Origin: Bacteroidota bacterium
GTDB taxonomy: Bacteria; Bacteroidota; Bacteroidia; NS11-12g; UBA9320
Length of the DNA: 64,000 nucleotides
Assembly (NCBI GenBank): GCA_018700895.1
Contig: JABIUV010000026.1
Span: 62,001 to 126,000, forward strand
Direction of reading: 5' to 3'
Shown here: positions 1-64,000 of the stretch, in pieces
How the letters are laid out: each line of letters begins with the position of its first letter
Position numbering within the stretch: the first letter of the stretch is position 1
The notes under the pieces: generated by a model
The model's database searches: none
Seen by the model: the letters and a program-made list of their open reading frames with translations, nothing else
What the model was told of the DNA's origin: nothing
Program-made: the position numbers and the translations under genes

Positions 1-323
1 ATGGCAAAAATCAGCGATCCGTAAAATACGAATCCGCCGCCCATTGCTCTTTTGATAGCCGAAGGGTCAGAGATATACTTATTGATGTCTTCCAAAAAGA
101 AAAACAACTTACCACCAAGAAATGCCGCTACGATTACCCAAATAAAAAGGCTTGACAGTTTGTCGGCATCAGTCCCGTACTTCTTACTCTTGCGTAGTGC
201 GATGTAAAAAGACGACAGTACCCCGAGAGCAATCATGAGCCCATAGCTGTGCAATGTGATATGGCTGGGTAAAAACCCCTGTAAAAACTCAGGTATCGGA
301 AAGGTAAATAGCTTTGGAAACAT
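1..323 (-). CDS. lgt: Prolipoprotein diacylglyceryl transferase, N-terminal part
   Basis: Reading the minus strand from the ATG at 323 gives an open frame that runs off the left edge, so only about 107 residues are seen and the track misses it. The N-terminus has the Lgt pattern: an amphipathic start, then HSYGLMIALG in the first membrane helix, a second helix with GGKLFFF, and GGGFVFYG near the edge. Lgt is an inner-membrane enzyme that moves diacylglycerol from phosphatidylglycerol onto the lipobox cysteine of prelipoproteins. That makes it the upstream enzyme for all lipoproteins in this window, including those of the glucan locus. A good promoter match lies just upstream (346-374), inside the end of the neighbouring gene. 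Identity is well supported; the C-terminal half is outside the window. Confidence 0.85.
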   Translation of the reverse strand, partial: MFPKLFTFPIPEFLQGFLPSHITLHSYGLMIALGVLSSFYIALRKSKKYGTDADKLSSLFIWVIVAAFLGGKLFFFLEDINKYISDPSAIKRAMGGGFVFYGSLIFA

Positions 324-345
324 GTTTTAAGTTTAAGACTAAGTT

Positions 346-374
346 CAAATTTAGGGTTAAAAACTAAAACTCAA
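346..374 (-). promoter_or_regulatory. Promoter of lgt (Bacteroidota type)
   Basis: On the minus strand TTG (374-372) is followed after 18 bases by TAAATTTG (353-346), matching the Bacteroidota -33/-7 consensus. The ATG of lgt at 323 would then have a leader of roughly 15-20 bases. The -33 lies at the 3' end of the upstream ORF. Confidence 0.55.
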
Positions 375-861
375 TTTGATGAATGCGTCTCTCAAATGTG
401 TCCAATGCACTTTTCGCATCGATACCCATATAGAGCAATGTAAATCCTATGATGAATACGCCTGTCAGAATCATCCATAAACTATCAGAGTTTGCCCCAC
501 TGGAGAAAGCCTTTAAACAGCTTAGAAGAATTAGAATAACGCCAGCGGAGAGAAAAAGATATTCTCTCTGTCCAAGCAGTTTTGACTTAAGCTCTAGTTT
601 GATGCCATCTGATGATGAATGGATTTTCCCTGTAATCAACGCATCACTTGGTTTTTTTAATAAAACGGTTGTTTCAGTAAGTGAGAACCCCGTTTCGCAA
701 ACTTGACCAGTATAAAGATAGGGCGAGGAAATCATAGATAAATCGTCACCATTTTCCACCGTGTTTTGAGCTAGGTAACTTATTAGATCATTCCTCTTAA
801 TCTTGAATTCTACAGTACTTTTTTGTAGGATGCCTATTTTTTCGAGAGTAACGATATTCAA
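364..861 (-). CDS. Membrane protein of unknown function
   Basis: A 165-residue frame with no family I recognise. About 95 polar N-terminal residues are followed by two predicted membrane helices (about 100-119 and 128-148) and a short charged tail. The start is uncertain. The track uses a TTG at 861, but that TTG overlaps TAAATTTG, a -7-like promoter box on the same strand, so translation may begin further in, for example at the GTG near codon 35. It lies between lgt and the glycosyltransferase and is transcribed towards lgt. Codon use and the clean frame argue for a real gene. No function is proposed. Confidence 0.55.
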   Translation of the reverse strand: MNIVTLEKIGILQKSTVEFKIKRNDLISYLAQNTVENGDDLSMISSPYLYTGQVCETGFSLTETTVLLKKPSDALITGKIHSSSDGIKLELKSKLLGQREYLFLSAGVILILLSCLKAFSSGANSDSLWMILTGVFIIGFTLLYMGIDAKSALDTFERRIHQIEF

Positions 862-1043
862 ATTTAAGGTTAAAATACTTCTGATGATGTTTAGAGCTGT
901 GAATTTCAGTCTCTATCCTTCAGCTGTACTAAAACAAAGTTAGGTTTAGAAATAACTTGTTGAATTTCGAACCTTAGCCAAGGAGAGAGTCATTTTTATA
1001 CCCTTCTAACCTAAATCCAAAGTCGCTAACCTTAAACTTAAAC

Positions 1044-2192
1044 TTACTCCTCCTCCTCAGTTTTTCCCCTAAGCGAAAAATTGCCGAAGGAAGGTAAATC
1101 ATACTCTCGTCCTTTCCACACACTCTTTATCGGCAACCAATAGAATACCGCCGTGGCAGCAGTGTTGAGCAATACGTACAGTTCGTATAGTAGCAGATAG
1201 AAGTAGTTAAATGGTCTGCGTTTAGTAGTGATGCACAAGAAAATAATGAAGTACGATTGCAACAGAAATTTGCTAAACCATATCGCTAAGGCGAGTCTTA
1301 AATCTACAAAACCCACGTACAGCAAGGCCGGAATAAAGAGACCGTAGAGTACTAACATAAACTTCCAGTTGAGGGGCAGTTCTCGTGCACCTATCAGCCA
1401 CCGTTTTCGCTGATGGAGCATTTCTTTTACGTTGGGAATGTACCACGCTAGTCCAAGTGTTTCCTCTCGCATGGTGGTACGCCACTGCCATCCGCGGCTT
1501 GTTACTTCTTTGAAAAGTTTGTAGTCTTCGGTAATACTAAAATCAATCTCTTCATAACCACCCGTTTGCCAGTAAGCTTCAGCTCTCACTGCCATATTAT
1601 TCCCTACGCTCGTGCATCCTATTCCTGCATTCGCAAATGCCTTGATATAACCCATAAAATGCAGCCAGTCAATGCTTTGTAAGGTAGCAAAGAGCCCGCC
1701 GCGTTGGCACTTAGTAGTGCCACTTGCTATCCCTACTTCTTGGTTAAATTCTTGTAGCAATCCCAATATCCATTGGTGAGGTAGTTTTACGTCCACATCG
1801 GTTATGAAATAAAACTCGCCACTTGCTTGGTGTGCGAGTTGTCCCAATACGTTTGCCTTACCACGTCCTTTTCCTACGGTTTTGTCTATCTGAAATAATC
1901 TGAAGTGAGGTTTATCAGCAATAAAATCCTCTACTAATGCAGAGGTATTGTCCGTACTTGCATCATTGCCAATTAATACCTCAAGCTTATCAGTAGGGTA
2001 GTCCAATAGTTGCATAGCCTCCAAACTGCGAACAATGAGTTGCTCCTCATTGCGAGCAGCTAGGAGTATGCTTACTTTCGGAAAGTCTTTTCGTTTTTTT
2101 AGTTTGGGATTTTCATAATTGAGTATCGATACCAGTGAAAAGGTTTGAATGGCAAAGAAAATGCCCAATATGAGGTAAGCTACAAAAATCAT
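1044..2192 (-). CDS. Family 2 glycosyltransferase, processive-synthase type
   Basis: A 382-residue membrane GT2. An N-terminal helix (about 3-24) precedes the GT-A domain: VSILLAARNEE near 41-50, the acidic metal site ITDVDV around 130-135, the TEDY acceptor-site acid near 221, and QRKRW at 261-265. QxxRW is the signature of processive enzymes such as cellulose, chitin and NodC-type synthases. Three hydrophobic segments follow near the C-terminus. It overlaps the upstream deacetylase by 4 bases (ATGA), so the two are translationally coupled. A GT2 plus a NodB-type deacetylase suggests synthesis and de-N-acetylation of a short or long HexNAc polymer, or modification of a glycolipid. The substrate cannot be read from sequence. 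Confidence 0.8.
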   Translation of the reverse strand: MIFVAYLILGIFFAIQTFSLVSILNYENPKLKKRKDFPKVSILLAARNEEQLIVRSLEAMQLLDYPTDKLEVLIGNDASTDNTSALVEDFIADKPHFRLFQIDKTVGKGRGKANVLGQLAHQASGEFYFITDVDVKLPHQWILGLLQEFNQEVGIASGTTKCQRGGLFATLQSIDWLHFMGYIKAFANAGIGCTSVGNNMAVRAEAYWQTGGYEEIDFSITEDYKLFKEVTSRGWQWRTTMREETLGLAWYIPNVKEMLHQRKRWLIGARELPLNWKFMLVLYGLFIPALLYVGFVDLRLALAIWFSKFLLQSYFIIFLCITTKRRPFNYFYLLLYELYVLLNTAATAVFYWLPIKSVWKGREYDLPSFGNFSLRGKTEEEE

Positions 2193-2794
2193 AAAGTGTG
2201 CATTTGATATCCTTCTTGTTTGAGAAACTGTAAATAAGGAGGCAGTAAGGCTTTGAGGTTTAGTTCCGCTTTCTCACTATCGTGAAAGACAATAATACTA
2301 CCAGGTCGGGTTTGTTTTTTGATACGAGCTAGAGCCCTTGATATTTGGAGACCAGGTAGGTAATCTTTGGTCAGTACATCCCACATTATGATTTCTTTAT
2401 CTTGCGATATCGCTTTGATGGCCTTGAAGTTGATACGACCAAAAGGAGGTCTGAATAGCCGCTGTGCATTCATTTGTTGGTCACACTGTGCAATGTCTTG
2501 AGAGTAATCAGCCGCCGACATATTCCAACCTTTCACATGATGCATGGTGTGGTTGCCCGTCGCATTGTTGCTGTTTTTTACCAGAGTAAAAGTATCGGTG
2601 TGCTTGCGAACATTATCCCCCACCATAAAAAATGTTCCTTTGGCTCCTACCTTATCTAGCTCATCGATAACCCAAGGCGTGATTTGCGGATGTGGTCCAT
2701 CGTCAAAGGTGAGGTAAACAATCTTGTCCGTGACCTTTCTTCGCCACGTGAGTTGTGGTAAAAATGTTTTGCCTATGGTGTACCAAATATTCAA
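2189..2794 (-). CDS. Polysaccharide deacetylase, NodB-type (CE4)
   Basis: A 201-residue single-domain carbohydrate esterase family 4 protein. All five NodB motifs are present: TFDDGP (metal-binding Asp pair), the HTMHH metal histidines, RPPFGR, MWDVLTKDY and IVFHDS. No signal peptide is visible; the first 15 residues are only weakly hydrophobic, so it probably acts in the cytosol or at the inner face of the membrane. It would remove N-acetyl groups from a GlcNAc-type sugar. It is the first gene of a two-gene operon with the GT2 enzyme and is divergent from the TolC-like gene across a 196-base gap. Confidence 0.85.
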   Translation of the reverse strand: MNIWYTIGKTFLPQLTWRRKVTDKIVYLTFDDGPHPQITPWVIDELDKVGAKGTFFMVGDNVRKHTDTFTLVKNSNNATGNHTMHHVKGWNMSAADYSQDIAQCDQQMNAQRLFRPPFGRINFKAIKAISQDKEIIMWDVLTKDYLPGLQISRALARIKKQTRPGSIIVFHDSEKAELNLKALLPPYLQFLKQEGYQMHTL

Positions 2795-2956
2795 GATGAC
2801 AAATGTAAGATTTGCTTTAGGCTTATGAATGAATACGGATGAAGATTATCGTCCTTAGTCGGTTGTAGCGATTCCAAGGTGTGTTCTAGAGCTATTAGTA
2901 AAACGAGGATTACTTTATCTTAATCGAGTGCCAAATACGATACCGAGTAGCTTACC

Positions 2957-2964
2957 TACATTTG
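2957..2964 (+). promoter_or_regulatory. -7 promoter box for the TolC-like operon
   Basis: TACATTTG matches TAnnTTTG and sits 26 bases before the ATG at 2991. No clear -33 TTTG is seen at the expected distance. Confidence 0.4.
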
Positions 2965-2990
2965 AAAGTGATAAATAACTCCTAACCGCA

Positions 2991-4406
2991 ATGCAAAAAG
3001 CCTTTTTTACCCTTCTCCTGTGTTCTGCTCTAGGTGCTAACGCTCAAACTAGCACAAAATGGAGCTTGCAGCAATGCATTGATTATGCCTTAGAGCACAA
3101 TACAAGTATTCAGCAAAATGTACTACAAGGTGAGATACTGAGCAATAACGTAAGGCAAGCTCAGCTTAGCCGTATCCCTTCACTCAATGGCTCTGGTAGT
3201 CATGTTTACAACATCGGTAGAACCATTGATCCGTTTACCAATACGTTTGATAATGCCACGATTCAGAGCAATAGTTTTTCGATAAGTAGTGGTGTGTTAT
3301 TGTATGGCGGTAGTCAGATTAACAATACCATAAAACAAAACAAGATAGGTTCGCAAGTAAACGAAGAGAGTACTAAGGTGATCCGTAATCAGATTGCCCT
3401 CAGTTTAGCAAGTACATACTTACAAATAGTACAGGCTGAAGAAAACCTCAAAGTAGCCGAAAGTCAGAAACAGATTACTAAGAGTCAGTTGGACCGAGCT
3501 GCACAACTAGTGGCGAGTGGTAGTGCTAACAAAAGTACCAAGTTGAGCCTGCAAGCACAACTTGCTAATGACCAAGTAAACATCATCAATGCACAAAACG
3601 GAATTCAAATTGGATATAATACTCTGATGAATCTAATGCAGTATCCTATTGATCAAGCCTTGGAAATAGAGCGGGTAGAAGTGGTGAGTCTACCTGAGTA
3701 TCTGGGTGATAATGTAGCAGATATTTACAATCTTGCACTCAGTAATTTGCCAGAAATTAAGCAAGCCGAACTGCAAATCGCTCAAAGTAGGGTGGGAGAG
3801 AAAGTAGCAGGAGCGGGATTACAGCCTACACTATCAGCCTTTGGTAATGTGAATACGGTTTATTCTCAAAGTGGTAAAGAAGTGCTCACTACTAATGATA
3901 TAGAGACTTTCCCCATTGGATTTACCGAAAGCACTTTAGAGCCGGTACTTACCGCACGTAATGTGACTGTGGTAAATGACAAAGCTTTTGGGAATCAATT
4001 GTCAGACAATTTAGGTCAGCAAGTTGGTCTATCATTATCGGTTCCGATATTCAACGGATACAGAAGTCGTACAGCGGTAGAAAATGCTAAGGTAACGAGT
4101 AAGATTAATGAGCTCAATTTGGAAAATACCAAGAATCAACTTCGCAATGATGTGACTACGGCTTATACCAATCTTAAAGCAGCACGCAGCCGCTATAAAG
4201 CTGCCAAACTCAGCGAGGAAGCACAACGACTCAATTTTGAATTTGCTCAAAAACGATTTGAGGCAGGAGCAAGCAATAATGTAGACTTGCTTACCGCTAA
4301 AAACCAATGGAGTCAAGCACAGACTCAATTGCTCAACGCCAAGTATGAGTATGTTTTTCGCTCGTTGATTATTAACTTTTATAAAGGACAAGAACTAAAA
4401 CTATAA
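2991..4406 (+). CDS. TolC-family outer-membrane efflux protein
   Basis: A 471-residue protein starting with a Sec signal peptide ending near ANAQT (residue 19). The mature part begins with the typical WSLQQCIDYALEHN of Bacteroidota TolC proteins and contains two long alpha-helical, Ala/Gln-rich repeats (about 25-230 and 245-465) that would form the trimeric channel-tunnel. It shares one base with the next gene (TAATG at 4404-4408), so it is coupled to the periplasmic adaptor. Together they form two thirds of a tripartite exporter. No inner-membrane pump (MacB, RND or ABC) is in the window, so the cargo is unknown. Confidence 0.88.
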   Translation: MQKAFFTLLLCSALGANAQTSTKWSLQQCIDYALEHNTSIQQNVLQGEILSNNVRQAQLSRIPSLNGSGSHVYNIGRTIDPFTNTFDNATIQSNSFSISSGVLLYGGSQINNTIKQNKIGSQVNEESTKVIRNQIALSLASTYLQIVQAEENLKVAESQKQITKSQLDRAAQLVASGSANKSTKLSLQAQLANDQVNIINAQNGIQIGYNTLMNLMQYPIDQALEIERVEVVSLPEYLGDNVADIYNLALSNLPEIKQAELQIAQSRVGEKVAGAGLQPTLSAFGNVNTVYSQSGKEVLTTNDIETFPIGFTESTLEPVLTARNVTVVNDKAFGNQLSDNLGQQVGLSLSVPIFNGYRSRTAVENAKVTSKINELNLENTKNQLRNDVTTAYTNLKAARSRYKAAKLSEEAQRLNFEFAQKRFEAGASNNVDLLTAKNQWSQAQTQLLNAKYEYVFRSLIINFYKGQELKL

Positions 4407-5713
4407 TGACAAAAAAAAATATTTTAATCGCCCTCGGTGTACTCATACTTGTAGCAGTGCTAATTTATGTTGGCAAAAATCGCAGCCGCGGTGAACTTGA
4501 GGTAAACGTAGGCGAGCTTGAGAAGCGAACTATCATAAGTACCGTAAGTGCCAATGGGAAAATAAGACCTGAGGCCGAAGTGAAAATTAGTGCGGATGTT
4601 TCGGGTGAAATTACAGAACTTTATGTGCAAGAAGGCGATACGGTGAAGGAAGGACAACTATTGTTAAAAATAAACCCAGATATCTATGTAACGCAACGCG
4701 ATAGAGCACAAGCAGGGGTGAGTAGCTCACAGAGTAATTATAAAACGACACAGGCACAGCTTACCCAAGCCAAAGCTCGTATGGTAGAGCAAGAGGCGGT
4801 GTACAAAAGGAGTAAACAACTCTTTGAAGACGAGGTGCTTAGTCAAGCAGAGTTTGACGCAGCTACCAGTGCTTATGCCATTGCAAAAAGTGAGATAAAA
4901 GCAGCAGAACAACGACTCGCAGCAGCTAAGTATGGGATAGACAACTCGCAGGCTAGTCTGAATGAGGCCAATAAAGCATTGGGCCGGACAAGCATCTACG
5001 CCCCGAGTGATGGAATAGTTAGTGCGTTGAATAACGAAAAGGGAGAGCGTGTAGTAGGTACAGCTCAAATGGCCGGTACAGAGATTATGGTCATTTCCAA
5101 TTTTAATAATATGGAAGTAATCGTAGACGTAAACGAAAATGATATTCTTCAAGTAGAAAAAGGCGACACAGCTATCGTAGAGGTAGATGCCTACTCCGAT
5201 CGTAAGTTTAAGGCCATCGTTACCGAAATATCCACAAGTGCAAATAATGCCGCTGGAATGCAAATGAGTTCTGACCAAGTAACTAATTTTGAGGTGAAGG
5301 TTCGTTTACTCAAGAGTAGCTACGAAGATTTACTTGCAGTAAGTGATGCACCATTTCTACCTGGTATGAGTGCCAATGTGGAGATACAAACAGAAGTGCG
5401 TAAAGATATCTATTGCTTGCCAATAGAGGCGGTAGGAACACGAGTGCAGGAGAAGGATAGCGGAAGTACGGCTAAGTCAGGAGATGAGGATGAGTTGGAC
5501 GAAGTAGTGTTTAGTGCAGATGGAGGGCAAGCCGTAAAGCATATCGTAAAAACTGGCATACAAGATAGCCGCTACATCGAAATAGTGAGTGGCTTGGATA
5601 GCGTTGAGAATATAATCATTGGGCCGTATGACGCTGTAAGCAAAAAGCTGGATAATGAGAAGAAAGTGGCTATCACAGAAAAGAAGGATAGTGATAAGTT
5701 AGACGAAGAATAG
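4406..5713 (+). CDS. Periplasmic adaptor of a tripartite efflux pump (HlyD/MacA type)
   Basis: 435 residues: one N-terminal membrane anchor (about 5-24), a lipoyl/barrel-sandwich half ending near GDTVKEGQLL, a long coiled-coil hairpin (about 90-195), the second lipoyl half with IYAPSDGIVS, then beta-barrel and membrane-proximal domains. The order is that of MacA-like membrane-fusion proteins, which link an inner-membrane ABC or RND transporter to TolC. The C-terminus carries an unusually acidic, Lys-rich tail and an acidic loop near residues 350-370. It is coupled to the TolC gene upstream. Confidence 0.87.
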   Translation: MTKKNILIALGVLILVAVLIYVGKNRSRGELEVNVGELEKRTIISTVSANGKIRPEAEVKISADVSGEITELYVQEGDTVKEGQLLLKINPDIYVTQRDRAQAGVSSSQSNYKTTQAQLTQAKARMVEQEAVYKRSKQLFEDEVLSQAEFDAATSAYAIAKSEIKAAEQRLAAAKYGIDNSQASLNEANKALGRTSIYAPSDGIVSALNNEKGERVVGTAQMAGTEIMVISNFNNMEVIVDVNENDILQVEKGDTAIVEVDAYSDRKFKAIVTEISTSANNAAGMQMSSDQVTNFEVKVRLLKSSYEDLLAVSDAPFLPGMSANVEIQTEVRKDIYCLPIEAVGTRVQEKDSGSTAKSGDEDELDEVVFSADGGQAVKHIVKTGIQDSRYIEIVSGLDSVENIIIGPYDAVSKKLDNEKKVAITEKKDSDKLDEE

Positions 5714-5758
5714 GGATCCTATTATCAACTAATAGCCTACTTATCCGTTAGTTCATTT

Positions 5759-6181
5759 ATGAACGGAATGGATTTAGTGTCTTTTGCTGTGGCGAGCGGC
5801 TTGGTTGTGCTGATATGGATGGTGCAGTTATTATTATATCCTAGTTTTAATTTTTACTCCAAACAAAATCTGGTAAGCTGGCATACCTCGTATACACCTC
5901 GCATTACGTTCATTGTAGCACCTCTTATGCTGATTCAGCTAGCGGTAGCTGTCTTTAGAATCTATATTGACCTTCGATTACATTACGTCTTGTTTGCAAC
6001 ACTCGTTGCGGCTGCTTGGCTAGTGACGTTTTTTGTGTTTATACCGATGCATAGTAAAATACAAGAGGGAGGTGCTAGCGATATGCTAATGAGTCGATTA
6101 GTGAATCTAAATTGGAGCAGGACGCTGATTTGGAGTGCTATCTTCCTACTCGAGTGTTGGCACCTTTACGAGATACTTTAG
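5759..6181 (+). CDS. Small four-helix membrane protein, unknown function
   Basis: 140 residues with four predicted membrane helices (about 6-27, 48-68, 75-97, 118-138). A conserved-looking motif NLNWSRTLIW precedes the last helix. It follows the adaptor gene after 45 bases on the same strand and might be co-transcribed, but it does not resemble an ABC or RND permease. The start ATG at 5759 follows directly after the intergenic gap. No function proposed. Confidence 0.65.
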   Translation: MNGMDLVSFAVASGLVVLIWMVQLLLYPSFNFYSKQNLVSWHTSYTPRITFIVAPLMLIQLAVAVFRIYIDLRLHYVLFATLVAAAWLVTFFVFIPMHSKIQEGGASDMLMSRLVNLNWSRTLIWSAIFLLECWHLYEIL

Positions 6182-6187
6182 TTTAGA

Positions 6188-6817
6188 TTAACCCCACTCG
6201 GCAGGATTTTTTCTCCACTCGGCTAGTCGGTCCAGGTATTCTGATTTTACATATCCACTGGCAACGGCTTGGTCTATCATAGTGGCGTAGTTGCCCAATG
6301 TTACGTACTTGCAGTTAGCATTTTGGAAATTTTGGTCAGCGATATCAAAACCATAAGTGAATATAGCCGCCATTCCCAAAATAGTGTATCCTTCCGCACG
6401 CATATAATCTACCACCTTTAGACTACTGCCTCCGGTGCTTATCAAATCTTCTAGCAATACGATTTTAGCATCGGCATCTACTCTGCCCTCTAGCTGGCGT
6501 TTAAGTCCGTGAGCTTTTGGCTCTGGGCGGCAGTATGCATAGCTTAGGCCAAGTTCATCAGCGATTAATGCACCCATAGCGATACCTGCAGTAGCTACTC
6601 CTACTATGGTGTCTACGCCTGCAAATTCAGCCTGAATTTTAGCTGAAAGCATCTGCTTTATTTCTTTCCTATGCTCTGCAAATGAAAGTACGGTTCTATT
6701 GTCACAGTATATTGGGCTATTCCATCCGCTACTCCATTTGAAAGGATTATCAGGACTTAATTTAATAGCACTTGTTTCTAAAAGTATTTTGGCGATTTTT
6801 GCTTCTGTATTGACCAT
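6188..6817 (-). CDS. pyrE: Orotate phosphoribosyltransferase
   Basis: 209 residues, the normal length. The PRPP-binding signature is seen as IVLLEDLISTGGSS (about residues 117-130), and the N-terminal region KWSSGWNSPIYCDNR is typical of PyrE. It converts orotate and PRPP to orotidine 5'-phosphate, the fifth step of pyrimidine synthesis. It is convergent with the small membrane protein and divergent from the NUDIX gene with a gap of only 13 bases, so the two promoters must lie inside each other's coding sequence or leader. Confidence 0.95.
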   Translation of the reverse strand: MVNTEAKIAKILLETSAIKLSPDNPFKWSSGWNSPIYCDNRTVLSFAEHRKEIKQMLSAKIQAEFAGVDTIVGVATAGIAMGALIADELGLSYAYCRPEPKAHGLKRQLEGRVDADAKIVLLEDLISTGGSSLKVVDYMRAEGYTILGMAAIFTYGFDIADQNFQNANCKYVTLGNYATMIDQAVASGYVKSEYLDRLAEWRKNPAEWG

Positions 6818-6830
6818 ATAACGCCGGCAA

Positions 6831-7454
6831 ATGTATCGAATTTTTCACGGTAAGCACCGTATCTATCTTTCTAAAAAAGAAAGCCATATTGCTAAATATA
6901 AGCCCGATTTTATTTTTAAAAAACCGAAAGAAGAACAAATAAAGGAAGCTCTCAAAGTAAGTAAAAAAGCAACGAAACCTCTGAAAATCCTATTGCTAGG
7001 AGACCCTGACAAGATCCTGAAGAAGGTAGTCTCTGAGTTCAAGTATCAAATAGCAGCTGGTGGTATCGTACATAATACCAAAGGCAAAATATTACTTATG
7101 AAACGTCTCGGTAAATGGGATTTGCCCAAAGGCAAACTAGACAAAGGTGAGACTATAGAGCAATGTGCCTTGCGTGAGATAGAGGAGGAAACAGGGGCCA
7201 GGGAACTATCGGTTACATCCTCTTTTGCCGAAACGTATCACACGTATTACCGCAATGAGAAGTGGGTGATAAAGCATACGCATTGGTATTTGGTAGATTG
7301 TAAAAAGCATAAGAACATATCGCCTCAGGAGGAAGAGGATATTGAATCGGTGGAGTGGGTGAAGTTTAAGAACATAAACATTACCAAGATAGACACTTAT
7401 CCTGCCATACGCTGGTTGCTCAAAAAATACGCAAAGCGGGTAGGGGAGGAATAA
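6831..7454 (+). CDS. NUDIX hydrolase
   Basis: 207 residues. About 70 basic N-terminal residues precede the NUDIX domain. The catalytic box is intact at about 101-123 (GKLDKGETIEQCALREIEEETG), so it should hydrolyse a nucleoside diphosphate linked to another moiety with Mg2+; the substrate is not predictable. It contrasts with the degenerate NUDIX regulator at 39341, which has lost these residues. It ends just before a strong shared terminator. Confidence 0.85.
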   Translation: MYRIFHGKHRIYLSKKESHIAKYKPDFIFKKPKEEQIKEALKVSKKATKPLKILLLGDPDKILKKVVSEFKYQIAAGGIVHNTKGKILLMKRLGKWDLPKGKLDKGETIEQCALREIEEETGARELSVTSSFAETYHTYYRNEKWVIKHTHWYLVDCKKHKNISPQEEEDIESVEWVKFKNINITKIDTYPAIRWLLKKYAKRVGEE

Positions 7455-7465
7455 ACATTCATAAA

Positions 7466-7509
7466 AAGAAAGAGGCCCGATATGCAACTGCATATCGGGC
7501 CTCTTTCTT
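7466..7509. terminator. Bidirectional rho-independent terminator
   Basis: A perfect 20-bp inverted repeat with a 4-base loop (AACT) lies between the convergent NUDIX gene and the T9SS gene. Purine and pyrimidine runs at its outer ends give U-rich tails in both directions. It is the strongest hairpin seen in the window. Confidence 0.9.
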
Positions 7510-7527
7510 AATTTAATTTTTTAATAC

Positions 7528-9207
7528 TTATTGCTTGATAAACTTAGTAGATAGAGTACCAGATGTGGTAGTAATATTTACAAAGTAGTAGCCTGTTTGC
7601 AATCCTTCAAGGCTAACAGATGCGTTAGTCATAGGTGCAACAGTTTTTACTGTACGACCAGCTATGTCTAGTACTTCAATGCTCGTAACATTATAAGTAG
7701 GCTCAATAGCAATGTTAATCACGTTGCTAGCTGGATTAGGATAAATTTTAGCAGCGTTGCTTGGCAATACTTCTTTTGTGTTAAGTAATGAAAGCTCAAT
7801 GTCACCATTGATAAGAGCAACTCGAGGGCACATATATCCCACGATAGTGTCTATGTATGTTTTTCCTTTTTCTGGAGACATGTCTGGGTTAGATCCAATG
7901 CTATTCAAGTGAGCGGTAACAGGCTGCCCCATAAACTCTCCTACTACAGTCTCCGCTATTGGAGAAGTTGGATTCCAAAACTGCCAAGGGCTTCCTTGGT
8001 TGTTAAGCTGAGCTGAAGCAACAGGAAGTAATACCGGGAAGAGACCTTTGACCTCTGTGTTGATAGTCATTTCTGGTATATCATCGTAGATATACGCCAC
8101 TGTTTTACCGTAATTAGCTTCTGCCGCTACAGTGTATGGGTCGTATGCTTTAATTTCTTTGATCGCATCGTTATTACCTAGTGCATTTGCTTTTTGAATG
8201 TAAAGGTTCGCTCCCTGCACATCTACTACATCTTCATTCGTAGTAGGTACAATTACAGTTCCTTCATTGAATGGAGCGAAAGGATCTCTCACACAATGAA
8301 AAGATATCATTGGAGCATCTCCAGCTTCGAGCCAAGAGGTATCAGCGAGTGCACCGCCTGCAGTTACGATAGAAGCTACTTCAGCAGATACGGTTGAAGG
8401 ACCGTATAGGTTCAATAAACCTCCGCTGCCATCTATTTCTCCCACTACGGTTCTATCAATGTAAGATGACCCTACACCACCTATTCTAAACTTAGCAAGT
8501 TCCATTTCTTCGTTCTTGTCAAGTGTTTCGTATGCCAAAGCTACATAAGCACCGGTTCCTTCACCATAAAGCGTTACTTTATTAGGGTCTATTCCGTACA
8601 TAGAAGCACTTGATTTTAATGTTCTTACTGCCACTTTTACATCGTGTATAGCTCTGTATACAGCGTTTAGTAATTGACCTCTTCTCTCTTCTACGTTACC
8701 TGCTAAAGGATTCCATCCTAATCTGTAATTTACAGATACGGCTACATATCCACGCTTAGCCCACTCAGTACATAATACGGTTGCAGAACTATCATTTTTG
8801 GTACCATTAGGAGATCCGTTAATTGGTGGAGGTAAGAAGTTACCCGTATGTAAGTATACGATTACAGGACGATCGCTAGTGTTATCTACAGCTGCACTAG
8901 GAGAGTAGATGTCCATTTTTACATCCGTTACTTTTAAGTCAGTTGACGCGTCAGACGGATCATAGTACTTTGTAGGAATTGTCCCTCCAGTACCTAAAAT
9001 GGTTTTAAGATCTGTAATATCTCGTACTAAGTTCATCTGATTAGATGTTGTCGAGGTTAAGAAATCAATGTTTGTACCGTAGGTAACATTTGATGTTACT
9101 TCGATGTCAGCATCAGTGTAAATGGCATCTACATACCTGGTTTGTGCAGTCGCAGCAGTAGCTACAAAAACACATAAAATGGTTAAAATAAAGTATTGTT
9201 TTTTCAT
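7528..9207 (-). CDS. T9SS-secreted carboxylesterase-like protein lacking the catalytic serine
   Basis: 559 residues with a clear signal peptide (about 1-21, ending TAATAQ) and a type A T9SS sorting domain at the end (IYPNPASN... to FIKQ). The middle is an alpha/beta-hydrolase fold of the carboxylesterase type: VIVYLHTGNF at the oxyanion region, VAVSVNYRLGW, and YGIDPNKVTLYGEGTG at the nucleophile elbow. The elbow reads G-E-G-T-G instead of G-x-S-x-G, with Gly (GGA codon) at residue 217, and the usual HGG(G) oxyanion motif is HTG. It therefore looks like a non-catalytic binding protein. It follows the TonB receptor gene by 57 bases on the same strand and is probably its surface or secreted partner. 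Confidence 0.8.
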   Translation of the reverse strand: MKKQYFILTILCVFVATAATAQTRYVDAIYTDADIEVTSNVTYGTNIDFLTSTTSNQMNLVRDITDLKTILGTGGTIPTKYYDPSDASTDLKVTDVKMDIYSPSAAVDNTSDRPVIVYLHTGNFLPPPINGSPNGTKNDSSATVLCTEWAKRGYVAVSVNYRLGWNPLAGNVEERRGQLLNAVYRAIHDVKVAVRTLKSSASMYGIDPNKVTLYGEGTGAYVALAYETLDKNEEMELAKFRIGGVGSSYIDRTVVGEIDGSGGLLNLYGPSTVSAEVASIVTAGGALADTSWLEAGDAPMISFHCVRDPFAPFNEGTVIVPTTNEDVVDVQGANLYIQKANALGNNDAIKEIKAYDPYTVAAEANYGKTVAYIYDDIPEMTINTEVKGLFPVLLPVASAQLNNQGSPWQFWNPTSPIAETVVGEFMGQPVTAHLNSIGSNPDMSPEKGKTYIDTIVGYMCPRVALINGDIELSLLNTKEVLPSNAAKIYPNPASNVINIAIEPTYNVTSIEVLDIAGRTVKTVAPMTNASVSLEGLQTGYYFVNITTTSGTLSTKFIKQ

Positions 9208-9239
9208 TTGTTTTATGATTATAAAAAATTGTTAGTGGT

Positions 9240-9265
9240 GCAATATACTAAAATAGGTGTATTGC
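9240..9265 (-). terminator. Hairpin after the TonB receptor gene, possible attenuator
   Basis: A 9-bp stem with one G-U pair and an 8-base loop overlaps the stop codon of the receptor gene. A run of T comes about 12 bases later on the minus strand, too far for a classical terminator. It could reduce read-through into the T9SS gene or stabilise the receptor mRNA end. Confidence 0.3.
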
Positions 9266-12126
9266 TATTTGTCTTTTTTGAAAACTAAGTTATGCTGAGC
9301 TGAGAAGTACACCATTCTTCCTACGAATGGACCACCGTATACTTGGTAATTTAGATTGTTTAAAACGGAGCGTTGGCTATTCTCCCCATTAGCATCAAAT
9401 AGAGGCATGATGCCAAGTATGTTAGAACCTCCTAGCTTGAATGTCATATCCCACTTAGGTACTTCGTAGTTAATTTGTGCATCTAGCATATCATACGTAG
9501 GTACTACACCAGTGAACTGCGGAGATCCCTCAAAAACGAAACCTTTGATCCACTTATAGTTAATACCGAATCCAAAGTGCTCTCCCTCTCCAAAAGGTAA
9601 TTTAAGCCGGGTTCCGCTAAAACTGATATTGAACTTATGCTCAGGAGTATTAAATGCAGGTATGATAGGGTCATCCGTACCTTGTTTGTTTAACACGTTC
9701 CATGAGTAATTACCTCCCAAGTTATATTTTTTGAAAAAGTAATTTATGCCTACAGAGACACCTTGAGTAGTTACCTTTGATAGTGCATTTGCAGCTACAC
9801 GATAAGCGTTTACATACAAGGGTGTCTGTGTGTTATCATTAAGATACACAGGGTCTAGTCCAATATTATAACCGATAAAATCCACGTATGTGGTATAGTA
9901 ATATCCTGCATCTATAAAAACAGATTGATTGGCAATATTGCCCTTGTAGCCTATTTCGAATGTGCGTGCTTGTTCGGGACGTATAGGGTCTACATCGTAG
10001 TAATTCAATATGTTACGGTCTGCCTCCTCGGCATAAGCATCTACAAATGATTCTATGGTTACGAGTGAGTCAAATCCATCGAGGTTACCAAGTAAGGTAG
10101 CTCTACCTACATCATAAAACAAGTATTGGTCTGCCAATGTTGGGTTTCGTATCGCGGCAGAAAAAGATGTTCTAAACACGTGATTTGGTCGATGCTTGTA
10201 TATGAATGAAGCCGCGGGAGAAGCCAATAGGTTGAAATTCTGGTTTTTGTCCAAACGAGTAGTAACATTAAGTATCATTCGATCTGCTTTCCAACGCTTA
10301 TCGATACCAGCATATACACCTGCTTCTAAGTTTCGGATTACCACATCGCCGGTGTCATTAAGAATAGTTCCTCGCGAGTCGGGAGCGTATAGTCTGCTAC
10401 TAGTACCTACGGTAATTGTGCCAAAAGTGGGTTTGAATTTATATTCTCCTTGAAGATGATAGAGTGCAGACTTGTCGTAAAATCGGGTTCCACCTTCGGT
10501 AAATAGTCTACGCGTTATGTCTTGAAAAGTACTATCAAAATCTGCAGTGCCAGGATTTATACGTAGCCTGTCTACCGCCGTTCTAGTGGTGTTGTGTATG
10601 TTGCTTATTTCTTCTTTATTGGCTTCTATAAAGGGAAGGTAAATAGAATTATACCAGAAATCCTGAGATTCATGCAACGCTGGGTCATAAGCCACGTAGC
10701 CAGGCATAGCTTCCACTTCTTTATAACCTGTACGTCGCCATATACGCTCATACTCATTATACCAATTGGCTTCATCCTTGTCAGCTTCGTTTAGTCTGAA
10801 TGCTGTCGTAACTATATCATATGTGTCTCCTGCATCTTCGTTAGTACTATAAAGGCGTATAAAAAACTTACCTTTCTGTTTAAGTTCCAAGTGATTTTGC
10901 CAAAAACGAATATTGTCTAATCGGTATCGGTTGTCTCCTTGATATACCGTACTTCCCGTACTGAAATTGAAGGAATAATCAAGCTGTACACTATCCGAAA
11001 ATCGATAACTCAATGTGGTATTTAATTTTAAGTTGTCGGTAGTATAATCTACTAAGTCTCTCTCTCTATATCCGGTTCTATAAAATGAGCCAAGACCTGC
11101 TCCTTTATTGTATATCTGTGCTGGATCTTCGTAGTCATCATTTCCTGCGGTGAGTACTTCATCTCCATATACATTTACTTTGTCATAGCCGCCAGGGTTA
11201 GTGGCGTCATGTTCACTGTCTTGAGTAGGATTATAGTTCTCCGCCTCCCAGTCATAAGCTTTCATGTAAAACGCATTTACCTTGTAGCCAAAGGTCTTAC
11301 GACCCTCGTCGTTTGTGAAATAATTAGCATATCGCACAGCTAATTGGTTCAATCCTCGTTCACCCACCTTTAGCTCTGTGAGCACTCCTGGGAAATCGTA
11401 CGATTCTTTGGTCTCCATACTTATCACACCATTAAATGCATTAGGACCATAAAAAGCACTACTAGCACCCGCGATAACATTTACACGACTAATATCCAAA
11501 TCACTCGCTCCCAAAAAATTTCCTAGAGAAAAATTGAGTCCAGGACTCTGATTATCTACCCCATTGATGAGTTGTAATGAGCGTACTGGACTTGTACTAT
11601 TAAATCCTCGTGTATTCACTACCCTAAAACCTAAACTTGCTGCCGTTACGTCTACTCCTTTTAGATTACCTAAACTCTCATAAAAAGATGCTGCTGGAGC
11701 ATCTTTGATCGCTTCTATGCCTATGGACTCTACCGTAAGCGGTGCTTCTTTTTGCTTTTCGGTAACTCTGCTGGCTTTTACCAAGGCTCCTGTGAGTACA
11801 TTTTCTGAACTTTCGCTCATCACTACCTTTACTTTAGCTCCACTACTTATGGTGACCTCATTGTCCACATAGCCTAAATATGAAACCTTGATAGTAACAG
11901 GCAGCGTATTTACGCTGAGTGAAAATGCTCCTTTTTCGTCGGTTATGGCACCTATTCCTGTGATTGCGGGCACTGTGATGTATGCTCCTACAAGTCCTTC
12001 GCCATTGGCATTACTTACTGTACCATTTATCGTGGTTTGTGCCAGGAGAGGAGAGGTGAATGCTAGTGCAATAAAAAAAGCAACTAATATTCTAAAGTGC
12101 GACTTCAGCTTAAACGATGTCATCAT
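9265..12126 (-). CDS. TonB-dependent outer-membrane receptor
   Basis: 953 residues. A signal peptide (to about residue 30, SPLLAQ) is followed by a carboxypeptidase-regulatory-like beta-sandwich (about 31-110), a plug domain (about 120-240) and a 22-strand-type barrel ending in NLVFKK. It lacks the SusC hallmark arrangement and has no SusD neighbour, so it is more like a receptor for a small ligand or peptide. Transport would be energised by TonB-ExbBD. The only same-strand neighbour is the T9SS esterase-like protein, which suggests a two-gene uptake unit. The ligand is unknown. Confidence 0.88.
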   Translation of the reverse strand: MMTSFKLKSHFRILVAFFIALAFTSPLLAQTTINGTVSNANGEGLVGAYITVPAITGIGAITDEKGAFSLSVNTLPVTIKVSYLGYVDNEVTISSGAKVKVVMSESSENVLTGALVKASRVTEKQKEAPLTVESIGIEAIKDAPAASFYESLGNLKGVDVTAASLGFRVVNTRGFNSTSPVRSLQLINGVDNQSPGLNFSLGNFLGASDLDISRVNVIAGASSAFYGPNAFNGVISMETKESYDFPGVLTELKVGERGLNQLAVRYANYFTNDEGRKTFGYKVNAFYMKAYDWEAENYNPTQDSEHDATNPGGYDKVNVYGDEVLTAGNDDYEDPAQIYNKGAGLGSFYRTGYRERDLVDYTTDNLKLNTTLSYRFSDSVQLDYSFNFSTGSTVYQGDNRYRLDNIRFWQNHLELKQKGKFFIRLYSTNEDAGDTYDIVTTAFRLNEADKDEANWYNEYERIWRRTGYKEVEAMPGYVAYDPALHESQDFWYNSIYLPFIEANKEEISNIHNTTRTAVDRLRINPGTADFDSTFQDITRRLFTEGGTRFYDKSALYHLQGEYKFKPTFGTITVGTSSRLYAPDSRGTILNDTGDVVIRNLEAGVYAGIDKRWKADRMILNVTTRLDKNQNFNLLASPAASFIYKHRPNHVFRTSFSAAIRNPTLADQYLFYDVGRATLLGNLDGFDSLVTIESFVDAYAEEADRNILNYYDVDPIRPEQARTFEIGYKGNIANQSVFIDAGYYYTTYVDFIGYNIGLDPVYLNDNTQTPLYVNAYRVAANALSKVTTQGVSVGINYFFKKYNLGGNYSWNVLNKQGTDDPIIPAFNTPEHKFNISFSGTRLKLPFGEGEHFGFGINYKWIKGFVFEGSPQFTGVVPTYDMLDAQINYEVPKWDMTFKLGGSNILGIMPLFDANGENSQRSVLNNLNYQVYGGPFVGRMVYFSAQHNLVFKKDK

Positions 12127-12225
12127 TTGTTATTTTGTCTTTGGTAAAAAATTTCGAAAATAGGGATAAAAAGCACCAAGTGTGTGCATACTAACAAAAA
12201 AATGTAATTCTAAATTGCCTATCCG

Positions 12226-12233
12226 TACATTTG
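12226..12233 (+). promoter_or_regulatory. -7 promoter box for the alpha/beta-hydrolase gene
   Basis: TACATTTG matches TAnnTTTG and ends 8 bases before the ATG at 12242. It lies inside the longer ORF of the track, which supports the later start. Confidence 0.4.
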
Positions 12234-12241
12234 CTTGCGTA

Positions 12242-13246
12242 ATGAAAAAAATACTGACGGGCTTAGTAGTCTTTATTATCATTGTGATAATAGCATACTT
12301 CGCAGGTCCAAAACCTGAGCAAATAATAATTATTCCTGAGGCACCAGCATTGATGGACCCTACGGAATTCAATCCTGAGTATGTACAAGAAACGGTGGAT
12401 AGGTTTAATACTACGTCGCCTATTAGAAAAGGAAATGAGTCTCAAATTTATTGGGCAGATAGTATAGGTCAGAAAACAAAGTACGTGTTGCTTTACCTTC
12501 ACGGATTCTCTGCAAGTCCGATGGAAGGCAATCCTGTACATATGAACTTTGCGAAGCGATATGGAATGAATATGTATGCTCCACTATTGGCCGATCACGG
12601 ATTGATATCAGATGAACCTATGTTGCATTTTACTGGAGATAAGTTTGTAGAATCTGCAAAACAAGCTTTACGACTTGTACGCCTTATGGGCGACAGCGTG
12701 ATTATAATGAGTACGAGTACGGGGAGTACCGCGAGTTTATTCTTAGCTTCCGGTGATAATGATATCCATAGTCTTGTATGCTATTCGCCTAATATTAAGG
12801 TGTTTGACAAACGTGCATCATTGCTCACAGGTCCGTGGGGAATTGACATTGCTAAGGTGGTAAAAGGTGGCGATTACAATGTTTGGGATGCTCCGGCAGG
12901 AGCAGAAGCATATTGGCATACCACGTATAGGCTAGAGGCTACAGTGCAAATGCAGTTACTATTAGAGAGTACAATGATTCCCGCCACATTCCAAAAGGTG
13001 AAAGTACCCACCTTCGTCGGCTATTATTATAAAAATGAGGCAGAACAAGATGATGTAGTATCTGTGCCAGCTATTCTTGATATGTACGAGCTATTGGGCT
13101 CTGCTAATAAACGATTAGTCAAATTTGAAAATGTAGGTGCTCACGCCTTGGCAAGCAGCTATTTTTCATCCGATATAGAAGGGGTTTCTGCTCATACCAA
13201 TGCTTTTGCAGAAGAGGTGCTTGGACTTATTCCGAGAATTAATTAA
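12242..13246 (+). CDS. Membrane-anchored alpha/beta hydrolase
   Basis: 334 residues from the ATG at 12242; the track starts 20 codons earlier, but this ATG opens directly into a membrane segment (about 4-21) and follows a promoter box. The fold is that of serine aminopeptidase/monoacylglycerol-lipase-like hydrolases: LLYLHGFSASP at the oxyanion strand, IIMSTSTGS at the nucleophile (Ser159, with Ser in place of the first Gly of GxSxG), an acid in EQDDVVS and a histidine in NVGAHAL. All triad members are present, so it should be active, probably on a lipid or ester at the periplasmic face. The substrate is unknown. It is divergent from the TonB receptor. Confidence 0.75.
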   Translation: MKKILTGLVVFIIIVIIAYFAGPKPEQIIIIPEAPALMDPTEFNPEYVQETVDRFNTTSPIRKGNESQIYWADSIGQKTKYVLLYLHGFSASPMEGNPVHMNFAKRYGMNMYAPLLADHGLISDEPMLHFTGDKFVESAKQALRLVRLMGDSVIIMSTSTGSTASLFLASGDNDIHSLVCYSPNIKVFDKRASLLTGPWGIDIAKVVKGGDYNVWDAPAGAEAYWHTTYRLEATVQMQLLLESTMIPATFQKVKVPTFVGYYYKNEAEQDDVVSVPAILDMYELLGSANKRLVKFENVGAHALASSYFSSDIEGVSAHTNAFAEEVLGLIPRIN

Positions 13247-13253
13247 AGATGAA

Positions 13254-13844
13254 TCAGTCTACTCGTATCTGTGCGGTAGATCGAGAGAATAAGCTGCTAA
13301 TTAGTTTGCGAGTTATCGCAGTAAGATCCTTGCTGTCAGGATTCAATGTGTAAAGTTCACTCTTTGTAAAAAAGAACATGCTATGCACCAGAAAGTGGGC
13401 ATATACTCGGGCGTTTATGTCTTTGTTTGGCAGGAGGGTAGGATTAAACCGTAATACATCAAAGTAGTACTTCGGCATGGTATGTTCTATATAATTTTGG
13501 ATGTACGTTATAGCCGAACTTATTTCACCTTTATTTTCCCAATTTTTTACATCACGAGCATAAAAAAATATCATGGACAAATCATGTTTGAGAAGCGTAG
13601 AGAGTGAATATTCTCCGGGTAGTCGAGCTATTTTTTGAGACTTACTCTCGTGCTGTTTATATCGTAGAACCGCTGCCTCATAAAAAATTTGATTCAAGTC
13701 CTCAAACTCAGAGAGAATAATATTTTCTTTCAAACCAGCGTATTGGGCTAACGCTGCTAGGTCTATAGTGCTTACGTCATTTACGAGAGTAGATATCTCT
13801 TGGGCTGCCTCTAGTATTTTTTTTCTGTAACTTACATTGGTCAT
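13254..13844 (-). CDS. TetR-like regulator, second of a tandem pair
   Basis: 196 residues. The N-terminal 50 residues fit a TetR-type helix-turn-helix (IDLAALAQYAGLKENIILSEF), followed by an all-helical ligand-binding-like domain. Overall layout and the closing segment (ARVYAHFLVHSMFFF, then ITRKLISSLF) match the protein encoded just upstream (YAYFVSHSLKFF, VTEQIIGSLF), so the two are diverged tandem paralogues 11 bases apart. The helix-turn-helix is weak and may not bind DNA on its own. It is convergent with the alpha/beta hydrolase gene; the two stops are 7 bases apart. Confidence 0.6.
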   Translation of the reverse strand: MTNVSYRKKILEAAQEISTLVNDVSTIDLAALAQYAGLKENIILSEFEDLNQIFYEAAVLRYKQHESKSQKIARLPGEYSLSTLLKHDLSMIFFYARDVKNWENKGEISSAITYIQNYIEHTMPKYYFDVLRFNPTLLPNKDINARVYAHFLVHSMFFFTKSELYTLNPDSKDLTAITRKLISSLFSRSTAQIRVD

Positions 13845-13855
13845 AGAATGGATGG

Positions 13856-14497
13856 TTAAAATTGGTTTAGTCCCATGGATTCTCGGTCAAACAAGCTACC
13901 GATGATTTGTTCCGTTACTAGTTTACGACCTTCGCTCGTGCTCTCAAAAGTCTGTAGTGTCCTGAAATTGAAAAACTTGAGACTATGCGATACGAAGTAT
14001 GCATAGAACTCAATGTCTATTTCGAAGTGAGGTAACAGGTCTTTATTGTTTTTAAAGAAAGTCGCGTATACCAAAGGCATCTCTGAGTTGAAATAGCGAT
14101 CAAAATTTTCTAAAGCTGAAGTATGGCCTTCTAATGTTTCAGGAGTAAGTTGATTTCGGTCTACCTCTACGCGATAAAAAAATAACAAATCGTTTGATAT
14201 CAATTGTCGCAATACGTTTATGCCTGTATTTTGGGCGAGGGCCAATCCTTCTTTCTTTAGTTTGGCAATACTTCTTTCAGATAGCGTTTTGGTGATGTCA
14301 TTCAGCGTAGGATATATAATTGTCACCTCCTTCTGGCTTAGTTGAGCTTTCTTGGCGATTTCTGTGATGCATAAGTCACTTACTTTCCCCTCAAAAAACA
14401 AGGCATAAGTGGCATCTAAGATGCACGTAGCGGTTTGATCATTACTCATGTATTCGTCAGCTATCGGTTTTTGGTCGGTAAGCAGTGTGCTACTCAC
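13856..14497 (-). CDS. TetR-like transcriptional regulator, first of a tandem pair
   Basis: 213 residues. An N-terminal DNA-binding domain is seen (ILDATYALFFEGKVSDLCITEIAKKAQLSQKEVTIIYPTL), where ITEIAKKAQLSQKEV is the helix-turn-helix. The rest is a helical effector or dimerisation domain. It is the first gene of a two-gene unit with a paralogous neighbour; tandem TetR proteins may form a heterodimer. Targets are unknown, although the adjacent hydrolase and TonB receptor genes are candidates. A 201-base gap without a gene separates it from porD. Confidence 0.7.
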   Translation of the reverse strand: MSSTLLTDQKPIADEYMSNDQTATCILDATYALFFEGKVSDLCITEIAKKAQLSQKEVTIIYPTLNDITKTLSERSIAKLKKEGLALAQNTGINVLRQLISNDLLFFYRVEVDRNQLTPETLEGHTSALENFDRYFNSEMPLVYATFFKNNKDLLPHFEIDIEFYAYFVSHSLKFFNFRTLQTFESTSEGRKLVTEQIIGSLFDRESMGLNQF

Positions 14498-14698
14498 TAT
14501 TGACGAAATTATAACTTTTGCCCAAGGAGAAATGTCATTTTTTTGAAGTGACCTCGTCTCGAAACTTGATACTCAATTGAAATGCATCTAATGCTTATAA
14601 CTTCCATGCTGCCTGACATCAGTGGCTTAACGGCCAAATACCGCAGTGTGATATACAGGACTAAGTTTGGCCAGAATTTGTGCCGAAAATAACGTTTG

Positions 14699-15586
14699 TT
14701 ACTGCTTTATTTTTTCGTAAGTACTCATATTAGACGGATCGAGCCTTCCGAGTAACTCGATAGCTCTATTTTTAAGACCGGGGTCAGCCTGCTTAAATAT
14801 GTTTACTAGCTCTGCTCGCTTTGCATTGAAAAATATTTTGAATATCACGCTGTTAGGCAGTCTTTCTTGTACCGTGCGGATTTTCTCGAGAGATGCAAAT
14901 ATTTCTTTACGTGCTGCGTCATTATCCTCCTTAAATTTATCCATCCCCACCATGTGATACTGATAAAGAGCACTTCTTAGTGGTTTGAATCTATCGTCGA
15001 GCAATTGGTCTATGATGTAGTACTTGTTTCTATTGCCTCGGCCATCACTCGGCCTCCATCCCGCTGTACCTTGAGCTAGGTTGCGGAGTTGCAATGCTTT
15101 GCTGAAATAGGCTTGTCCTCCTTCCGGAGCAAAAGTGTCAAAGTCTAAACCGATCATAATATTTGCATAGAAAGCCAACAAGGTAGTAAGCGGCATTACG
15201 TTAGCATTTTCCTGAAAATCTAAAGCCTGAAATTGTGCGTAGCTAAAGTACCACTGCTTGTCAAAATGCTGAAAAATAGGAGTATTATAGGTAGTTCCAT
15301 ATACTGGTCTACTACTGGTTATATTTACCTCAGCAGTAAATTGGTCTATGTCAAAAGTCTTGATATTAATAACAAAACTGCAATTGATTTTTTCTTGGGT
15401 TTGTACCTTGTCACTTATCCATTTACGTTGATTCATAAACTGTGATATGGCATTTTCCAGATCTACGAAAATCGCTTTGTTACTAGCTTGTACTCCGTCT
15501 GCCACCACTTGCACATTGCATTGTAGATCTTGTGCCATAACAGCCGCTGTGCAGAGAATAAGTGTAATTAGTTTAAGGTATCTCAT
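14699..15586 (-). CDS. porD: PorD-like T9SS-associated protein (DUF4835)
   Basis: 295 residues with a signal peptide ending near AVMAQ (residue 19). The mature start DLQCNVQV and the stretch RKWISDKVQTQEKINCSF are typical of the DUF4835 family, annotated as PorD in Bacteroidota and linked to T9SS function. It probably acts in the periplasm or at the outer membrane. Its start overlaps the coaBC stop by 4 bases (ATGA), giving a bamD-rpoZ-coaBC-porD operon, a gene order common in the phylum. The two T9SS cargo proteins in this window would depend on this machinery. The precise role of the family is not settled. Confidence 0.8.
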   Translation of the reverse strand: MRYLKLITLILCTAAVMAQDLQCNVQVVADGVQASNKAIFVDLENAISQFMNQRKWISDKVQTQEKINCSFVINIKTFDIDQFTAEVNITSSRPVYGTTYNTPIFQHFDKQWYFSYAQFQALDFQENANVMPLTTLLAFYANIMIGLDFDTFAPEGGQAYFSKALQLRNLAQGTAGWRPSDGRGNRNKYYIIDQLLDDRFKPLRSALYQYHMVGMDKFKEDNDAARKEIFASLEKIRTVQERLPNSVIFKIFFNAKRAELVNIFKQADPGLKNRAIELLGRLDPSNMSTYEKIKQ

Positions 15587-16788
15587 AGGTAAGTACTCAG
15601 TAGATTTATAATGTCTCGTGCTACTTCTGTTTTTGGTTTGGTCTCAAAGGTATGTTTTTTGCCGTTTTTTTCTATGATAGTCACCTTATTGGTGTCTTTG
15701 CCAAATCCGGCTCCTTTGTCGTTCATAGAGTTAAGAACGATGAAATCAAGGTTTTTCTTCTCTAGCTTTGTCAAGGCGTTCTCATATTCGTTTTGTGTTT
15801 CGAGTGCAAAACCTACTAGTATTTGTTTGTTCTTACGTAGTCCGAGACTTTTGAGTACGTCTTTGGTTTTTACCAGGTGAAGCGTGAAGTCATTGGTTTT
15901 CTTCTTTATCTTCTGATTGGCCTGCGTATTGGGTTTGTAATCGGCCACGGCTGCACTTAGTATGGCCGCATCGCATTGGTCAAAAATAGCGTTACACGCT
16001 TCGTACATATCTTCGGCACTCTCTATTTTGATTAGGTTTACCGCAGGAAGAACTCCCTCAGAACTTACAGGTCCTAGTACGAGGTCTACAGTGGCACCGC
16101 GTTGAGCTAATGCGTTAGCAATAGCCTTCCCCATTTTACCACTACTGTAGTTGCCTATAAATCTTACGGGGTCCAGTTTTTCATAAGTGGGTCCGGCGTT
16201 AACTAGTATTCTTTTACCGCTGATTGATCTGGAATCAACAAATAACTTGTTCAAACGAGTAAGTATAGCTTCTGGTTCGCACATACGTCCTTTACCCACC
16301 AATCCACTAGCCAATTCGCCATCACCTGCTGGTAATTCTATATTACCATAGGATTTTAAGGTGTGAATGTTTTTGACGGTTGTAGGGTGAAGATACATAT
16401 CGAGGTCCATAGCTGGGGCAAAAAACACAGGACAATCTGCCGATAAGTAGGTGGCTAGTAATAAATTATCGCAATAGCCGTGAGCCATTTTGGTTAGTGA
16501 ATTTGCTGTAGCAGGAGCTATAATGAAAGCGTCTGCCCATTTTCCTAACTCTACATGGTTAGTCCATTGCCCGGTTTCTTCCACAAAAAAATGCGAATGA
16601 ATCGCATTTTTAGATAGGGTAGATAAGGTAAGTGGTGTTACGAAGTCCAATGCACTTGGTGTGCAAATCACCTGTACTTCGGCACCGTTTTTTATCAAAA
16701 GTCTTACGAGTGATATCGACTTATAAGCCGCAATACCTCCCGTTATTCCGAGTAGAATCCGTTTGTTATTTAGACTCTTCTTTTGCAG
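15583..16788 (-). CDS. coaBC: Bifunctional phosphopantothenoylcysteine decarboxylase/synthetase
   Basis: CoaBC joins cysteine to 4'-phosphopantothenate and decarboxylates the product, two steps of coenzyme A synthesis. The CoaC flavin domain comes first, with GITGGIAAYKS and NSLTKMAHGYCDNLL, then the CoaB domain with NAGPTYEKLDPVRFIGNYSSGKMG. The track starts at a TTG (16698), which would remove the flavin-binding GITGGIAAYK. The in-frame sequence upstream has no ATG, GTG or TTG before a stop. Full length needs a rare start: CTG at 16788, which I use here (401 residues, normal for the family), or ATT at 16758, 8 bases after the rpoZ stop. A sequencing error is the alternative. Identity is certain, the start is not. 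Confidence 0.9.
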   Translation of the reverse strand: MQKKSLNNKRILLGITGGIAAYKSISLVRLLIKNGAEVQVICTPSALDFVTPLTLSTLSKNAIHSHFFVEETGQWTNHVELGKWADAFIIAPATANSLTKMAHGYCDNLLLATYLSADCPVFFAPAMDLDMYLHPTTVKNIHTLKSYGNIELPAGDGELASGLVGKGRMCEPEAILTRLNKLFVDSRSISGKRILVNAGPTYEKLDPVRFIGNYSSGKMGKAIANALAQRGATVDLVLGPVSSEGVLPAVNLIKIESAEDMYEACNAIFDQCDAAILSAAVADYKPNTQANQKIKKKTNDFTLHLVKTKDVLKSLGLRKNKQILVGFALETQNEYENALTKLEKKNLDFIVLNSMNDKGAGFGKDTNKVTIIEKNGKKHTFETKPKTEVARDIINLLSTYL

Positions 16789-17095
16789 GATTTCTGTGGT
16801 ATACTTTGTTGGCCAAAAATTCTTCGATAGCTACAATAGTTGCCTTAGGCAAGCTCTCATAGTATTTTGATATTTCTATCTGCTCACGATTCTCAAAAAT
16901 TTCTTCAAGGTTGTCGTGCTCCGAAGCAAACTCGTCTAACTTGGCAACCAATTCTTCCTTAGTCGCTGACGCGATTTGATTTGCTCTTTTAGAAATTACA
17001 GCAACGGCCTCATACAAATTGTCGGTTGGTTCACTAATCTCACGAGTGTCTCGGGTAATAGTAGTGTTTGGAATTTCGATTTCTTCTTTGTTCAT
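16766..17095 (-). CDS. rpoZ: RNA polymerase omega subunit, Bacteroidota type
   Basis: 109 residues from the ATG at 17095, which follows the bamD stop directly (TAATATG). The track start at 17113 would lie inside bamD. The core NLYEAVAVISKRANQIASATKEEL is the omega signature that contacts the beta' subunit. Position between bamD and coaBC is the usual place in this phylum. It helps assemble RNA polymerase together with RpoB and RpoC encoded at 28-36 kb. If coaBC starts at CTG 16788, the two genes overlap by 23 bases. Confidence 0.85.
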   Translation of the reverse strand: MNKEEIEIPNTTITRDTREISEPTDNLYEAVAVISKRANQIASATKEELVAKLDEFASEHDNLEEIFENREQIEISKYYESLPKATIVAIEEFLANKVYHRNPAKEESK

Positions 17096-17096
17096 A

Positions 17097-17903
17097 TTAT
17101 CCTTCTTGTACAATGTTTATTTCAGCAATGGCTGAGTTACTTTTTGTTATTATTCTGTTCACCTCTTTGCTAAATTCAGCCTCTTGGCCAAATTCTTTGA
17201 GGTAGTTATTTGCTCTGCTTCTAGCGTCAGTGTATCGCTCTAGTTGCCTTTTGGTAATGCTATTTTTGGCATACATATAGGCTGCATCTACCGAGAGATA
17301 AGAGAGTTCGTCTCTGTTCACCATATCAGGGTAGTCTTCTACCGCGTTTTCGCAAGCTACCATAGCACTATTATAGTAGCCTAAGCTATGATAAAGCTTT
17401 GCGTTCTCATATACCTTAGCCAATATTCTGCCCCGTAGTATGTCGATTTTGTCATTACATTCAGAGACATACTTGCTGTTGGGGTACTGATTTATAAAGG
17501 TCTGTAATGTAGAAATGGCACTTTGAGTTGGCGTTTGGTCTAGTTCTATAGGCATTGCTTTTTTAAATTGACACACTGCCGCCATATATGCAGCTTCTTC
17601 CCTTTTAGGGCTTAATGTGTACGTTAAGGCAAAGGAGTTAAAGTGATAGCCCGCCAGCAAAAATTCGCTTGTTCCGTAATAAGAGTATGCGTATAGATAA
17701 TAAATTTCTTCACGCTCAGGCTTGCCGTAGTAAAGCCCCAGCAATTCTTCTAGAAGCATTTGCGACCTTACAAAGTCTTCTTTTTGGTAATATTTTTTAG
17801 CTGCCTCCAGTTTTTCCTGCGGGGTACCGTCTTTTAATAGTTTTTGGTAACCTGAGCACGAAACTAGGGTAATAGCTAACGTTATGTATAGTAATCTTAT
17901 CAC
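17097..17903 (-). CDS. bamD: Outer-membrane assembly lipoprotein BamD
   Basis: 268 residues from the GTG at 17903. The start gives a lipoprotein signal MIRLLYITLAITLVSC with the acylated Cys at 16. The body is a run of TPR-like helical repeats (EKLEAAKKYYQKEDFVRSQ, YYLYAYSYYGTSEF, INQYPNSKYVSECN), as in BamD/YfiO, which supports folding of outer-membrane beta-barrel proteins by BamA. The track uses a TTG at 17918, but that TTG is part of a TAACTTTG promoter box, so it cannot be the start of a transcript from that promoter. It is the first gene of the bamD-rpoZ-coaBC-porD operon. Confidence 0.88.
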   Translation of the reverse strand: MIRLLYITLAITLVSCSGYQKLLKDGTPQEKLEAAKKYYQKEDFVRSQMLLEELLGLYYGKPEREEIYYLYAYSYYGTSEFLLAGYHFNSFALTYTLSPKREEAAYMAAVCQFKKAMPIELDQTPTQSAISTLQTFINQYPNSKYVSECNDKIDILRGRILAKVYENAKLYHSLGYYNSAMVACENAVEDYPDMVNRDELSYLSVDAAYMYAKNSITKRQLERYTDARSRANNYLKEFGQEAEFSKEVNRIITKSNSAIAEINIVQEG

Positions 17904-17915
17904 TGAAAATGCCTG

Positions 17916-17946
17916 CAAAGTTATGATTTTAATTAGTTATACGAAA
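17916..17946 (-). promoter_or_regulatory. Promoter of the bamD-rpoZ-coaBC-porD operon
   Basis: On the minus strand TTTCG (17946-17942, one base longer than TTTG) precedes TAACTTTG (17923-17916) by 18 bases. The GTG at 17903 would be 12 bases past the -7 box. Confidence 0.5.
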
Positions 17947-18042
17947 GATTTGGAGAATAGTTACTTAGTGATTTTTTAGGGATGGTATACAATTAATTTG
18001 AGAAGTAGGCTCGTTTTGTGCAAGCTAACCTCTATTTAGTGT

Positions 18043-18050
18043 TATTTTTG
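18043..18050 (+). promoter_or_regulatory. -7 promoter box of the serine palmitoyltransferase-like gene
   Basis: TATTTTTG matches TAnnTTTG and lies 22 bases before the ATG at 18073. A TTTTG ends 24 bases upstream, longer than the usual spacing. Confidence 0.4.
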
Positions 18051-18072
18051 CAATTCGTTAAGAAAAATTTTA

Positions 18073-19317
18073 ATGGATTTATTTGAAAAAATAGCTAAGA
18101 GGAAAAGTCCTTTGGGTCAGTATTCAGAAGATGCTCATCACTACTACACTTTCCCTAAGTTGGAAGGAGAACTTGCTCCACGTATGATGTTTAGAGGCAA
18201 AGAAGTACTTAATTGGAGTTTGAATAATTACCTTGGTTTGGGTAACCATCCAGACGTAAGAAAAGCAGATGCTGATGCTGCAGCAAATTGGGGTTGTGCT
18301 TACCCGATGGGTGCACGTATGATGTCCGGCAATACCGACTATCACGAACAGTTAGAACAGCAACTTGCTGAGTTTGAGCAAAAAGAAGATGCTATATTGC
18401 TCAATTTTGGGTACCAAGGTATCCTTTCGGCGATAGATGCATTGGTAGATAGAAGAGATGTTATCGTATATGATGCTGAATCTCATGCTTGTATCATAGA
18501 CGGCGTAAGACTACACCAAGGTAAGCGATTTGTATTTGGTCACAATGACATAGAAAGTCTAGAGACTCAACTACAACGTGCTACTAAAATGGCTGATGAA
18601 CAAGGGGGAGCCATATTGGTAATATCTGAAGGTGTCTTCGGAATGAGTGGAAACCAAGGAAAACTCAAAGAAATCGTCGCGTTGAAATCTAAGTTTGATT
18701 TCAGACTGATGGTAGATGATGCTCACGGATTTGGCACACTAGGGCCAAACGGAGAAGGAGCAGGCGTAGAACAAGGAGTTCAAGATGAAATAGATGTGTA
18801 CTTCTCCACGTTTGCCAAGTCAATGGCGAGCATCGGAGCATTCATAGCAGGAGATAAAATGATTATCAACTATTTGAGATATAGCATGCGTTCTCAAATT
18901 TTTGCTAAATCTTTACCTATGCCATTTGTAATTGGAGCATTGAAGCGTCTAGATATGCTAAGAAATGAACCACATCATAAAGCAAATCTTTGGAAAATAG
19001 TAGATGCACTCCAAGGTGGTTTAAAAGCAGAAGGTTTTAATATTGGGACCACTAGTTCTTGCGTTACACCTGTTATCTTACAAGGAAACGTGGCTGAGGC
19101 TACTCACCTTACACGCGACTTGAGAGAGAACTTCAGTATATTCTGCTCCATAGTAGTATATCCAGTAGTGCCTAAAGATGTTATTATGCTTAGATTAATT
19201 CCTACTGCGGCACATAGTTTGGCCGATGTAGAGGAAACCATCAAGGCGTTCCAAGACATAAAAGGTAAATTATTAGCTGGCGAATATAAAGCAGAGAAGC
19301 TAGCAGCGTTTAACTAA
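18073..19317 (+). CDS. spt: Serine palmitoyltransferase-like alpha-oxoamine synthase
   Basis: 414 residues, a PLP-dependent fold-type I enzyme of the alpha-oxoamine synthase family. Visible are the glycine-rich substrate region (NNYLGLGNHP), ESHACIIDG with the cofactor-stacking His, MVDDAHGFG (Asp binding the pyridine nitrogen) and STFAKS with the Schiff-base lysine at 249. Bacteroidota use this enzyme to condense serine with a fatty acyl-CoA as the first step of sphingolipid synthesis, and the length and N-terminal extension fit better than KBL or BioF, which are near 395 residues. Neither reaction can be excluded from sequence alone. The GTG of the helix-hairpin-helix gene follows after 12 bases. 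Confidence 0.75.
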   Translation: MDLFEKIAKRKSPLGQYSEDAHHYYTFPKLEGELAPRMMFRGKEVLNWSLNNYLGLGNHPDVRKADADAAANWGCAYPMGARMMSGNTDYHEQLEQQLAEFEQKEDAILLNFGYQGILSAIDALVDRRDVIVYDAESHACIIDGVRLHQGKRFVFGHNDIESLETQLQRATKMADEQGGAILVISEGVFGMSGNQGKLKEIVALKSKFDFRLMVDDAHGFGTLGPNGEGAGVEQGVQDEIDVYFSTFAKSMASIGAFIAGDKMIINYLRYSMRSQIFAKSLPMPFVIGALKRLDMLRNEPHHKANLWKIVDALQGGLKAEGFNIGTTSSCVTPVILQGNVAEATHLTRDLRENFSIFCSIVVYPVVPKDVIMLRLIPTAAHSLADVEETIKAFQDIKGKLLAGEYKAEKLAAFN

Positions 19318-19329
19318 GGTTTTATAATA

Positions 19330-20241
19330 GTGAGGAGAGTTTTCGAAAAACTTTTAAGCTATGTCGAAATATCGAATTTTGAAAGAGGAGGGCTTATGGC
19401 TCTCCTCTTTTCGTTGCTATTGGTTTCGGCTTATTACTACTACAAAAATAGCAGAGCTGCTGAACCACTCTATATAGATGAAACTGCCCTTGCCGCGTTT
19501 AGAAAACAAGTAGATAGTACTTTTGCTAAAGAAAAAGAGGATTACACCTATGGCGATAAACCCAATGCTAAAGTAGTAATGCCTGTTCGTCTTTTTAATC
19601 CCAATGCAGGTACAGCTTCAGCGTTGCAAAATAAAGGCGTCCCAAGATATATAGCTCAAGCAATAGTGAAATATCGCAATGCCGGAGGTAAGTTTAGATA
19701 TAAGTCTGATCTGGCTAAGCTTTATGTAATAGATGAGCAGCGTTACTACACTCTGGAACCTTATATAGATTTACCTGTCAAACCTAAGCGGGTAGTTTCA
19801 GATTCAAAGGAAGAAATATTTAAGAAGGATAGCGTGGTGGCTAGGAGGCCTATTGACATAAATACGGTGAGTGCTTCAGATTTGGAAAAACTGAGTGGAA
19901 TTGGTTCGTTTTACGCTCAAAAAATCACGGAGTATCTGGATAAGTTAGGCGGCTTTGTAAGTAGTGAACAACTCAATGAGGTGTTTGGAATGCGACCAGA
20001 GTCGGTTGATCAAATATCATCCTATTTTGAATATGGTGAAAATATTAAACAGAAGCATACCAACAGTGCTGGTTTTAAAGATTTAGTGGCCCACCCTTAC
20101 CTCACTTATAATGAAGTAAAAGCTATTGTAAATTACAGAGAGCAACACGACGGGTTTCATTCGGTATCTGAAATAATGACTCTTCATATTTTCAAGGGGA
20201 AAGACACTAGTCGCTTAATTCCTTATTTAGACCTAAACTAA
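19330..20241 (+). CDS. Membrane-anchored helix-hairpin-helix protein (ComEA-like)
   Basis: 303 residues from a GTG. One membrane helix (about 19-38) anchors the protein; the rest would lie outside the cytosol. Three helix-hairpin-helix units are visible: VPRYIAQAIVKYRNAGGKF, the ComEA-type DINTVSASDLEKLSGIGSFYAQKI and YNEVKAIVNYREQHDGF. These bind DNA backbone without sequence preference, as ComEA does during natural transformation. Similar proteins are widespread in Bacteroidota without proven competence roles, so DNA uptake is only a possibility. It follows the Spt-like gene closely. Confidence 0.75.
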   Translation: MRRVFEKLLSYVEISNFERGGLMALLFSLLLVSAYYYYKNSRAAEPLYIDETALAAFRKQVDSTFAKEKEDYTYGDKPNAKVVMPVRLFNPNAGTASALQNKGVPRYIAQAIVKYRNAGGKFRYKSDLAKLYVIDEQRYYTLEPYIDLPVKPKRVVSDSKEEIFKKDSVVARRPIDINTVSASDLEKLSGIGSFYAQKITEYLDKLGGFVSSEQLNEVFGMRPESVDQISSYFEYGENIKQKHTNSAGFKDLVAHPYLTYNEVKAIVNYREQHDGFHSVSEIMTLHIFKGKDTSRLIPYLDLN

Positions 20242-20296
20242 TTGGCTTTGAGCTTTTGTAGTAGGTATACTTGTATGCTTCTAAGAAGGAAATACA

Positions 20297-21436
20297 ATGA
20301 ACTTTATACACTCCGAAACACAAGAAATGATAAGACAAGCAGCTAGCGATTTTGCTACTAAGCATATAAGACCCCACGTAATGGAATGGGATGAGTCGCA
20401 GCATTTCCCTAGAGATTTATTTACCAAAATGGGTGAACAGGGGTTTATGGGTATCTTGGTGCCAGAAGAGTACGGAGGGTCCGGTTTAGGCTATTATGAG
20501 TACGCCGCCGTAGTAGATGAGATAGCTCAGGTATGTGGTTCGATTGGGCTCTCTACTGCAGCTCATAATTCGTTGTGTACGGGACATATATTATATCACG
20601 CTAATGAGGCTCAAAAACAAAAATATTTGCCAAAACTAGCTTCAGGAGAGCACTTAGGTGCTTGGGGACTTACAGAGCCCAATACTGGGAGCGATGCCCT
20701 ACGAATGAAAACCGTAGCCAAAAAAGTAGATGGTGGTTGGATGATTAATGGAGCTAAGAACTGGATAACACACGGAATTTCGGGAGATATTGCCGTAGTG
20801 CTTGCCCGCACGGGTGAGTTGCTCGACAGTAGAGGTATATCTGCCTTTATAGTGGAACGTGGCACTCTAGGTTTCAAAGGGGGTAAAAAAGAAAATAAAC
20901 TCGGTATGCGAGCATCCGAAACAGCCGAAATGATTTTCGAAGATTGCTTTGTACCAGACGAAAACTTGATAGGATTAGAGGGCGAGGGGTTTATACAAGC
21001 GATGAAAATACTTGATGGAGGACGAATTTCTATCGCAGCATTGTCGTTGGGTATTGCAAAAGGAGCCTACAAAGCTGCATTGGCATACAGTCAGGAGCGA
21101 GAGCAGTTTGGTAAATCTATTTCAGAATTTCAAGGCATTAGTTTCAAACTAGCAGATATGGCCACAGAGCTAGAGGCCTCTCAGCTATTGATAGATCAAT
21201 CATGCTTTTTGAAAAACGAAGACTTGCCTATGACCAAAGAAAGTGCAATGGCTAAATACTACGCATCAGAAGTGGCGGTAAAATCAAGTACGGAAGCTGT
21301 GCAGATATTTGGCGGATACGGCTATACGAAGGATTTTCCGGTAGAGAAATACTATAGAGACAGTAAGCTTTGCACTATAGGAGAGGGTACCTCCGAGATA
21401 CAAAAAATCGTAATATCTCGACAGATATTAAAATGA
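20297..21436 (+). CDS. Acyl-CoA dehydrogenase
   Basis: 379 residues, the usual length of short/medium-chain acyl-CoA dehydrogenases. FAD and substrate regions are seen as [15 protein letters not shown] and [11 protein letters not shown], the C-terminal domain as [21 protein letters not shown], and the catalytic glutamate in GEGTSEIQ. It oxidises acyl-CoA to trans-2-enoyl-CoA with electrons passed to ETF. Chain-length preference cannot be assigned. It stands alone on the plus strand between the HhH gene and rpsU. Confidence 0.9.
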
Positions 21437-21487
21437 TGTAGTGCATTTGATAAAATTAGTATTAATTTTGCACTCCTTTTATAAAAC

Positions 21488-21676
21488 ATGTTACTAATAA
21501 ATCTAAAAGATACCGATACGATAGACAAGGCTCTAAAAAAGTATAAGAAGAAGTTTGAAAAAACTGGAGTTATCAAAGAGCTTAGAGAAAGACAGCAGTT
21601 TACAAAGCCATCTGTAACAAGAAGAAAGCAGATCATCAAAGCTAAGTACAAGCAGTCGCTCAATAATCCTAAGTAA
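21488..21676 (+). CDS. rpsU: Small ribosomal subunit protein bS21
   Basis: 62 basic residues, typical bS21: ALKKYKKKFEKTGVIKELRERQQF followed by a Lys-rich tail. It sits at the 30S platform near the anti-Shine-Dalgarno end of 16S rRNA and helps initiation. TAATTTTG at 21463-21470 is a likely -7 box. It begins the rpsU-xerC-hpf run that precedes the tRNA-tuf block in many Bacteroidota. Confidence 0.93.
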   Translation: MLLINLKDTDTIDKALKKYKKKFEKTGVIKELRERQQFTKPSVTRRKQIIKAKYKQSLNNPK

Positions 21677-21738
21677 TCATAGTCCTAATCAGGAGGCTGG
21701 AGACTATTCCAAAAGAATAGTGTACTTTAGTCGTTCGT

Positions 21739-22626
21739 ATGAGCGAATCTCTTGATTACATAGAGACATTTTATAACTACCTTCTCAAGGAGCGTAGTTA
21801 TAGTAGTAATACTGCTGTGGCATACCGTAAGGATGTCGAGCAGTATTTTTTGTTTACAGAAAGTTGGGACGTAGTCCCCGAAGTAAAACAAGTGCGAAAA
21901 TGGGTCCGCCAATTGATGCAGGATAGATTGAGCGAGAAATCAGTACACCGCAAAGTGAGCTCTGTAAGGGCGTATGCAGATTTCCTTTACCGCACTAATA
22001 TTATACAGGAGATACCTTCACTCACGCTCCAACTCCCCAAAATAAAAAAACGCATACCTGTATATATAAAAGAAGACGAGCTCAATGTGATGCTCAATAA
22101 TCTAGAGGACCAAGCGGTCGATTATGAATCTACTTTGGCTTATTGCCTGATTACCACCTTTTACCATACTGGCTTAAGACGGTCAGAACTTGTGAATTTG
22201 CTTTCGGACGATGTTTATCTTCACAAGAAAGAACTCAAAGTATTAGGCAAAGGAAATAAGGAGCGAATTGTACCTATTAGTAATGAGTTAAAACAGGTGT
22301 TTGAACGATATTTACGTGTCAAAGGTGAGGAGATAGGAGATACTAAATTATTTTTTTGTAACTTCGGAGGAACGAAATTGAAAGAAAAATGGGTGTATTC
22401 CTTAGTGAACGCTTTACTCTCGCAAACAACTGGCGAAAAAAAGAGCCCGCATATACTTAGGCATAGTTTTGCAACGCATTTGTTGCAAAATGGGGCGGAT
22501 ATTAACTCCATAAGAGAGTTGCTAGGGCACAGCAGCCTAAGCTCTACACAGATATATGCACATAATGATATAAAGAGACTCAAAGAGGTTTATCGAGATG
22601 CACATCCGTTTTCTGACGATAAATGA
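21739..22626 (+). CDS. xerC: XerC/XerD-type tyrosine recombinase
   Basis: 295 residues: N-terminal SAM-like DNA-binding domain (about 1-90) and catalytic domain. The active-site set is complete: Arg147 in TGLRRSE, Lys172 region in LGKGNKER, His238 and Arg241 in HILRHSF, His264 in LGHSS and Tyr273 in STQIYAH. Size and location between rpsU and the hibernation factor are those of the housekeeping Xer enzyme that resolves chromosome dimers at dif, not of a mobile-element integrase. Whether it is XerC or XerD is not clear. Confidence 0.88.
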   Translation: MSESLDYIETFYNYLLKERSYSSNTAVAYRKDVEQYFLFTESWDVVPEVKQVRKWVRQLMQDRLSEKSVHRKVSSVRAYADFLYRTNIIQEIPSLTLQLPKIKKRIPVYIKEDELNVMLNNLEDQAVDYESTLAYCLITTFYHTGLRRSELVNLLSDDVYLHKKELKVLGKGNKERIVPISNELKQVFERYLRVKGEEIGDTKLFFCNFGGTKLKEKWVYSLVNALLSQTTGEKKSPHILRHSFATHLLQNGADINSIRELLGHSSLSSTQIYAHNDIKRLKEVYRDAHPFSDDK

Positions 22627-22655
22627 AACATTAACCATTAAAACAGAACACAATT

Positions 22656-22955
22656 ATGAACACAGAGATTCAAGCTATTCATTTTAAAGCAGATCAGAAG
22701 CTAAAAGACTTTGTAGATATTAAACTCCAAAAACTAGAAACATTTTATGAAGACATTATAGATGCACAAGTTTTTTTGAAAATAGAAAACACTAGTGTGA
22801 AGGAAAATAAGATCGTAGAGATAAAACTTAATGCCAAGCACAATACCTTTATACAAAAAGAAACATCCATTACCTTCGAGGCTGCTACTGATATAGCGTT
22901 AGAAGCACTGAAAGTGCAGCTCAAAAGACATAAAGGAAAGCTAGCGGAACACTGA
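22656..22955 (+). CDS. hpf: Ribosome hibernation-promoting factor (short HPF/RaiA)
   Basis: 99 residues, starting QAIHFKADQKLKDFVDIKLQKLETFY, with the beta-alpha-beta-beta-beta-alpha layout of the S30AE family. The C-terminal dimerisation domain of long HPF is missing, so this is a short form. It binds the 30S decoding region in stationary phase and shuts down translation. It lies 29 bases after xerC and is probably co-transcribed with it. Confidence 0.88.
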   Translation: MNTEIQAIHFKADQKLKDFVDIKLQKLETFYEDIIDAQVFLKIENTSVKENKIVEIKLNAKHNTFIQKETSITFEAATDIALEALKVQLKRHKGKLAEH

Positions 22956-23021
22956 TTTAGTGGTATTTTCGGAATACGAGACTCAAAGACAAAAAAAACC
23001 ATAGATTTTTTTACCAAAGCA

Positions 23022-23051
23022 TTTGCACTTGTAAAAAAATTACTACCTTTG
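23022..23051 (+). promoter_or_regulatory. Promoter of the tRNA-Thr/Tyr/Gly operon
   Basis: TTTG (23022-23025), 18 bases, TACCTTTG (23044-23051): a full match to the Bacteroidota consensus. The first tRNA begins 73 bases downstream. Confidence 0.7.
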
Positions 23052-23124
23052 CCCACCTTAAAATAAGCAGGGATTATAAAAAGTATAATGTTCTTTGAAT
23101 CAACCCGCTCATTTTAAACATATT

Positions 23125-23197
23125 GCCGCCTTAGCTCAGTTGGTAGAGCAGCTGATTTGTAATCAGCCGGTCGTTGGTTCGAGTCCAATAGGCGGCT
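23125..23197 (+). tRNA. tRNA-Thr (anticodon TGT)
   Basis: 73 bases. The acceptor stem pairs GCCGCCT with AGGCGGC, the anticodon stem GCTGA/TCAGC encloses TTTGTAA with TGT, and the T arm has GGTTCGAGTCC. No CCA is encoded. Confidence 0.95.
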
Positions 23198-23210
23198 CTT
23201 TTTTTTATAT

Positions 23211-23294
23211 GGGGAGATACCAGAGCGGTCAAATGGGGCAGACTGTAAATCTGCTGCTTCGGCTACGTAGGTTCGAATCCTACTCTCCCCACCA
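23211..23294 (+). tRNA. tRNA-Tyr (anticodon GTA)
   Basis: A class II tRNA with a long variable arm. The acceptor stem pairs GGGGAGA with TCTCCCC, the anticodon stem GCAGA/TCTGC encloses CTGTAAA with GTA. Discriminator A is followed by an encoded CCA (23292-23294). Confidence 0.95.
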
Positions 23295-23318
23295 TAAAAA
23301 ATAAAGTAATATGTATAT

Positions 23319-23391
23319 GCGGGAGTAGCTCAGTTGGTAGAGCGACAGCCTTCCAAGCTGTAGGTCGCGGGTTCGAGCCTCGTCTCCCGCT
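23319..23391 (+). tRNA. tRNA-Gly (anticodon TCC)
   Basis: 73 bases. The acceptor stem pairs GCGGGAG with CTCCCGC, and the anticodon loop CTTCCAA holds TCC. No CCA is encoded. Confidence 0.95.
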
Positions 23392-23420
23392 CAATGCTTT
23401 TGAGTGAAAGCTCTGAAGCG

Positions 23421-23455
23421 TGCAATTTCCTTTTATAAGGTCCTTGCATTTTTTT
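23421..23455 (+). terminator. Terminator-like hairpin inside the tRNA cluster
   Basis: TGCAA/TTGCA (5 bp), a 3x3 internal loop and CCTT/AAGG (4 bp) around TTAT, followed by seven T. It lies 30 bases after tRNA-Gly and may end the first tRNA transcript before the tRNA-Thr-tuf unit. Confidence 0.5.
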
Positions 23456-23474
23456 AGTTTGGGCTAATTGGTGG

Positions 23475-23506
23475 TTTGTGCATTGCCTTTCTGCTTTATA
23501 CCTTAG
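23475..23506 (+). promoter_or_regulatory. Candidate promoter of tRNA-Thr(GGT)-tuf
   Basis: TTTG (23475-23478), 20 bases, TACCTTAG (23499-23506), one mismatch from TAnnTTTG. It lies downstream of the hairpin at 23421 and 31 bases before the tRNA. Confidence 0.4.
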
Positions 23507-23537
23507 ATACATATTGTTTGTTTATGTAAGCAAATAA

Positions 23538-23612
23538 GCCGACGTAGCTCAGGGGTAGAGCGTTTCCTTGGTAAGGAAGAGGTCGTGAGTTCAATTCTCA
23601 TCGTTGGCTCCA
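23538..23612 (+). tRNA. tRNA-Thr (anticodon GGT)
   Basis: The acceptor stem pairs GCCGACG with CGTTGGC (one G-T pair), and the anticodon loop TTGGTAA holds GGT. The discriminator T at 23609 is followed by an encoded CCA. tuf starts 36 bases later. Confidence 0.95.
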
Positions 23613-23647
23613 CATTTATTAAAAAGAAAGAATAATTAATTTTAATC

Positions 23648-24835
23648 ATGTCAAAAGCAACATTTGATCGTTCGAAAGAACACGTAAACATTGGAACTAT
23701 TGGACACGTAGATCACGGTAAAACTACCTTGACTGCAGCCATTAGTTCTGTACTGTCTAATCAAGGATTGGCAGAAAAAACAGATTTCGGTACTATCGAT
23801 TCTGCTCCAGAGGAAAAAGAAAGAGGTATCACCATTAACACTGCTCACATTGAGTATCAAACAGAAGCAAGACACTACGCACACGTAGATTGTCCTGGTC
23901 ACGCGGATTATGTAAAAAACATGGTCACGGGTGCTGCTCAAATGGATGGTGCTATACTTGTAGTTGCGGCTACTGATGGTCCTATGCCACAAACTAAAGA
24001 GCATATCCTTCTTGCTAGACAAGTTGGGGTGCCTAGATTAGTTGTTTTCATGAACAAAGTTGATATGGTAGATGACGAAGAGCTTCTAGAACTTGTTGAG
24101 ATTGAAATAAGAGAACTTTTAGGTTTCTATGAGTTTGACGAAGATAACACTCCTATCATTCAAGGATCTGCATTAGGTGCATTGAACGGCGATGATAAGT
24201 GGGTTGCTACTGTTCAGGAATTGATGAATGCTGTTGATTCTTGGATACCAGTTCCTCCACGTTTGACTGATCAGCCTTTCCTAATGCCAGTAGAGGATGT
24301 ATTCTCTATCACTGGTCGTGGTACGGTAGCTACAGGTAGAATAGAAAGAGGTATTATCAATGTAGGTGATGCAGTTGATATTGTAGGTATGGGTGCAGAA
24401 GATATGAAGTCTGTATGTACAGGAGTTGAGATGTTTAGAAAACTTCTAGACAGAGGGCAAGCTGGTGATAATGCTGGTATCCTTCTTAGAGGTATTGACA
24501 AAACAGATATCAAGAGGGGTATGGTAATCGTAGCTCCAGGTTCTGTTACTCCACATACTGAGTTCAAGGCTGAGATCTATGTATTGTCAAAAGAAGAAGG
24601 TGGACGTCACACTCCATTCTTTAATAAGTATCGTCCACAGTTCTACTTCAGAACTACTGACGTAACTGGTGAGATCAAACTTCCAGAGGGTACTGAAATG
24701 GTAATGCCAGGTGATAACGTAAGTATCACTGTTGAGCTTATCAATGCAGTAGCAATGGAAAAAGGGCTTAAGTTCGCTATCCGTGAAGGTGGTAGAACAG
24801 TAGGTGCTGGTCAAGTTACTGAAATAATCAAGTAA
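23648..24835 (+). CDS. tuf: Elongation factor Tu
   Basis: 395 residues. The GTPase motifs are present: [10 protein letters not shown] (P-loop), RGITI (switch I), DCPGHADY (switch II) and MNKVDMVDD (base specificity), followed by the two beta-barrel domains. It carries aminoacyl-tRNA to the ribosome. It is flanked by tRNA genes on both sides and followed by secE-nusG, the standard Bacteroidota block. Codon use is strongly biased, as expected of a highly expressed gene. Confidence 0.98.
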
Positions 24836-24852
24836 TAATATATAAGGCACAA

Positions 24853-24926
24853 ACGGGTGTAGCTCAGCTGGCCAGAGCACTGGTCTCCAAAACCAGGTGT
24901 CGGGAGTTCGAATCTCTCCACCCGTG
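24853..24926 (+). tRNA. tRNA-Trp (anticodon CCA)
   Basis: 74 bases between tuf and secE. The acceptor stem pairs ACGGGTG with CACCCGT, the anticodon stem CTGGT/ACCAG encloses CTCCAAA with CCA. Discriminator G; no 3' CCA is encoded. Confidence 0.95.
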
Positions 24927-24939
24927 CAATTAACAAATA

Positions 24940-25137
24940 ATGAGTAGGATAGTAGAAATTTGGAAGGAGACAACTGACGAGTTGGTAAACAAGGTTACTT
25001 GGCCAACTTGGACAGAATTAAGAAGCAGTACCATAATTGTGGTCATAGCTTCCATTCTTTTTGCTCTTGTAATAATGCTTATAGATAAAGCATTTGGAGC
25101 ATTTATGAATGATTTCCTTTACAAAATAGTAGAGTAA
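24940..25137 (+). CDS. secE: Preprotein translocase subunit SecE
   Basis: 65 residues: an amphipathic N-terminal helix with ELVNKVTWPTWTELRSST, the conserved SecE cytosolic motif, then a single membrane helix (about 29-50). It clamps SecY in the Sec translocon. The ATG is 14 bases after tRNA-Trp and nusG follows after 22 bases. Confidence 0.93.
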   Translation: MSRIVEIWKETTDELVNKVTWPTWTELRSSTIIVVIASILFALVIMLIDKAFGAFMNDFLYKIVE

Positions 25138-25159
25138 GTTTTAAGGACGATAAAAAGTA

Positions 25160-25717
25160 ATGTTTAGCGAAAAAACAGTTCAAGACGAGTTTAGATGGTA
25201 CGTAGTGCGTGCTATAAGTGGCTCGGAGAAGAAAGTGAAGTCCATAATAGAGTCTGAGCTTGCGTACGCTAAACTTACGAAGTACGTTCCCGAGATACTT
25301 ATACCTACCCAGAAAGTTTTTGAAATTAAAAACGGAAAGAAAACTTCGAAGGAGAAGAGCTACTTCCCAGGATATATATTGATACATGCTCATCTAGTTG
25401 GGGAGGTAGTGCCTACTATTCGTGCCGTAAATGGTGTCGTGGGTTTTCTTGGTCAGGATGGAGAACCTGTGCCTATGAGACAAAGCGAAGTGAATCGAAT
25501 CTTCGGACAAGTTGATGAAAGCAACCAAGAAGGTGAAAGTGCTGTTAATCCTTATATCGTAGGAGAGTTTGTGAAAGTGACCGATGGTCCGTTTACGGGC
25601 TTTAGCGGAGTAATTGAAGAGGTGAACGAAGAGAAGAAGAAATTGAAAGTGATGGTGAAAATTTTCGGAAGAAAAACACCATTAGAACTAAATTACATAC
25701 AAGTAGAAAAAGAATAA
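25160..25717 (+). CDS. nusG: Transcription termination/antitermination factor NusG
   Basis: 185 residues: N-terminal NGN domain ([15 protein letters not shown] to the [10 protein letters not shown] region) and C-terminal KOW domain ([21 protein letters not shown]). It binds RNA polymerase over the main channel and couples transcription with Rho or the ribosome. It is part of the secE-nusG-rplK run with gaps of 22 and 5 bases. Confidence 0.96.
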
Positions 25718-25722
25718 GCTTT

Positions 25723-26166
25723 ATGGCTAAGCAAATAAAAGGTTACGTAAAATTACAGGTAAAAGGTGGAGCGGCAAATCCTGCACCTCCGGTAGGTCCA
25801 GCACTAGGTGCCAAAGGTGTAAATATCATGGATTTCTGTAAGCAGTTCAATGGTAGAACCCAAGACAAGGCTGGTAAAACATTGCCAGTTGTTATCACGG
25901 TATATCAAGATAATTCATTTGATTTTATCATCAAAACTCCTCCAGCGGCAGCTCAGATACTTGAGTCAACCAAAAAGAAGAGTGGATCTGCTGAGCCAAA
26001 TAGGGTAAAGGTAGCTAGTATGACTTGGGATCAAGTAAAGGCTATCGCTGAAGATAAAATGTCTGACTTAAATGCAATGACTGTAGGGTCTGCCATGAAA
26101 ATGGTAGCGGGTACTGCACGTAGTATGGGCGTAACTGTTACCGGACAGTTTCCGGAAGATAACTAG
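25723..26166 (+). CDS. rplK: Large ribosomal subunit protein uL11
   Basis: 147 residues with the uL11 hallmark [21 protein letters not shown] near the N-terminus and the RNA-binding C-terminal domain ([19 protein letters not shown]). It forms the GTPase-associated centre and is needed for RelA sensing of uncharged tRNA; a RelA/SpoT gene lies at the right edge of this window. Confidence 0.97.
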
Positions 26167-26184
26167 GTTTATCGATTATAAACA

Positions 26185-26880
26185 ATGGGAAAATTAACAA
26201 AGAAAAGAAAAGAGGCTTTATCTAAATATGATAAGGATGCTCTTTACAGTCTTAAAGAGGCGTCGGAAATTGTGAAGAAAATCACAAATGCAAAATTCGA
26301 TTCTTCCGTAGACGTAGACGTGAAATTGGGTGTAGACCCAAGACAAGCAAATCAGATGGTAAGGGGTACTACCTCATTACCACACGGTATCGGTAAAGAA
26401 GTAAGAGTACTTGCTCTTGTTACTCCAGATAAGGAGCAAGAGGCTAAGGATGCTGGAGCCGACTTTGTAGGTTTGGATGAATACGTAACTAAGATAGAAG
26501 GCGGATGGCTTGATATTGATGTAATTATCACCATGCCTGCTGTAATGGGTAAAATTGGTAGGCTTGGACGTGTTTTAGGGCCGAGAAACTTAATGCCTAA
26601 TCCCAAAAGTGGAACAGTTACCATGGATATAGGGAAAGCTGTGACAGAAATCAAAGCAGGTAAGATTGATTTTAAAGTAGACAAGACGGGAATTATACAC
26701 ACAAGTGTAGGTAAGGTTTCTTTTGATGCGGATAAAATCTATGATAACGCAAAAGAATTGATAGATACACTCAACAGATTGAAACCAAGCTCAGCAAAAG
26801 GATTGTATTTTCAGAGTATAACATTATCTAGTACTATGAGCCCAGGCATCAAAGTAGATACTAAGGCATTAACTGTATAA
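26185..26880 (+). CDS. rplA: Large ribosomal subunit protein uL1
   Basis: 231 residues, full length. The uL1 signature is visible as [20 protein letters not shown]. It forms the L1 stalk that moves tRNA out of the E site, and in many bacteria it represses its own rplK-rplA mRNA. It sits 18 bases after rplK. Confidence 0.97.
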
Positions 26881-26899
26881 CCATTTAAAGAGTACAGAA

Positions 26900-27421
26900 A
26901 TGAACAAAAACGAAAAAAATGTAATAATAGATGAGTTGGTAGGCAACTTGAAAGAATATCAGTTTGTATATGTAACTGATAGTTCGAACCTATCTGCAAA
27001 TTCTAATAACAATTTGAGAAAGTTGTTACATAAAAACGGAGTTAAAATGCAGGTGATCAAAAATACTTTTGTACACCAGGCGTTAGAGAAAAGCGGCACC
27101 GAGTGGGGCGAGCTTAAAGACACGTTAAAAGGAACTACGGCACTCTTATTTGCTTCCAACCCGAAAGCACCTGCTATCGCGATAAAAGAGTTCCGCAAAA
27201 AGAGCGATAGACCGTTACTTAAAGGTGCTTACATTGACTCTGACATTTTCATTGGCGATGACCAACTAGGAGCTCTAGTTGATCTGAAGACAAGAGAAGA
27301 ACTTGTTGGAGAAATCATCGGACTGTTACGTTCGCCAGCAAACAACGTTGTATCTGCACTTCAATCAGGTGGAAATACAATCGCAGGATTGCTTAAGACG
27401 CTTTCAGAAAGAGAAAATTAA
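26900..27421 (+). CDS. rplJ: Large ribosomal subunit protein uL10
   Basis: 173 residues; the N-terminal rRNA-binding domain is recognisable (LKEYQFVYVTDSSNLSANSN, KVIKNTFVHQALE-like stretch), and the C-terminal helix (VVSALQSGGNTIAGLLKTL) holds the L12 dimers. It is the base of the stalk that recruits translation factors. rplL follows after 36 bases. Confidence 0.95.
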   Translation: MNKNEKNVIIDELVGNLKEYQFVYVTDSSNLSANSNNNLRKLLHKNGVKMQVIKNTFVHQALEKSGTEWGELKDTLKGTTALLFASNPKAPAIAIKEFRKKSDRPLLKGAYIDSDIFIGDDQLGALVDLKTREELVGEIIGLLRSPANNVVSALQSGGNTIAGLLKTLSEREN

Positions 27422-27457
27422 TTTATTACTAAAAACAAATTTTAAACAAAACAAACA

Positions 27458-27835
27458 ATGGCTGACATTAAAAAATTAGCAGAAGAATTGGTTAATCTTT
27501 CAGTGAAAGATGTAAACGAATTGGCTACTATACTTAAAGATGAGTATGGTATTGAGCCAGCAGCAGCTCCAGTTGCAGTAGCAGCAGGACCAGCAGGTGG
27601 TAGTGATGCAGCAGCAGAGGAGCAAACAGAATTTACTGTAATCCTTAAAGCGGCTGGTGCTTCTAAGTTAAACGTAGTTAAAGCAGTAAAAACTTTGACT
27701 GGATTAGGACTTAAAGAAGCAAAAGAACTTGTAGATTCAGCTCCGAAAGAGGTTAAAGAAAATGTTTCGAAAGACGAAGCAGATGCTTTGAAAACAGCCT
27801 TAGAAGAAGCAGGAGCTGAAGTTGAGCTTAAGTAA
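27458..27835 (+). CDS. rplL: Large ribosomal subunit protein bL12
   Basis: 125 residues: N-terminal dimerisation helices, an Ala/Pro/Gly-rich hinge ([15 protein letters not shown]) and the factor-binding C-terminal domain with [24 protein letters not shown]. An attenuator-like hairpin follows before rpoB, which fits the higher copy number of bL12 compared with RNA polymerase. Confidence 0.97.
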
Positions 27836-27854
27836 TTTATACAAATAAACGTAT

Positions 27855-27893
27855 CAAAAGACCCCTGGTTTACAGTGGGTCTTTTGGTGTTTT
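27855..27893 (+). terminator. Attenuator between rplL and rpoB
   Basis: A perfect 10-bp stem (CAAAAGACCC/GGGTCTTTTG) with a 12-base loop is followed by GTGTTTTT. It is placed where partial termination would keep ribosomal protein output above that of rpoBC, as in the E. coli rplL-rpoB gap. Confidence 0.7.
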
Positions 27894-27934
27894 TATAATT
27901 TTAATATTCCGTTAACATCAAACATTTAATAACC

Positions 27935-30900
27935 TTGTCATCAAAATATAACGAAAGAATTAATTTTGGGAGAATCGCGAAAGTGATTGATTACCCAGAT
28001 TTCTTAGATGTACAGCTGAAGTCTTTCCAAGAGTTCTTCCAGCTTCAGACGTCGTCTGAAGACCGCAAATTTGAAGGTTTGTTTAAAGTTTTTAGTGAAA
28101 ATTTTCCAATCACTGATACTCGTAACATCTTCGTACTTGAATTTCTTGATTACTTCGTAGATCCACCGCGATACACCATACAAGAGTGTATTGAGCGTGG
28201 ACTGACCCATGCAGTGCCACTTAAGGCTAAGCTTAAATTAAGCTGTAATGATGCGGAGCACGAAGATTTTGAGACAGTAGTTCAAGACGTGTACTTGGGT
28301 ACACTGCCATATATGACGCCCACAGGTTCGTTCATTATCAATGGTGCTGAGCGAGTAATTGTATCGCAACTACACCGTTCTCCTGGGGTATTCTTCGGAC
28401 AGAGTTACCACACAAACGGAACAAAATTATATTCTGCCAGAATTATACCTTTCAAGGGTAGCTGGATAGAATTTGCTACGGACGTGAACAACGTAATGTA
28501 TGCATATATTGACCGTAAAAAGAAATTCCCGGTGACTACATTGCTTAGAGCAATAGGTTACGAGACGGATAAAGATATTTTGGACTTATTTGGCCTTGCT
28601 GAAGAGGTGAAAGTAACCAAAGCTGGTCTTAAGAAAATAATGGGTCGCAGACTAGCGGCTAGAGTACTTCGCTCTTGGATAGAGGATTTTGTGGATGAGG
28701 ATACGGGAGAAGTTGTATCTATCGAAAGAAACGAAGTAGTGATCGAGCGTGATACCGTACTGGAGGAAGCTCATATGGAAGAGATTATTGAGTCTGGTGT
28801 TAAGACAATAATCTTAAGTAAAGAAAATGATGACAAGAATGATTTCCAAATCATTTTAAACACGCTTCAAAAAGATACTTCTAACTCAGGTAAAGAAGCA
28901 GTAGAGCATATCTATAGACAATTACGTAACACCGATCCACCTGATGAGGAAACTGCTCGAGGTATCATTGAGCGTTTGTTCTTCTCAGATAAAAGATATG
29001 ATCTTGGAGAAGTAGGTAGATACAGAATCAATAAAAAATTAGGTTTTGGTGCCGAGAAAGAGAATCGTGTACTTACTAATGAGGATATTATATCTATTAT
29101 TCAGTACCTCATAGAGTTGGTAAATTCACGTACAGATGTGGATGACATTGACCACTTGAGTAACAGACGTGTTAGAACAGTTGGAGAGCAGCTTTACAAC
29201 CAATTTGGTGTAGGTCTGGCTCGTATGGCTCGTACTATTCGTGAGCGAATGAATATCAGAGATAATGAAGTATTTACTCCAACAGATTTGGTAAATGCTC
29301 GTACATTGTCTTCTGTAATTAACTCATTCTTCGGTACGAATCAGTTATCTCAGTTTATGGATCAAACCAATCCACTCGCAGAGGTAACTCACAAACGTAG
29401 AATGTCTGCTTTAGGTCCAGGTGGATTGAGTAGAGAGAGAGCTGGTTTTGAGGTGAGGGATGTTCATTATACGCACTATGGTCGTCTTTGTACAATTGAG
29501 ACTCCTGAGGGGCCAAACATTGGTCTAATATCTTCACTTTGTGTTCACGCAAAAATCAATAATCTTGGTTTTATAGAAACACCTTATCGTAAGGTAGAAA
29601 ACGGAAAAATCAAAATTGATGAAGATGTAGTTTACCTAAGTGCTGAAGAAGAAGATAACAACGTTATTGCTCAGGCAAATTCTCCTTTTGATAAGAAAGG
29701 TAACTTGACTAATAATCTTGTGAAAGCTCGTTTTGAAGGTGATTTCCCAATAGAGGATAAAAAGAAGATCAACTATATGGACGTAGCTCCAAATCAGATT
29801 GTATCTATAGCAGCTTCGTTGATTCCATTCTTGGAGCACGATGATGCTAACCGTGCACTGATGGGATCGAATATGCAGCGTCAAGCAGTACCAATCATGA
29901 ACCCGGAAGCTCCTATTGTGGGTACAGGTCTTGAAGCTCAAGTAGCCAAAGATTCTAGAACACAATTATTGGCAGAAGGAACAGGTACGGTAGAATATGT
30001 AGATGCAGATGAAATACGCATCAAGTATGACTTGACTGACGATGATATGTTGGCGAGTTTTATTGGCGATACTAAATCATACTATCTTACTAAATTTAGA
30101 AGAACAAACCAGAATATGACGGTAAACCTTAGACCACTTGTGGTAAAAGGTGATAAAGTGGTAAATGGTCAGGTACTAAGTGAAGGTTATGGTACTCAAG
30201 GTGGCGAATTGGCCCTTGGTAGAAATCTTAAAGTGGCATTTATGCCTTGGCAAGGATATAACTTTGAAGATGCGATTGTGATTTCGGAGAAGGTAGTAAA
30301 GGATGATTACTTTACATCTATTCACATCACAGAGCACGATGTAGAAGTAAGGGATACCAAAAGAGGTATAGAGGAACTTACCAATGATATTCCAAATGTA
30401 AGTGAGGAAGCGACAAAGAACCTTGACGAAAACGGACTTATACGTGTAGGTGCCAGAATCAAAGAAGGGGACATTTTGATAGGTAAGATTACGCCAAAAG
30501 GTGAGTCTGAACCTTCTCCAGAAGAAAAACTTCTTAGAGCGATATTTGGGGACAAAGCTGGTGATGTAAAGGATGCTTCTCTGAAAGCAACGCCATCTAA
30601 AGAAGGTGTAGTGGTAGCTAAGCAATTATTTGTTCGTAGAAAGAAAGATAGAGCAAACAAAGCCGAAGACAAGACGAAACTTACTAAACTTGAAAATGAG
30701 CATTTAGGTGAGTTGGATAAATTAAGAGCACTGCTTCTAGAGAAACTTTATAAAATAGTAAGCGGCAAAACTTCGGCAGGTGTACAGAATGTATATTATG
30801 AGGATGTAATACCTAAAGGAACTAAGTTCACACTGAAGAATCTTGCTACTATTGATTTTGCGACAGTGTCTTACAATAATTGGACATCTGACAATGCGAA

Positions 30901-31741
30901 AAATAGTTTGATAGCTAAAGTACTTACCAATTACAAAGCTAAGTACACAGAAATATCTACTACATACAAGCGTGAGCAATTCAGTATTAGTGTAGGAGAT
31001 GAGCTTCCAACAGGAATATTAAAACTTGCCAAAATATATCTTGCTAAGAAGCGTAAGCTCAAAGTAGGAGATAAGATGGCTGGTCGTCACGGTAACAAAG
31101 GTATCGTAGCTAAGATAGTACCAGAAGAGGATATGCCTTACTTAGAGGATGGAACACCTGTAGAGATTGTTCTTAATCCACTAGGTGTACCTTCTCGTAT
31201 GAACTTGGGTCAGATATATGAGACCGTACTTGGATGGGCTGGACAAGAGCTAGGGTTAAACTTCGCTACTCCAATCTTTGACGGTGCTACAGAAGAAGAT
31301 ATCGATGGAAAAATTGAGGAAGCTAAATTACCTCAGTTTGGTTCTGCACAATTGTATAACGGATTGACAGGAGAGCAATTTCACCAACGTACTACAGTAG
31401 GTATAATGTATATGCTTAAACTGGGTCATATGGTAGATGATAAGATGCACTCACGTTCGATCGGGCCATACTCACTTATTACCCAGCAGCCGCTTGGTGG
31501 TAAGGCACAGTTTGGTGGCCAGCGTTTCGGTGAGATGGAGGTTTGGGCACTTGAGGCATTCGGTGCGGCCAACATACTACGTGAAATATTGACAGTGAAG
31601 TCTGATGATATAGTAGGTAGAGCTAAGGCGTATGAGGCGATAGTAAAAGGTGAAAATATGGTGGAGCCAGGATTGCCTGAGTCATTCAACGTATTACTTC
31701 ACGAATTGAGAGGTTTGGGTATAGAAATAACCTTTGATTAA
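27935..31741 (+). CDS. rpoB: RNA polymerase beta subunit
   Basis: 1268 residues from a TTG start; no ATG fits the conserved N-terminus [23 protein letters not shown]. The rifampicin pocket reads [27 protein letters not shown]: the positions most often mutated to resistance (Asp516, His526 and Ser531 in E. coli numbering) have the sensitive residues, so the enzyme should be rifampicin-sensitive. Other landmarks are [12 protein letters not shown] and the C-terminal [21 protein letters not shown]. It is transcribed with rpoC, 22 bases downstream. Confidence 0.98.
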
Positions 31742-31763
31742 TTAAAATTTTAAATTAGAAAAA

Positions 31764-34700
31764 ATGTCAAACAAAAAGGATGTAAAAATAAAGTCTAATT
31801 TTAAGAAACTTAGAATTGGGTTGTCATCTCCAGAGGTTGTTTTGCAACGCTCTTTTGGTGAAGTTACTAAGCCTGAAACTATAAACTACAGATCATATAA
31901 GCCTGAAATGGGTGGTCTATTCTGCGAAAGAATATTTGGCCCTGTGAAGGATTATGAGTGTCACTGTGGTAAGTACAAAAGAATTAGATACAAAGGCATT
32001 GTATGTGATAGATGTGGGGTAGAAGTTACCGAGAAAAAAGTGCGTAGAGAACGAATGGGCCACATAGAGCTTGTTGTACCTATCGTACATATCTGGTACT
32101 TTAAGTCTTTACCTAATAAGATTGGTTACCTTATCGGTTTGCCTTCCAAAAAGCTTGAGATGATTGTATACTATGAGCGATACATCGTTATACAAGCAGG
32201 TCTAAAAGAAGCAGATGGTGTAAACTATCTTGACTTTTTAACAGAGGAGGAGTACTTGGATATACTTGATACACTTCCAAAAGAAAATCAATATCTCGAT
32301 GATAATGATCCTAATAAGTTCATTGCCAAAATGGGTGGTGAAGCAATATGGGATTTGTTATCTCGACTAGATTTAGACGGTCTTTCATTTAGCTTAAGAC
32401 ACCAAGCGGCCAATGAAACGTCACAGCAACGTAAAAATGAAGCACTTAAACGTCTTAACGTTATAGAAGGTTTCAGGGCATCTACTAAGACAGGTGAGAA
32501 CAAGCCTGAGTGGATGATAATGAAAATGCTTCCGGTTATTCCACCTGAGCTAAGACCACTAGTTCCTTTGGACGGAGGTAGATTCGCAACTTCTGATTTG
32601 AATGATCTCTACAGACGAGTTATCATCAGAAATAACAGATTGAAACGTCTTATGGAGATAAAAGCTCCTGAGGTAATTTTAAGAAACGAGAAACGGATGC
32701 TTCAAGAAGCCGTAGACTCATTGCTCGATAACACTAGACGTGCCAATGCTGTAAAGGCAAACGGTAATCGTCCACTGAAATCATTGAGTGATATGCTCAA
32801 AGGTAAGCAAGGTCGTTTCCGTCAAAACTTACTTGGTAAACGTGTGGATTACTCAGGTCGTTCTGTTATCGTAGTAGGGCCAAACTTGAAATTACACGAG
32901 TGTGGATTGCCTAAGGGAATGGCTGCTGAGCTATTCAAACCATTTATCATCAGAAAACTGATAGAGCGTGGTATTGTAAAAACAGTAAAATCAGCGAAGA
33001 AGATTGTAGATCGTAAAGAGCCGGTAATCTGGGAAATATTGGAGAACATACTAAAAGGTCATCCGATACTACTAAACCGTGCCCCAACGTTGCACAGACT
33101 AGGTATTCAGTCATTTCAGCCCAGACTAGTAGAGGGTAAGGCAATACGTCTTCACCCATTAGTTTGTACTGGTTTTAACGCGGATTTTGACGGTGACCAG
33201 ATGGCGGTACACGTACCTCTTGGTAACGCTGCAATTCTTGAGGCTCAAATATTGATGCTTGCTTCTCACAATATCCTAAACCCTGCAAACGGTGCTCCAA
33301 TAGCCGTACCATCGCAGGATATGGTTTTGGGTCTTTATTATATGACCAAGCAGAGAAGATCTACCAAAACTGAGAAAGTGCAAGGTGAAGGCCTTACATT
33401 CTATTCATTTGAAGAAGTAGAAATAGCTTACAACGAAGGAAGAGCAAACTTGAATGCCGTAGTTAAAGTAAAGGCTAAGGTGAAAAAAGATGGTAAGTTA
33501 GTAGATGAAATTATCGAAACTTCTGTAGGACGTGTTATCTTTAACAAAAACGTTCCAGAAGAAATAGGTTTTATCAATACATTATTAACCAAAAAATCGC
33601 TTAGAGATATCATCGGTAGATTAATAAAAGAAGCCGGCGTAGCTAAGACTGCTAAGTTCTTAGATGCAATTAAAGAATTAGGGTTCTATTATGCATTTAG
33701 AGGTGGATTGTCATTCAATATTTCTCACGTATTAGTACCTCAAGCCAAAACAGAATTGGTAGAGTCTGCACGTAAGGAAGTAGAAGAAATCACTTTTAAC
33801 TATGAGAATGGTCTTATAACTAACAATGAGCGTTATAACCAGGTTATTGATATTTGGACGAGAATAAACTCTAAGGTAGCCGATGCACTTCTTCATGATA
33901 TTGCAACGGATGACCAAGGTTTTAATCCAATATATATGATGCTTGACTCTGGAGCAAGGGGTTCTAAAGAGCAAATTCGTCAGCTAGGCGGTATGAGGGG
34001 GCTTATGGCTAAGCCGCAGAAAAAACTGGGTACTGCTGGTACGGGTGAGATTATTGAAAATCCGATTCTTTCTAACTTTAGAGAGGGACTTTCTATCCTT
34101 GAGTACTTTATATCTACTCACGGTGCTCGTAAAGGTCTTGCTGATACGGCACTTAAAACGGCAGATGCGGGTTACTTAACCCGACGACTTCACGACGTAG
34201 CACAAGACGTTGTCGTTACAATTGACGATTGTGGTACACTACGTGGTTTTGAGGTGGCTACCTTGAAAGAGAACGATATGGTAATCGATAGCTTGTATGA
34301 TAGAATAGTAGGTAGATCATCGCTACTTGATATTCATCACCCAGAAACGGATGAAATCATTTTAGAAGCTGGAGAAGATATCAATGAAGATATAGCCCAA
34401 CTAGTGATAGATGCAGGCATAGAGACCGTTCAGATACGCTCGGTTATGACGTGTGAGTCTAAGCGTGGTGTATGTGCTAAGTGCTACGGTAGAAACTTGG
34501 CAACAGGTAGAGCCGTACAAGCTGGAGAGGCTGTCGGAGTAATTGCGGCACAATCTATTGGTGAGCCGGGTACACAGTTAACTCTGCGTACATTCCACGT
34601 GGGTGGTACGGCATCTAATATTGCTCAGGATTCACAACTCCGATCACGTTACAAGTGTGTAGCTGAGTTTGATGAGGTGAAAACAGTGCCAGGTAAGGAT

Positions 34701-36083
34701 GCTAATGGTGAAGATGTAGGAATCGTAGTAGGACGTTCGGGTGAGGTTAAATTTATTGATCAAAAATCGAAAGAAGTACTTGCGGTAAATAACATACCTT
34801 ACGGCTCATTCTTATACATTAAAGATAAAGCAAAACTCAAGAAAGATGATAAAATCTGTGCTTGGGATCCATATAATGCTGTGATTCTTTCTGACCTTGA
34901 TGGTAAGGTAGAATTTGTAGACCTTAAAGAAGGCGTCTCGTTTACTATTGAGATGGACGAGGCTACGGGATATAAAGAGAAAGTAGTAACAGATAGTAGA
35001 GATAAGAAAATTAATCCAGCCATCCATATTATTGGTAAGAAGGGAGAAATTCTAAAAGAACTAAACGTACCGGTAGGTGCTCACCTTTCTGTAGAAGAAG
35101 GTGATAAAGTTACTGCAGGTGCTATCATTGCTAAAATACCAAGAGTAGTTGGTAAGACAAGTGATATTACAGGTGGTCTACCAAGGGTGACTGAGCTATT
35201 TGAAGCTCGTAACCCTTCTAACCCAGCAGTAGTGTCTGAGATAGACGGGGTTGTAACTTACGGAGGAATCAAGCGTGGTAATCGTGAGGTTACTATTGAG
35301 TCTAAAGAAGGTATCTCCAAGAAATATCTTATCTCTTTGTCTAAGCACATCCTTGTTCAAGATGGCGATTTTGTAAGAGCGGGTACACCGTTATCAGACG
35401 GTTCTATCACTCCACAAGATATCTTGTCCATTGAAGGTATTAGTGCAGTACAGAATTATATTGTTAATGGAATTCAAGAAGTATACAGACTTCAGGGTGT
35501 GAAGATTAACGATAAGCATATTGAGGTTATCATCAAGCAAATGATGCAGAAAGTTTCGGTAATAGAGGCTGGTGATACTAAATTCTTAGAAGGAAGTGCT
35601 GTTAACAAAATAGACTTCAAAGAAGAGAATGATAAACTATATGATAAGCGTGTAGTAACTGAGGCAGGTGATTCTAATGAGGTGAAACCAGGTGAGATTA
35701 TATCATTACGTAGGTTGAGAGATTTAAACTCTTCATTGAAACGTAAGGATATGAAACCAATAGAAGTAAGAGAAGCTCTTACGGCTACATCTGGACCGCT
35801 GCTACAGGGTATCACTAAGTCATCTCTTGGAACGTACAGCTTTATGTCTGCTGCGTCATTCCAGGAGACTACAAAGGTGCTTAACGAGGCAGCTATTGCA
35901 GGTAAAGAAGATCATATGTTAGGTTTGAAAGAAAACGTAATAGTTGGTCACCTAATACCGGCAGGTACGGGTCTCAGAGCTTACGAGAACTTGGTAGTTG
36001 GCTCTCAAGAGGAGTTTGACTTACTCAAGGCTGCTCGTGAGGAGGCATCTGCTGAACCAACAGAATCAGCGATAGAAGCTTAA
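31764..36083 (+). CDS. rpoC: RNA polymerase beta' subunit
   Basis: 1439 residues, full length. The N-terminal zinc site is present ([22 protein letters not shown]), the catalytic Mg2+ loop is [12 protein letters not shown], the bridge-helix and trigger-loop region follows ([19 protein letters not shown]), and the second zinc site appears as [19 protein letters not shown]. It forms the catalytic core with RpoB. A terminator follows 25 bases after the stop. Confidence 0.98.
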
Positions 36084-36108
36084 GCGACTTAAGACAATCA
36101 AATATTAG

Positions 36109-36142
36109 AAGAGCGGTAAAGTAATTTGCCGCTCTTTTTTTG
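36109..36142 (+). terminator. Rho-independent terminator of rpoBC
   Basis: A 12-bp stem with one G-T pair (AAGAGCGGTAAA/TTTGCCGCTCTT) and a GTAA loop, followed by a run of T. It closes the long tuf-rpoC block. Confidence 0.9.
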
Positions 36143-36176
36143 TGTTATTTACAATAAAAATTGCTTGCTTTGAACT

Positions 36177-36491
36177 ATGGCAGAACAAAACAAAGGCAAC
36201 CAGATAGATATAGAATTAACAGAAGATGTTGCAGATGGTATCTATTGCAATTTGGCAATCATATCACACTCCAACTCAGAGTTTGTGGTAGACTTTATCA
36301 GAATGCTGCCAGGAGTGCCCAAGGCCAAGGTGAAGAGTCGTATCGTACTCAGTGCACAACACGCCAAACGCCTACAAATGGCATTAACAGACAATATTGA
36401 TAAATACGAGGCTAACTTTGGTGAGATAAAAATGCAGGACAATGCTCCGCAATTTCCACCTATGAATTTTGGCCCAGCAGGAGAAGCTTAG
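36177..36491 (+). CDS. DUF3467 family protein
   Basis: 104 residues. The core DIELTEDVADGIYCNLAIISHSNSEFVVDFIRMLPG is the DUF3467 pattern, small proteins conserved in Bacteroidota and Chlorobi, often directly after rpoC. The function is not known. Its stop overlaps the stop of the convergent lipoprotein gene by a shared TTAG. The longer-frame ORF at 36161 is a shadow. Confidence 0.85.
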   Translation: MAEQNKGNQIDIELTEDVADGIYCNLAIISHSNSEFVVDFIRMLPGVPKAKVKSRIVLSAQHAKRLQMALTDNIDKYEANFGEIKMQDNAPQFPPMNFGPAGEA

Positions 36492-37048
36492 TCTTTCAAC
36501 TTTTCGAGTAACGGTTGGAAGTAGGTGTCGAGTCGAATAAACTCAGGCTCTATCTCATACATTCGTTTTCCGATATCTTTAGATGCAGCAATGAGTTGTT
36601 CAATATCCGCCTTTTCGGTACGGTAGTAAGACTTGAATTCTTCTTTAGATAGTTTACCCGCTTTTAGGTCTTGTATTAAGTTTTCGAGTTGCGAGCTTAG
36701 CTCCACTTGTTCCTTCACATTAGCATCGTACTTGCCGCTGTTATAAGTATAAATCTTTTTCAGATTTTTATACTTAGATAGGTTGTCACCCAACTCTTTG
36801 CTCATGATTTTGGTATAATCATTCCTAAATGTACGTAAGGTAGTTTCTATATGCTCAGCTCGTAATTTGAATAAAGAAACATCCAGATTAAGGTTTTTTT
36901 CGTTTTCGTTCAGTAGTTCTTGTAGTTCTTCTACACGTTTTATTTCTTCGGTATGATTGATCATACACCCCGATAGTAAGACCGCAAAAATGAATACTGA
37001 TAGTGCGGAAATATATGTTTTATGAGAATAGCGATTAAATTTGAACAT
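36488..37048 (-). CDS. Coiled-coil lipoprotein, unknown function
   Basis: 186 residues from the ATG at 37048; the track's 219-residue version begins inside the chromate transporter gene. The chosen start gives a lipoprotein signal (KTYISALSVFIFAVLLSGC) with Cys at about 28. The rest is charged and helical with coiled-coil character (EEIKRVEELQELLNENEKN, KEQVELSSQLENLIQDL). No family recognised. It diverges from chrA, and the two 5' ends overlap by a few bases. Confidence 0.65.
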   Translation of the reverse strand: MFKFNRYSHKTYISALSVFIFAVLLSGCMINHTEEIKRVEELQELLNENEKNLNLDVSLFKLRAEHIETTLRTFRNDYTKIMSKELGDNLSKYKNLKKIYTYNSGKYDANVKEQVELSSQLENLIQDLKAGKLSKEEFKSYYRTEKADIEQLIAASKDIGKRMYEIEPEFIRLDTYFQPLLEKLKD

Positions 37049-38330
37049 CTTGGCAAAGAAAAGTGCAAATAGTGTAAAAAAGGTAAAGCGTTTTATTTTT
37101 TTGAAAGACGTGTTTACCATTGCCCTAAGTGCGTATGGTGGCCCCAATATGCATTTAGCCTTATACCAAAAGCGTTTGGTAGACGAGAAGCAGTACCTTA
37201 CTGCCGCGGAGCTTCTTGAGTTTTACTCCCTTTGCCAGATGCTACCCGGGCCAAGTAGTACCCAAACTCTTACGAGCATCGGCTACAAGTTTGGAGGTCC
37301 TTCCTTAGCGTTTCTTACGTTGTTGGTGTGGATACTTCCCGCTTTTATTCTGCTTACTTTGAGTGCGGTTTTTATCGGTGTTTTCCAAGATCAAGCATTG
37401 CGATACCTGCGGTTTGTGACACCTGTAGCTGTGGCTTTTGTATTGGTAGCAGGTATAAAGATGGTGCAGAAATCCATAAACAACAGACAAGGCTACTTAC
37501 TCGCTGGAATGGCCTTTGTCGTAACGGCTATGCTTAGGCATCCGTTAGATACGGTGGTCAACATGAAAACCCCTTGGATGTTTCCAGCCGTATTGCTCGT
37601 GGGAGGTGTTTTTTCATACTTTGATTTCAAGGGAACAGTGCAACGTCACGAACCCATAAAAGTGAAGTTCCCATGGACGTCACTTATTGCTTTTTTTGGT
37701 GTATTTATATTAGCAGGAGTATTAGTATCGGTAACTGATAATCGATTGGCGTTACTGTTTGAAAACTGCTACCGTTTTGGCAGTCTCGTTTTTGGTGGGG
37801 GTAATGTGCTTATTCCTATGATGTTGGAGCAGTTTGTGAATCACAATGCTTATATGTCCTCTGAGCAGTTTATCAATGGTGTAGGACTTGTGCAAGCCAT
37901 TCCTGGGCCCATCTTTACGATAGCCAGTTATACGGGTGCTACGGCTATGCAAGGATTCGGAGTGTTGCATCAAGTATTGGGGAGTTTTGTAAGTACTTTG
38001 GGGATCTTCTTGCCGGGGGCATTGCTCATTTTTTTTGTGTTTCCTATATGGAAAAAAATACGCACACATCCTATTGTAGTACGAGCATTACCTGGAGTGA
38101 TTGCTACTTCTTGCGGGTTGGTACTCGCAGCAGCATACTTAATGTTCCTCCCCGTAGGATTTAATTGGCTGGAAGAAGGAAGTTTCTTTTATACCAATAT
38201 TGACACGGTACATCCTGTCAATACGATGGAAATTTTCCTCATACTCGTTACGTCTATCTCATTGTTTTACACCAAGATAAAATCACCGTGGTATATTCTC
38301 ATAGCGATACTTTTCGGGGTTCTGATTTAA
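37041..38330 (+). CDS. chrA: Chromate transporter-family membrane protein, two-domain form
   Basis: 429 residues. Two CHR domains are fused in tandem: the first carries AYGGPNMHLALY and MLPGPSST, the second VFGGGNVLIPMMLEQFV and AIPGPIFTIASYTG. About ten membrane helices are predicted. ChrA proteins export chromate, probably using proton motive force; many homologues have not been tested, and natural substrates may be other oxyanions. The TTG start at 37041 overlaps a TAAATTTG box (37036-37043), so translation may begin at a later TTG such as 37050 or 37101, just before the first CHR helix. A hairpin follows the stop. Confidence 0.85.
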   Translation: MNILAKKSANSVKKVKRFIFLKDVFTIALSAYGGPNMHLALYQKRLVDEKQYLTAAELLEFYSLCQMLPGPSSTQTLTSIGYKFGGPSLAFLTLLVWILPAFILLTLSAVFIGVFQDQALRYLRFVTPVAVAFVLVAGIKMVQKSINNRQGYLLAGMAFVVTAMLRHPLDTVVNMKTPWMFPAVLLVGGVFSYFDFKGTVQRHEPIKVKFPWTSLIAFFGVFILAGVLVSVTDNRLALLFENCYRFGSLVFGGGNVLIPMMLEQFVNHNAYMSSEQFINGVGLVQAIPGPIFTIASYTGATAMQGFGVLHQVLGSFVSTLGIFLPGALLIFFVFPIWKKIRTHPIVVRALPGVIATSCGLVLAAAYLMFLPVGFNWLEEGSFFYTNIDTVHPVNTMEIFLILVTSISLFYTKIKSPWYILIAILFGVLI

Positions 38331-38335
38331 AAAAA

Positions 38336-38361
38336 AAGAGACCGCTTCTTTGCGGCCTCTT
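38336..38361 (-). terminator. Terminator of the T9SS gene at 38383
   Basis: A 10-bp stem with one mismatch (AAGAGACCGC/GCGGCCTCTT) and a 6-base loop, followed on the minus strand by about nine T. On the plus strand there is no T run, so it mainly serves the minus-strand gene. Confidence 0.7.
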
Positions 38362-38382
38362 ACTCCAATAGGTTTAAAATCG

Positions 38383-39165
38383 TTACTGCTTTGATACTTT
38401 ACAGTAGGCTATGCTACCATCGTTCATTGTGCTCCTTACTGTGTATATACCTGTGGTTAGGTTGGTAAGATCGGCTATATTTTGATGACCACTCAGCACA
38501 ATTTGACCTGTTGTACTTGTAACGGTAAATGCAGCTGTATTTGCATCTAAAGTGATAAGTCCAGTGGTTGGATTAGGATAAATACTTGCTGGACTATCTA
38601 CTATTTTTTCTAGGGTTGCTGTACGTCCTCCAATAGTGAAATTATCAAAGTAGCTGATTGTCTCTTCACTTCTATCTCTGAAATCTGGGAATATCACTAA
38701 CTGGTCATAGGTCATATTTTCGTGATTTACGGTGGAGAAATCGAAGGTTAATTCTTCCCATTCATTGATTTTTGTATTGGCTACTTTAAGTTCACCTTTA
38801 GACCAACCTGTCGACGTGACAAGTTTTACACCAACGTCGCTCAGTACTGGTTTATATACCATTAGGGTAATTGTAGAGTTGGTTGCGTCTAGTTTATACT
38901 CTCCTATATCTGCTCCGTGCAGTGATTCACAACCAGCAAAAGGAGCCCCAGTTTGTCTACTCGTAAATTTCCCTACAGTATTACTGGTATTGATGCCGGA
39001 CTTGTCCGGGTTCTCTATGATTTCGAGTGGTGGGTTGTCGTCGTTTTCGAACGTGGTCCACGTCCAGTCAGCTCCATTTCCTTCTGTTTCAAAATCAATG
39101 GGCACACGTTGTGCTGATAGTGAGGTAGCTGTCAGTAGACAACCAAGTATGAATATGTTTTTCAT
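38383..39165 (-). CDS. T9SS-secreted putative glycan-binding protein
   Basis: 260 residues from the ATG at 39165, which gives the signal peptide MKNIFILGCLLTATSLSAQ; the track uses a TTG three codons earlier. Residues about 20-190 form a beta-rich module (IDFETEG... NPDKSGINTS... TLMVYKP... WEELTFDFS... YFDNFTIGG). The last 70 residues are a T9SS type A sorting domain (IYPNPTTGLITL to KVSKQ). The module is clearly similar to the C-terminal part of the PUL lipoprotein at 53802 (DFEG, NPDMSGINTS, LTVKVWAP, WVEVSIDFS, FYLDD), so it probably binds the same glycan outside the cell. No catalytic signature is seen. Confidence 0.75.
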   Translation of the reverse strand: MKNIFILGCLLTATSLSAQRVPIDFETEGNGADWTWTTFENDDNPPLEIIENPDKSGINTSNTVGKFTSRQTGAPFAGCESLHGADIGEYKLDATNSTITLMVYKPVLSDVGVKLVTSTGWSKGELKVANTKINEWEELTFDFSTVNHENMTYDQLVIFPDFRDRSEETISYFDNFTIGGRTATLEKIVDSPASIYPNPTTGLITLDANTAAFTVTSTTGQIVLSGHQNIADLTNLTTGIYTVRSTMNDGSIAYCKVSKQ

Positions 39166-39187
39166 TGGTTTCAAAGCTACGCATAAT

Positions 39188-39206
39188 AAAGTGAGTTAGT
39201 CACTTT
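39188..39206. promoter_or_regulatory. Inverted repeat upstream of the T9SS binding-protein gene
   Basis: AAAGTGA and TCACTTT, perfect 7-bp arms separated by GTTAG, lie 22 bases before the start at 39165, in the divergent region shared with the NUDIX regulator. It is a possible operator; its sequence differs from the palindrome at 39293. Confidence 0.4.
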
Positions 39207-39292
39207 TTGGCCAAACATGACAGCGTAATTCTACAGCTTGTGTAGGAAACTTAAAGTGAAAAGTACCATAAGTGGGTTTTTAGATGTAAATG

Positions 39293-39314
39293 CGTGAACA
39301 TTCACGTATTTTTG
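39293..39314 (+). promoter_or_regulatory. Palindrome abutting the -7 box of the NUDIX regulator gene
   Basis: CGTGAACATTCACG (39293-39306) is a 6+6 inverted repeat with a 2-base centre. It directly touches TATTTTTG (39307-39314), a TAnnTTTG box; no good -33 is seen. A bound protein would cover the polymerase site, so autoregulation is likely. Confidence 0.55.
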
Positions 39315-39340
39315 AGGTTACAAAGCTTCAACTGCAATTA

Positions 39341-40081
39341 ATGAACAAGAAAAATAAATATTTTCTCTCGGAGAATAATATCCCTTTCCAAGATTTTTTT
39401 CATTTTGGACTCTCGGCAGATTGTGCGGTGTTTGGGTATCATAATGGTGAAGTGCGTGTATTGCTTATAGAGCGTGATGCTGAGCCATTCAAGGGGCTAT
39501 GGGCTCTCCCCGGAGACTTGGTAGGGCTACATGAGGATTTGGACGAAGCCGCTGAAAAAATATTAAAGAATCTTACGGGCTTAGAAAATATTTTTATGGA
39601 ACAGTTTCACTCTTTTGCGGCTGTGGATAGACATCCCGCGGGAAGGGTTACTACGGTAGGGTACTACTCACTTGTAAAGAGTGACAACCACGAGCCAGCC
39701 GCATCATCTTGGGCCAAAAGCACCCAATGGTTTAATATTAACAATCTACCCAAACTTGCCTTTGACCACGAGTGTATTTTAGATAAAGGTATTCGGACTT
39801 TACAACGGCGTGTACTTTACCGCCCTGTAGGTTTTGAGTTATTGCCTGAGAAGTTTACCCTCGCTGAGTTGCAAGATTTGTATGAGGCATTACTAGGTAC
39901 CTCGTTTGACAAGCCCAACTTCCGCAAGAAGATATTGAGTATGGACTTATTAGTTCAGCTTAAAGAAGTGCAAACCAATGTATCGCATCGTCCAGCTAAG
40001 TTATTCAAATTTGATGAAACACGATACCGACAACTCCGTAAGGAAGGTTTCGCGTTCGACCTCAGTGTGAAGTCGGCGTAA
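39341..40081 (+). CDS. NUDIX-winged-helix transcriptional regulator (NrtR-like)
   Basis: 246 residues from the ATG at 39341, which follows a -7 box at 39307; the track's start at 39290 would lie upstream of that box. An N-terminal NUDIX fold (about 20-150, FHFGLSADCAVFGYHNG and GLWALPGDLV) is followed by a winged helix (about 160-240, LPEKFTLAELQDLYEALLG, FRKKILSMDLL). The catalytic REuxEExGu part of the NUDIX box has become KILKNLTGL, so the enzyme function is lost and the fold serves as a ligand sensor, as in NrtR and the Bacteroides AraR-type regulators of sugar use. Placed next to a glucan PUL that has no other regulator, it is the best candidate to control it. Confidence 0.8.
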   Translation: MNKKNKYFLSENNIPFQDFFHFGLSADCAVFGYHNGEVRVLLIERDAEPFKGLWALPGDLVGLHEDLDEAAEKILKNLTGLENIFMEQFHSFAAVDRHPAGRVTTVGYYSLVKSDNHEPAASSWAKSTQWFNINNLPKLAFDHECILDKGIRTLQRRVLYRPVGFELLPEKFTLAELQDLYEALLGTSFDKPNFRKKILSMDLLVQLKEVQTNVSHRPAKLFKFDETRYRQLRKEGFAFDLSVKSA

Positions 40082-40137
40082 ATATGTACTGGACCAGATT
40101 TGAAAGATAATCTAGCATCATATTTAGCTCAACGCAT

Positions 40138-40827
40138 ATGATAGATATCGCAGGTAAAAACGCATTCATCACAGGTTCAAGTAGGGGAGTAGGTCAGCAG
40201 ATAGCACTAGGATTGGCTCAACACGGCTGCAACATTATTCTACACGGTCGTACTGCGGAGAACTGTCAACAGTCTTGCCATTTGCTCGAACGATATGGTG
40301 TAAAGGTATATATCGTGCACGGAGATTTAGGGGAAGAGGTCCACGTACATCACGTCATAACTCAGGTAAAAGATTTGGGAATACCCGTAGACATATTGTA
40401 CAATAATGCTGCTATCATGTCTACGTATGAATCCGATATATGGGAACACTCTTGGGAAGCGTGGATGAAGAGTATGAAAACTAATGTATTTGCGATGTAC
40501 ACCCTTTGTGCTGCCTTTGTACCCCAAATGGATGAACAAGGCTTTGGTAGAGTAGTAAATTTGATATCGGGCATTCATCAAACACCAGAATTAGCTCCTT
40601 ATGGTGCATCTAAATGGGCAGCGATCAAACTCACAGAGGACTTAGCATCCAAATATGCTGATACCAATGTTAGGATAAATTCACTTGATCCGGGATGGTT
40701 ACGCACCGATATGGGAAGCCAAGAAGCTCCAAATCCTGTGGAAGCGGTATTGCCGGGGGCATTACAACCCGCACTATTAGCCAGTGACGGGCCTACAGGT
40801 AAGGCGTTTGAGGCGTTGGGTGCTTAA
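40138..40827 (+). CDS. Short-chain dehydrogenase/reductase
   Basis: 229 residues. Rossmann motif TGSSRGVG at 13-20, NNAA near 88, catalytic Ser in LISG, and YGASK with the Tyr/Lys pair. The HGR after the second strand suggests NADP(H). It follows the NUDIX regulator by 56 bases on the same strand and may be co-regulated. Its stop shares bases with the stop of the convergent GH17 gene (TTAA). The substrate is unknown; an aldose or keto-sugar is possible given the neighbours. Confidence 0.82.
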   Translation: MIDIAGKNAFITGSSRGVGQQIALGLAQHGCNIILHGRTAENCQQSCHLLERYGVKVYIVHGDLGEEVHVHHVITQVKDLGIPVDILYNNAAIMSTYESDIWEHSWEAWMKSMKTNVFAMYTLCAAFVPQMDEQGFGRVVNLISGIHQTPELAPYGASKWAAIKLTEDLASKYADTNVRINSLDPGWLRTDMGSQEAPNPVEAVLPGALQPALLASDGPTGKAFEALGA

Positions 40828-41708
40828 AATTTCGGTTTTTCATTTTTGTCCCATAATCCCCAATAGGCACCTACATCACCTTCATCTCCTGTTTTCCAAG
40901 ATTCATCAAAGGATGAGAAGTAGAACATTTCTATATCCTCACTCCTCGACCATTGTTGCGCATTGGTAAAGTACTTAAGGTAGTTATTCATAGATGCTTC
41001 TGCTCCTTCAAAAGCACCACCTTCACTCGGCCACCCGGTTTCGGTTATGATTACCCGTTTGCCATTTGCAGCACGTAGAGCCTGCTGATACATCTCCTTC
41101 ATATACAGGAATGAGTAGTCTATATGACAACCTTCCCAAAAAGGGTAACAGTTAGCCAAAATCACCTCACACGCATCGGCAAGAGCTGGACGTTCTGTGA
41201 ATTCATAGTACGCGTCTACATAGCCTACGGGCGTACCTGGTATTGCTAGTTTTACTTTGTCAATATATCCTATCAGTTGCTCTTCGGTAAGTTCTTTGCG
41301 ATAAAGAACCTCGTTACCTACTGCGGCTATATCTACATATCCTTGTTTCGCCAAGTTGATAAGCCCCTCAATTTCGCGTGTATTGGTTTCGGTATCGTCG
41401 TTAAGCCATGCACCCACTAGGGTGTTAATGCCATATTCTTTGGCCAAAGGTGGAATAAGCTCATTACCTTCTGTACATGAAAAAGTACGAATCCACCGAG
41501 TATGTGGTTTCAGAATTTCTAATCGTCTACGAATTTGTTTCTCGGTAATTTTGGCACCGGGCCTTTGTCCTTCTTCAAAAAGACTAAAACAAATGCCGTG
41601 CATTCCAGCTTGGAGTAGTTCTTTGGCGAGAATCTTATTGTCTCCAGATGAGTTGTGAAGCCCTTTGGCCGCTACCAACGACATCAATTTTTCTTGACGT
41701 TTAGACAT
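40824..41708 (-). CDS. Cytosolic GH17-family beta-1,3-glucan enzyme
   Basis: 294 residues with the GH17 TIM barrel: acid/base Glu133 in AAVGNEVLY and nucleophile Glu223 in ITETGWPSEGG, the textbook GH17 signature. Unlike the other GH17 of this locus, it has no signal peptide or lipobox (MSKRQEKLMSLVAAKG), so it should work in the cytosol, either cutting beta-1,3-gluco-oligosaccharides or transglycosylating them. It is the last gene of the PUL and shares one base with the transporter gene upstream. A cytosolic endo-enzyme next to a cytosolic phosphorylase (47789) suggests it prepares or remodels the phosphorylase's substrates. Confidence 0.82.
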   Translation of the reverse strand: MSKRQEKLMSLVAAKGLHNSSGDNKILAKELLQAGMHGICFSLFEEGQRPGAKITEKQIRRRLEILKPHTRWIRTFSCTEGNELIPPLAKEYGINTLVGAWLNDDTETNTREIEGLINLAKQGYVDIAAVGNEVLYRKELTEEQLIGYIDKVKLAIPGTPVGYVDAYYEFTERPALADACEVILANCYPFWEGCHIDYSFLYMKEMYQQALRAANGKRVIITETGWPSEGGAFEGAEASMNNYLKYFTNAQQWSRSEDIEMFYFSSFDESWKTGDEGDVGAYWGLWDKNEKPKF

Positions 41709-43129
41709 TATTTTTCTGCTTTTCTTGAAATCTTTAATTGTTCGGAGACTTCCCGTGACCGCTCCTCGGTCAGGTCATAGTCTTTCATTATCCAAATGGC
41801 ACCTATTACCCCTGCAATTGGTAGAGCCGTGTAGAAAATACGCATTCCCGTGACAGCAGATTCTGTGACAGCTTCAGCATCAAATCCTACTAACCAAAGT
41901 ATAGACCCACTTAATAATGCGGCTATTCCAAAACCTAATTTAACCATCCACCAATAAACTGCCCCTAGTACCCCTTCTCGTCGTTTACCTGTGTTTAATT
42001 CATCAAGGTCACAAATGTCCGCGGTCATTGACATCATAATTGTGAACAGACTTCCGATACCGAAAGAATGAAAAGGCAAGGCGTATATAAATAGGTGGGG
42101 TTTGCCAGGTACAAAAAGAAACCAAAATAGTATGTAGCCTATTATGGAGATAGACTGTGCTATGATGAATGCTTTTTTCTTTCCCAATGCTTTAGCCATC
42201 CAGTTTATAATTGGGATCACTAAAAAGCTAGTGAAAATTGCTCCGACGGAACCATGTATAGCAGGCCAGCTCCCTGCACTAGCAGGATCGCTGTTAAACA
42301 TAAAATGTACAATTATTAAAAACGTAAAGGAAGCGATGACATTAAATGAATTGAAAATCAAAAATGTCGCAAATGCTATTTTTTTAAACTGTTTTATTTT
42401 GAATGCATCTAGAGCTGATGTAAATATATTTACGATGCTTTTACGAACATATGTTGGTGTAATAGGTAAGAAATCCGTCCTTCCTAAGGTTGATTTGCTT
42501 TTAATGAAAATTGCAGGAATCATAGCGAATAGTGAACAGGGAATTGCTACCCAAACAGAAAGTTCTCTAACTCCAGCACCCGCTCCGTCCGGAAACCAGT
42601 TAGGATTATATAGAATTACCCAAAACCATGGTGCAATAACCCAAGCAAATTGCCCGATAAACTGAGATACAGCCATGATTTGGGTTCGCTCGTGAAAGTC
42701 GTCGCTTATCTCGTAACCCATCGCCACAAAAGGTACGCTGAATATTGTAAGTCCTAAATAAAACACTAGAGACCAGATCATAAAGTACCAAAAGTTATAA
42801 GTTAATCCATCACCTTTATATAGTTGCCACATAAATACGAACGCAATTCCCATAATTATTGAACCTAGGAACACATAATGTCTTCTTCGTCCCCATTTGG
42901 ATCTTGTGTTGTCAGATATGAAACCCATTATCGGGTCAGTGATGGCATCAAAAATTCTTGGAGCAAATTGTATAACACCCCAAATAAAAGCTGCAAACCC
43001 TAGGTCTTGAACCAAAACAATAATGAAAACGCCTACTGAAGCTGGAAACATCTGATTGGCCAGCATCCCAAACCCAAAGGCTATTTTCTGACCTAAGGGT
43101 ACTTTCTTTGATTCTAAATATTTACTCAT
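41708..43129 (-). CDS. GPH-family (MelB-like) sugar:cation symporter
   Basis: 473 residues, about 12 membrane helices. The N-terminal part has the glycoside-pentoside-hexuronide signature: FGFGMLANQMF, then FDAITDPIMGFISDNTRSKWGRRRHY, with the Asp residues that bind the coupling cation. It would carry gluco-oligosaccharides released in the periplasm across the inner membrane, feeding the two signal-less enzymes of the locus. It lies 10 bases after the GH30 gene and is coupled to the cytosolic GH17 gene. Substrate is inferred from context. Confidence 0.85.
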   Translation of the reverse strand: MSKYLESKKVPLGQKIAFGFGMLANQMFPASVGVFIIVLVQDLGFAAFIWGVIQFAPRIFDAITDPIMGFISDNTRSKWGRRRHYVFLGSIIMGIAFVFMWQLYKGDGLTYNFWYFMIWSLVFYLGLTIFSVPFVAMGYEISDDFHERTQIMAVSQFIGQFAWVIAPWFWVILYNPNWFPDGAGAGVRELSVWVAIPCSLFAMIPAIFIKSKSTLGRTDFLPITPTYVRKSIVNIFTSALDAFKIKQFKKIAFATFLIFNSFNVIASFTFLIIVHFMFNSDPASAGSWPAIHGSVGAIFTSFLVIPIINWMAKALGKKKAFIIAQSISIIGYILFWFLFVPGKPHLFIYALPFHSFGIGSLFTIMMSMTADICDLDELNTGKRREGVLGAVYWWMVKLGFGIAALLSGSILWLVGFDAEAVTESAVTGMRIFYTALPIAGVIGAIWIMKDYDLTEERSREVSEQLKISRKAEK

Positions 43130-43139
43130 TTTTTTACTT

Positions 43140-44633
43140 TTAGTTGTGAAGAACTACTGTTTGAATAGCTTGAGCTTCTATAGATATTTCTGTGTTAAAG
43201 TGTCCTAAGGTAATGGAAAAGTTTTTAGCCGTCATTCCTTCATTGAAAACCACTACGGCAATGTTGCCATCTGGATTTTGAGCAGCGGTAACTTGTAAGT
43301 CAGCATCGCTTTGTTCCAGTCCTATGCGTACTGCTCCGGGGCGTATGAATTTACTGAAATGTGCCATCGTATAATATAACGGTGTGTAGTATACCTCGTC
43401 GGTTTCTACATCTACGATTACAGGAGCAAGGCACCAGTTTTTGAACCAATTGGGTCCTCCTTGCTTGTCCAATACCATATTCCAGTCTACCCAACCGTCT
43501 ACACAGTTATTAAGGCAGCCTATGATATCGCGTGCATAGCGGTTTACGGGAGCATACTTCGGGTGGTGGTATTTTTGTTCGGGAGTAGCCCAATCCCAAC
43601 CCCAGTCAGTCGCCTCTTTACTCCAGTACCATTTGTCATCTTGCCATTTGGGGATTTCAGAATCGCCACATGCTTCGGTTTGTATGAGGTATTTGTCTGG
43701 AGCTGCTTCGTGTGCTTTTTGCAATGATTCTGGAAAATAATCGTACGTGCTGGCATACCAATGTACTGCGGTTCCGTCATAATAGTTAGATGTGGCCTCA
43801 TTGGCATACATTACATCTATCCACTCTGCTAGTTCATCACCGCGATTTTGGTCGTAACCCAGTATTTTTATGTCGTGACCGTCTTCTTCTAGCTTGGGTC
43901 CAAGATGATGTTGTACGAAGTCGGTCATTTCTTCTGCATTGAAATGCATGCTTTCCCAGTTGTTGCTGTTGCCGAGGGGCTCATTTTCTACCGTAAAGCC
44001 CCAAATGTCGATACCTTCATTTTTGTAAGCTGTGCGATATTTAGAGAAAAATAATGCCCACGTGTCATAATACTCAGGGAGTAACTTGCCGCCTACATAG
44101 TTGTTATTGTCTTTCATCCACGGTGGTGCAGTCCATGGAGAGCTTATAATTTTAAATCCATCTGTAGATACTTCCATGGCTTGTTTTATCATTGGGATGA
44201 TATCATCCATATCCTCTTGGATAGTAAAATTTTCTAAGAGCGTATCGCCTGCCACAGGAGCATAGGAATACTGACCCAATGAAAAATCGCACGAGTTCAT
44301 ATGGGTACGGGTGAGTGAATAATTCGCTCCACTCTTTCCAAAGTAAGCTTCTATCACTTCTGCTCGTTTGGCAGGGCTGAGCTTAGAAACCAAGTGTGCC
44401 GATGCCTCGGTAAACGAACCTCCAAATCCGGTGATGGTCTGGTATTTTTTGTCTGGGTAGAGCTGAATATTGCTAGTGCTATCACTTTTTGCAAACTCGG
44501 TTATTACAGATAGTTGAGAGCCGTTAGCTGATGTTTGGTATACGGTTACTTTTTTTTCTGATTCAGAATTACAAGCTACTATCACAATGCTGGCAAAAAG
44601 TATAAATGTTTTTAAGATGTTTTGAATGTGCAT
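43140..44633 (-). CDS. GH30-family glucanase lipoprotein
   Basis: 497 residues. The lipoprotein signal ends at Cys21 (SIVIVAC), followed by NSESE, a moderately acidic stretch that could mark surface export. The GH30 barrel shows TGFGGSFTEASA, SPWTAPPWMKD, acid/base Glu218 in TVENEPLG and nucleophile Glu320 in IQTEACGD, with the C-terminal beta domain. GH30 members in laminarin loci are beta-1,6-glucanases or exo-beta-1,6-glucosidases that remove side chains. A glucosylceramidase-like role is the general alternative but does not fit the locus. Four bases separate it from the upstream GH17 gene. Confidence 0.85.
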   Translation of the reverse strand: MHIQNILKTFILFASIVIVACNSESEKKVTVYQTSANGSQLSVITEFAKSDSTSNIQLYPDKKYQTITGFGGSFTEASAHLVSKLSPAKRAEVIEAYFGKSGANYSLTRTHMNSCDFSLGQYSYAPVAGDTLLENFTIQEDMDDIIPMIKQAMEVSTDGFKIISSPWTAPPWMKDNNNYVGGKLLPEYYDTWALFFSKYRTAYKNEGIDIWGFTVENEPLGNSNNWESMHFNAEEMTDFVQHHLGPKLEEDGHDIKILGYDQNRGDELAEWIDVMYANEATSNYYDGTAVHWYASTYDYFPESLQKAHEAAPDKYLIQTEACGDSEIPKWQDDKWYWSKEATDWGWDWATPEQKYHHPKYAPVNRYARDIIGCLNNCVDGWVDWNMVLDKQGGPNWFKNWCLAPVIVDVETDEVYYTPLYYTMAHFSKFIRPGAVRIGLEQSDADLQVTAAQNPDGNIAVVVFNEGMTAKNFSITLGHFNTEISIEAQAIQTVVLHN

Positions 44634-44637
44634 AGGT

Positions 44638-45948
44638 CTACTTTAGTTTTTTAAGAGGTGGGACTTTAACGTAATTCATCAAGGCTGATTTATCGCCACT
44701 AAAACTTTTGGTAATGGCGTTTCCATTGCGGGAAAGTCCCTCAAAAACATCTTGGTCTACCAAGTCCCAAACGGCGTATTTAGCCTCCCCGTCTATATTG
44801 AATATCCCAAAGTGATTTTCTGAGCCGCCAGGGTTTGCGGCATCCTTCCATTTTTCATTAAATGCTTCAAAGTAAAAACACGCAATTCCCTCCTCGTTGG
44901 TCCACTCTCGCATGTGATGATAGTACAAGCCTTCTTTGTATTCGTCACACGCCTTAGAACCCTCATCGCCATAGTGGCCTCTAGAGTAGCTTGCCCATCC
45001 CGTTTCACCTATGTGTATGCTCTTGGTGCTGTCTATCCCTTGTATATATTTGGCTGATGATGCATATTGATCCATAGCATATTGTTTGGCTCGTAGCATA
45101 GCGGCCTTTATTTTCTCTTCCTTACCTAAGTCCTGCTCACTCGGGTCTGAACCCCAAAAAACTGGATGATAATGCGTGTCGTGCATAGGGTAGGTGTGCA
45201 GCGATACGAAGTCTACCGCTTTTATCAGATCTTCCAGGTCTTGACAATGATATAATGAATCGCCACCGCCCCACGAGGCAAAATTGTCTGAACTTGTTAT
45301 CCAAAGGTTTTGGTTCAGCGTTCCTTCTTTTTTTAGATTTTGAAGATGATTTACCCATCGGAGAATGACCTTAGGTTGCACATAGTAACTAGCGGCCCAT
45401 TTTACCATAGCTTCATTGCCTACGGCTATGATTTTAACAATATCTGGGTATTGTGTTGCTAGGTCTACAGCACGTTGTATCTCCGCACTATTGGCGGCTT
45501 CATTTTCAGCATCATGATTTGGTTCTTTATTCGTCCAGGCATTTTTGCAGTCTATCCAAGCACCGAGCATAACATACATTTCGAATGATGGGTCTTCTTC
45601 TCTTAGCTCGTGTATAGCTTGCAGCAAGTTATCTGCTTGCTTGTAATGCGTATTATATGTTCGGAGGATGCCAATACCCATCGCCGATAGTATTTTCATA
45701 TCCTCTTTAAGCTCCGGTATGGTAGGTTGAGTGTCGCGGGTAATCTCGCGATATCCGCCATAGCTTATGGCTTGATACTTGGGGTTTCCTAAAATCTCGG
45801 CAGCGGTAATGGATTGATTCATCGGTTGGTCAGTTTTTTGTTGATTGGTACTGCAGCCCGTGAGTATAAATATGCACAAGGCTATAAAAAATCGCTTAAT
45901 AGTGCGATATTCTGTTGAAGCAAAAAGGGGTAATGTATTTCGATTCAT
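44638..45948 (-). CDS. GH17-family beta-1,3-glucanase lipoprotein
   Basis: 436 residues. The signal ends at Cys32 (FILTGC) and is followed by STNQQKTD with no early acids, so it probably stays on the periplasmic side. Acid/base Glu179 in IAVGNEAMV and nucleophile Glu315 in HIGETGWAS identify GH17. It is about 140 residues longer than the cytosolic GH17 of this locus, with loops around 140-150 and 335-350 that could shape the substrate cleft. It would split imported laminarin oligosaccharides. It lies two bases from the GH3 gene. Confidence 0.85.
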   Translation of the reverse strand: MNRNTLPLFASTEYRTIKRFFIALCIFILTGCSTNQQKTDQPMNQSITAAEILGNPKYQAISYGGYREITRDTQPTIPELKEDMKILSAMGIGILRTYNTHYKQADNLLQAIHELREEDPSFEMYVMLGAWIDCKNAWTNKEPNHDAENEAANSAEIQRAVDLATQYPDIVKIIAVGNEAMVKWAASYYVQPKVILRWVNHLQNLKKEGTLNQNLWITSSDNFASWGGGDSLYHCQDLEDLIKAVDFVSLHTYPMHDTHYHPVFWGSDPSEQDLGKEEKIKAAMLRAKQYAMDQYASSAKYIQGIDSTKSIHIGETGWASYSRGHYGDEGSKACDEYKEGLYYHHMREWTNEEGIACFYFEAFNEKWKDAANPGGSENHFGIFNIDGEAKYAVWDLVDQDVFEGLSRNGNAITKSFSGDKSALMNYVKVPPLKKLK

Positions 45949-45950
45949 GA

Positions 45951-47786
45951 TTATTTGTCTTGAGGCCTGTAGGTTAATCCGTAGCCAAATGGGAATAGGG
46001 GAGTTATACTATTATCCCAATAGTTAGGACCAAATTTATTGTTGTAATCCGTAATGGATTTGGGCCAAGAGTGTGGTAATTTTCCTTTGAAATCATACTC
46101 GCCAAAGAGTACCTGGGCAATACCATCACCCTCAGAACCCGGCAACCATGCTGCGACAAAGGCTTGCGATTGAGCCAGTTGCTTATTTACTACTAAGGGT
46201 CTGCCTGAAACTAATACTGTCACCACCTTCAGGCCTTGCGAGGCATAATGTGAGATGTAATGTTGCTGCGAGTCGGAAAGAGTAAGCTGGTGCTTACCTT
46301 TTCCATCACCTATATCACCAAAAAATTCGGCATAAGGGGTTTCGCCAACCACTATGATCACTGCGTCGGCATCTGGATGAGAACCTTGGCCTAATGAGTC
46401 ATATATCACTGTGCCTTGAGCAACTTGTTTTATTCCGTCTAAAATGGTTGTAGCTCCATTGTAACTTGTTTTAGAGCCTTGCCAATTGATGGTCCACCCG
46501 CCGGACTGATAACCGCTATTATTAGCGTGAGCACCTACCACTACTATTTTGCTTGCCGCTTTGTTGAGTGGTAAGATGTTATCTTCGTTTTTGAGCAGTA
46601 CAAGTGATTCACGCACAGCCTGACGAGCCACTGCTCTATGTTCAGGTATGCCTATTGCCGTAGTTAATGACTTAGCAGGGAATGGATTTTTAAATAAACC
46701 CAGGCGATACTTTTGGCGTAGAATTCGGGTTACCGCGTCATCTATTCTGCTCATTGGTACGCGATTTTCTTCTACAGCTTTTTTGAGGCCATTTTGAAAC
46801 AAACCTAAATCCCCATCTACGGCCATTACCATATCAATGCCTGCATTTATTATAGCCGCTTGGCCAAACCGTGAGTAGCCTTTCCAGTCAGAAATTACGA
46901 TTCCATCAAAACCTAGCTTGTTTTTAAGTGTATCGGTGATGAGTGCCTTATGGGCGTGCATAGGCAGACCGTCAATGGTATTAAACGAAGTCATTACGGC
47001 CCCTGCTCCTTGCTGTACGGCCATTTTATACGGATCTATCAATCGCTTCATCATTTCATGATTTGCTATCGAAGATGAACCCCCTTCTATGCCGTAATCT
47101 GTAGCACCATCGCCAATATAATGTTTGGCAGTGGCCAATACGGTGGTACTATCATTTAAGTGCCGTTGTAATCCATTGATGTACGCTTTAGTCAGGTCGG
47201 TGGTGAGTTGTGCATCCTCAGCGTATGCTTCGTAAAAACGACCCCATTTTTCATTGAGGGGTATTGCGACACACGGGGCAAATACCCAATTGAATCCACA
47301 CGCCTGTGATTCTAATGCGGTGATACGTGCTGCTTCCTCTGCCAATTCTAAATTGGCTGCAGCTCCCATACCAATGTTATGAGGAAATATAGTTGCTCCG
47401 TTATAGGTGTTTTGTCCGTGTACCGCATCCACACCGAAAAGCAATGGAATCCCCAACCGTGTAGACAACGCCTCTTTTTGTAGTTCGGTAAACTTTGCTT
47501 GCCATTCGGCTGCATTTTTTCCTGGTAGTGGTCCTTGGGTATGTATTGCTGAGCCAAGGTTTTTAGCCGCAACATCACCCTTTCCTATATCGTAAAAGTG
47601 CCTCACCTGTGTCATCTGACCTATTTTTTCTTCTAAGGTCATTTGAGCAAGTAGGGTCGCTACCTTATTATTTATTCGCTGTGATTCGAGCTTGCCGAGA
47701 GTGTATTTGTTTTGTTTACACCCCATAATGCTAAAGCAGCCGATGAGCAGCATTGCAATAAGAGGTATACGTAAGCTTTTATTCAC
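45951..47786 (-). CDS. GH3-family beta-glucosidase lipoprotein
   Basis: 611 residues. The lipoprotein signal ends at Cys17 or Cys23 (SIMGC), with KQNK after it and no acidic export signal. The N-terminal barrel contains FGVDAVHG, KHYIGDG and the nucleophile Asp300 in VISDWKG; the alpha/beta sandwich follows (LVLLKNEDNILPL). The fibronectin-III-like C-terminal domain seen in longer GH3 enzymes is absent. It would release glucose from the non-reducing ends of beta-gluco-oligosaccharides in the periplasm. That would compete with phosphorolysis in the cytosol, so its specificity matters. Confidence 0.88.
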   Translation of the reverse strand: MNKSLRIPLIAMLLIGCFSIMGCKQNKYTLGKLESQRINNKVATLLAQMTLEEKIGQMTQVRHFYDIGKGDVAAKNLGSAIHTQGPLPGKNAAEWQAKFTELQKEALSTRLGIPLLFGVDAVHGQNTYNGATIFPHNIGMGAAANLELAEEAARITALESQACGFNWVFAPCVAIPLNEKWGRFYEAYAEDAQLTTDLTKAYINGLQRHLNDSTTVLATAKHYIGDGATDYGIEGGSSSIANHEMMKRLIDPYKMAVQQGAGAVMTSFNTIDGLPMHAHKALITDTLKNKLGFDGIVISDWKGYSRFGQAAIINAGIDMVMAVDGDLGLFQNGLKKAVEENRVPMSRIDDAVTRILRQKYRLGLFKNPFPAKSLTTAIGIPEHRAVARQAVRESLVLLKNEDNILPLNKAASKIVVVGAHANNSGYQSGGWTINWQGSKTSYNGATTILDGIKQVAQGTVIYDSLGQGSHPDADAVIIVVGETPYAEFFGDIGDGKGKHQLTLSDSQQHYISHYASQGLKVVTVLVSGRPLVVNKQLAQSQAFVAAWLPGSEGDGIAQVLFGEYDFKGKLPHSWPKSITDYNNKFGPNYWDNSITPLFPFGYGLTYRPQDK

Positions 47787-47788
47787 TC

Positions 47789-50700
47789 TTATTTAAGGCT
47801 AGTTTCATCTAAGTATACGGTAATATTCACTACCTCTCCACTTCGTTTGAAAATTTCAGAACTGGTCTGGGCATCTAGATTTAATCCCTCTATTGTAGTT
47901 GAGGTTTTATCCTTATTAGTCACCACCATGCTATTTTCTTTGGCGAGGCGATAGATAATAGGCACTTGACAATAAGTGAAACATAAAGAGCCGAGTTCAG
48001 GCGAAAAATCGTGGTGATTCATATGCACATCTACATAATGAAAATTTCTGCTCTGCACCGTAAATTCATTTTTACGTAGTAAACAAGGGTCGAAATACAA
48101 ACAACCGTCTTTTACAAAAACGCCAAGTTCTCCGAACCTACTTAGTACATCTTCCTTTACCTGCCCTGTCATACCTGGTTGCTGAGCACCTCGGCCAGCA
48201 GGAGTATGCGAGTAAGGGTCGGTAGGAAATGCACCGTATAGTTGTGGTGACTTATGTACACCTACTCCTTCGTTTATCTCGTAGTAGTGCTCTAGTAGTC
48301 GTCCTACTATTTCTTTGCTTTCGCCTTTCTCTACAGCTATTAAGCATATTTCTTGAACGGCTAATTGGAGCTTAGAGACCATATGCCAGTATATAGATCC
48401 TAGTCCCTCATAACCGAAGAATGTTCCAGACCTTCCTGTAAATGCCTTGTGATTAAATACCTTTTCAAACGTGGCTAAAATGTGCTGCTCCTCATCGCTG
48501 TCAAGACTTACATCTAAGTTATGTAAAGCAGAAGCGAGGTCATTGGCATTTTTGAAATTACCATTAAAGTGGAAATTGCCCTTGGTGTCTTTTTCTATGA
48601 TAGAAGTATCATTCTCCTTTTCCATCTTGGTGAGGAGCTTACTCTTTTTTATAGCTTGGGCAGGTACATTATTCTTCTCCAAAAACTTAGGTAAATTTTT
48701 ATTCGGATAGAGAATGTAGCTATACTGATCTTCTCGGAATAAGGCACTCTTTTTCATGCTGTCAAGAAGTCTTAAAGCTTTTTTAGGCTTCAAGTGACCC
48801 GAGCTAAGTACGGCGACTTGTCCTTCCAACATCTCATCTAGATACGCTATAGACACTTCTTTGTCGTTTTCTACCGTCATGAGGTTATAAGCGTGGTATA
48901 GTTTATCCTCACGCTTGTTAGCCTTGATGGTGTGTTCTATAAATTTCAGACTAAGCTTGATAAAACGCTTGAGTCGTTTGTATGAGATGGTTCTTTTTTG
49001 TCCCCAGAAAGCTTGTTTGTAAATATGCTCACGGTAGTCGCTACCTGCTTGACCTAAGTGGTCGAGTATTTCTTTGCGATGCTTGTCGCTTATTTTATCC
49101 TTGAGGACGTGCTGGTAATCTTCGAAGGTCTCTAGTATTTTTTTGTAAAATATGATGAGTTCGTTTGATATTTCTACGCGGTCTTCAGTCGCATTTTCTA
49201 TTTGCTTGTCAAAGAATATAAGAAATCTGCGGAGGTAGTATAAGGTTACCATCGAAACCCCGTTTCCAACCAATGCATTATTGGCATCATTCCACTCTGG
49301 ACGTTGTGTATTCATCCATATGCCACCTTCGGGTATGAAATTAGATAACTTGGCGAGTACTGTTGCTAGTATTTTTTCTACGTAATTTACGGTGTATATC
49401 GCATCATTCTCGTCTATAAGTAATGCCGCGTCAGAACCGAGTTCTTTGCGTCGTGCTCGTATGTCTAGGTCCAACTCTTCGTCAAACTCAATGGTGTCTT
49501 TAGGGTTTTTTACAATCTCCTCGTAGCTCTTTATTTTGTATGGAACGTCGGCATATACGTATGCTTCTTTTTCAAAATTAGTTGCTAATTGTCCGGGGAA
49601 GTACTTCTCATTTAATTCTAACAATTTGAGTAAGTATATAATCTGATGATCGCCCCAGTAGCCTATGTATGACCACGGGTTGTCTGGTTCTATGGTTTCC
49701 CAGTCAAATCCACCTTTGGTGACACGGTACGGGTTGTATCCTTCAAAAGTGGTGGCATTCAGAAACTTATGAATCATGCTCTCGGTGAAAGCAGGGTAGG
49801 AGTGGGCGAGTGCCTCCCAGTTCTGAAATATATCTCTCCAGTTTCCTTCGTAGTCCAAAATTTTGGATCCGTCTACCTCACTGCGTGTATTGATAGAGAA
49901 CTTGTTCCACGGTCTACTTGGGTCTCCGTGTCTTCTACTAAACTTGAGCGGCATGTACTCTTTGCACAATCGCTTGAAGTCTTTGTCGCTGCTCTTACTT
50001 GCTACTTCTTCTAGGTCAAAGGACGTGAAGGTTTCTGGCAAGGCATTTATGGTTTTCTCCAACAGAGTGTAAACACGTGTATTCGCATTTTGGATATAGT
50101 TTTTAAAATCCCATTTTTCTATCTGATAGTTGGCATCAAATACGCCACCACGCATAATATTGAATAATGAGTTAGAAAAATGTCTACTATCTCTGAATAC
50201 ATCAGCAGATAGTTGAATACCATCAGCAGAGGCGTTGAGCTCTATTAGTTTTTGAGAACCAAGCTGAATATTTTGATGTACTTCTTCTGCTAAGTTTTTA
50301 TTGGTTTTGATTTGCTCTATTAGTGCTACGATGGCCGATTGGCTTTTATTTACATCAGCTACGATCGTCCACGTTTCTTCGGCGTTTGGAGCAAGTTTGT
50401 ATATGGCATTAATGAAGTATGCTCCTTTTTCGGCTTTTACGTCGTTTTCGGGCTTCACTTGTAGTCCTTTTCTGAAATCGCCTACCTGCATAGATGATAC
50501 AAGGTGGGTAGCTTTTGGTAATCCTAATGACCACGCTACATTTGCTTTGAGTGCTTCGCTAGGTTCAGCTTTGTCTACGATGATGGCACTCAGTGCGTAT
50601 ATACCCAGTCCTGATGATTCATTGAGCTCATTGCGTTTGTAAGCGTCTACCAAGTTACTTGTTGAGTTTTGCAAATCTGGCCCAACACCCTCGGGCATTA

Positions 50701-51241
50701 GGTTTTGTATTCCGTCTAATACAGAAACATTTATTTCAGCGTCCGAATGATTGGTTAATTGTGATTTTCGTACAAAACCAAACTCATTACTTGAGTTCCA
50801 TTGATATTTAAATGTAAGACCAAGGTCGTGGTTTATTTCTTCAAATATTATTTTATTACCTAGTGCATTCTTATAAAGATTGCGAGTGGTGTTATATAAG
50901 TCTGAGTTACGCTCCGAGAATGGTTCCCATATATGCAACTCGTTGTTTAATGTTACTTGAAAAATAGACTTACTACCTGTTGTTTCTACAGATTCGGTAA
51001 TCTTATCAGATGTGTAGTAAGGAAAAAGACTGTAGTTCGAATTTTTTCGGCCAGCACTTAGAGCACCGTTGCTTGATATGAACATCCAGTGATTAGAGTC
51101 ACTTACAATACTCATAAAAAACGGACGCATCTCGTTATAATTCGAAATCTTGTAGTAGTTCTCGTTCTCTATTTTGAGACGGTTTATATCTACTGTTTCA
51201 GCACTTTTAGCTTCTCCTTTGTGTAATGTCTGTCTTGCCAT
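47789..51241 (-). CDS. GH149-type beta-1,3-glucan phosphorylase
   Basis: 1150 residues without signal peptide or lipobox, so cytosolic. Size and layout (beta-sandwich about 1-310, linker, alpha/alpha barrel about 360-870, long C-terminal part) match GH149, the family of Euglena EgP1 and bacterial relatives, which split beta-1,3-glucan with phosphate into alpha-glucose-1-phosphate. The stretch GGIWMNTQRPEWNDANNAL at about 639-657 resembles the catalytic WND motif of related GH94 enzymes; Asp652 is the likely general acid. GH161 is another beta-1,3-glucan phosphorylase family but is shorter. The flanking GH17, GH3, GH16 and transporter support the substrate. Confidence is moderate because the family was assigned from memory. 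Confidence 0.75.
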   Translation of the reverse strand: MARQTLHKGEAKSAETVDINRLKIENENYYKISNYNEMRPFFMSIVSDSNHWMFISSNGALSAGRKNSNYSLFPYYTSDKITESVETTGSKSIFQVTLNNELHIWEPFSERNSDLYNTTRNLYKNALGNKIIFEEINHDLGLTFKYQWNSSNEFGFVRKSQLTNHSDAEINVSVLDGIQNLMPEGVGPDLQNSTSNLVDAYKRNELNESSGLGIYALSAIIVDKAEPSEALKANVAWSLGLPKATHLVSSMQVGDFRKGLQVKPENDVKAEKGAYFINAIYKLAPNAEETWTIVADVNKSQSAIVALIEQIKTNKNLAEEVHQNIQLGSQKLIELNASADGIQLSADVFRDSRHFSNSLFNIMRGGVFDANYQIEKWDFKNYIQNANTRVYTLLEKTINALPETFTSFDLEEVASKSSDKDFKRLCKEYMPLKFSRRHGDPSRPWNKFSINTRSEVDGSKILDYEGNWRDIFQNWEALAHSYPAFTESMIHKFLNATTFEGYNPYRVTKGGFDWETIEPDNPWSYIGYWGDHQIIYLLKLLELNEKYFPGQLATNFEKEAYVYADVPYKIKSYEEIVKNPKDTIEFDEELDLDIRARRKELGSDAALLIDENDAIYTVNYVEKILATVLAKLSNFIPEGGIWMNTQRPEWNDANNALVGNGVSMVTLYYLRRFLIFFDKQIENATEDRVEISNELIIFYKKILETFEDYQHVLKDKISDKHRKEILDHLGQAGSDYREHIYKQAFWGQKRTISYKRLKRFIKLSLKFIEHTIKANKREDKLYHAYNLMTVENDKEVSIAYLDEMLEGQVAVLSSGHLKPKKALRLLDSMKKSALFREDQYSYILYPNKNLPKFLEKNNVPAQAIKKSKLLTKMEKENDTSIIEKDTKGNFHFNGNFKNANDLASALHNLDVSLDSDEEQHILATFEKVFNHKAFTGRSGTFFGYEGLGSIYWHMVSKLQLAVQEICLIAVEKGESKEIVGRLLEHYYEINEGVGVHKSPQLYGAFPTDPYSHTPAGRGAQQPGMTGQVKEDVLSRFGELGVFVKDGCLYFDPCLLRKNEFTVQSRNFHYVDVHMNHHDFSPELGSLCFTYCQVPIIYRLAKENSMVVTNKDKTSTTIEGLNLDAQTSSEIFKRSGEVVNITVYLDETSLK

Positions 51242-51274
51242 CGGTTCTATCTGTCGTCTTTGGTTTTGTCGTGA

Positions 51275-52543
51275 TTATAAAGCTTTATTTATGGCTTCGT
51301 CTATGTTTATTTTAGCAAATAAGGAGTCTAATAGTGGGAGCGTTTGATTGGGGGATATGGGATTAATGTTGTGAATTTGACTCAATACATAGTATGCTGC
51401 TCGCGGGTATAGTGGAGAGGTATTGTTGGGGAGTGTTTTGCCCTTGGCACATATCCCAAACCACTCTTCGTTCATATTCTTTTGACCTTTTTTATAATCA
51501 TAAGCATAACCGCCATTACTCCAAGATGCTGTGGAGTCGTGTACGTCTAAGTTATAAGTTTGTCCGGTTTTCCACCAGCCGTCACTAAATTGAAAGGTGA
51601 ATCCACCGATGCAATTCTCTGCTTTACCTAATCCTGCGGCATTTTGGTATAGCTCTTTCCAGTTGCTTAGTAGGTATTGTGCTTGGGAACGTTGGTCTTC
51701 TTTTTGGCTGATTGCATCATAAGCATCTGCCCCAAATTCGGTAAACATTACGGGCTTACCCCATTGTTTTTTTATGTCCGTAAATGCCTTATCAAAAGAA
51801 GATCCGCGGTAGATATTAATGCCGAGGATATCTACGTGAGTGCATTCTTTGGCAATAATATCGAGATATTGGATGTCGCCATTGCATATAGCTACTTGCT
51901 TGTCAGGGTCTATTTGCTTCAGTACTTGAGCAGCTTCATTAAAAACTTGGTATAAGGCAAGTATTTGTTTTTCGGCATTTGCCTTTTGTAGAGGGATGTC
52001 CTCTGTTTCGGCTCCTTCCCAGAAGAGACCGTAGTTATTCTCGTTGCCCAAGAGGTACATCAATAGTCCTCTGGTATTTTTATAGTTGTGAGCAACCGCT
52101 TTAATTTCTGTTAATATGGTTGCTTTAGTAAGCGAATCGGCATAATTAGTCTTAGCAACCCATTGGTCATTGATACTCAGGCCATATCTACCCATAGAAT
52201 GATTAATAACCGTATGAATACCATAGGTGTCATATACGTAGGTAATCCATTGGGGCGGCATAGAGACATAAGTTCTTAGGGTATTTACTCCCATGTCTTT
52301 CAATAGGGTCATGTCCGTCGCCAAGCCTGCGTGTATAACGCTGTCTGGCTGCTCCCAGAAAGAATAGGTATAGTTGGTTCCAATAGGAAAGTAATCCCAA
52401 TTCATACCATTAATGAAAATAGGTTTCCCGTTTACCTCTAGGGTATGACCCGTCTCTGCCTCAACCGACGATACACTGGATTTCTTGGCACAAGAAGCCA
52501 AAAAAAACGAAATGATTATATATATGATCGGGTTGGGTCTCAT
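51275..52543 (-). CDS. Unclassified clan GH-A glycosidase lipoprotein
   Basis: 422 residues. The lipoprotein signal ends at Cys18 (FFLASC), followed by AKKSSV with no acids, so it likely faces the periplasm. The rest is a single TIM barrel: IFINGMNWDYFP, LLKDMGVNTLRTYV, acid/base Glu168 in LLGNENNYG and nucleophile Glu269 in MFTEFGADA. The layout recalls the barrel of GH2 and the GH72 glucanosyltransferases, but the sandwich domains of GH2 are missing, and I cannot place it in a family. In this locus it should act on beta-glucan as a hydrolase or transglycosylase. It could alternatively be GH158 or a GH5 subfamily. Confidence 0.65.
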   Translation of the reverse strand: MRPNPIIYIIISFFLASCAKKSSVSSVEAETGHTLEVNGKPIFINGMNWDYFPIGTNYTYSFWEQPDSVIHAGLATDMTLLKDMGVNTLRTYVSMPPQWITYVYDTYGIHTVINHSMGRYGLSINDQWVAKTNYADSLTKATILTEIKAVAHNYKNTRGLLMYLLGNENNYGLFWEGAETEDIPLQKANAEKQILALYQVFNEAAQVLKQIDPDKQVAICNGDIQYLDIIAKECTHVDILGINIYRGSSFDKAFTDIKKQWGKPVMFTEFGADAYDAISQKEDQRSQAQYLLSNWKELYQNAAGLGKAENCIGGFTFQFSDGWWKTGQTYNLDVHDSTASWSNGGYAYDYKKGQKNMNEEWFGICAKGKTLPNNTSPLYPRAAYYVLSQIHNINPISPNQTLPLLDSLFAKINIDEAINKAL

Positions 52544-52606
52544 GTGATTAGGGCAACAAGTTGACTTGTGTTTTGACTAAATCATTACGTGCTTGCACTT
52601 ATTTTT

Positions 52607-53728
52607 TTATTGAAATACACGGATGTAGTCTACCCACATTTTTTGTGGAAAGTCTGTAGTAGAGTCTGGCGACCCAGGCCATCGGCCACCTACGGCCACA
52701 TTAAATATGAAAAAGAATTCCTGATGAAATTCACTCATATTGGGGTTGGTAGTAGTGATTACCATATATTGTTTATCATCACGTAGGATGCGTATTTTCT
52801 CATCGTCCCATATTAGGGAGAAAACATGAAATTCTTCTGAGAATTTGGTAGAGATAGAATTACTCAAACCGTACGAAGCATATGAACCTGCATTGTCCCA
52901 ATGCACAGTTCCGTGTACAGTCTTATCCGATTTACCTTCGGCCGTTCCGCCTACAAGTTCCATAATATCTATTTCACCGCAGTTAGGCCAGCTAACTGTC
53001 GAAATATCATTGCCCAGCATCCAAAGTGCAGGCCAAATACCTTGCCCTTCTGGCAAAGCGGCACGTATATCTACACGGCAGTATTTAAAAGATTTTTTAT
53101 TTTTTGTCGTCAGTCTTGACGAGGTGTATTGTCTGTTGCCAAAAAATTGTTTTTTAGCTTCGATAGACAAATAGCCATCGGCTACTATAGTGTTTTCTTT
53201 GAGGTAGTACTGTTGTTCGTTGTTTCCCCAGCCGTTGCTGCCTGTACCTAATTCGTAGTTCCATACAGATTCGTTCAATGCTTCTCCATCAAACTCGTCA
53301 TTCCAAACGAGGGTCATCCCGTCATAAGTCATAGGAGATGAGTAGCCATTAAGCGGCCTACCGTCCTCGGTCTTAGTCTCTTCTATGTATACCCTAAAAG
53401 TATCTGTTCGTTCTATGTAATTAGTTGCAAGAGCGTGTGCTTTTACGTTGATTTCATACAATCCTGATTTGGTATACGTATGTGTGGCGGTGCCATACGG
53501 AGTTTCTGTACTTTCTGTGTTGTCGCCATCCAAAAAAGTGATGGTAAAAAAGTTGACTGAATTTGCTTTAGCAGTGACGTTAACAATACTTGGGTCATTA
53601 GCTGAATACTCTATTTGTACCGTCAAACTATCAGGTAATCCTACTTGAGGTTTTTCAGGTTCATCATCGCAACCCGTAATTCCAAGAATAAAGATAAGTA
53701 ATAGTAATGATATATTTTTAAGTCTCAT
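52607..53728 (-). CDS. GH16-family laminarinase lipoprotein with PKD-like domain
   Basis: 373 residues from the ATG at 53728; the track starts 15 codons earlier and spoils the lipoprotein signal. Cys20 (LGITGC) is followed by DDE, which fits the Bacteroidota surface-export signal, so the enzyme should sit on the cell surface. A PKD-like domain (about 30-118) is followed by the GH16 domain (about 135-373) with the catalytic GEIDIMELVG (Glu252, Asp254, Glu257). The short loop type is that of laminarinases (GH16_3). It would make the first cuts in extracellular beta-1,3-glucan. Confidence 0.88.
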   Translation of the reverse strand: MRLKNISLLLLIFILGITGCDDEPEKPQVGLPDSLTVQIEYSANDPSIVNVTAKANSVNFFTITFLDGDNTESTETPYGTATHTYTKSGLYEINVKAHALATNYIERTDTFRVYIEETKTEDGRPLNGYSSPMTYDGMTLVWNDEFDGEALNESVWNYELGTGSNGWGNNEQQYYLKENTIVADGYLSIEAKKQFFGNRQYTSSRLTTKNKKSFKYCRVDIRAALPEGQGIWPALWMLGNDISTVSWPNCGEIDIMELVGGTAEGKSDKTVHGTVHWDNAGSYASYGLSNSISTKFSEEFHVFSLIWDDEKIRILRDDKQYMVITTTNPNMSEFHQEFFFIFNVAVGGRWPGSPDSTTDFPQKMWVDYIRVFQ

Positions 53729-53751
53729 GATATGTATTGTTAAGCATAGAA

Positions 53752-53781
53752 AAAGGAGTGCGAATTGTATCACACTCCTTT
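53752..53781 (-). terminator. Attenuator-like hairpin between binding-protein and enzyme genes
   Basis: A perfect 9-bp stem (AAAGGAGTG/CACTCCTTT) with a 12-base loop, followed on the minus strand by further T. It lies 20 bases after the lipoprotein gene's stop and 24 bases before the GH16 start. It would leave susC-susD-binding protein expressed above the enzymes. Confidence 0.65.
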
Positions 53782-53801
53782 AAGTTAATAATTATGAAAA
53801 A

Positions 53802-55154
53802 TTAATTTTGTTTGATGTCATCTAAGTAGAAAGTGCCAGCATTAGCTACATCCCATCCAGGGAATAATACTACTCTAGCAAATTTGCCAGCCGCAGCATC
53901 GCTGAAATCAATACTAACTTCTACCCATGTATTAGCCGTAGGTACGTTAACATCTTTCTCTACAAACTCACCTGTATCATCAATGTTTTCTAATTTCATA
54001 CGCATAAGTCCGGCAGCTGGAGCCCATACTTTCACCGTAAGATTTGGTGATCCATTTGTGAAATCCAAAGGATCTTTGAGGTCAACGAATAATCCTGCCC
54101 AAGTTTGGTCTCCGTGTACAGTCTCTAAAACATTAGCACTGGTGTTGATTCCAGACATATCTGGATTAGCAACAATGCCGTATGTACTTCCACCGAAAGT
54201 AGTCCACTCCATAGCGTCTCCTTCAAAATCAAACGGTAAAGCAAGTCCACTGGTGTTTCCACCTCCGCCGCCACCGCCGCCTCCGCCGTTATCTACGGGG
54301 AAGTCTTCGGGAACTAGTCTGATGTACCATCTTAATGTAGCATCTACAGCATCTGTATAGCTTATAGTTAATTCATTCTCATTGATAGTTTCAACGCGAT
54401 ATTCTCTTACGCCTGAGAAGAAACCAATAAACGCTGAACCAGAGATACTAATCATGGTGTCTTCGCCTTCTGTCAACGTCCACGTTTCATCTAGTTGGTT
54501 CTCAAATGGAGCTGAAGCGTCATCTGAATTGTCATAAGCACCTGGGAAGTTTGCCATTTGATCGTTGTTAAGGAATACTAATCCGTTAGTTATATGGTCA
54601 AATTTAAATCCGCTTAGCTTGAATGTATATCTATCACTGTACAAACCAGTGTTAGCTTTATTCAATGGATCTGCAGACCACCATTCTGGCCAAGTACCTG
54701 CCTCAGGGCCTACGCCCATGTGTGCAGCTCTAGTTGAGTCTATAACCCAAGTTTTGCTTCCGCTACCCGCTATGCCACCCGTAAGCAGAGTGTAAAGTGG
54801 GTTGTCTAATAAGGTGATATCGTCTTCAGCAATTACGATGTCTTGTGAGCTACTTGCACTTCCACCAGAGTTGAAAACTGTAAGTGTAACTGTGTAAGTA
54901 CCTTTGTTTGGGTAGCTAGACTGTGCAGTCATACCTTCTCCCAATAGAGCATTTCCGAAATCCCATTTATAGGTGAATCCAGAGTTTGTTGCAGTGAAGT
55001 CGATAGTGTTTGCGTTTTCAGCAGTTGCAGCATAAGTAAATGCAGCATCTGCAGATGTTGGTGCTTCACCTAGTGATGGAGCTTCATCATCTTTACAGCT
55101 CGATATTCCTAGAATAAGAGCCAGTGATAAAAATAAAAATGTTGTTTTTTTCAT
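53802..55154 (-). CDS. Surface glycan-binding lipoprotein with PKD domain
   Basis: 450 residues. Cys20 is followed by KDDE, very close to the published surface-export signal of Capnocytophaga lipoproteins (QKDDE), so it should face outward. A PKD domain (about 35-110) precedes a middle beta-rich part (about 115-285), a run of ten glycines (54258-54287) and a C-terminal module (about 305-450) shared with the T9SS protein at 38383. There is no glycosidase signature. Placed after susD, it is the SusE/F-position binding protein of the PUL, expected to hold beta-glucan at the surface. Confidence 0.8.
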   Translation of the reverse strand: MKKTTFLFLSLALILGISSCKDDEAPSLGEAPTSADAAFTYAATAENANTIDFTATNSGFTYKWDFGNALLGEGMTAQSSYPNKGTYTVTLTVFNSGGSASSSQDIVIAEDDITLLDNPLYTLLTGGIAGSGSKTWVIDSTRAAHMGVGPEAGTWPEWWSADPLNKANTGLYSDRYTFKLSGFKFDHITNGLVFLNNDQMANFPGAYDNSDDASAPFENQLDETWTLTEGEDTMISISGSAFIGFFSGVREYRVETINENELTISYTDAVDATLRWYIRLVPEDFPVDNGGGGGGGGGGNTSGLALPFDFEGDAMEWTTFGGSTYGIVANPDMSGINTSANVLETVHGDQTWAGLFVDLKDPLDFTNGSPNLTVKVWAPAAGLMRMKLENIDDTGEFVEKDVNVPTANTWVEVSIDFSDAAAGKFARVVLFPGWDVANAGTFYLDDIKQN

Positions 55155-55175
55155 TGTGTTTATTGATTAAGATTC

Positions 55176-56657
55176 TTAATAATTAGCGTTTTGTGACCAC
55201 GACCCACCTGTTAAGTCTATCTCAACTTGTGGTATCGGGAATAATTCGTGTTTGCCCGTTTGGAAACCATCTATCTCCGTAGCAGCTTGTCCTGTACGCA
55301 CTAGGTCAAAGAAACGATGCCCTTCGCACGCTAGTTCGTGCAATCGCTCATCCCATATGTCTTGGGTAAGTTGTGATCCTCCACTTGTGATTTCTGGCAT
55401 ATTTACTCTGTCTCTTACACGCTTTAAGTAAGCGAGTGCTTTTGCGTCGTTAGGCGTAGATGCACGATTATGTGCTTCTGCTGCCATCAAAAGTACATCA
55501 GCAAAACGGATAACTTTGTAATTTACAGGGCTAGTTAAGTCATTATCTGGTAAACCTATTTCGCCTTGACGTTTGATATACTTGTTATTGTAGTAACCAG
55601 AGTGACCACCTCCACCTTTAGCATAAGTGATTTCGCTAGAGTTAGGCTGTGCGGCAATGAACGCGTCTATATCTAATACACTGGCGTCTCTTCTTATATC
55701 GCCAGCGGCATAGGAGTTGTAAAGCTTTTCAGTGGGCATATTGTAACTATTGCCGTCACCGTATACTGGACCGTTATATTGTCTTATCCCATGAAAACCG
55801 GGAGCAGCATTTCCTTCTAAGCATATTAGACATCCATAACTACCACCTTCAGCTCCGCTATATTCTACGTCGAATATGGTTTCTGCGTGTCCTTCATTTA
55901 TGACAGAGAATAAATCTTCGTAATTAGGAATAAGGTCATATGGTCCTTCGTCTATCACGCGGTCTAGGATTACTGCTGCTTCATCAAACTTGTTTTGGTA
56001 CAAAAGTGCTTTGCCGTGCAGTGATAGTGCAACTCCTTTTGTCAATCTGCCTTTTACAGGATTGGTCCAATCTAATACTGCGGCTGCGGCAGTTAGGTCG
56101 CTTTCTATCTGAGCGTATACTTCTGCTTGTGGCGTGCGGCTTATTTCAGTAACCTCATCGGCACCCAATCGTTGGTCTATTACCAAAGGTACATCACCAA
56201 AGTATTTTACCAACTCAAAGTAGTAATATGCTCTCAGCAATTGTGCTTGTGCTATAATTTGGTCTTTACCTTCAAAATCAAGCTTGTTTTTGTTTTCCAT
56301 AATGTAGTTTACACGAGTAACGCCGGCATAATTCCATCTGAATACGTTTCGCAATTCATTGTTTACCGCATCGTGGGTCATGTTATCTATCTCGTGTAAT
56401 CCTTCGGTATCCGAAACACTCTCGCCACCTGCTATGGAATTATCGCTTGCTATTTCACCGATCCATACTGTGATAAATGAAGATTGTAGTAAGTCATACG
56501 CTCCAGTGAGTGCACGCTCATAGTCTACAGGTGTTTCAAAATAGTTTTCAGCATCCTGAGTATATAGCGGATTGATATCTAAGAACTTCTCACAACTTGT
56601 AAAAAGTACGGTTGCCAAACAAAAGATGGCGAATATTCTAATTGTTATCTTTTTCAT
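55176..56657 (-). CDS. susD: SusD-family nutrient-binding lipoprotein
   Basis: 493 residues, with signal peptide and lipobox ending at SCEKFLDINP, the normal SusD N-terminus. TPR-like helices (LLRAYYYFELVKYFGDVPLV) and the C-terminal RVRDRVNMPEI and LACEGHRFFDLVRTG motifs are diagnostic. SusD forms the lid of the SusC transporter and binds the glycan. It lies 8 bases after susC. Confidence 0.95.
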   Translation of the reverse strand: MKKITIRIFAIFCLATVLFTSCEKFLDINPLYTQDAENYFETPVDYERALTGAYDLLQSSFITVWIGEIASDNSIAGGESVSDTEGLHEIDNMTHDAVNNELRNVFRWNYAGVTRVNYIMENKNKLDFEGKDQIIAQAQLLRAYYYFELVKYFGDVPLVIDQRLGADEVTEISRTPQAEVYAQIESDLTAAAAVLDWTNPVKGRLTKGVALSLHGKALLYQNKFDEAAVILDRVIDEGPYDLIPNYEDLFSVINEGHAETIFDVEYSGAEGGSYGCLICLEGNAAPGFHGIRQYNGPVYGDGNSYNMPTEKLYNSYAAGDIRRDASVLDIDAFIAAQPNSSEITYAKGGGGHSGYYNNKYIKRQGEIGLPDNDLTSPVNYKVIRFADVLLMAAEAHNRASTPNDAKALAYLKRVRDRVNMPEITSGGSQLTQDIWDERLHELACEGHRFFDLVRTGQAATEIDGFQTGKHELFPIPQVEIDLTGGSWSQNANY

Positions 56658-56665
56658 TTTATGTA

Positions 56666-59600
56666 TTAAAATTTGATAGAAAGTCCAGTCATTATAGTTC
56701 TCGCTTGTGGGTAGAAACCGTAGTCTATACCTGCAGATAAAGCTCCGCCAAATGAACCAAGATCTGGATCATATCCTTGATAATTGGTGATAGTTAATAA
56801 ATTATTTGCTGCGACGTATATACGCGTGCTTGATATTTTCAATCTGCTCAACCTGTTCTTAGGTAAGGTGTATCCTAGCTGTATGTTTCTTAATCGCAAG
56901 AAAGAACCATCTTCTACATAAAAGTCTGAGAAGGTAGTATTACGGTTGAGGTCAGTAGTCAGTCTTGGTGTTTCGTTGGTAGGGTTACTGCCATTCCATC
57001 TGTCGATATTGTAGCCTAATTGGTTAGCATATGGTTGCTGACGCTCGTAGTTACGTATGATTTCTTGGCCGATAGCACTGTATAGATTCGCTGAGAAATC
57101 AAATCCTTTGTAGTCCATATTTAGATTATAACCAAAGGTGAATGTTGGTATCGCGTTACCTAATTCTTTTTGGTCTGAATCATCGCTAAAACTGATTACG
57201 CCGTCACCATTTTGGTCTACAAAGCGTAAATCACCAGGCTTAGCACCATCTTGAACTACTGGTGCATTATCTATCTCTTCTTGACTTTGGAATATTCCGT
57301 CAGTCTCATATCCTATGAAGTAACCTATGGCGTACCCTTCTTGGAAACGAGTTGCCACGTTGCCACCCACACCAAAGTTAGCACCCGGTATGAAATCTAC
57401 TCCATCTGGTACATCAGTTACCTTGTTGCAAATAAAGGTAGTATTCAAGCTTGTGCTCCAATTGAAGTCTTTACGTGTAGGAGCGACATATCCAAGCTCT
57501 ATTTCCACACCTTTATTGCTTACGTCACCTGCATTAATAATAGGTGCGAAACTTCCTGCTCCTGCTGTTCCTAATACACCGGAAACTTCAGGTTGGAAAA
57601 GTAGGTCTCTTGTGTTTTTGATAAAGTAGTTTACCGTTACGTCTACACCTCGCTTTAGTTTAATATCTGTTCCTATATTAAATTGACGTGTAGTTTCCCA
57701 TTTCAAATCGGGATTACCCGCTCTACCTATGGCTGCACCTTTGGTGATTATATCGTCAAAAACATAATCTCCTTCACCGGTAAGCAATCCGCGGTATGCA
57801 AAGTTGGGTATCTGGTCATTACCGCTAATACCATAGCTTACTCTCATTTTCACATAAGAAGCTCTATCCCAGTTGAAAAAATCCTCTTCTGACAGCATCC
57901 AGCTACCAGATACGGTAGGGAATAAACCATAGCGGCTATTCGGTCCAAATTTAGATGAACCATCTCTACGTAGTATCACAGAGCCATTATACTTGGTTGA
58001 GTAACGGTATTGCGTTCTTATGAAGGTAGATAATAGTCGCTCTTGGAACTGAAATGAGTTGGTATTATTCAAAAAACCACCTGGTGCTAAATTGGCCGAA
58101 ATATCGGCATAATCTATACTGTTATTAGGGATGTTGAATGCTGTTCCACCCAAGCCTTGTCCGTTTCTACTGAAGATAGAAATACCAGCCGTAGTTTTTA
58201 AGTTGTGCACTTCACCAAAAGCATATTCGTGATTAACAAAACTCTCAAAGTTGATATCGCTATAAGTGGCTCTTGCCTCGTATACACTAGCTCCTCTATC
58301 TATGGTGGTCCCGGGAGCAATCTCTGCTTGTGTAGGGTCTAAGTCTGCGTTAAGTGCAGTGTTTTGTGCTTTACCTGGACCGTACCATACGAGTGGAGAG
58401 AATACTTTTTGGTCTACCAGTGCAAAGTTGTAATTAAATCTGTTCGTAAATGTAAGGTTATCAAGGATGTCAAAAGCTATTTCTTCTTTACCTACAAACT
58501 TGTCTACGAAGCTGGTATTGTAGATGTTTTGCATTTGTGCTATTGGGTTGATGATATCACTTACCTCTTCCAGATAAGAGTATTGTCCGCTAGCTTCTTG
58601 TACGGGGTCGGTAGGGAATGCATTGATAGTGTTATACAATACTGACCCTATGCCATTCTCAGGCAAGACATCACGCTCTTCGTTGGTATATAAGAATACA
58701 CTACTAAGTCGCATACGTTTGCTCATCTCCGTGTTCAGATTCACACGAGCGTTCATTCTTGTAAAGTTGGCTTTGTCTCCACCTACTATACCATCTTGGC
58801 TGAAATAACTGCCCCCAATAGAGTAGGTAGTTTTGTCGCTACCGCCACTTATAGTGACATTATAACTCTGCATATTTGCATCCTGAAAAACAGCATCTTG
58901 CCAATCCGTGCCTTCTCCCAAAGCTGTGTTGGCAAAAGGAATGGCGTCATTACCATTGGCAAACATTTCATTCTTTAGAACGGCATACTCCGAGGCATTG
59001 AGAAGGTCTAATCGCTTAGCGGTAGATTGCACACCATAATAGGTGCTCAATTCTATTTTTGGTTTTGTATTGGCTCTACCTTGCTTAGTAGTGATAAGGA
59101 TCACTCCATTGGCTGCTCTTACACCGTATATACCAGCGGTAGCATCTTTCAGCACGTTCACCGTTTCTATGTCATTTGGATTCAAGGCATTCAGACCTTC
59201 TGAGTCATATACAACCCCGTCTACAAGTATAAGTGGGTCATTGTCTCCAAAGGTTGATAAACCACGAATACGAATACTTGATCCTCCCCCTGGCGAACCA
59301 GAGTTGGTATTAATCGTTACACCGGCTACCTTGCCTTGTAGAGCTTGGTCTACACGCGGAATGTTTAATTTTTCGAGGTCTTTACCTGCCACATTACTAC
59401 TAGCTCCGGTAAATTCTTTTTTGGTAGATGTACCATAACCTACTACCATAACCTCACTGATACCTACTGAGTTTTCACTAAGTTTGATCTTTACGGTTGT
59501 TTTGCCTAATACAGCGAGTTCGCGTTTCTTGTAACCCGAGTATGTTACTACGAGTACCGTAGTTTTGGGGTTTTCTACAGGGAGAGAAAACGCTCCATTT

Positions 59601-59761
59601 TCGTCGGTTATTCTACCATTAGATGCACCCTTTTCTACGACAGCTGCTCCAATGATGGGTTGGTTGAGACTGTCTGTTACAGTTCCGTTGATGGTGGTCT
59701 GTGCTACTGCAAGAGTGCAAATACACGCTACAATGACCGTTGAGAGAATATGTTTAATCAT
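56666..59761 (-). CDS. susC: SusC-family TonB-dependent glycan transporter
   Basis: 1031 residues: signal peptide (to about 20, AVAQ), carboxypeptidase-regulatory-like domain (about 22-100), plug with VMVVGYGTSTKKEFTG and VDQALQGKVAGV, the SusC hallmark, then the barrel ending in TIMTGLSIKF. It is the first gene of the PUL and would move beta-gluco-oligosaccharides through the outer membrane with energy from TonB. The 363-base gap before it holds a perfect 9-bp inverted repeat but no clean -7 box. Confidence 0.95.
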   Translation of the reverse strand: MIKHILSTVIVACICTLAVAQTTINGTVTDSLNQPIIGAAVVEKGASNGRITDENGAFSLPVENPKTTVLVVTYSGYKKRELAVLGKTTVKIKLSENSVGISEVMVVGYGTSTKKEFTGASSNVAGKDLEKLNIPRVDQALQGKVAGVTINTNSGSPGGGSSIRIRGLSTFGDNDPLILVDGVVYDSEGLNALNPNDIETVNVLKDATAGIYGVRAANGVILITTKQGRANTKPKIELSTYYGVQSTAKRLDLLNASEYAVLKNEMFANGNDAIPFANTALGEGTDWQDAVFQDANMQSYNVTISGGSDKTTYSIGGSYFSQDGIVGGDKANFTRMNARVNLNTEMSKRMRLSSVFLYTNEERDVLPENGIGSVLYNTINAFPTDPVQEASGQYSYLEEVSDIINPIAQMQNIYNTSFVDKFVGKEEIAFDILDNLTFTNRFNYNFALVDQKVFSPLVWYGPGKAQNTALNADLDPTQAEIAPGTTIDRGASVYEARATYSDINFESFVNHEYAFGEVHNLKTTAGISIFSRNGQGLGGTAFNIPNNSIDYADISANLAPGGFLNNTNSFQFQERLLSTFIRTQYRYSTKYNGSVILRRDGSSKFGPNSRYGLFPTVSGSWMLSEEDFFNWDRASYVKMRVSYGISGNDQIPNFAYRGLLTGEGDYVFDDIITKGAAIGRAGNPDLKWETTRQFNIGTDIKLKRGVDVTVNYFIKNTRDLLFQPEVSGVLGTAGAGSFAPIINAGDVSNKGVEIELGYVAPTRKDFNWSTSLNTTFICNKVTDVPDGVDFIPGANFGVGGNVATRFQEGYAIGYFIGYETDGIFQSQEEIDNAPVVQDGAKPGDLRFVDQNGDGVISFSDDSDQKELGNAIPTFTFGYNLNMDYKGFDFSANLYSAIGQEIIRNYERQQPYANQLGYNIDRWNGSNPTNETPRLTTDLNRNTTFSDFYVEDGSFLRLRNIQLGYTLPKNRLSRLKISSTRIYVAANNLLTITNYQGYDPDLGSFGGALSAGIDYGFYPQARTIMTGLSIKF

Positions 59762-60124
59762 AATTTAACGATTTGTTGATGGCGAAGATATAGAAACTTA
59801 TAGTAAAAATCACTATAAGTATATTTTTGATATAGTTATAGGACTTAATCTCCATAAAAACAATGGGTTAAATAAGTTATTTAGACTACTTATATTCTGA
59901 ATTTGTTTAATAAAAATGCAATATTTTCATCAAAAAAATGAACATTAGTTGGTGCTATGATCGTAGGAGAGGAGAAACAGAAAATTATAATCCACCTTGT
60001 TTCTCGACTAGCGTATTGCTGCTGAAAATAGCAAGTGCTATATGGTATTTAAAGAAAAAGAAAAGAAGCGTTTGATTATCCGATACGTGGTTATTCAGAT
60101 GAGAAATACCAACTTAGGTTTTGA
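59762..60124. other. PUL promoter region without a gene
   Basis: 363 bases between fabD and susC, AT-rich, with no ORF worth calling. It holds the inverted repeat at 59796-59820, a weak -7-like TATCTTCG on the minus strand (59790-59783), and an 8-bp repeat GAGAAACA/TGTTTCTC (59972-60005) with an 18-base spacer. No clear terminator for fabD was found. Confidence 0.6.
59796..59820. promoter_or_regulatory. Perfect inverted repeat upstream of susC
   Basis: ACTTATAGT and ACTATAAGT, 9-bp arms with a 7-base spacer, 34 bases before the susC ATG and just upstream of the -7-like TATCTTCG. It is either an operator or a hairpin in the leader, depending on where transcription starts. Confidence 0.5.
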
Positions 60125-61000
60125 CTAGCTGATGCCTGCTCGCTCTACTGATCTATCTATTTTAGCAAGCATTCCTTGCAGTGCTTTGCCTGGACCTACT
60201 TCGGTGAAGCTCGTAGCTCCGTCGGCTATCATATTTTGCACAGACTGTGTCCACTTCACAGAGCTAGTCAACTGGGCTATGAGGTTAGCCTTTATAGTAG
60301 CAGGGTCAGTTTCTCCTTGCGTACTTACATTTTGATATACGGGGCACGATGGTGTGTTAAATGTTGCTTCCTCTATCGCTTTGGCTAGTTCTTCGCGAGC
60401 AGGTTGCATCAGCGGTGAGTGAAAAGCTCCACCTACAGGCAGTTTCAATGCTCTGCGGGCACCTTTTTCGGTAAGCATCTCACACGCTTGGTCTATGCCA
60501 GCATTACTTCCTGATATTACAAGTTGGCCTGGGCAATTGTAGTTAGCCGCTACTACCACTTCGTCTACGCTCGCACATACCTCTTCTACCACAGCATCAT
60601 CTAGTCCGATGATAGCCGCCATTGTGCTTGGGTTTATCTCACAGGCTTTTTGCATAGCATTAGCACGTATTGATACCAGTTTCAATCCATCCTCAAATGA
60701 AAGGCAATCACTAGCTACGAGAGCAGATATCTCACCGAGACTATGTCCTGCCACCATCTCTGGTTTGAAATCGGCCAATGTTTTGGCTAATACCACAGAA
60801 TGCAGAAAAACGGCAGGCTGTGTGATATTGGTTTGCTTTAGGCCTTCGTCTGTGCCTACAAACATTTCGTCGGTGATTCTAAATCCGAGGATGTCATTGG
60901 CTTTTTCGAATAAGGTCTTTGCCTCTTCATTGTTATCGTATAATTCTTTGCCCATTCCTACGAATTGAGCTCCTTGTCCAGGGAATATGTATGCGTTCAT
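60125..61000 (-). CDS. fabD: Malonyl-CoA:ACP transacylase
   Basis: 291 residues from the ATG at 61000 (MNAYIFPGQGAQ); the track start adds 11 residues that do not fit the family. GQGAQ near the start, the active-site Ser87 in GHSLGE and the catalytic His in GAFHSPLM are present. It loads malonyl groups onto acyl carrier protein for fatty-acid synthesis. It is downstream of purA after 45 bases and may share its transcript. Confidence 0.95.
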   Translation of the reverse strand: MNAYIFPGQGAQFVGMGKELYDNNEEAKTLFEKANDILGFRITDEMFVGTDEGLKQTNITQPAVFLHSVVLAKTLADFKPEMVAGHSLGEISALVASDCLSFEDGLKLVSIRANAMQKACEINPSTMAAIIGLDDAVVEEVCASVDEVVVAANYNCPGQLVISGSNAGIDQACEMLTEKGARRALKLPVGGAFHSPLMQPAREELAKAIEEATFNTPSCPVYQNVSTQGETDPATIKANLIAQLTSSVKWTQSVQNMIADGATSFTEVGPGKALQGMLAKIDRSVERAGIS

Positions 61001-61045
61001 TGTTTTTGTTTTAAAAAAATGGTTTGCCAACACCAGTATATAGGT

Positions 61046-62311
61046 CTATTTGATAATCGTCTGGTCCCTACCTGGCCCTACAGAGATGATGCTGATAGGC
61101 GTAGCTATCTGCTTCTCTATATTGGCTATGTAGTTTTGGAAGGTCTGTGGGAGTTCATCGTGATTTTTGATTTGCGTGATGTCCTCTTGCCATCCTGGGT
61201 GTGCTTCGTATACTGATTTGAAATTGTCGGCATTCAAATCAAATGGTACTTCGTTGGTTTCCATACGGTCGCCTTTATAGCTCGTGCCTACCATTATTTC
61301 ATCTATACCACTTAGGCAATCAGCTTTCATCATACAGAGTTCGTCTACACCGCTTAGCATGATGGCATATTTGAGTGCTACGAGGTCTAGCCAGCCAGTT
61401 CTACGCGGTCGGCCTGTAGTAGCTCCAAACTCATTGCCCATCGTACGGATATGCTCACCCATTTCATTATCTAATTCCGATGGGAATGGCCCACTGCCTA
61501 CTCGTGTACAGTACGCTTTGAAAATTCCTTTTACTTTATGGATATGCTTAGGAGCTATTCCTAGTCCTGTAGATACACCTCCTACGGTAGTATTACTACT
61601 GGTGACGAATGGATATGACCCGAAGTCTATATCGAGCATACTCCCTTGTGCTCCTTCGGCTAGGATATAACTTCCATTAGTGATGTGCTCATTTACCAGG
61701 TACTCACTATTAACAAATTGGTACTCACGCAATCGTTCTACTGCCGTGAAGAATTCTTCTTCCATAGCATCGAGGTCAAAATCGGTAAAGCCAAATTGCT
61801 CTACGAGTTGAAGTGATCGTTTCTTTTTCTCGTGATAGTTTTTATCAAAACCAGGAGCAAACAGCTCGCCAATACGTAATCCGCCGCGACCTATTTTTTC
61901 GCGATAAGTAGGTCCGATACCTCGCAGGGTACTGCCTATCTTCTTATCACCTTTGCTCCACTCACTGGCGGCATCCAGTATCTTGTGCGTAGGCATAATG
62001 ATATGAGCTTTGTAAGAGATGCGAAGGTTTTCCTTCACATTAGCTCCAGCTGCCGCTGTACGATCTATCTCCTCCATAAATCGTACAGGATCTATCACTA
62101 CCCCGTTACCAATTATGTTTACACATCCATCGTGGAATATCCCCGAAGGTATGGTGTTGAGTACGTGTTTTTGTCCGTTAAATTCTAAAGAGTGCCCTGC
62201 ATTAGGACCTCCTTGAAAACGAGCTACTACATCATACTTTGGAGTAAGGTAATCGGCAATTTTTCCTTTTCCTTCGTCTCCCCACTGTAGGCCTAATAAT
62301 ACGTCTACCAT
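61046..62311 (-). CDS. purA: Adenylosuccinate synthetase
   Basis: 421 residues, normal length. The N-terminal WGDEGKGKIADYL is the GTP-binding and catalytic signature, and FQGGPNAGHS carries the catalytic His. It converts IMP and aspartate to adenylosuccinate in AMP synthesis. Its ATG follows the TAG of the fur-like gene with no gap, so the two are coupled. Confidence 0.97.
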   Translation of the reverse strand: MVDVLLGLQWGDEGKGKIADYLTPKYDVVARFQGGPNAGHSLEFNGQKHVLNTIPSGIFHDGCVNIIGNGVVIDPVRFMEEIDRTAAAGANVKENLRISYKAHIIMPTHKILDAASEWSKGDKKIGSTLRGIGPTYREKIGRGGLRIGELFAPGFDKNYHEKKKRSLQLVEQFGFTDFDLDAMEEEFFTAVERLREYQFVNSEYLVNEHITNGSYILAEGAQGSMLDIDFGSYPFVTSSNTTVGGVSTGLGIAPKHIHKVKGIFKAYCTRVGSGPFPSELDNEMGEHIRTMGNEFGATTGRPRRTGWLDLVALKYAIMLSGVDELCMMKADCLSGIDEIMVGTSYKGDRMETNEVPFDLNADNFKSVYEAHPGWQEDITQIKNHDELPQTFQNYIANIEKQIATPISIISVGPGRDQTIIK

Positions 62312-62809
62312 CTATTTTATATCTACTACTTTTACTTGATTGTCACAATTTAGGCACAACCCGAGGTCATCTACCAGCGGGTTCCCGTACAAATTCAGTG
62401 AATGTCTTGATACTTCAAAATTGAGCAATTCTGCCATTTTGGAAGCAATTTGTTGTATTCTCGGGTCGCAAAATTCCATTACTTTTCCGCAGGTGTTGCA
62501 AATGATATGGTCGTGCTGCTTGTACCCGTATGCTTGCTCAAATTGAGCCATATTCTGCCCAAACTGATGCTTGATTACTAGTCCGCATTCCTGAAGCAAA
62601 TCGAGTGTATTGTACACCGTGGCTCTACTTACATGGTAGTTGCGGTTTTTCATTTGGATGTATAGCGTATCCACATCAAAGTGCTTCTTGTTGCTATATA
62701 TTTCATCCAAAATAGCATAACGCTCGGGGGTCTTACGCTGACCTTTTTTTTCGAGGTAAGCTGTAAATAGATTTTTTACATCTTCTTTTATATCTTTTGC
62801 GTTATCCAT
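62312..62809 (-). CDS. fur: Fur-family metal-responsive repressor
   Basis: 165 residues. Winged-helix DNA-binding part with [13 protein letters not shown] and [14 protein letters not shown], metal site around KQHDHIIC, and two zinc pairs (CNTC and CLNC). Fur/PerR proteins control iron uptake or peroxide defence. The choice between Fur and PerR cannot be made by eye. The relA/spoT-fur-purA order is common in Bacteroidota. It lies two bases after the relA/spoT stop. Confidence 0.88.
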
Positions 62810-62811
62810 GC

Positions 62812-64000
62812 TTAACTTGTTAGTTTTGGGATGTTCTCCAGGTCTATTCGTTTTACTTTTATATACTCGTCTATTCCTTTCAGTTCCTCCATTAATTGCT
62901 CAAGGTGTTGTTTATCAGTTACCTGCAGCATTAATTTGCCCAGGAACGTCCCGTCCAAGGATTCAAAACTGATTGATTTCATGTTTACTTTCAACTGTTT
63001 GGATACAATGTCAGTAACTTTACCTACTAAGCCTAGTGAATCTATCCCTCTAATTTCGAGTGCAGCCTCAAATTCTTCTTCAATATTACCTTGGCCGGCC
63101 CATCGTGCTTTTATGATGCGATAGCCATATTTCGACATGAGATTTTGAGCATTTTTGCACGCCGTTTGATGTATTTTTACTTCTCCACCTACGGTGATAA
63201 AACCTACTACCTGATCACCAGGAATGGGATTACAACAATTGGCAAAGGTGTAGTCCATATCAATAGTAGCATCGCCTAGGAGTAACTCTCTCGATGTTTT
63301 GGACGTGAGCTTGCTGGGGTCTAATCGTTCTGTACCTGGCTTGTGTACCTTGGTGGTTTCTACCAGTATTTCAGATAGTTTTATTTTTTCCTTATCCAGC
63401 GTACCGGCACCTATTTGGTAAGTAAGCTCTAGTTCATCTTCTGTTTTGAAAAACGCTACCAGTTTGTTGAGATTATCTACCGTATAGGGGAAACCGGTAT
63501 TTTTCATCTTGCGGCCTAATGCTTCTTTGCCTAGGGCAGCAACTACTCGTTTTTCATCCTTGAGACTTTGTTTTATCTTGTTTTTAGCCTTAGATGTTTT
63601 TACAAAATTGAGCCAATCTTTATTGGGTTTTTGTTTGGCACTAGTGAGTATTTCTATTTGGTCGCCATTTTTTATTTCATAACTCAATGGGACTAACTTG
63701 CCATTTACCTTAGCTCCCAGACATTTGGCTCCCACTTCTGAGTGTATGTCAAAGGCAAAATCTAATGCTGTTGCACCTTTAGGCAACTTGCGAAGCATTC
63801 CTTTTGGGGTAAATGCAAATACTTCCTTGGCGTAGAGGTTCATTTTGAACTCGTCTAGGAAGTCGAGTGCTGTCCCGTCTTGGTCTTCTAGTATCTCGCG
63901 TATTTGCGTAAGCCAATTATCTAGATTATTGCTAGAGTTGGCATTCTTCTTGTCTTTATATTTCCAGTGGGCGGCGTAACCTTTTTCGGCTATGGCATCC
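62812..64000 (-). CDS. RelA/SpoT-family (p)ppGpp synthetase/hydrolase, C-terminal part
   Basis: The frame continues to the right edge, beyond the internal Met used in the track (63843), so about 396 C-terminal residues are seen. The end of the synthetase domain is visible at the edge ([13 protein letters not shown]), then TGS ([24 protein letters not shown]), the helical and zinc-finger parts ([16 protein letters not shown]) and the ACT domain. It makes and degrades the starvation alarmone. Whether the hydrolase site is active is outside the window. It is the first visible gene of the relA/spoT-fur-purA-fabD run. Confidence 0.92.

Follow-up and report, generated by a model that had tools for sequence, protein, structure and literature searches.

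Predicted hydrolysis outside the cytosol and phosphorolysis inside it in a variant-1 type laminarin PUL of a Bacteroidota genome

Among the carbon stores of marine algae, laminarin is a major one, and its phosphorolytic uptake would affect bacterial energy yield. The question raised by the locus described here is whether it joins hydrolysis of a beta-glucan outside the cell to phosphorolysis inside, and whether this would set it apart from known laminarin loci. It lies in a 64,000-nucleotide stretch of a Bacteroidota genome (assembly GCA_018700895.1, contig JABIUV010000026.1, positions 62,001 to 126,000), referred to below as the window. An initial annotation had proposed outside hydrolysis, import by a GPH transporter and phosphorolysis in the cytosol. 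This predicted pathway is well supported by families, active-site residues, localisation signals and synteny, from which we infer the order of the steps, the substrate, the direction of GH149 and the ATP saving. Our main reading, with a probability of roughly 85%, is that of a variant-1 laminarin PUL with surface and periplasmic hydrolysis and cytosolic GH149 phosphorolysis. The same annotation had also held that known laminarin loci usually rely on hydrolases; this does not survive the literature, in which GH149 is standard in the widespread variant-1 PUL (PMC5827456, PMC6246565, PMC10108472, PMC13188888).

Gene content and published relatives

Families were assigned by Pfam, NCBIfam and PDB sequence searches (Table 1). 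The locus consists of eleven consecutive co-directional ORFs on the minus strand (40824-59761), all at the coordinates of the ORF list, and ORFs, Pfam, NCBIfam and PDB matches agree with the families first named for them, except for the GH-A enzyme. There the earlier label holds at the level of the clan, with a weak match to the GH2 TIM barrel and no curated family. Counted with the longest starts, the gaps from susC to GH17B are 8, 21, 28, 63, 33, 2, 2, 4, 10 and -1 bases; the close spacing reported earlier stands, at -1 to 63 bases, and its former maximum of 73 depends on the chosen start. Past the gap upstream of susC, the same strand encodes a FabD-like acyltransferase, adenylosuccinate synthetase, a Fur-family regulator and a RelA/SpoT-type protein. 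A Bacteroidetes promoter pattern had no match upstream of susC, and its count across the window was near chance. Downstream, an SDR gene runs convergently and shares its last four bases with GH17B.

Table 1. Features of the locus and its flanks, with positions in the window
Feature	Coordinates	Strand	Evidence
SusC-type TonB-dependent outer-membrane transporter	56666..59761	-	TIGR04056 810 bits, over cut-off; Plug and CarbopepD_reg_2 domains
SusD-type glycan-binding lipoprotein	55176..56657	-	PF07980 and PF14322 over cut-off; nearest solved chain 6gcz, E 8e-53; lipobox
PKD-domain surface glycan-binding lipoprotein (SGBP)	53802..55154	-	PF00801; nearest solved chain 7kv5, E 6e-41; 8qx6, E 7e-10; lipobox then KDDE
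GH16 endo-beta-1,3-glucanase, lipoprotein	52607..53773	-	PF00722 71 bits; laminarinase structures E <=1e-59; lipobox
Clan GH-A enzyme outside curated families, lipoprotein	51275..52543	-	weak PF02836; E168 and E269 invariant in 30 homologues; fold nearest GH158/GH157
GH149 beta-1,3-glucan phosphorylase, without signal peptide	47789..51241	-	NF058639 1774 bits; 6hq6 full length; WND/RD/His kept
GH3 beta-glucan exohydrolase/beta-glucosidase, lipoprotein	45951..47786	-	PF00933, PF01915; ExoI-type structures E 1e-129; lipobox
GH17A endo-laminarinase, lipoprotein	44638..45948	-	6fcg (FbGH17A, Formosa laminarin PUL) E 2e-180; lipobox
GH30 enzyme, probable beta-1,6-glucosidase (debranching), lipoprotein	43140..44633	-	PF02055 250 bits; position same as FbGH30; lipobox
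GPH/MFS_2 inner-membrane sugar transporter, separate from GH17	41708..43129	-	PF13347 188 bits, over cut-off; TIGR00792 cut-off not reached
GH17B, cytosolic, predicted beta-1,3-glucanosyltransglycosylase	40824..41708	-	4wtp E 7e-35; E133, E223, Y136, W191, E192 present; no signal peptide
Intergenic region upstream of susC, likely promoter site	59762..60124	-	longest gap in neighbourhood, about 363 bases
Nudix/NrtR-AraR-type regulator, candidate for the locus	39290..40081	+	PF21906 and PF19368 over cut-off; homologues beside GH149 loci

The gene set is not chance, because it recurs in most of 80 related loci. Among these GH149 loci, fetched from named records, GH17A is found in nearly all, and GH30, the transporter, GH17B, GH16 and the GH-A gene are found in most, where the contig is long enough; two Polaribacter loci (L045 and L057) carry all eleven genes in identical order. 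Of the 38 genomes in the window's own family, 19 have GH149 and 18 have a GH17B match, largely the same ones.

We do not regard a phosphorylase in a laminarin PUL as unusual, since it has been published since 2018 and its neighbours are common to nearly all of the 80 GH149 loci. The founding paper of GH149 in that year placed most Bacteroidetes GH149 genes in PULs or CAZyme clusters with GH3 and/or GH30_1, GH17 and/or GH16 (PMC5827456). The laminarin PULs of Formosa contain GH149; assays there covered a GH30 and two GH17 enzymes, and the GH17A and GH30, orthologous to those of the window, were assayed on laminarin and are induced by it (PMC6246565). Those of Muricauda hold GH16, GH149, GH17A, GH30_1, a transporter and GH17B (PMC13188888). 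In a North Sea bloom, variant-1 laminarin PULs were expressed by 11 of 15 active Bacteroidota genomes, with expression following laminarin, and Polaribacter P_MB288 provides an example of the order GH149-GH0-GH17-GH16_3-GH30_1 (PMC10108472). A related description, variant B, does not name GH149 in its text (PMC6298971).

The window holds together what defines variant 1, namely susCD with GH149, GH0, GH17, GH16 and GH30 (GH16 and GH30 at family level), so that the GH149, unassigned GH0, GH17, GH16, GH30_1 and susCD of P_MB288 have their counterparts here (PMC10108472). Judged by its genes, the locus is a well-preserved laminarin PUL of the variant-1 type, and outside hydrolysis with inside phosphorolysis is already published for many marine bacteria. 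It is a clean further example, from another Bacteroidetes genome, and it shows where knowledge of such systems has gaps, namely the unassigned GH-A family, how fused and separate GH17 enzymes share the work, the regulator and the glucose kinase.

Several differences from the closest systems were found. First, the window's transporter and GH17 are separate genes, as opposed to the fusion of most published variant-1 PULs, and its GH-A protein is a short form. Second, in the laminarin PUL of Formosa sp. Hel1_33_131, to whose FbGH17A the window's GH17A scores 603 bits, the GH30, transporter and GH149 are placed similarly, but that locus has the transporter-GH17 fusion FbGH17B, and the window has none (PMC6246565). 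Third, the Muricauda lutaonensis PUL shares GH16, GH149, GH17A, GH30, a separate transporter and a single-domain, transglycosylase-type GH17B, whereas GH3 is additional in the window and the adjoining regulator is of the Nudix/NrtR type, not LuxR (PMC13188888).

The GH149 phosphorylase and the proposed pathway

On its sequence, the 1150-residue protein can be placed firmly in GH149. It has no Pfam match; against NF058639, the NCBIfam equivalog '1,3-beta-D-glucan phosphorylase, GH149 family', it scores 1773.9 bits (cut-off 1150) over positions 3-1133 of 1134, and the PDB chain 6hq6 (Pro_7066) aligns end to end, over residues 15-1149, with 1677 bits. The initial annotation's GH149-type phosphorylase, which was to be given up if the protein fell outside GH149/GH161, is borne out by these two matches. 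GH161 was rejected, as its best chain, 9qqk, reaches 57 bits versus 1677 for 6hq6. The active-site motifs are identical to those named for Pro_7066 (PMC6771811), with W650, N651 and D652 of the WND catalytic loop, R469 and D470 of the RD motif and the phosphate-recognition histidine H931 all kept, and no notable sequence difference from that protein was seen. Pro_7066 is a proven beta-1,3-glucan phosphorylase acting on laminaribiose and longer chains (PMC5827456, PMC6484121). A motif scan found no hydrophobic stretch in the first 47 residues of the window's GH149, and for this reason the enzyme is likely cytosolic.

Phosphorolysis is reversible, and Pro_7066 also elongates glucose and oligosaccharides from glucose-1-phosphate (PMC6484121). 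It is conceivable, then, that GH149 and GH17B run in the synthetic direction, building or remodelling an intracellular beta-glucan store, the more so as a storage role has been proposed for MlGH17B (PMC13188888). We hold this to be highly improbable, since the genes sit within a SusCD degradation operon. Moreover, high cellular phosphate generally favours degradation by phosphorylases.

Localisation of the other proteins was taken from a crude lipobox motif scan, not from SignalP. The lipobox is found on seven of them (SusD, the PKD protein, GH16, the GH-A enzyme, GH3, GH17A and GH30) and on neither GH149 nor GH17B; the scan also marks SusC, where an ordinary signal peptide is the better reading. 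Directly after the cysteine, the PKD protein has KDDE and GH16 has DDE. Acidic residues at this place are a feature of Bacteroidetes lipoprotein export signals, which suggests a location at the cell surface for these two proteins. In the remaining lipoprotein enzymes such residues are absent, and these are therefore more likely periplasmic.

In the pathway that we propose, GH16, SusD and the PKD lipoprotein would capture laminarin at the cell surface and cleave it, and SusC would bring the fragments in. In the periplasm, GH30 would take off the beta-1,6 branches, the chains would be shortened by GH17A, the GH-A enzyme and GH3, and the short oligosaccharides would then enter the cytosol via the GPH transporter. 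There, GH149 would release glucose-1-phosphate and glucose by stepwise phosphorolysis, GH17B would cut and transfer longer chains and so free laminaribiose usable by GH149, and a phosphoglucomutase-type mutase would yield glucose-6-phosphate with no ATP spent.

Against this pathway, the periplasmic GH3 could release glucose from a large share of the oligosaccharides ahead of import. Taken to its end, phosphorolysis would be marginal: GH3, GH30, GH17A and the GH-A enzyme would carry nearly everything to glucose in the periplasm, the GPH transporter would import that glucose, and GH149 would salvage leaked oligosaccharides. Four lipoprotein hydrolases, GH3 among them, are indeed encoded, and FbGH30, FbGH17A and FbGH17B together take laminarin to glucose (PMC6246565). 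However, GH149 stays in the operon across Bacteroidetes families, while GH3 is absent from many such loci, and a cytosolic GH17B would be useless if glucose alone entered. We consider a marginal role unlikely, and prefer outside hydrolysis with phosphorolysis of imported oligosaccharides in the cytosol.

Among the locus-encoded enzymes, these oligosaccharides would meet only GH17B and GH149 there. A cytosolic transglycosylase beside a phosphorylase is likewise found in MalQ/MalP, the maltodextrin pathway of enteric bacteria, which the window's locus resembles in its working without being a member of it. The linkages and families differ, GH17B-type enzymes form beta-1,6 links, and GH149 takes disaccharides already. 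For the beta-1,6 linkages so made, no cytosolic enzyme was seen; GH30, which would open them, is predicted to be a lipoprotein and would act elsewhere.

Fused and separate GH17 enzymes, and the probable fate of the products

The window's transporter and GH17B genes overlap by one base as separate ORFs. In 26 loci (L094, L095, L096, L097, L099, L100, L102 and 19 others), by contrast, the GPH transporter has a C-terminal GH17 fusion of about 780 residues; Formosa has it, and so do several genomes from the family to which the window belongs. The fusion is not new, as it has already been described for Formosa and many bloom genomes (PMC6246565, PMC10108472). In a tree of 97 GH17 domains, standalone and fused copies split across one well-supported branch (100/98). 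Tyr136, the residue required for transglycosylation in MlGH17B (PMC11005184), is still present in 69 of 72 standalone copies versus 2 of 25 fused ones, counts that represent related sequences and not independent events; Leu, Met or His is common at this site in the fused copies. Because the fused GH17 form a separate clade, mostly without the transglycosylase tyrosine, divided roles of the two forms are suggested.

The window's GH17B has Tyr136, Trp191, Glu192, Glu133 and Glu223 all at the numbers of MlGH17B, for which the roles of these residues were described (PMC11005184). The presence of Y136, W191 and E192 leads us to predict a transglycosylase, not an enzyme that only hydrolyses. MlGH17B itself forms beta-1,6 linkages, and chains below DP5 are poor substrates for it (PMC13188888).

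As for the glucose-1-phosphate and glucose that would result, the genome has two PGM/PMM superfamily mutases, one of which scores as a phosphoglucosamine mutase above the TIGR03990 cut-off and the other below all cut-offs. The role of phosphoglucomutase could fall to either, more likely to the second. ROK and Glk glucokinases were found in none of the 38 family genomes, in which controls matched. The best candidate for phosphorylating free glucose would be a BadF/NagK-like kinase, encoded in this genome's alpha-glucan locus (L109:5256-6116) with a Pfam score below the curated cut-off; its homologues lie near the GH149 gene in L005, L096, L107 and L108. The alpha-glucan locus (L109:811-12836) also encodes a GH65-family enzyme, a HAD protein like beta-phosphoglucomutase, an MFS transporter, alpha-amylases and an NrtR-type regulator. 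From these genes it looks phosphorolytic too, and the HAD protein could be its beta-phosphoglucomutase. The genome has no GH1, and its only other GH3 is a fusion with a beta-lactamase-type domain; both points favour cytosolic phosphorolysis.

The clan GH-A enzyme and the candidate regulator

The GH-A enzyme (422 residues) scores 30 bits against PF02836, the GH2 TIM barrel, and matches no curated NCBIfam family. Assignment to GH2, the annotation used in Muricauda, was rejected: GH2 architecture consists of sugar-binding, immunoglobulin-like and TIM-barrel domains, and here the TIM barrel stands by itself, with the N-terminal and Ig-like domains absent. E168 (in LGNEN) and E269 (in TEFG), invariant in the 30 aligned homologues, would be the expected acid/base and nucleophile of the clan. 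An AlphaFold model (pLDDT 82, pTM 0.84) has the GH158/GH157 laminarinases BuGH158, GH158(Pro) and LaGH157 as its nearest folds, with TM-scores of about 0.53-0.60 and 17-18% identity. The best fold match is to GH158 (TM-score 0.53-0.56, 17% identity), to which the sequence match is confined to 157 residues (phmmer E 3e-5). The enzyme is probably the published 'GH0' of variant-1 PULs, because position and composition agree.

This enzyme also bears on the substrate. It falls in no assigned family, and mixed-linkage glucan is within the reach of GH16 and GH158-like enzymes, which would fit another beta-glucan, for example mixed-linkage glucan or pustulan, as the target in place of laminarin. Such a target seems very unlikely to us: where characterised, GH17A, GH17B and GH149 are specific for beta-1,3 linkages (PMC5827456, PMC11005184), and laminarin induces orthologous loci (PMC6246565, PMC6298971).

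In most relatives (L096:763-3969 and about 40 other loci) the GH-A protein has about 1050 residues, of which some 600 make up a C-terminal part with many long beta strands; in the window, as in several genus mates, the protein is short, and the window has the enzyme part only. TonB-receptor-type barrels are among the fold matches of the long form, and its C-terminal part may resemble an outer-membrane beta-barrel, in a model of low confidence (pLDDT 68.5, pTM 0.48).

The Nudix/NrtR-AraR-type protein encoded next to the locus has homologues beside the GH149 loci of genus mates and, in varied arrangements, in L005, L096, L103, L107 and L108; in L096, regulator, PUL and kinase follow one another in one direction throughout. 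From Bacteroides, sugar regulators of the NrtR family have been described (AraR, PMC4666351). We regard the protein as a candidate regulator of the locus, while noting that adjacency alone is no proof.

A wider reading would join these parts. The cytosol, with a transglycosylase-type GH17 and GH149 as its only locus-encoded glucan enzymes, would be a beta-1,3 counterpart of MalQ/MalP; a Nudix/NrtR-type sugar sensor would be in control; a BadF/NagK-like kinase would replace the missing ROK/Glk; and the GH-A enzyme, joined to an outer-membrane barrel in relatives, would found a new glycoside hydrolase family. As a whole this is tentative, and we would sooner doubt it than assume it.

Three observations on the fetched loci may be added. 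In L036 (13475-16624), a single ORF of 1049 residues combines a GH3-like and a GH17A-like enzyme. In L025, L028, L030, L039, L054 and L080, ORFs of ~550 residues combine an SGBP-like N-terminal part with GH16. Finally, the GH17B of L006, a record titled Rhodobacteraceae, is nearly identical to that of the Flavobacteriaceae record L004, so that a mislabelled or contaminated bin seems a likelier cause than gene transfer.

Follow-up and report, generated by a model that had tools for sequence, protein, structure and literature searches.

Why would a laminarin utilization locus with many lipoprotein enzymes also encode a very large enzyme that has no export signal? The locus lies in a window of 64,000 nucleotides from a Bacteroidota bacterium (contig JABIUV010000026.1), by which we mean the whole stretch of DNA that was analyzed. 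A first-pass annotation had read the protein as a phosphorylase of family GH149. Our analysis leads to the same family, and we conclude that the protein is almost certainly a cytosolic, inverting GH149 β-1,3-glucan phosphorylase (clan GH-Q) that serves the laminarin utilization locus.

Family assignment

The gene is a single open reading frame (ORF) that begins with ATG and is not interrupted by stop codons. Its product matched NF058639, the NCBIfam equivalog model for GH149 β-1,3-glucan phosphorylases, with 1773.9 bits over positions 3 to 1133 of the 1,134 model positions; the cut-off of this model is 1150 bits, which was exceeded by more than 600 bits. Because of this match to a model of such length, a chance ORF was rejected. 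Among proteins of solved structure the sole strong relative was Pro_7066, a crystallized bacterial GH149 (PDB 6HQ6/6HQ8), which matched residues 15 to 1149 with 1676.9 bits and is 64% identical to the window protein over 1,142 columns. Dom 1 and Dom 2, the additions to the catalytic domain that are absent from GH94 (residues 370 to 428 and 852 to 938 of Pro_7066 [PMC6771811]), were both aligned with short gaps only. No Pfam model, including that for the GH94 domain, matched the protein, and therefore a reading based on Pfam alone would overlook the GH149 family.

GH149, GH94, and GH161 all belong to clan GH-Q and have the WND/RD/H residues in common (PMC6484121), and weak sequence matches were obtained from GH161 structures. 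The protein could on these grounds be a GH94 laminaribiose phosphorylase or a GH161 enzyme instead of a GH149, but the scores leave that assignment practically no chance. The GH161 structure 9QQK matched with 57.1 bits in three fragments, versus 1,677 bits for GH149; the GH94 laminaribiose phosphorylase gave no sequence match to the window protein; and the GH94 domain (PF06165) was not found anywhere in the genome, whereas it was found in the Thermotoga maritima control. Given these values and the NF058639 score, membership in either family was rejected. The two families, represented by GH161 PapP (PDB 9QQK and 9GY9) and the GH94 laminaribiose phosphorylase (PDB 6GGY), share with the window protein the WND and RD motifs and probably the clan GH-Q fold and the β-1,3 linkage, but they differ in chain-length limits (PMC6484121).

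The first-pass annotation had proposed a comparison of an AlphaFold model with GH149 and GH94 structures. The model, built from 30 sequences, had a mean pLDDT of 74.3 and a pTM of 0.65, with values below 50 in the WND loop and in other active-site segments. The fold comparison placed 6HQ8 and 6HQ6 at the top (E of 0, probability of 1.0), followed by GH161 and then by the GH94 laminaribiose phosphorylase, with fold-alignment identities of 16% for GH161 and 11 to 12% for GH94. The comparison agrees with the family ranking from the sequence, but the placement of the domains in the model is unreliable, as the TM of 0.61 and the rmsd of 18.5 against 6HQ8/6HQ6 indicate; both values reflect the moderate confidence of the model. 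For the same reason the structural match contributes little on top of the sequence.

Conservation of the active site and the surface site

Seven active-site residues of Pro_7066 served as the reference (PMC6771811). R470, D471, W651, N652, D653, E951, and H959 of that enzyme correspond to R469, D470, W650, N651, D652, E945, and H953 of the window protein, and all seven were invariant in an alignment of the window protein with 40 relatives that are 39 to 74% identical to it (41/41 sequences). The clan GH-Q signature, consisting of WND, RD, and the phosphate-site His (H953), is therefore present. The RPEWNDANNAL motif begins at residue 647. The first-pass annotation was right in the GH149 assignment, in its parallel with the GH94 catalytic motif, and in the numbering of Asp652. 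The surface oligosaccharide site of Pro_7066 is also largely kept, with seven of eight residues the same; the exception is E982, which is K976 in the window protein and is variable among the relatives too.

The earlier statement that little work has been done on bacterial members of the family holds only in part. Kinetics and crystal structures have been published for one bacterial GH149, Pro_7066 (PMC5827456, PMC6771811), and Bacteroidetes laminarin loci with GH149 genes have been described since 2018 (PMC5827456, PMC6246565). EgP1, the Euglena gracilis GH149, is 45% identical to Pro_7066 and prefers glucose and laminaribiose as acceptors; it is of the same family and activity class as the window protein but is eukaryotic and has a predicted targeting peptide (PMC5827456).

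Gene content of the locus

All the genes of the locus are on the minus strand, in the order SusC, SusD, PKD lipoprotein, GH16, GH2-type, GH149, GH3, GH17A, GH30, MFS, and GH17B (Table 1). The SusC/SusD pair adjoins β-1,3-glucan hydrolases, which is the arrangement by which a laminarin PUL of the Bacteroidota is recognized. The MFS symporter is likely the oligosaccharide importer, and the PKD lipoprotein is probably a surface glycan-binding protein.

Table 1 Features of the laminarin locus and its surroundings in the window
Feature	Coordinates	Strand	Evidence
SusC TonB-dependent transporter	56666..59761	-	TIGR04056, 809.8 bits
SusD	55176..56657	-	PF07980, PF14322
PKD-domain lipoprotein	53802..55154	-	PF00801/PF18911; lipobox
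GH16 lipoprotein, laminarinase type	52607..53773	-	PF00722; lipobox
GH2-type TIM-barrel lipoprotein	51275..52543	-	PF02836; lipobox
GH149 β-1,3-glucan phosphorylase without export signal, 1150 aa, WND 650-652	47789..51241	-	NF058639, Pro_7066
GH3 lipoprotein, β-glucosidase type	45951..47786	-	PF00933 + PF01915; lipobox
GH17A lipoprotein, endo-laminarinase type	44638..45948	-	PDB 6FCG, E 2.3e-180; lipobox
GH30 lipoprotein, β-1,6 debranching type	43140..44633	-	PF02055 + PF17189; lipobox
MFS/GPH sugar:cation symporter, inner membrane	41708..43129	-	PF13347; GPH/melibiose permease likeness
GH17B type, without export signal	40824..41708	-	PF00332; PDB 4WTP β-1,3-glucanosyltransferase, E 6.8e-35
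NUDIX/NrtR-AraR-type regulator	39290..40081	+	PF21906 + PF19368
Small protein	38383..39174	-	Type IX secretion sorting tail
rpoB and rpoC	27935..36083	+	
Five tRNA genes	23125..24926		

The regulator gene lies near the 3' end of the locus, and no homologue of it was found in any of 80 named GH149 loci (flanks of up to 5 kb), so that a link between the regulator and the locus is tentative at best. A module of about 150 residues is common to the small protein with the sorting tail and the PKD lipoprotein, where it lies in the C-terminal half; the two copies are 30% identical (E of 2e-7). No Pfam family covers this module, which could be a glycan-binding module. The rpoB and rpoC genes and the tRNA genes are situated past the 3' end of the locus.

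Two published laminarin loci, one from Formosa Hel1_33_131 (PMC6246565) and one from Muricauda lutaonensis (PMC13188888), match the window locus in their gene types. In Muricauda, as in the window, the GH30 and MFS genes are between GH17A and GH17B, and the GH149 and GH16 genes are upstream; however, the Muricauda GH30 has no detectable signal, whereas the window GH30 has a lipobox, and some Muricauda clusters have a GH3 in place of GH149, whereas the window locus has both (PMC13188888). The Formosa MFS and GH17B are parts of one fusion (PMC6246565), but in the window the two are separate genes, with the start of GH17B and the stop of MFS overlapping by one base at position 41708. Such a fusion was also present in 12 of the 40 relatives, together with a second, separate GH17B downstream.

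Occurrence of GH149 and conservation of its locus

The loci of the 40 relatives contained many of the same genes, mostly in the same order, and the order of the hydrolase and MFS genes was conserved. Partner genes were counted in the 56 of the 80 named GH149 loci that had full 5-kb flanks. An MFS gene was present in 53, GH17A in 52, GH16 in 47, GH30 in 45, and a match to GH17B in 29.

In the order, 25 of 108 genomes have a GH149, as do 51 of 297 genomes sampled from the phylum, and at least 592 stretches in a species-genome collection encode a relative. Within the genus the occurrence is patchy, as several relatives that are ≥90% complete have no GH149. The genome of the window has one copy; no second GH149 was found elsewhere in it. 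There was no relative among viral contigs, and viral carriage was therefore rejected.

Export signals and cellular location

The N terminus of the GH149 protein has neither a hydrophobic stretch nor a lipobox. Its maximum Kyte-Doolittle value over 12 residues is 0.51, versus 2.57 to 3.22 in the exported proteins of the locus, which agrees with the original claim that the protein has no export signal. The accompanying claim that nearly all the other enzymes are lipoproteins holds for GH30, GH17A, GH3, the GH2-like protein, and GH16, but not for GH17B, which has no signal. We rejected the idea that the missing signal is a peculiarity of the window protein. An export-type N terminus was found in none of the 41 GH149 sequences (the window protein plus the 40 relatives) and, judged from these N termini, the missing signal is a trait of the GH149 family.

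Given an N terminus without signal-like features, the most likely location of the enzyme is the cytosol, and phosphorolysis would most likely take place there, after import by the MFS symporter. One paper groups GH149 with the enzymes that make oligosaccharides before transport (PMC13188888), which would have the phosphorylase act on laminarin outside the cytosol, before uptake, and reach its place by an unrecognized export route. With 0 of 41 sequences carrying an export-type N terminus, we consider this highly improbable. Moreover, glucose-1-phosphate made outside the cell would need its own importer.

Proposed role in laminarin utilization

In the scheme that we propose, the GH16, GH17A, GH30, GH3, and GH2-type lipoproteins, together with SusC/SusD, would convert laminarin to short oligosaccharides outside the cell and in the periplasm. 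Short β-1,3-oligosaccharides would then reach the cytosol via the MFS symporter; we infer both this import and the direction of the flux inside the cell. By analogy with Pro_7066, the window protein would have phosphorylase activity specific for the β-1,3 linkage. If the chemistry of Pro_7066 and GH94 applies, inorganic phosphate would attack the anomeric carbon of the glucose at the nonreducing end, with Asp652 as the general acid, and the products would be α-glucose-1-phosphate, by inversion, and a chain one glucose shorter. Glucose-1-phosphate could enter glycolysis via a phosphohexomutase, with one ATP saved per bond. Two genes of the phosphoglucomutase/phosphomannomutase family are present elsewhere in the genome.

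Phosphorolysis can run in both directions, and in vitro Pro_7066 builds chains of up to DP 11 (PMC5827456). The authors who described MlGH17B proposed a role in energy storage (PMC11005184). The enzyme might accordingly run mainly in reverse in the cell, using glucose-1-phosphate to build β-1,3-glucan chains, either as a reserve or to be remodeled together with the signal-less GH17B. This is improbable, because the gene is inside a SusC/D locus for uptake and degradation, a context that recurs in the relatives. In addition, intracellular phosphate normally exceeds glucose-1-phosphate.

Degradative phosphorolysis in the cytosol, our preferred reading, could be extended to include GH17B. The GH149 phosphorylase and the GH17B-type transglycosylase would form a cytosolic pair for β-1,3-glucan like MalP/MalQ for maltodextrins, in which the transferase would rebuild chains or free laminaribiose and the phosphorylase would shorten chains. 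We regard such a pairing as speculative and rather unlikely. Clusters in which a phosphorylase accompanies an MFS transporter and a cytoplasmic GH17 are already in print: the founding paper of the family, from 2018, noted the latter two in related gammaproteobacterial clusters, along with Bacteroidetes loci of the same kind as that in the window (PMC5827456).

Significance

Both the family of the window protein and its type of locus had been described before, and the protein is unremarkable among the members of that family. Thus, although the first-pass annotation was right, the find itself is ordinary, being a typical enzyme in a common laminarin cluster. The kind of protein, its structure, and the type of locus were all known, as were the relevance of laminarin turnover to the ocean carbon cycle and the lower energy cost of phosphorolysis compared with hydrolysis. 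What is added is one well-conserved GH149 sequence and one more standard marine laminarin locus. The sole useful addition is the absence of an export signal throughout the GH149 sequences that we aligned, which supports cytosolic action and speaks against placing GH149 outside the cell.
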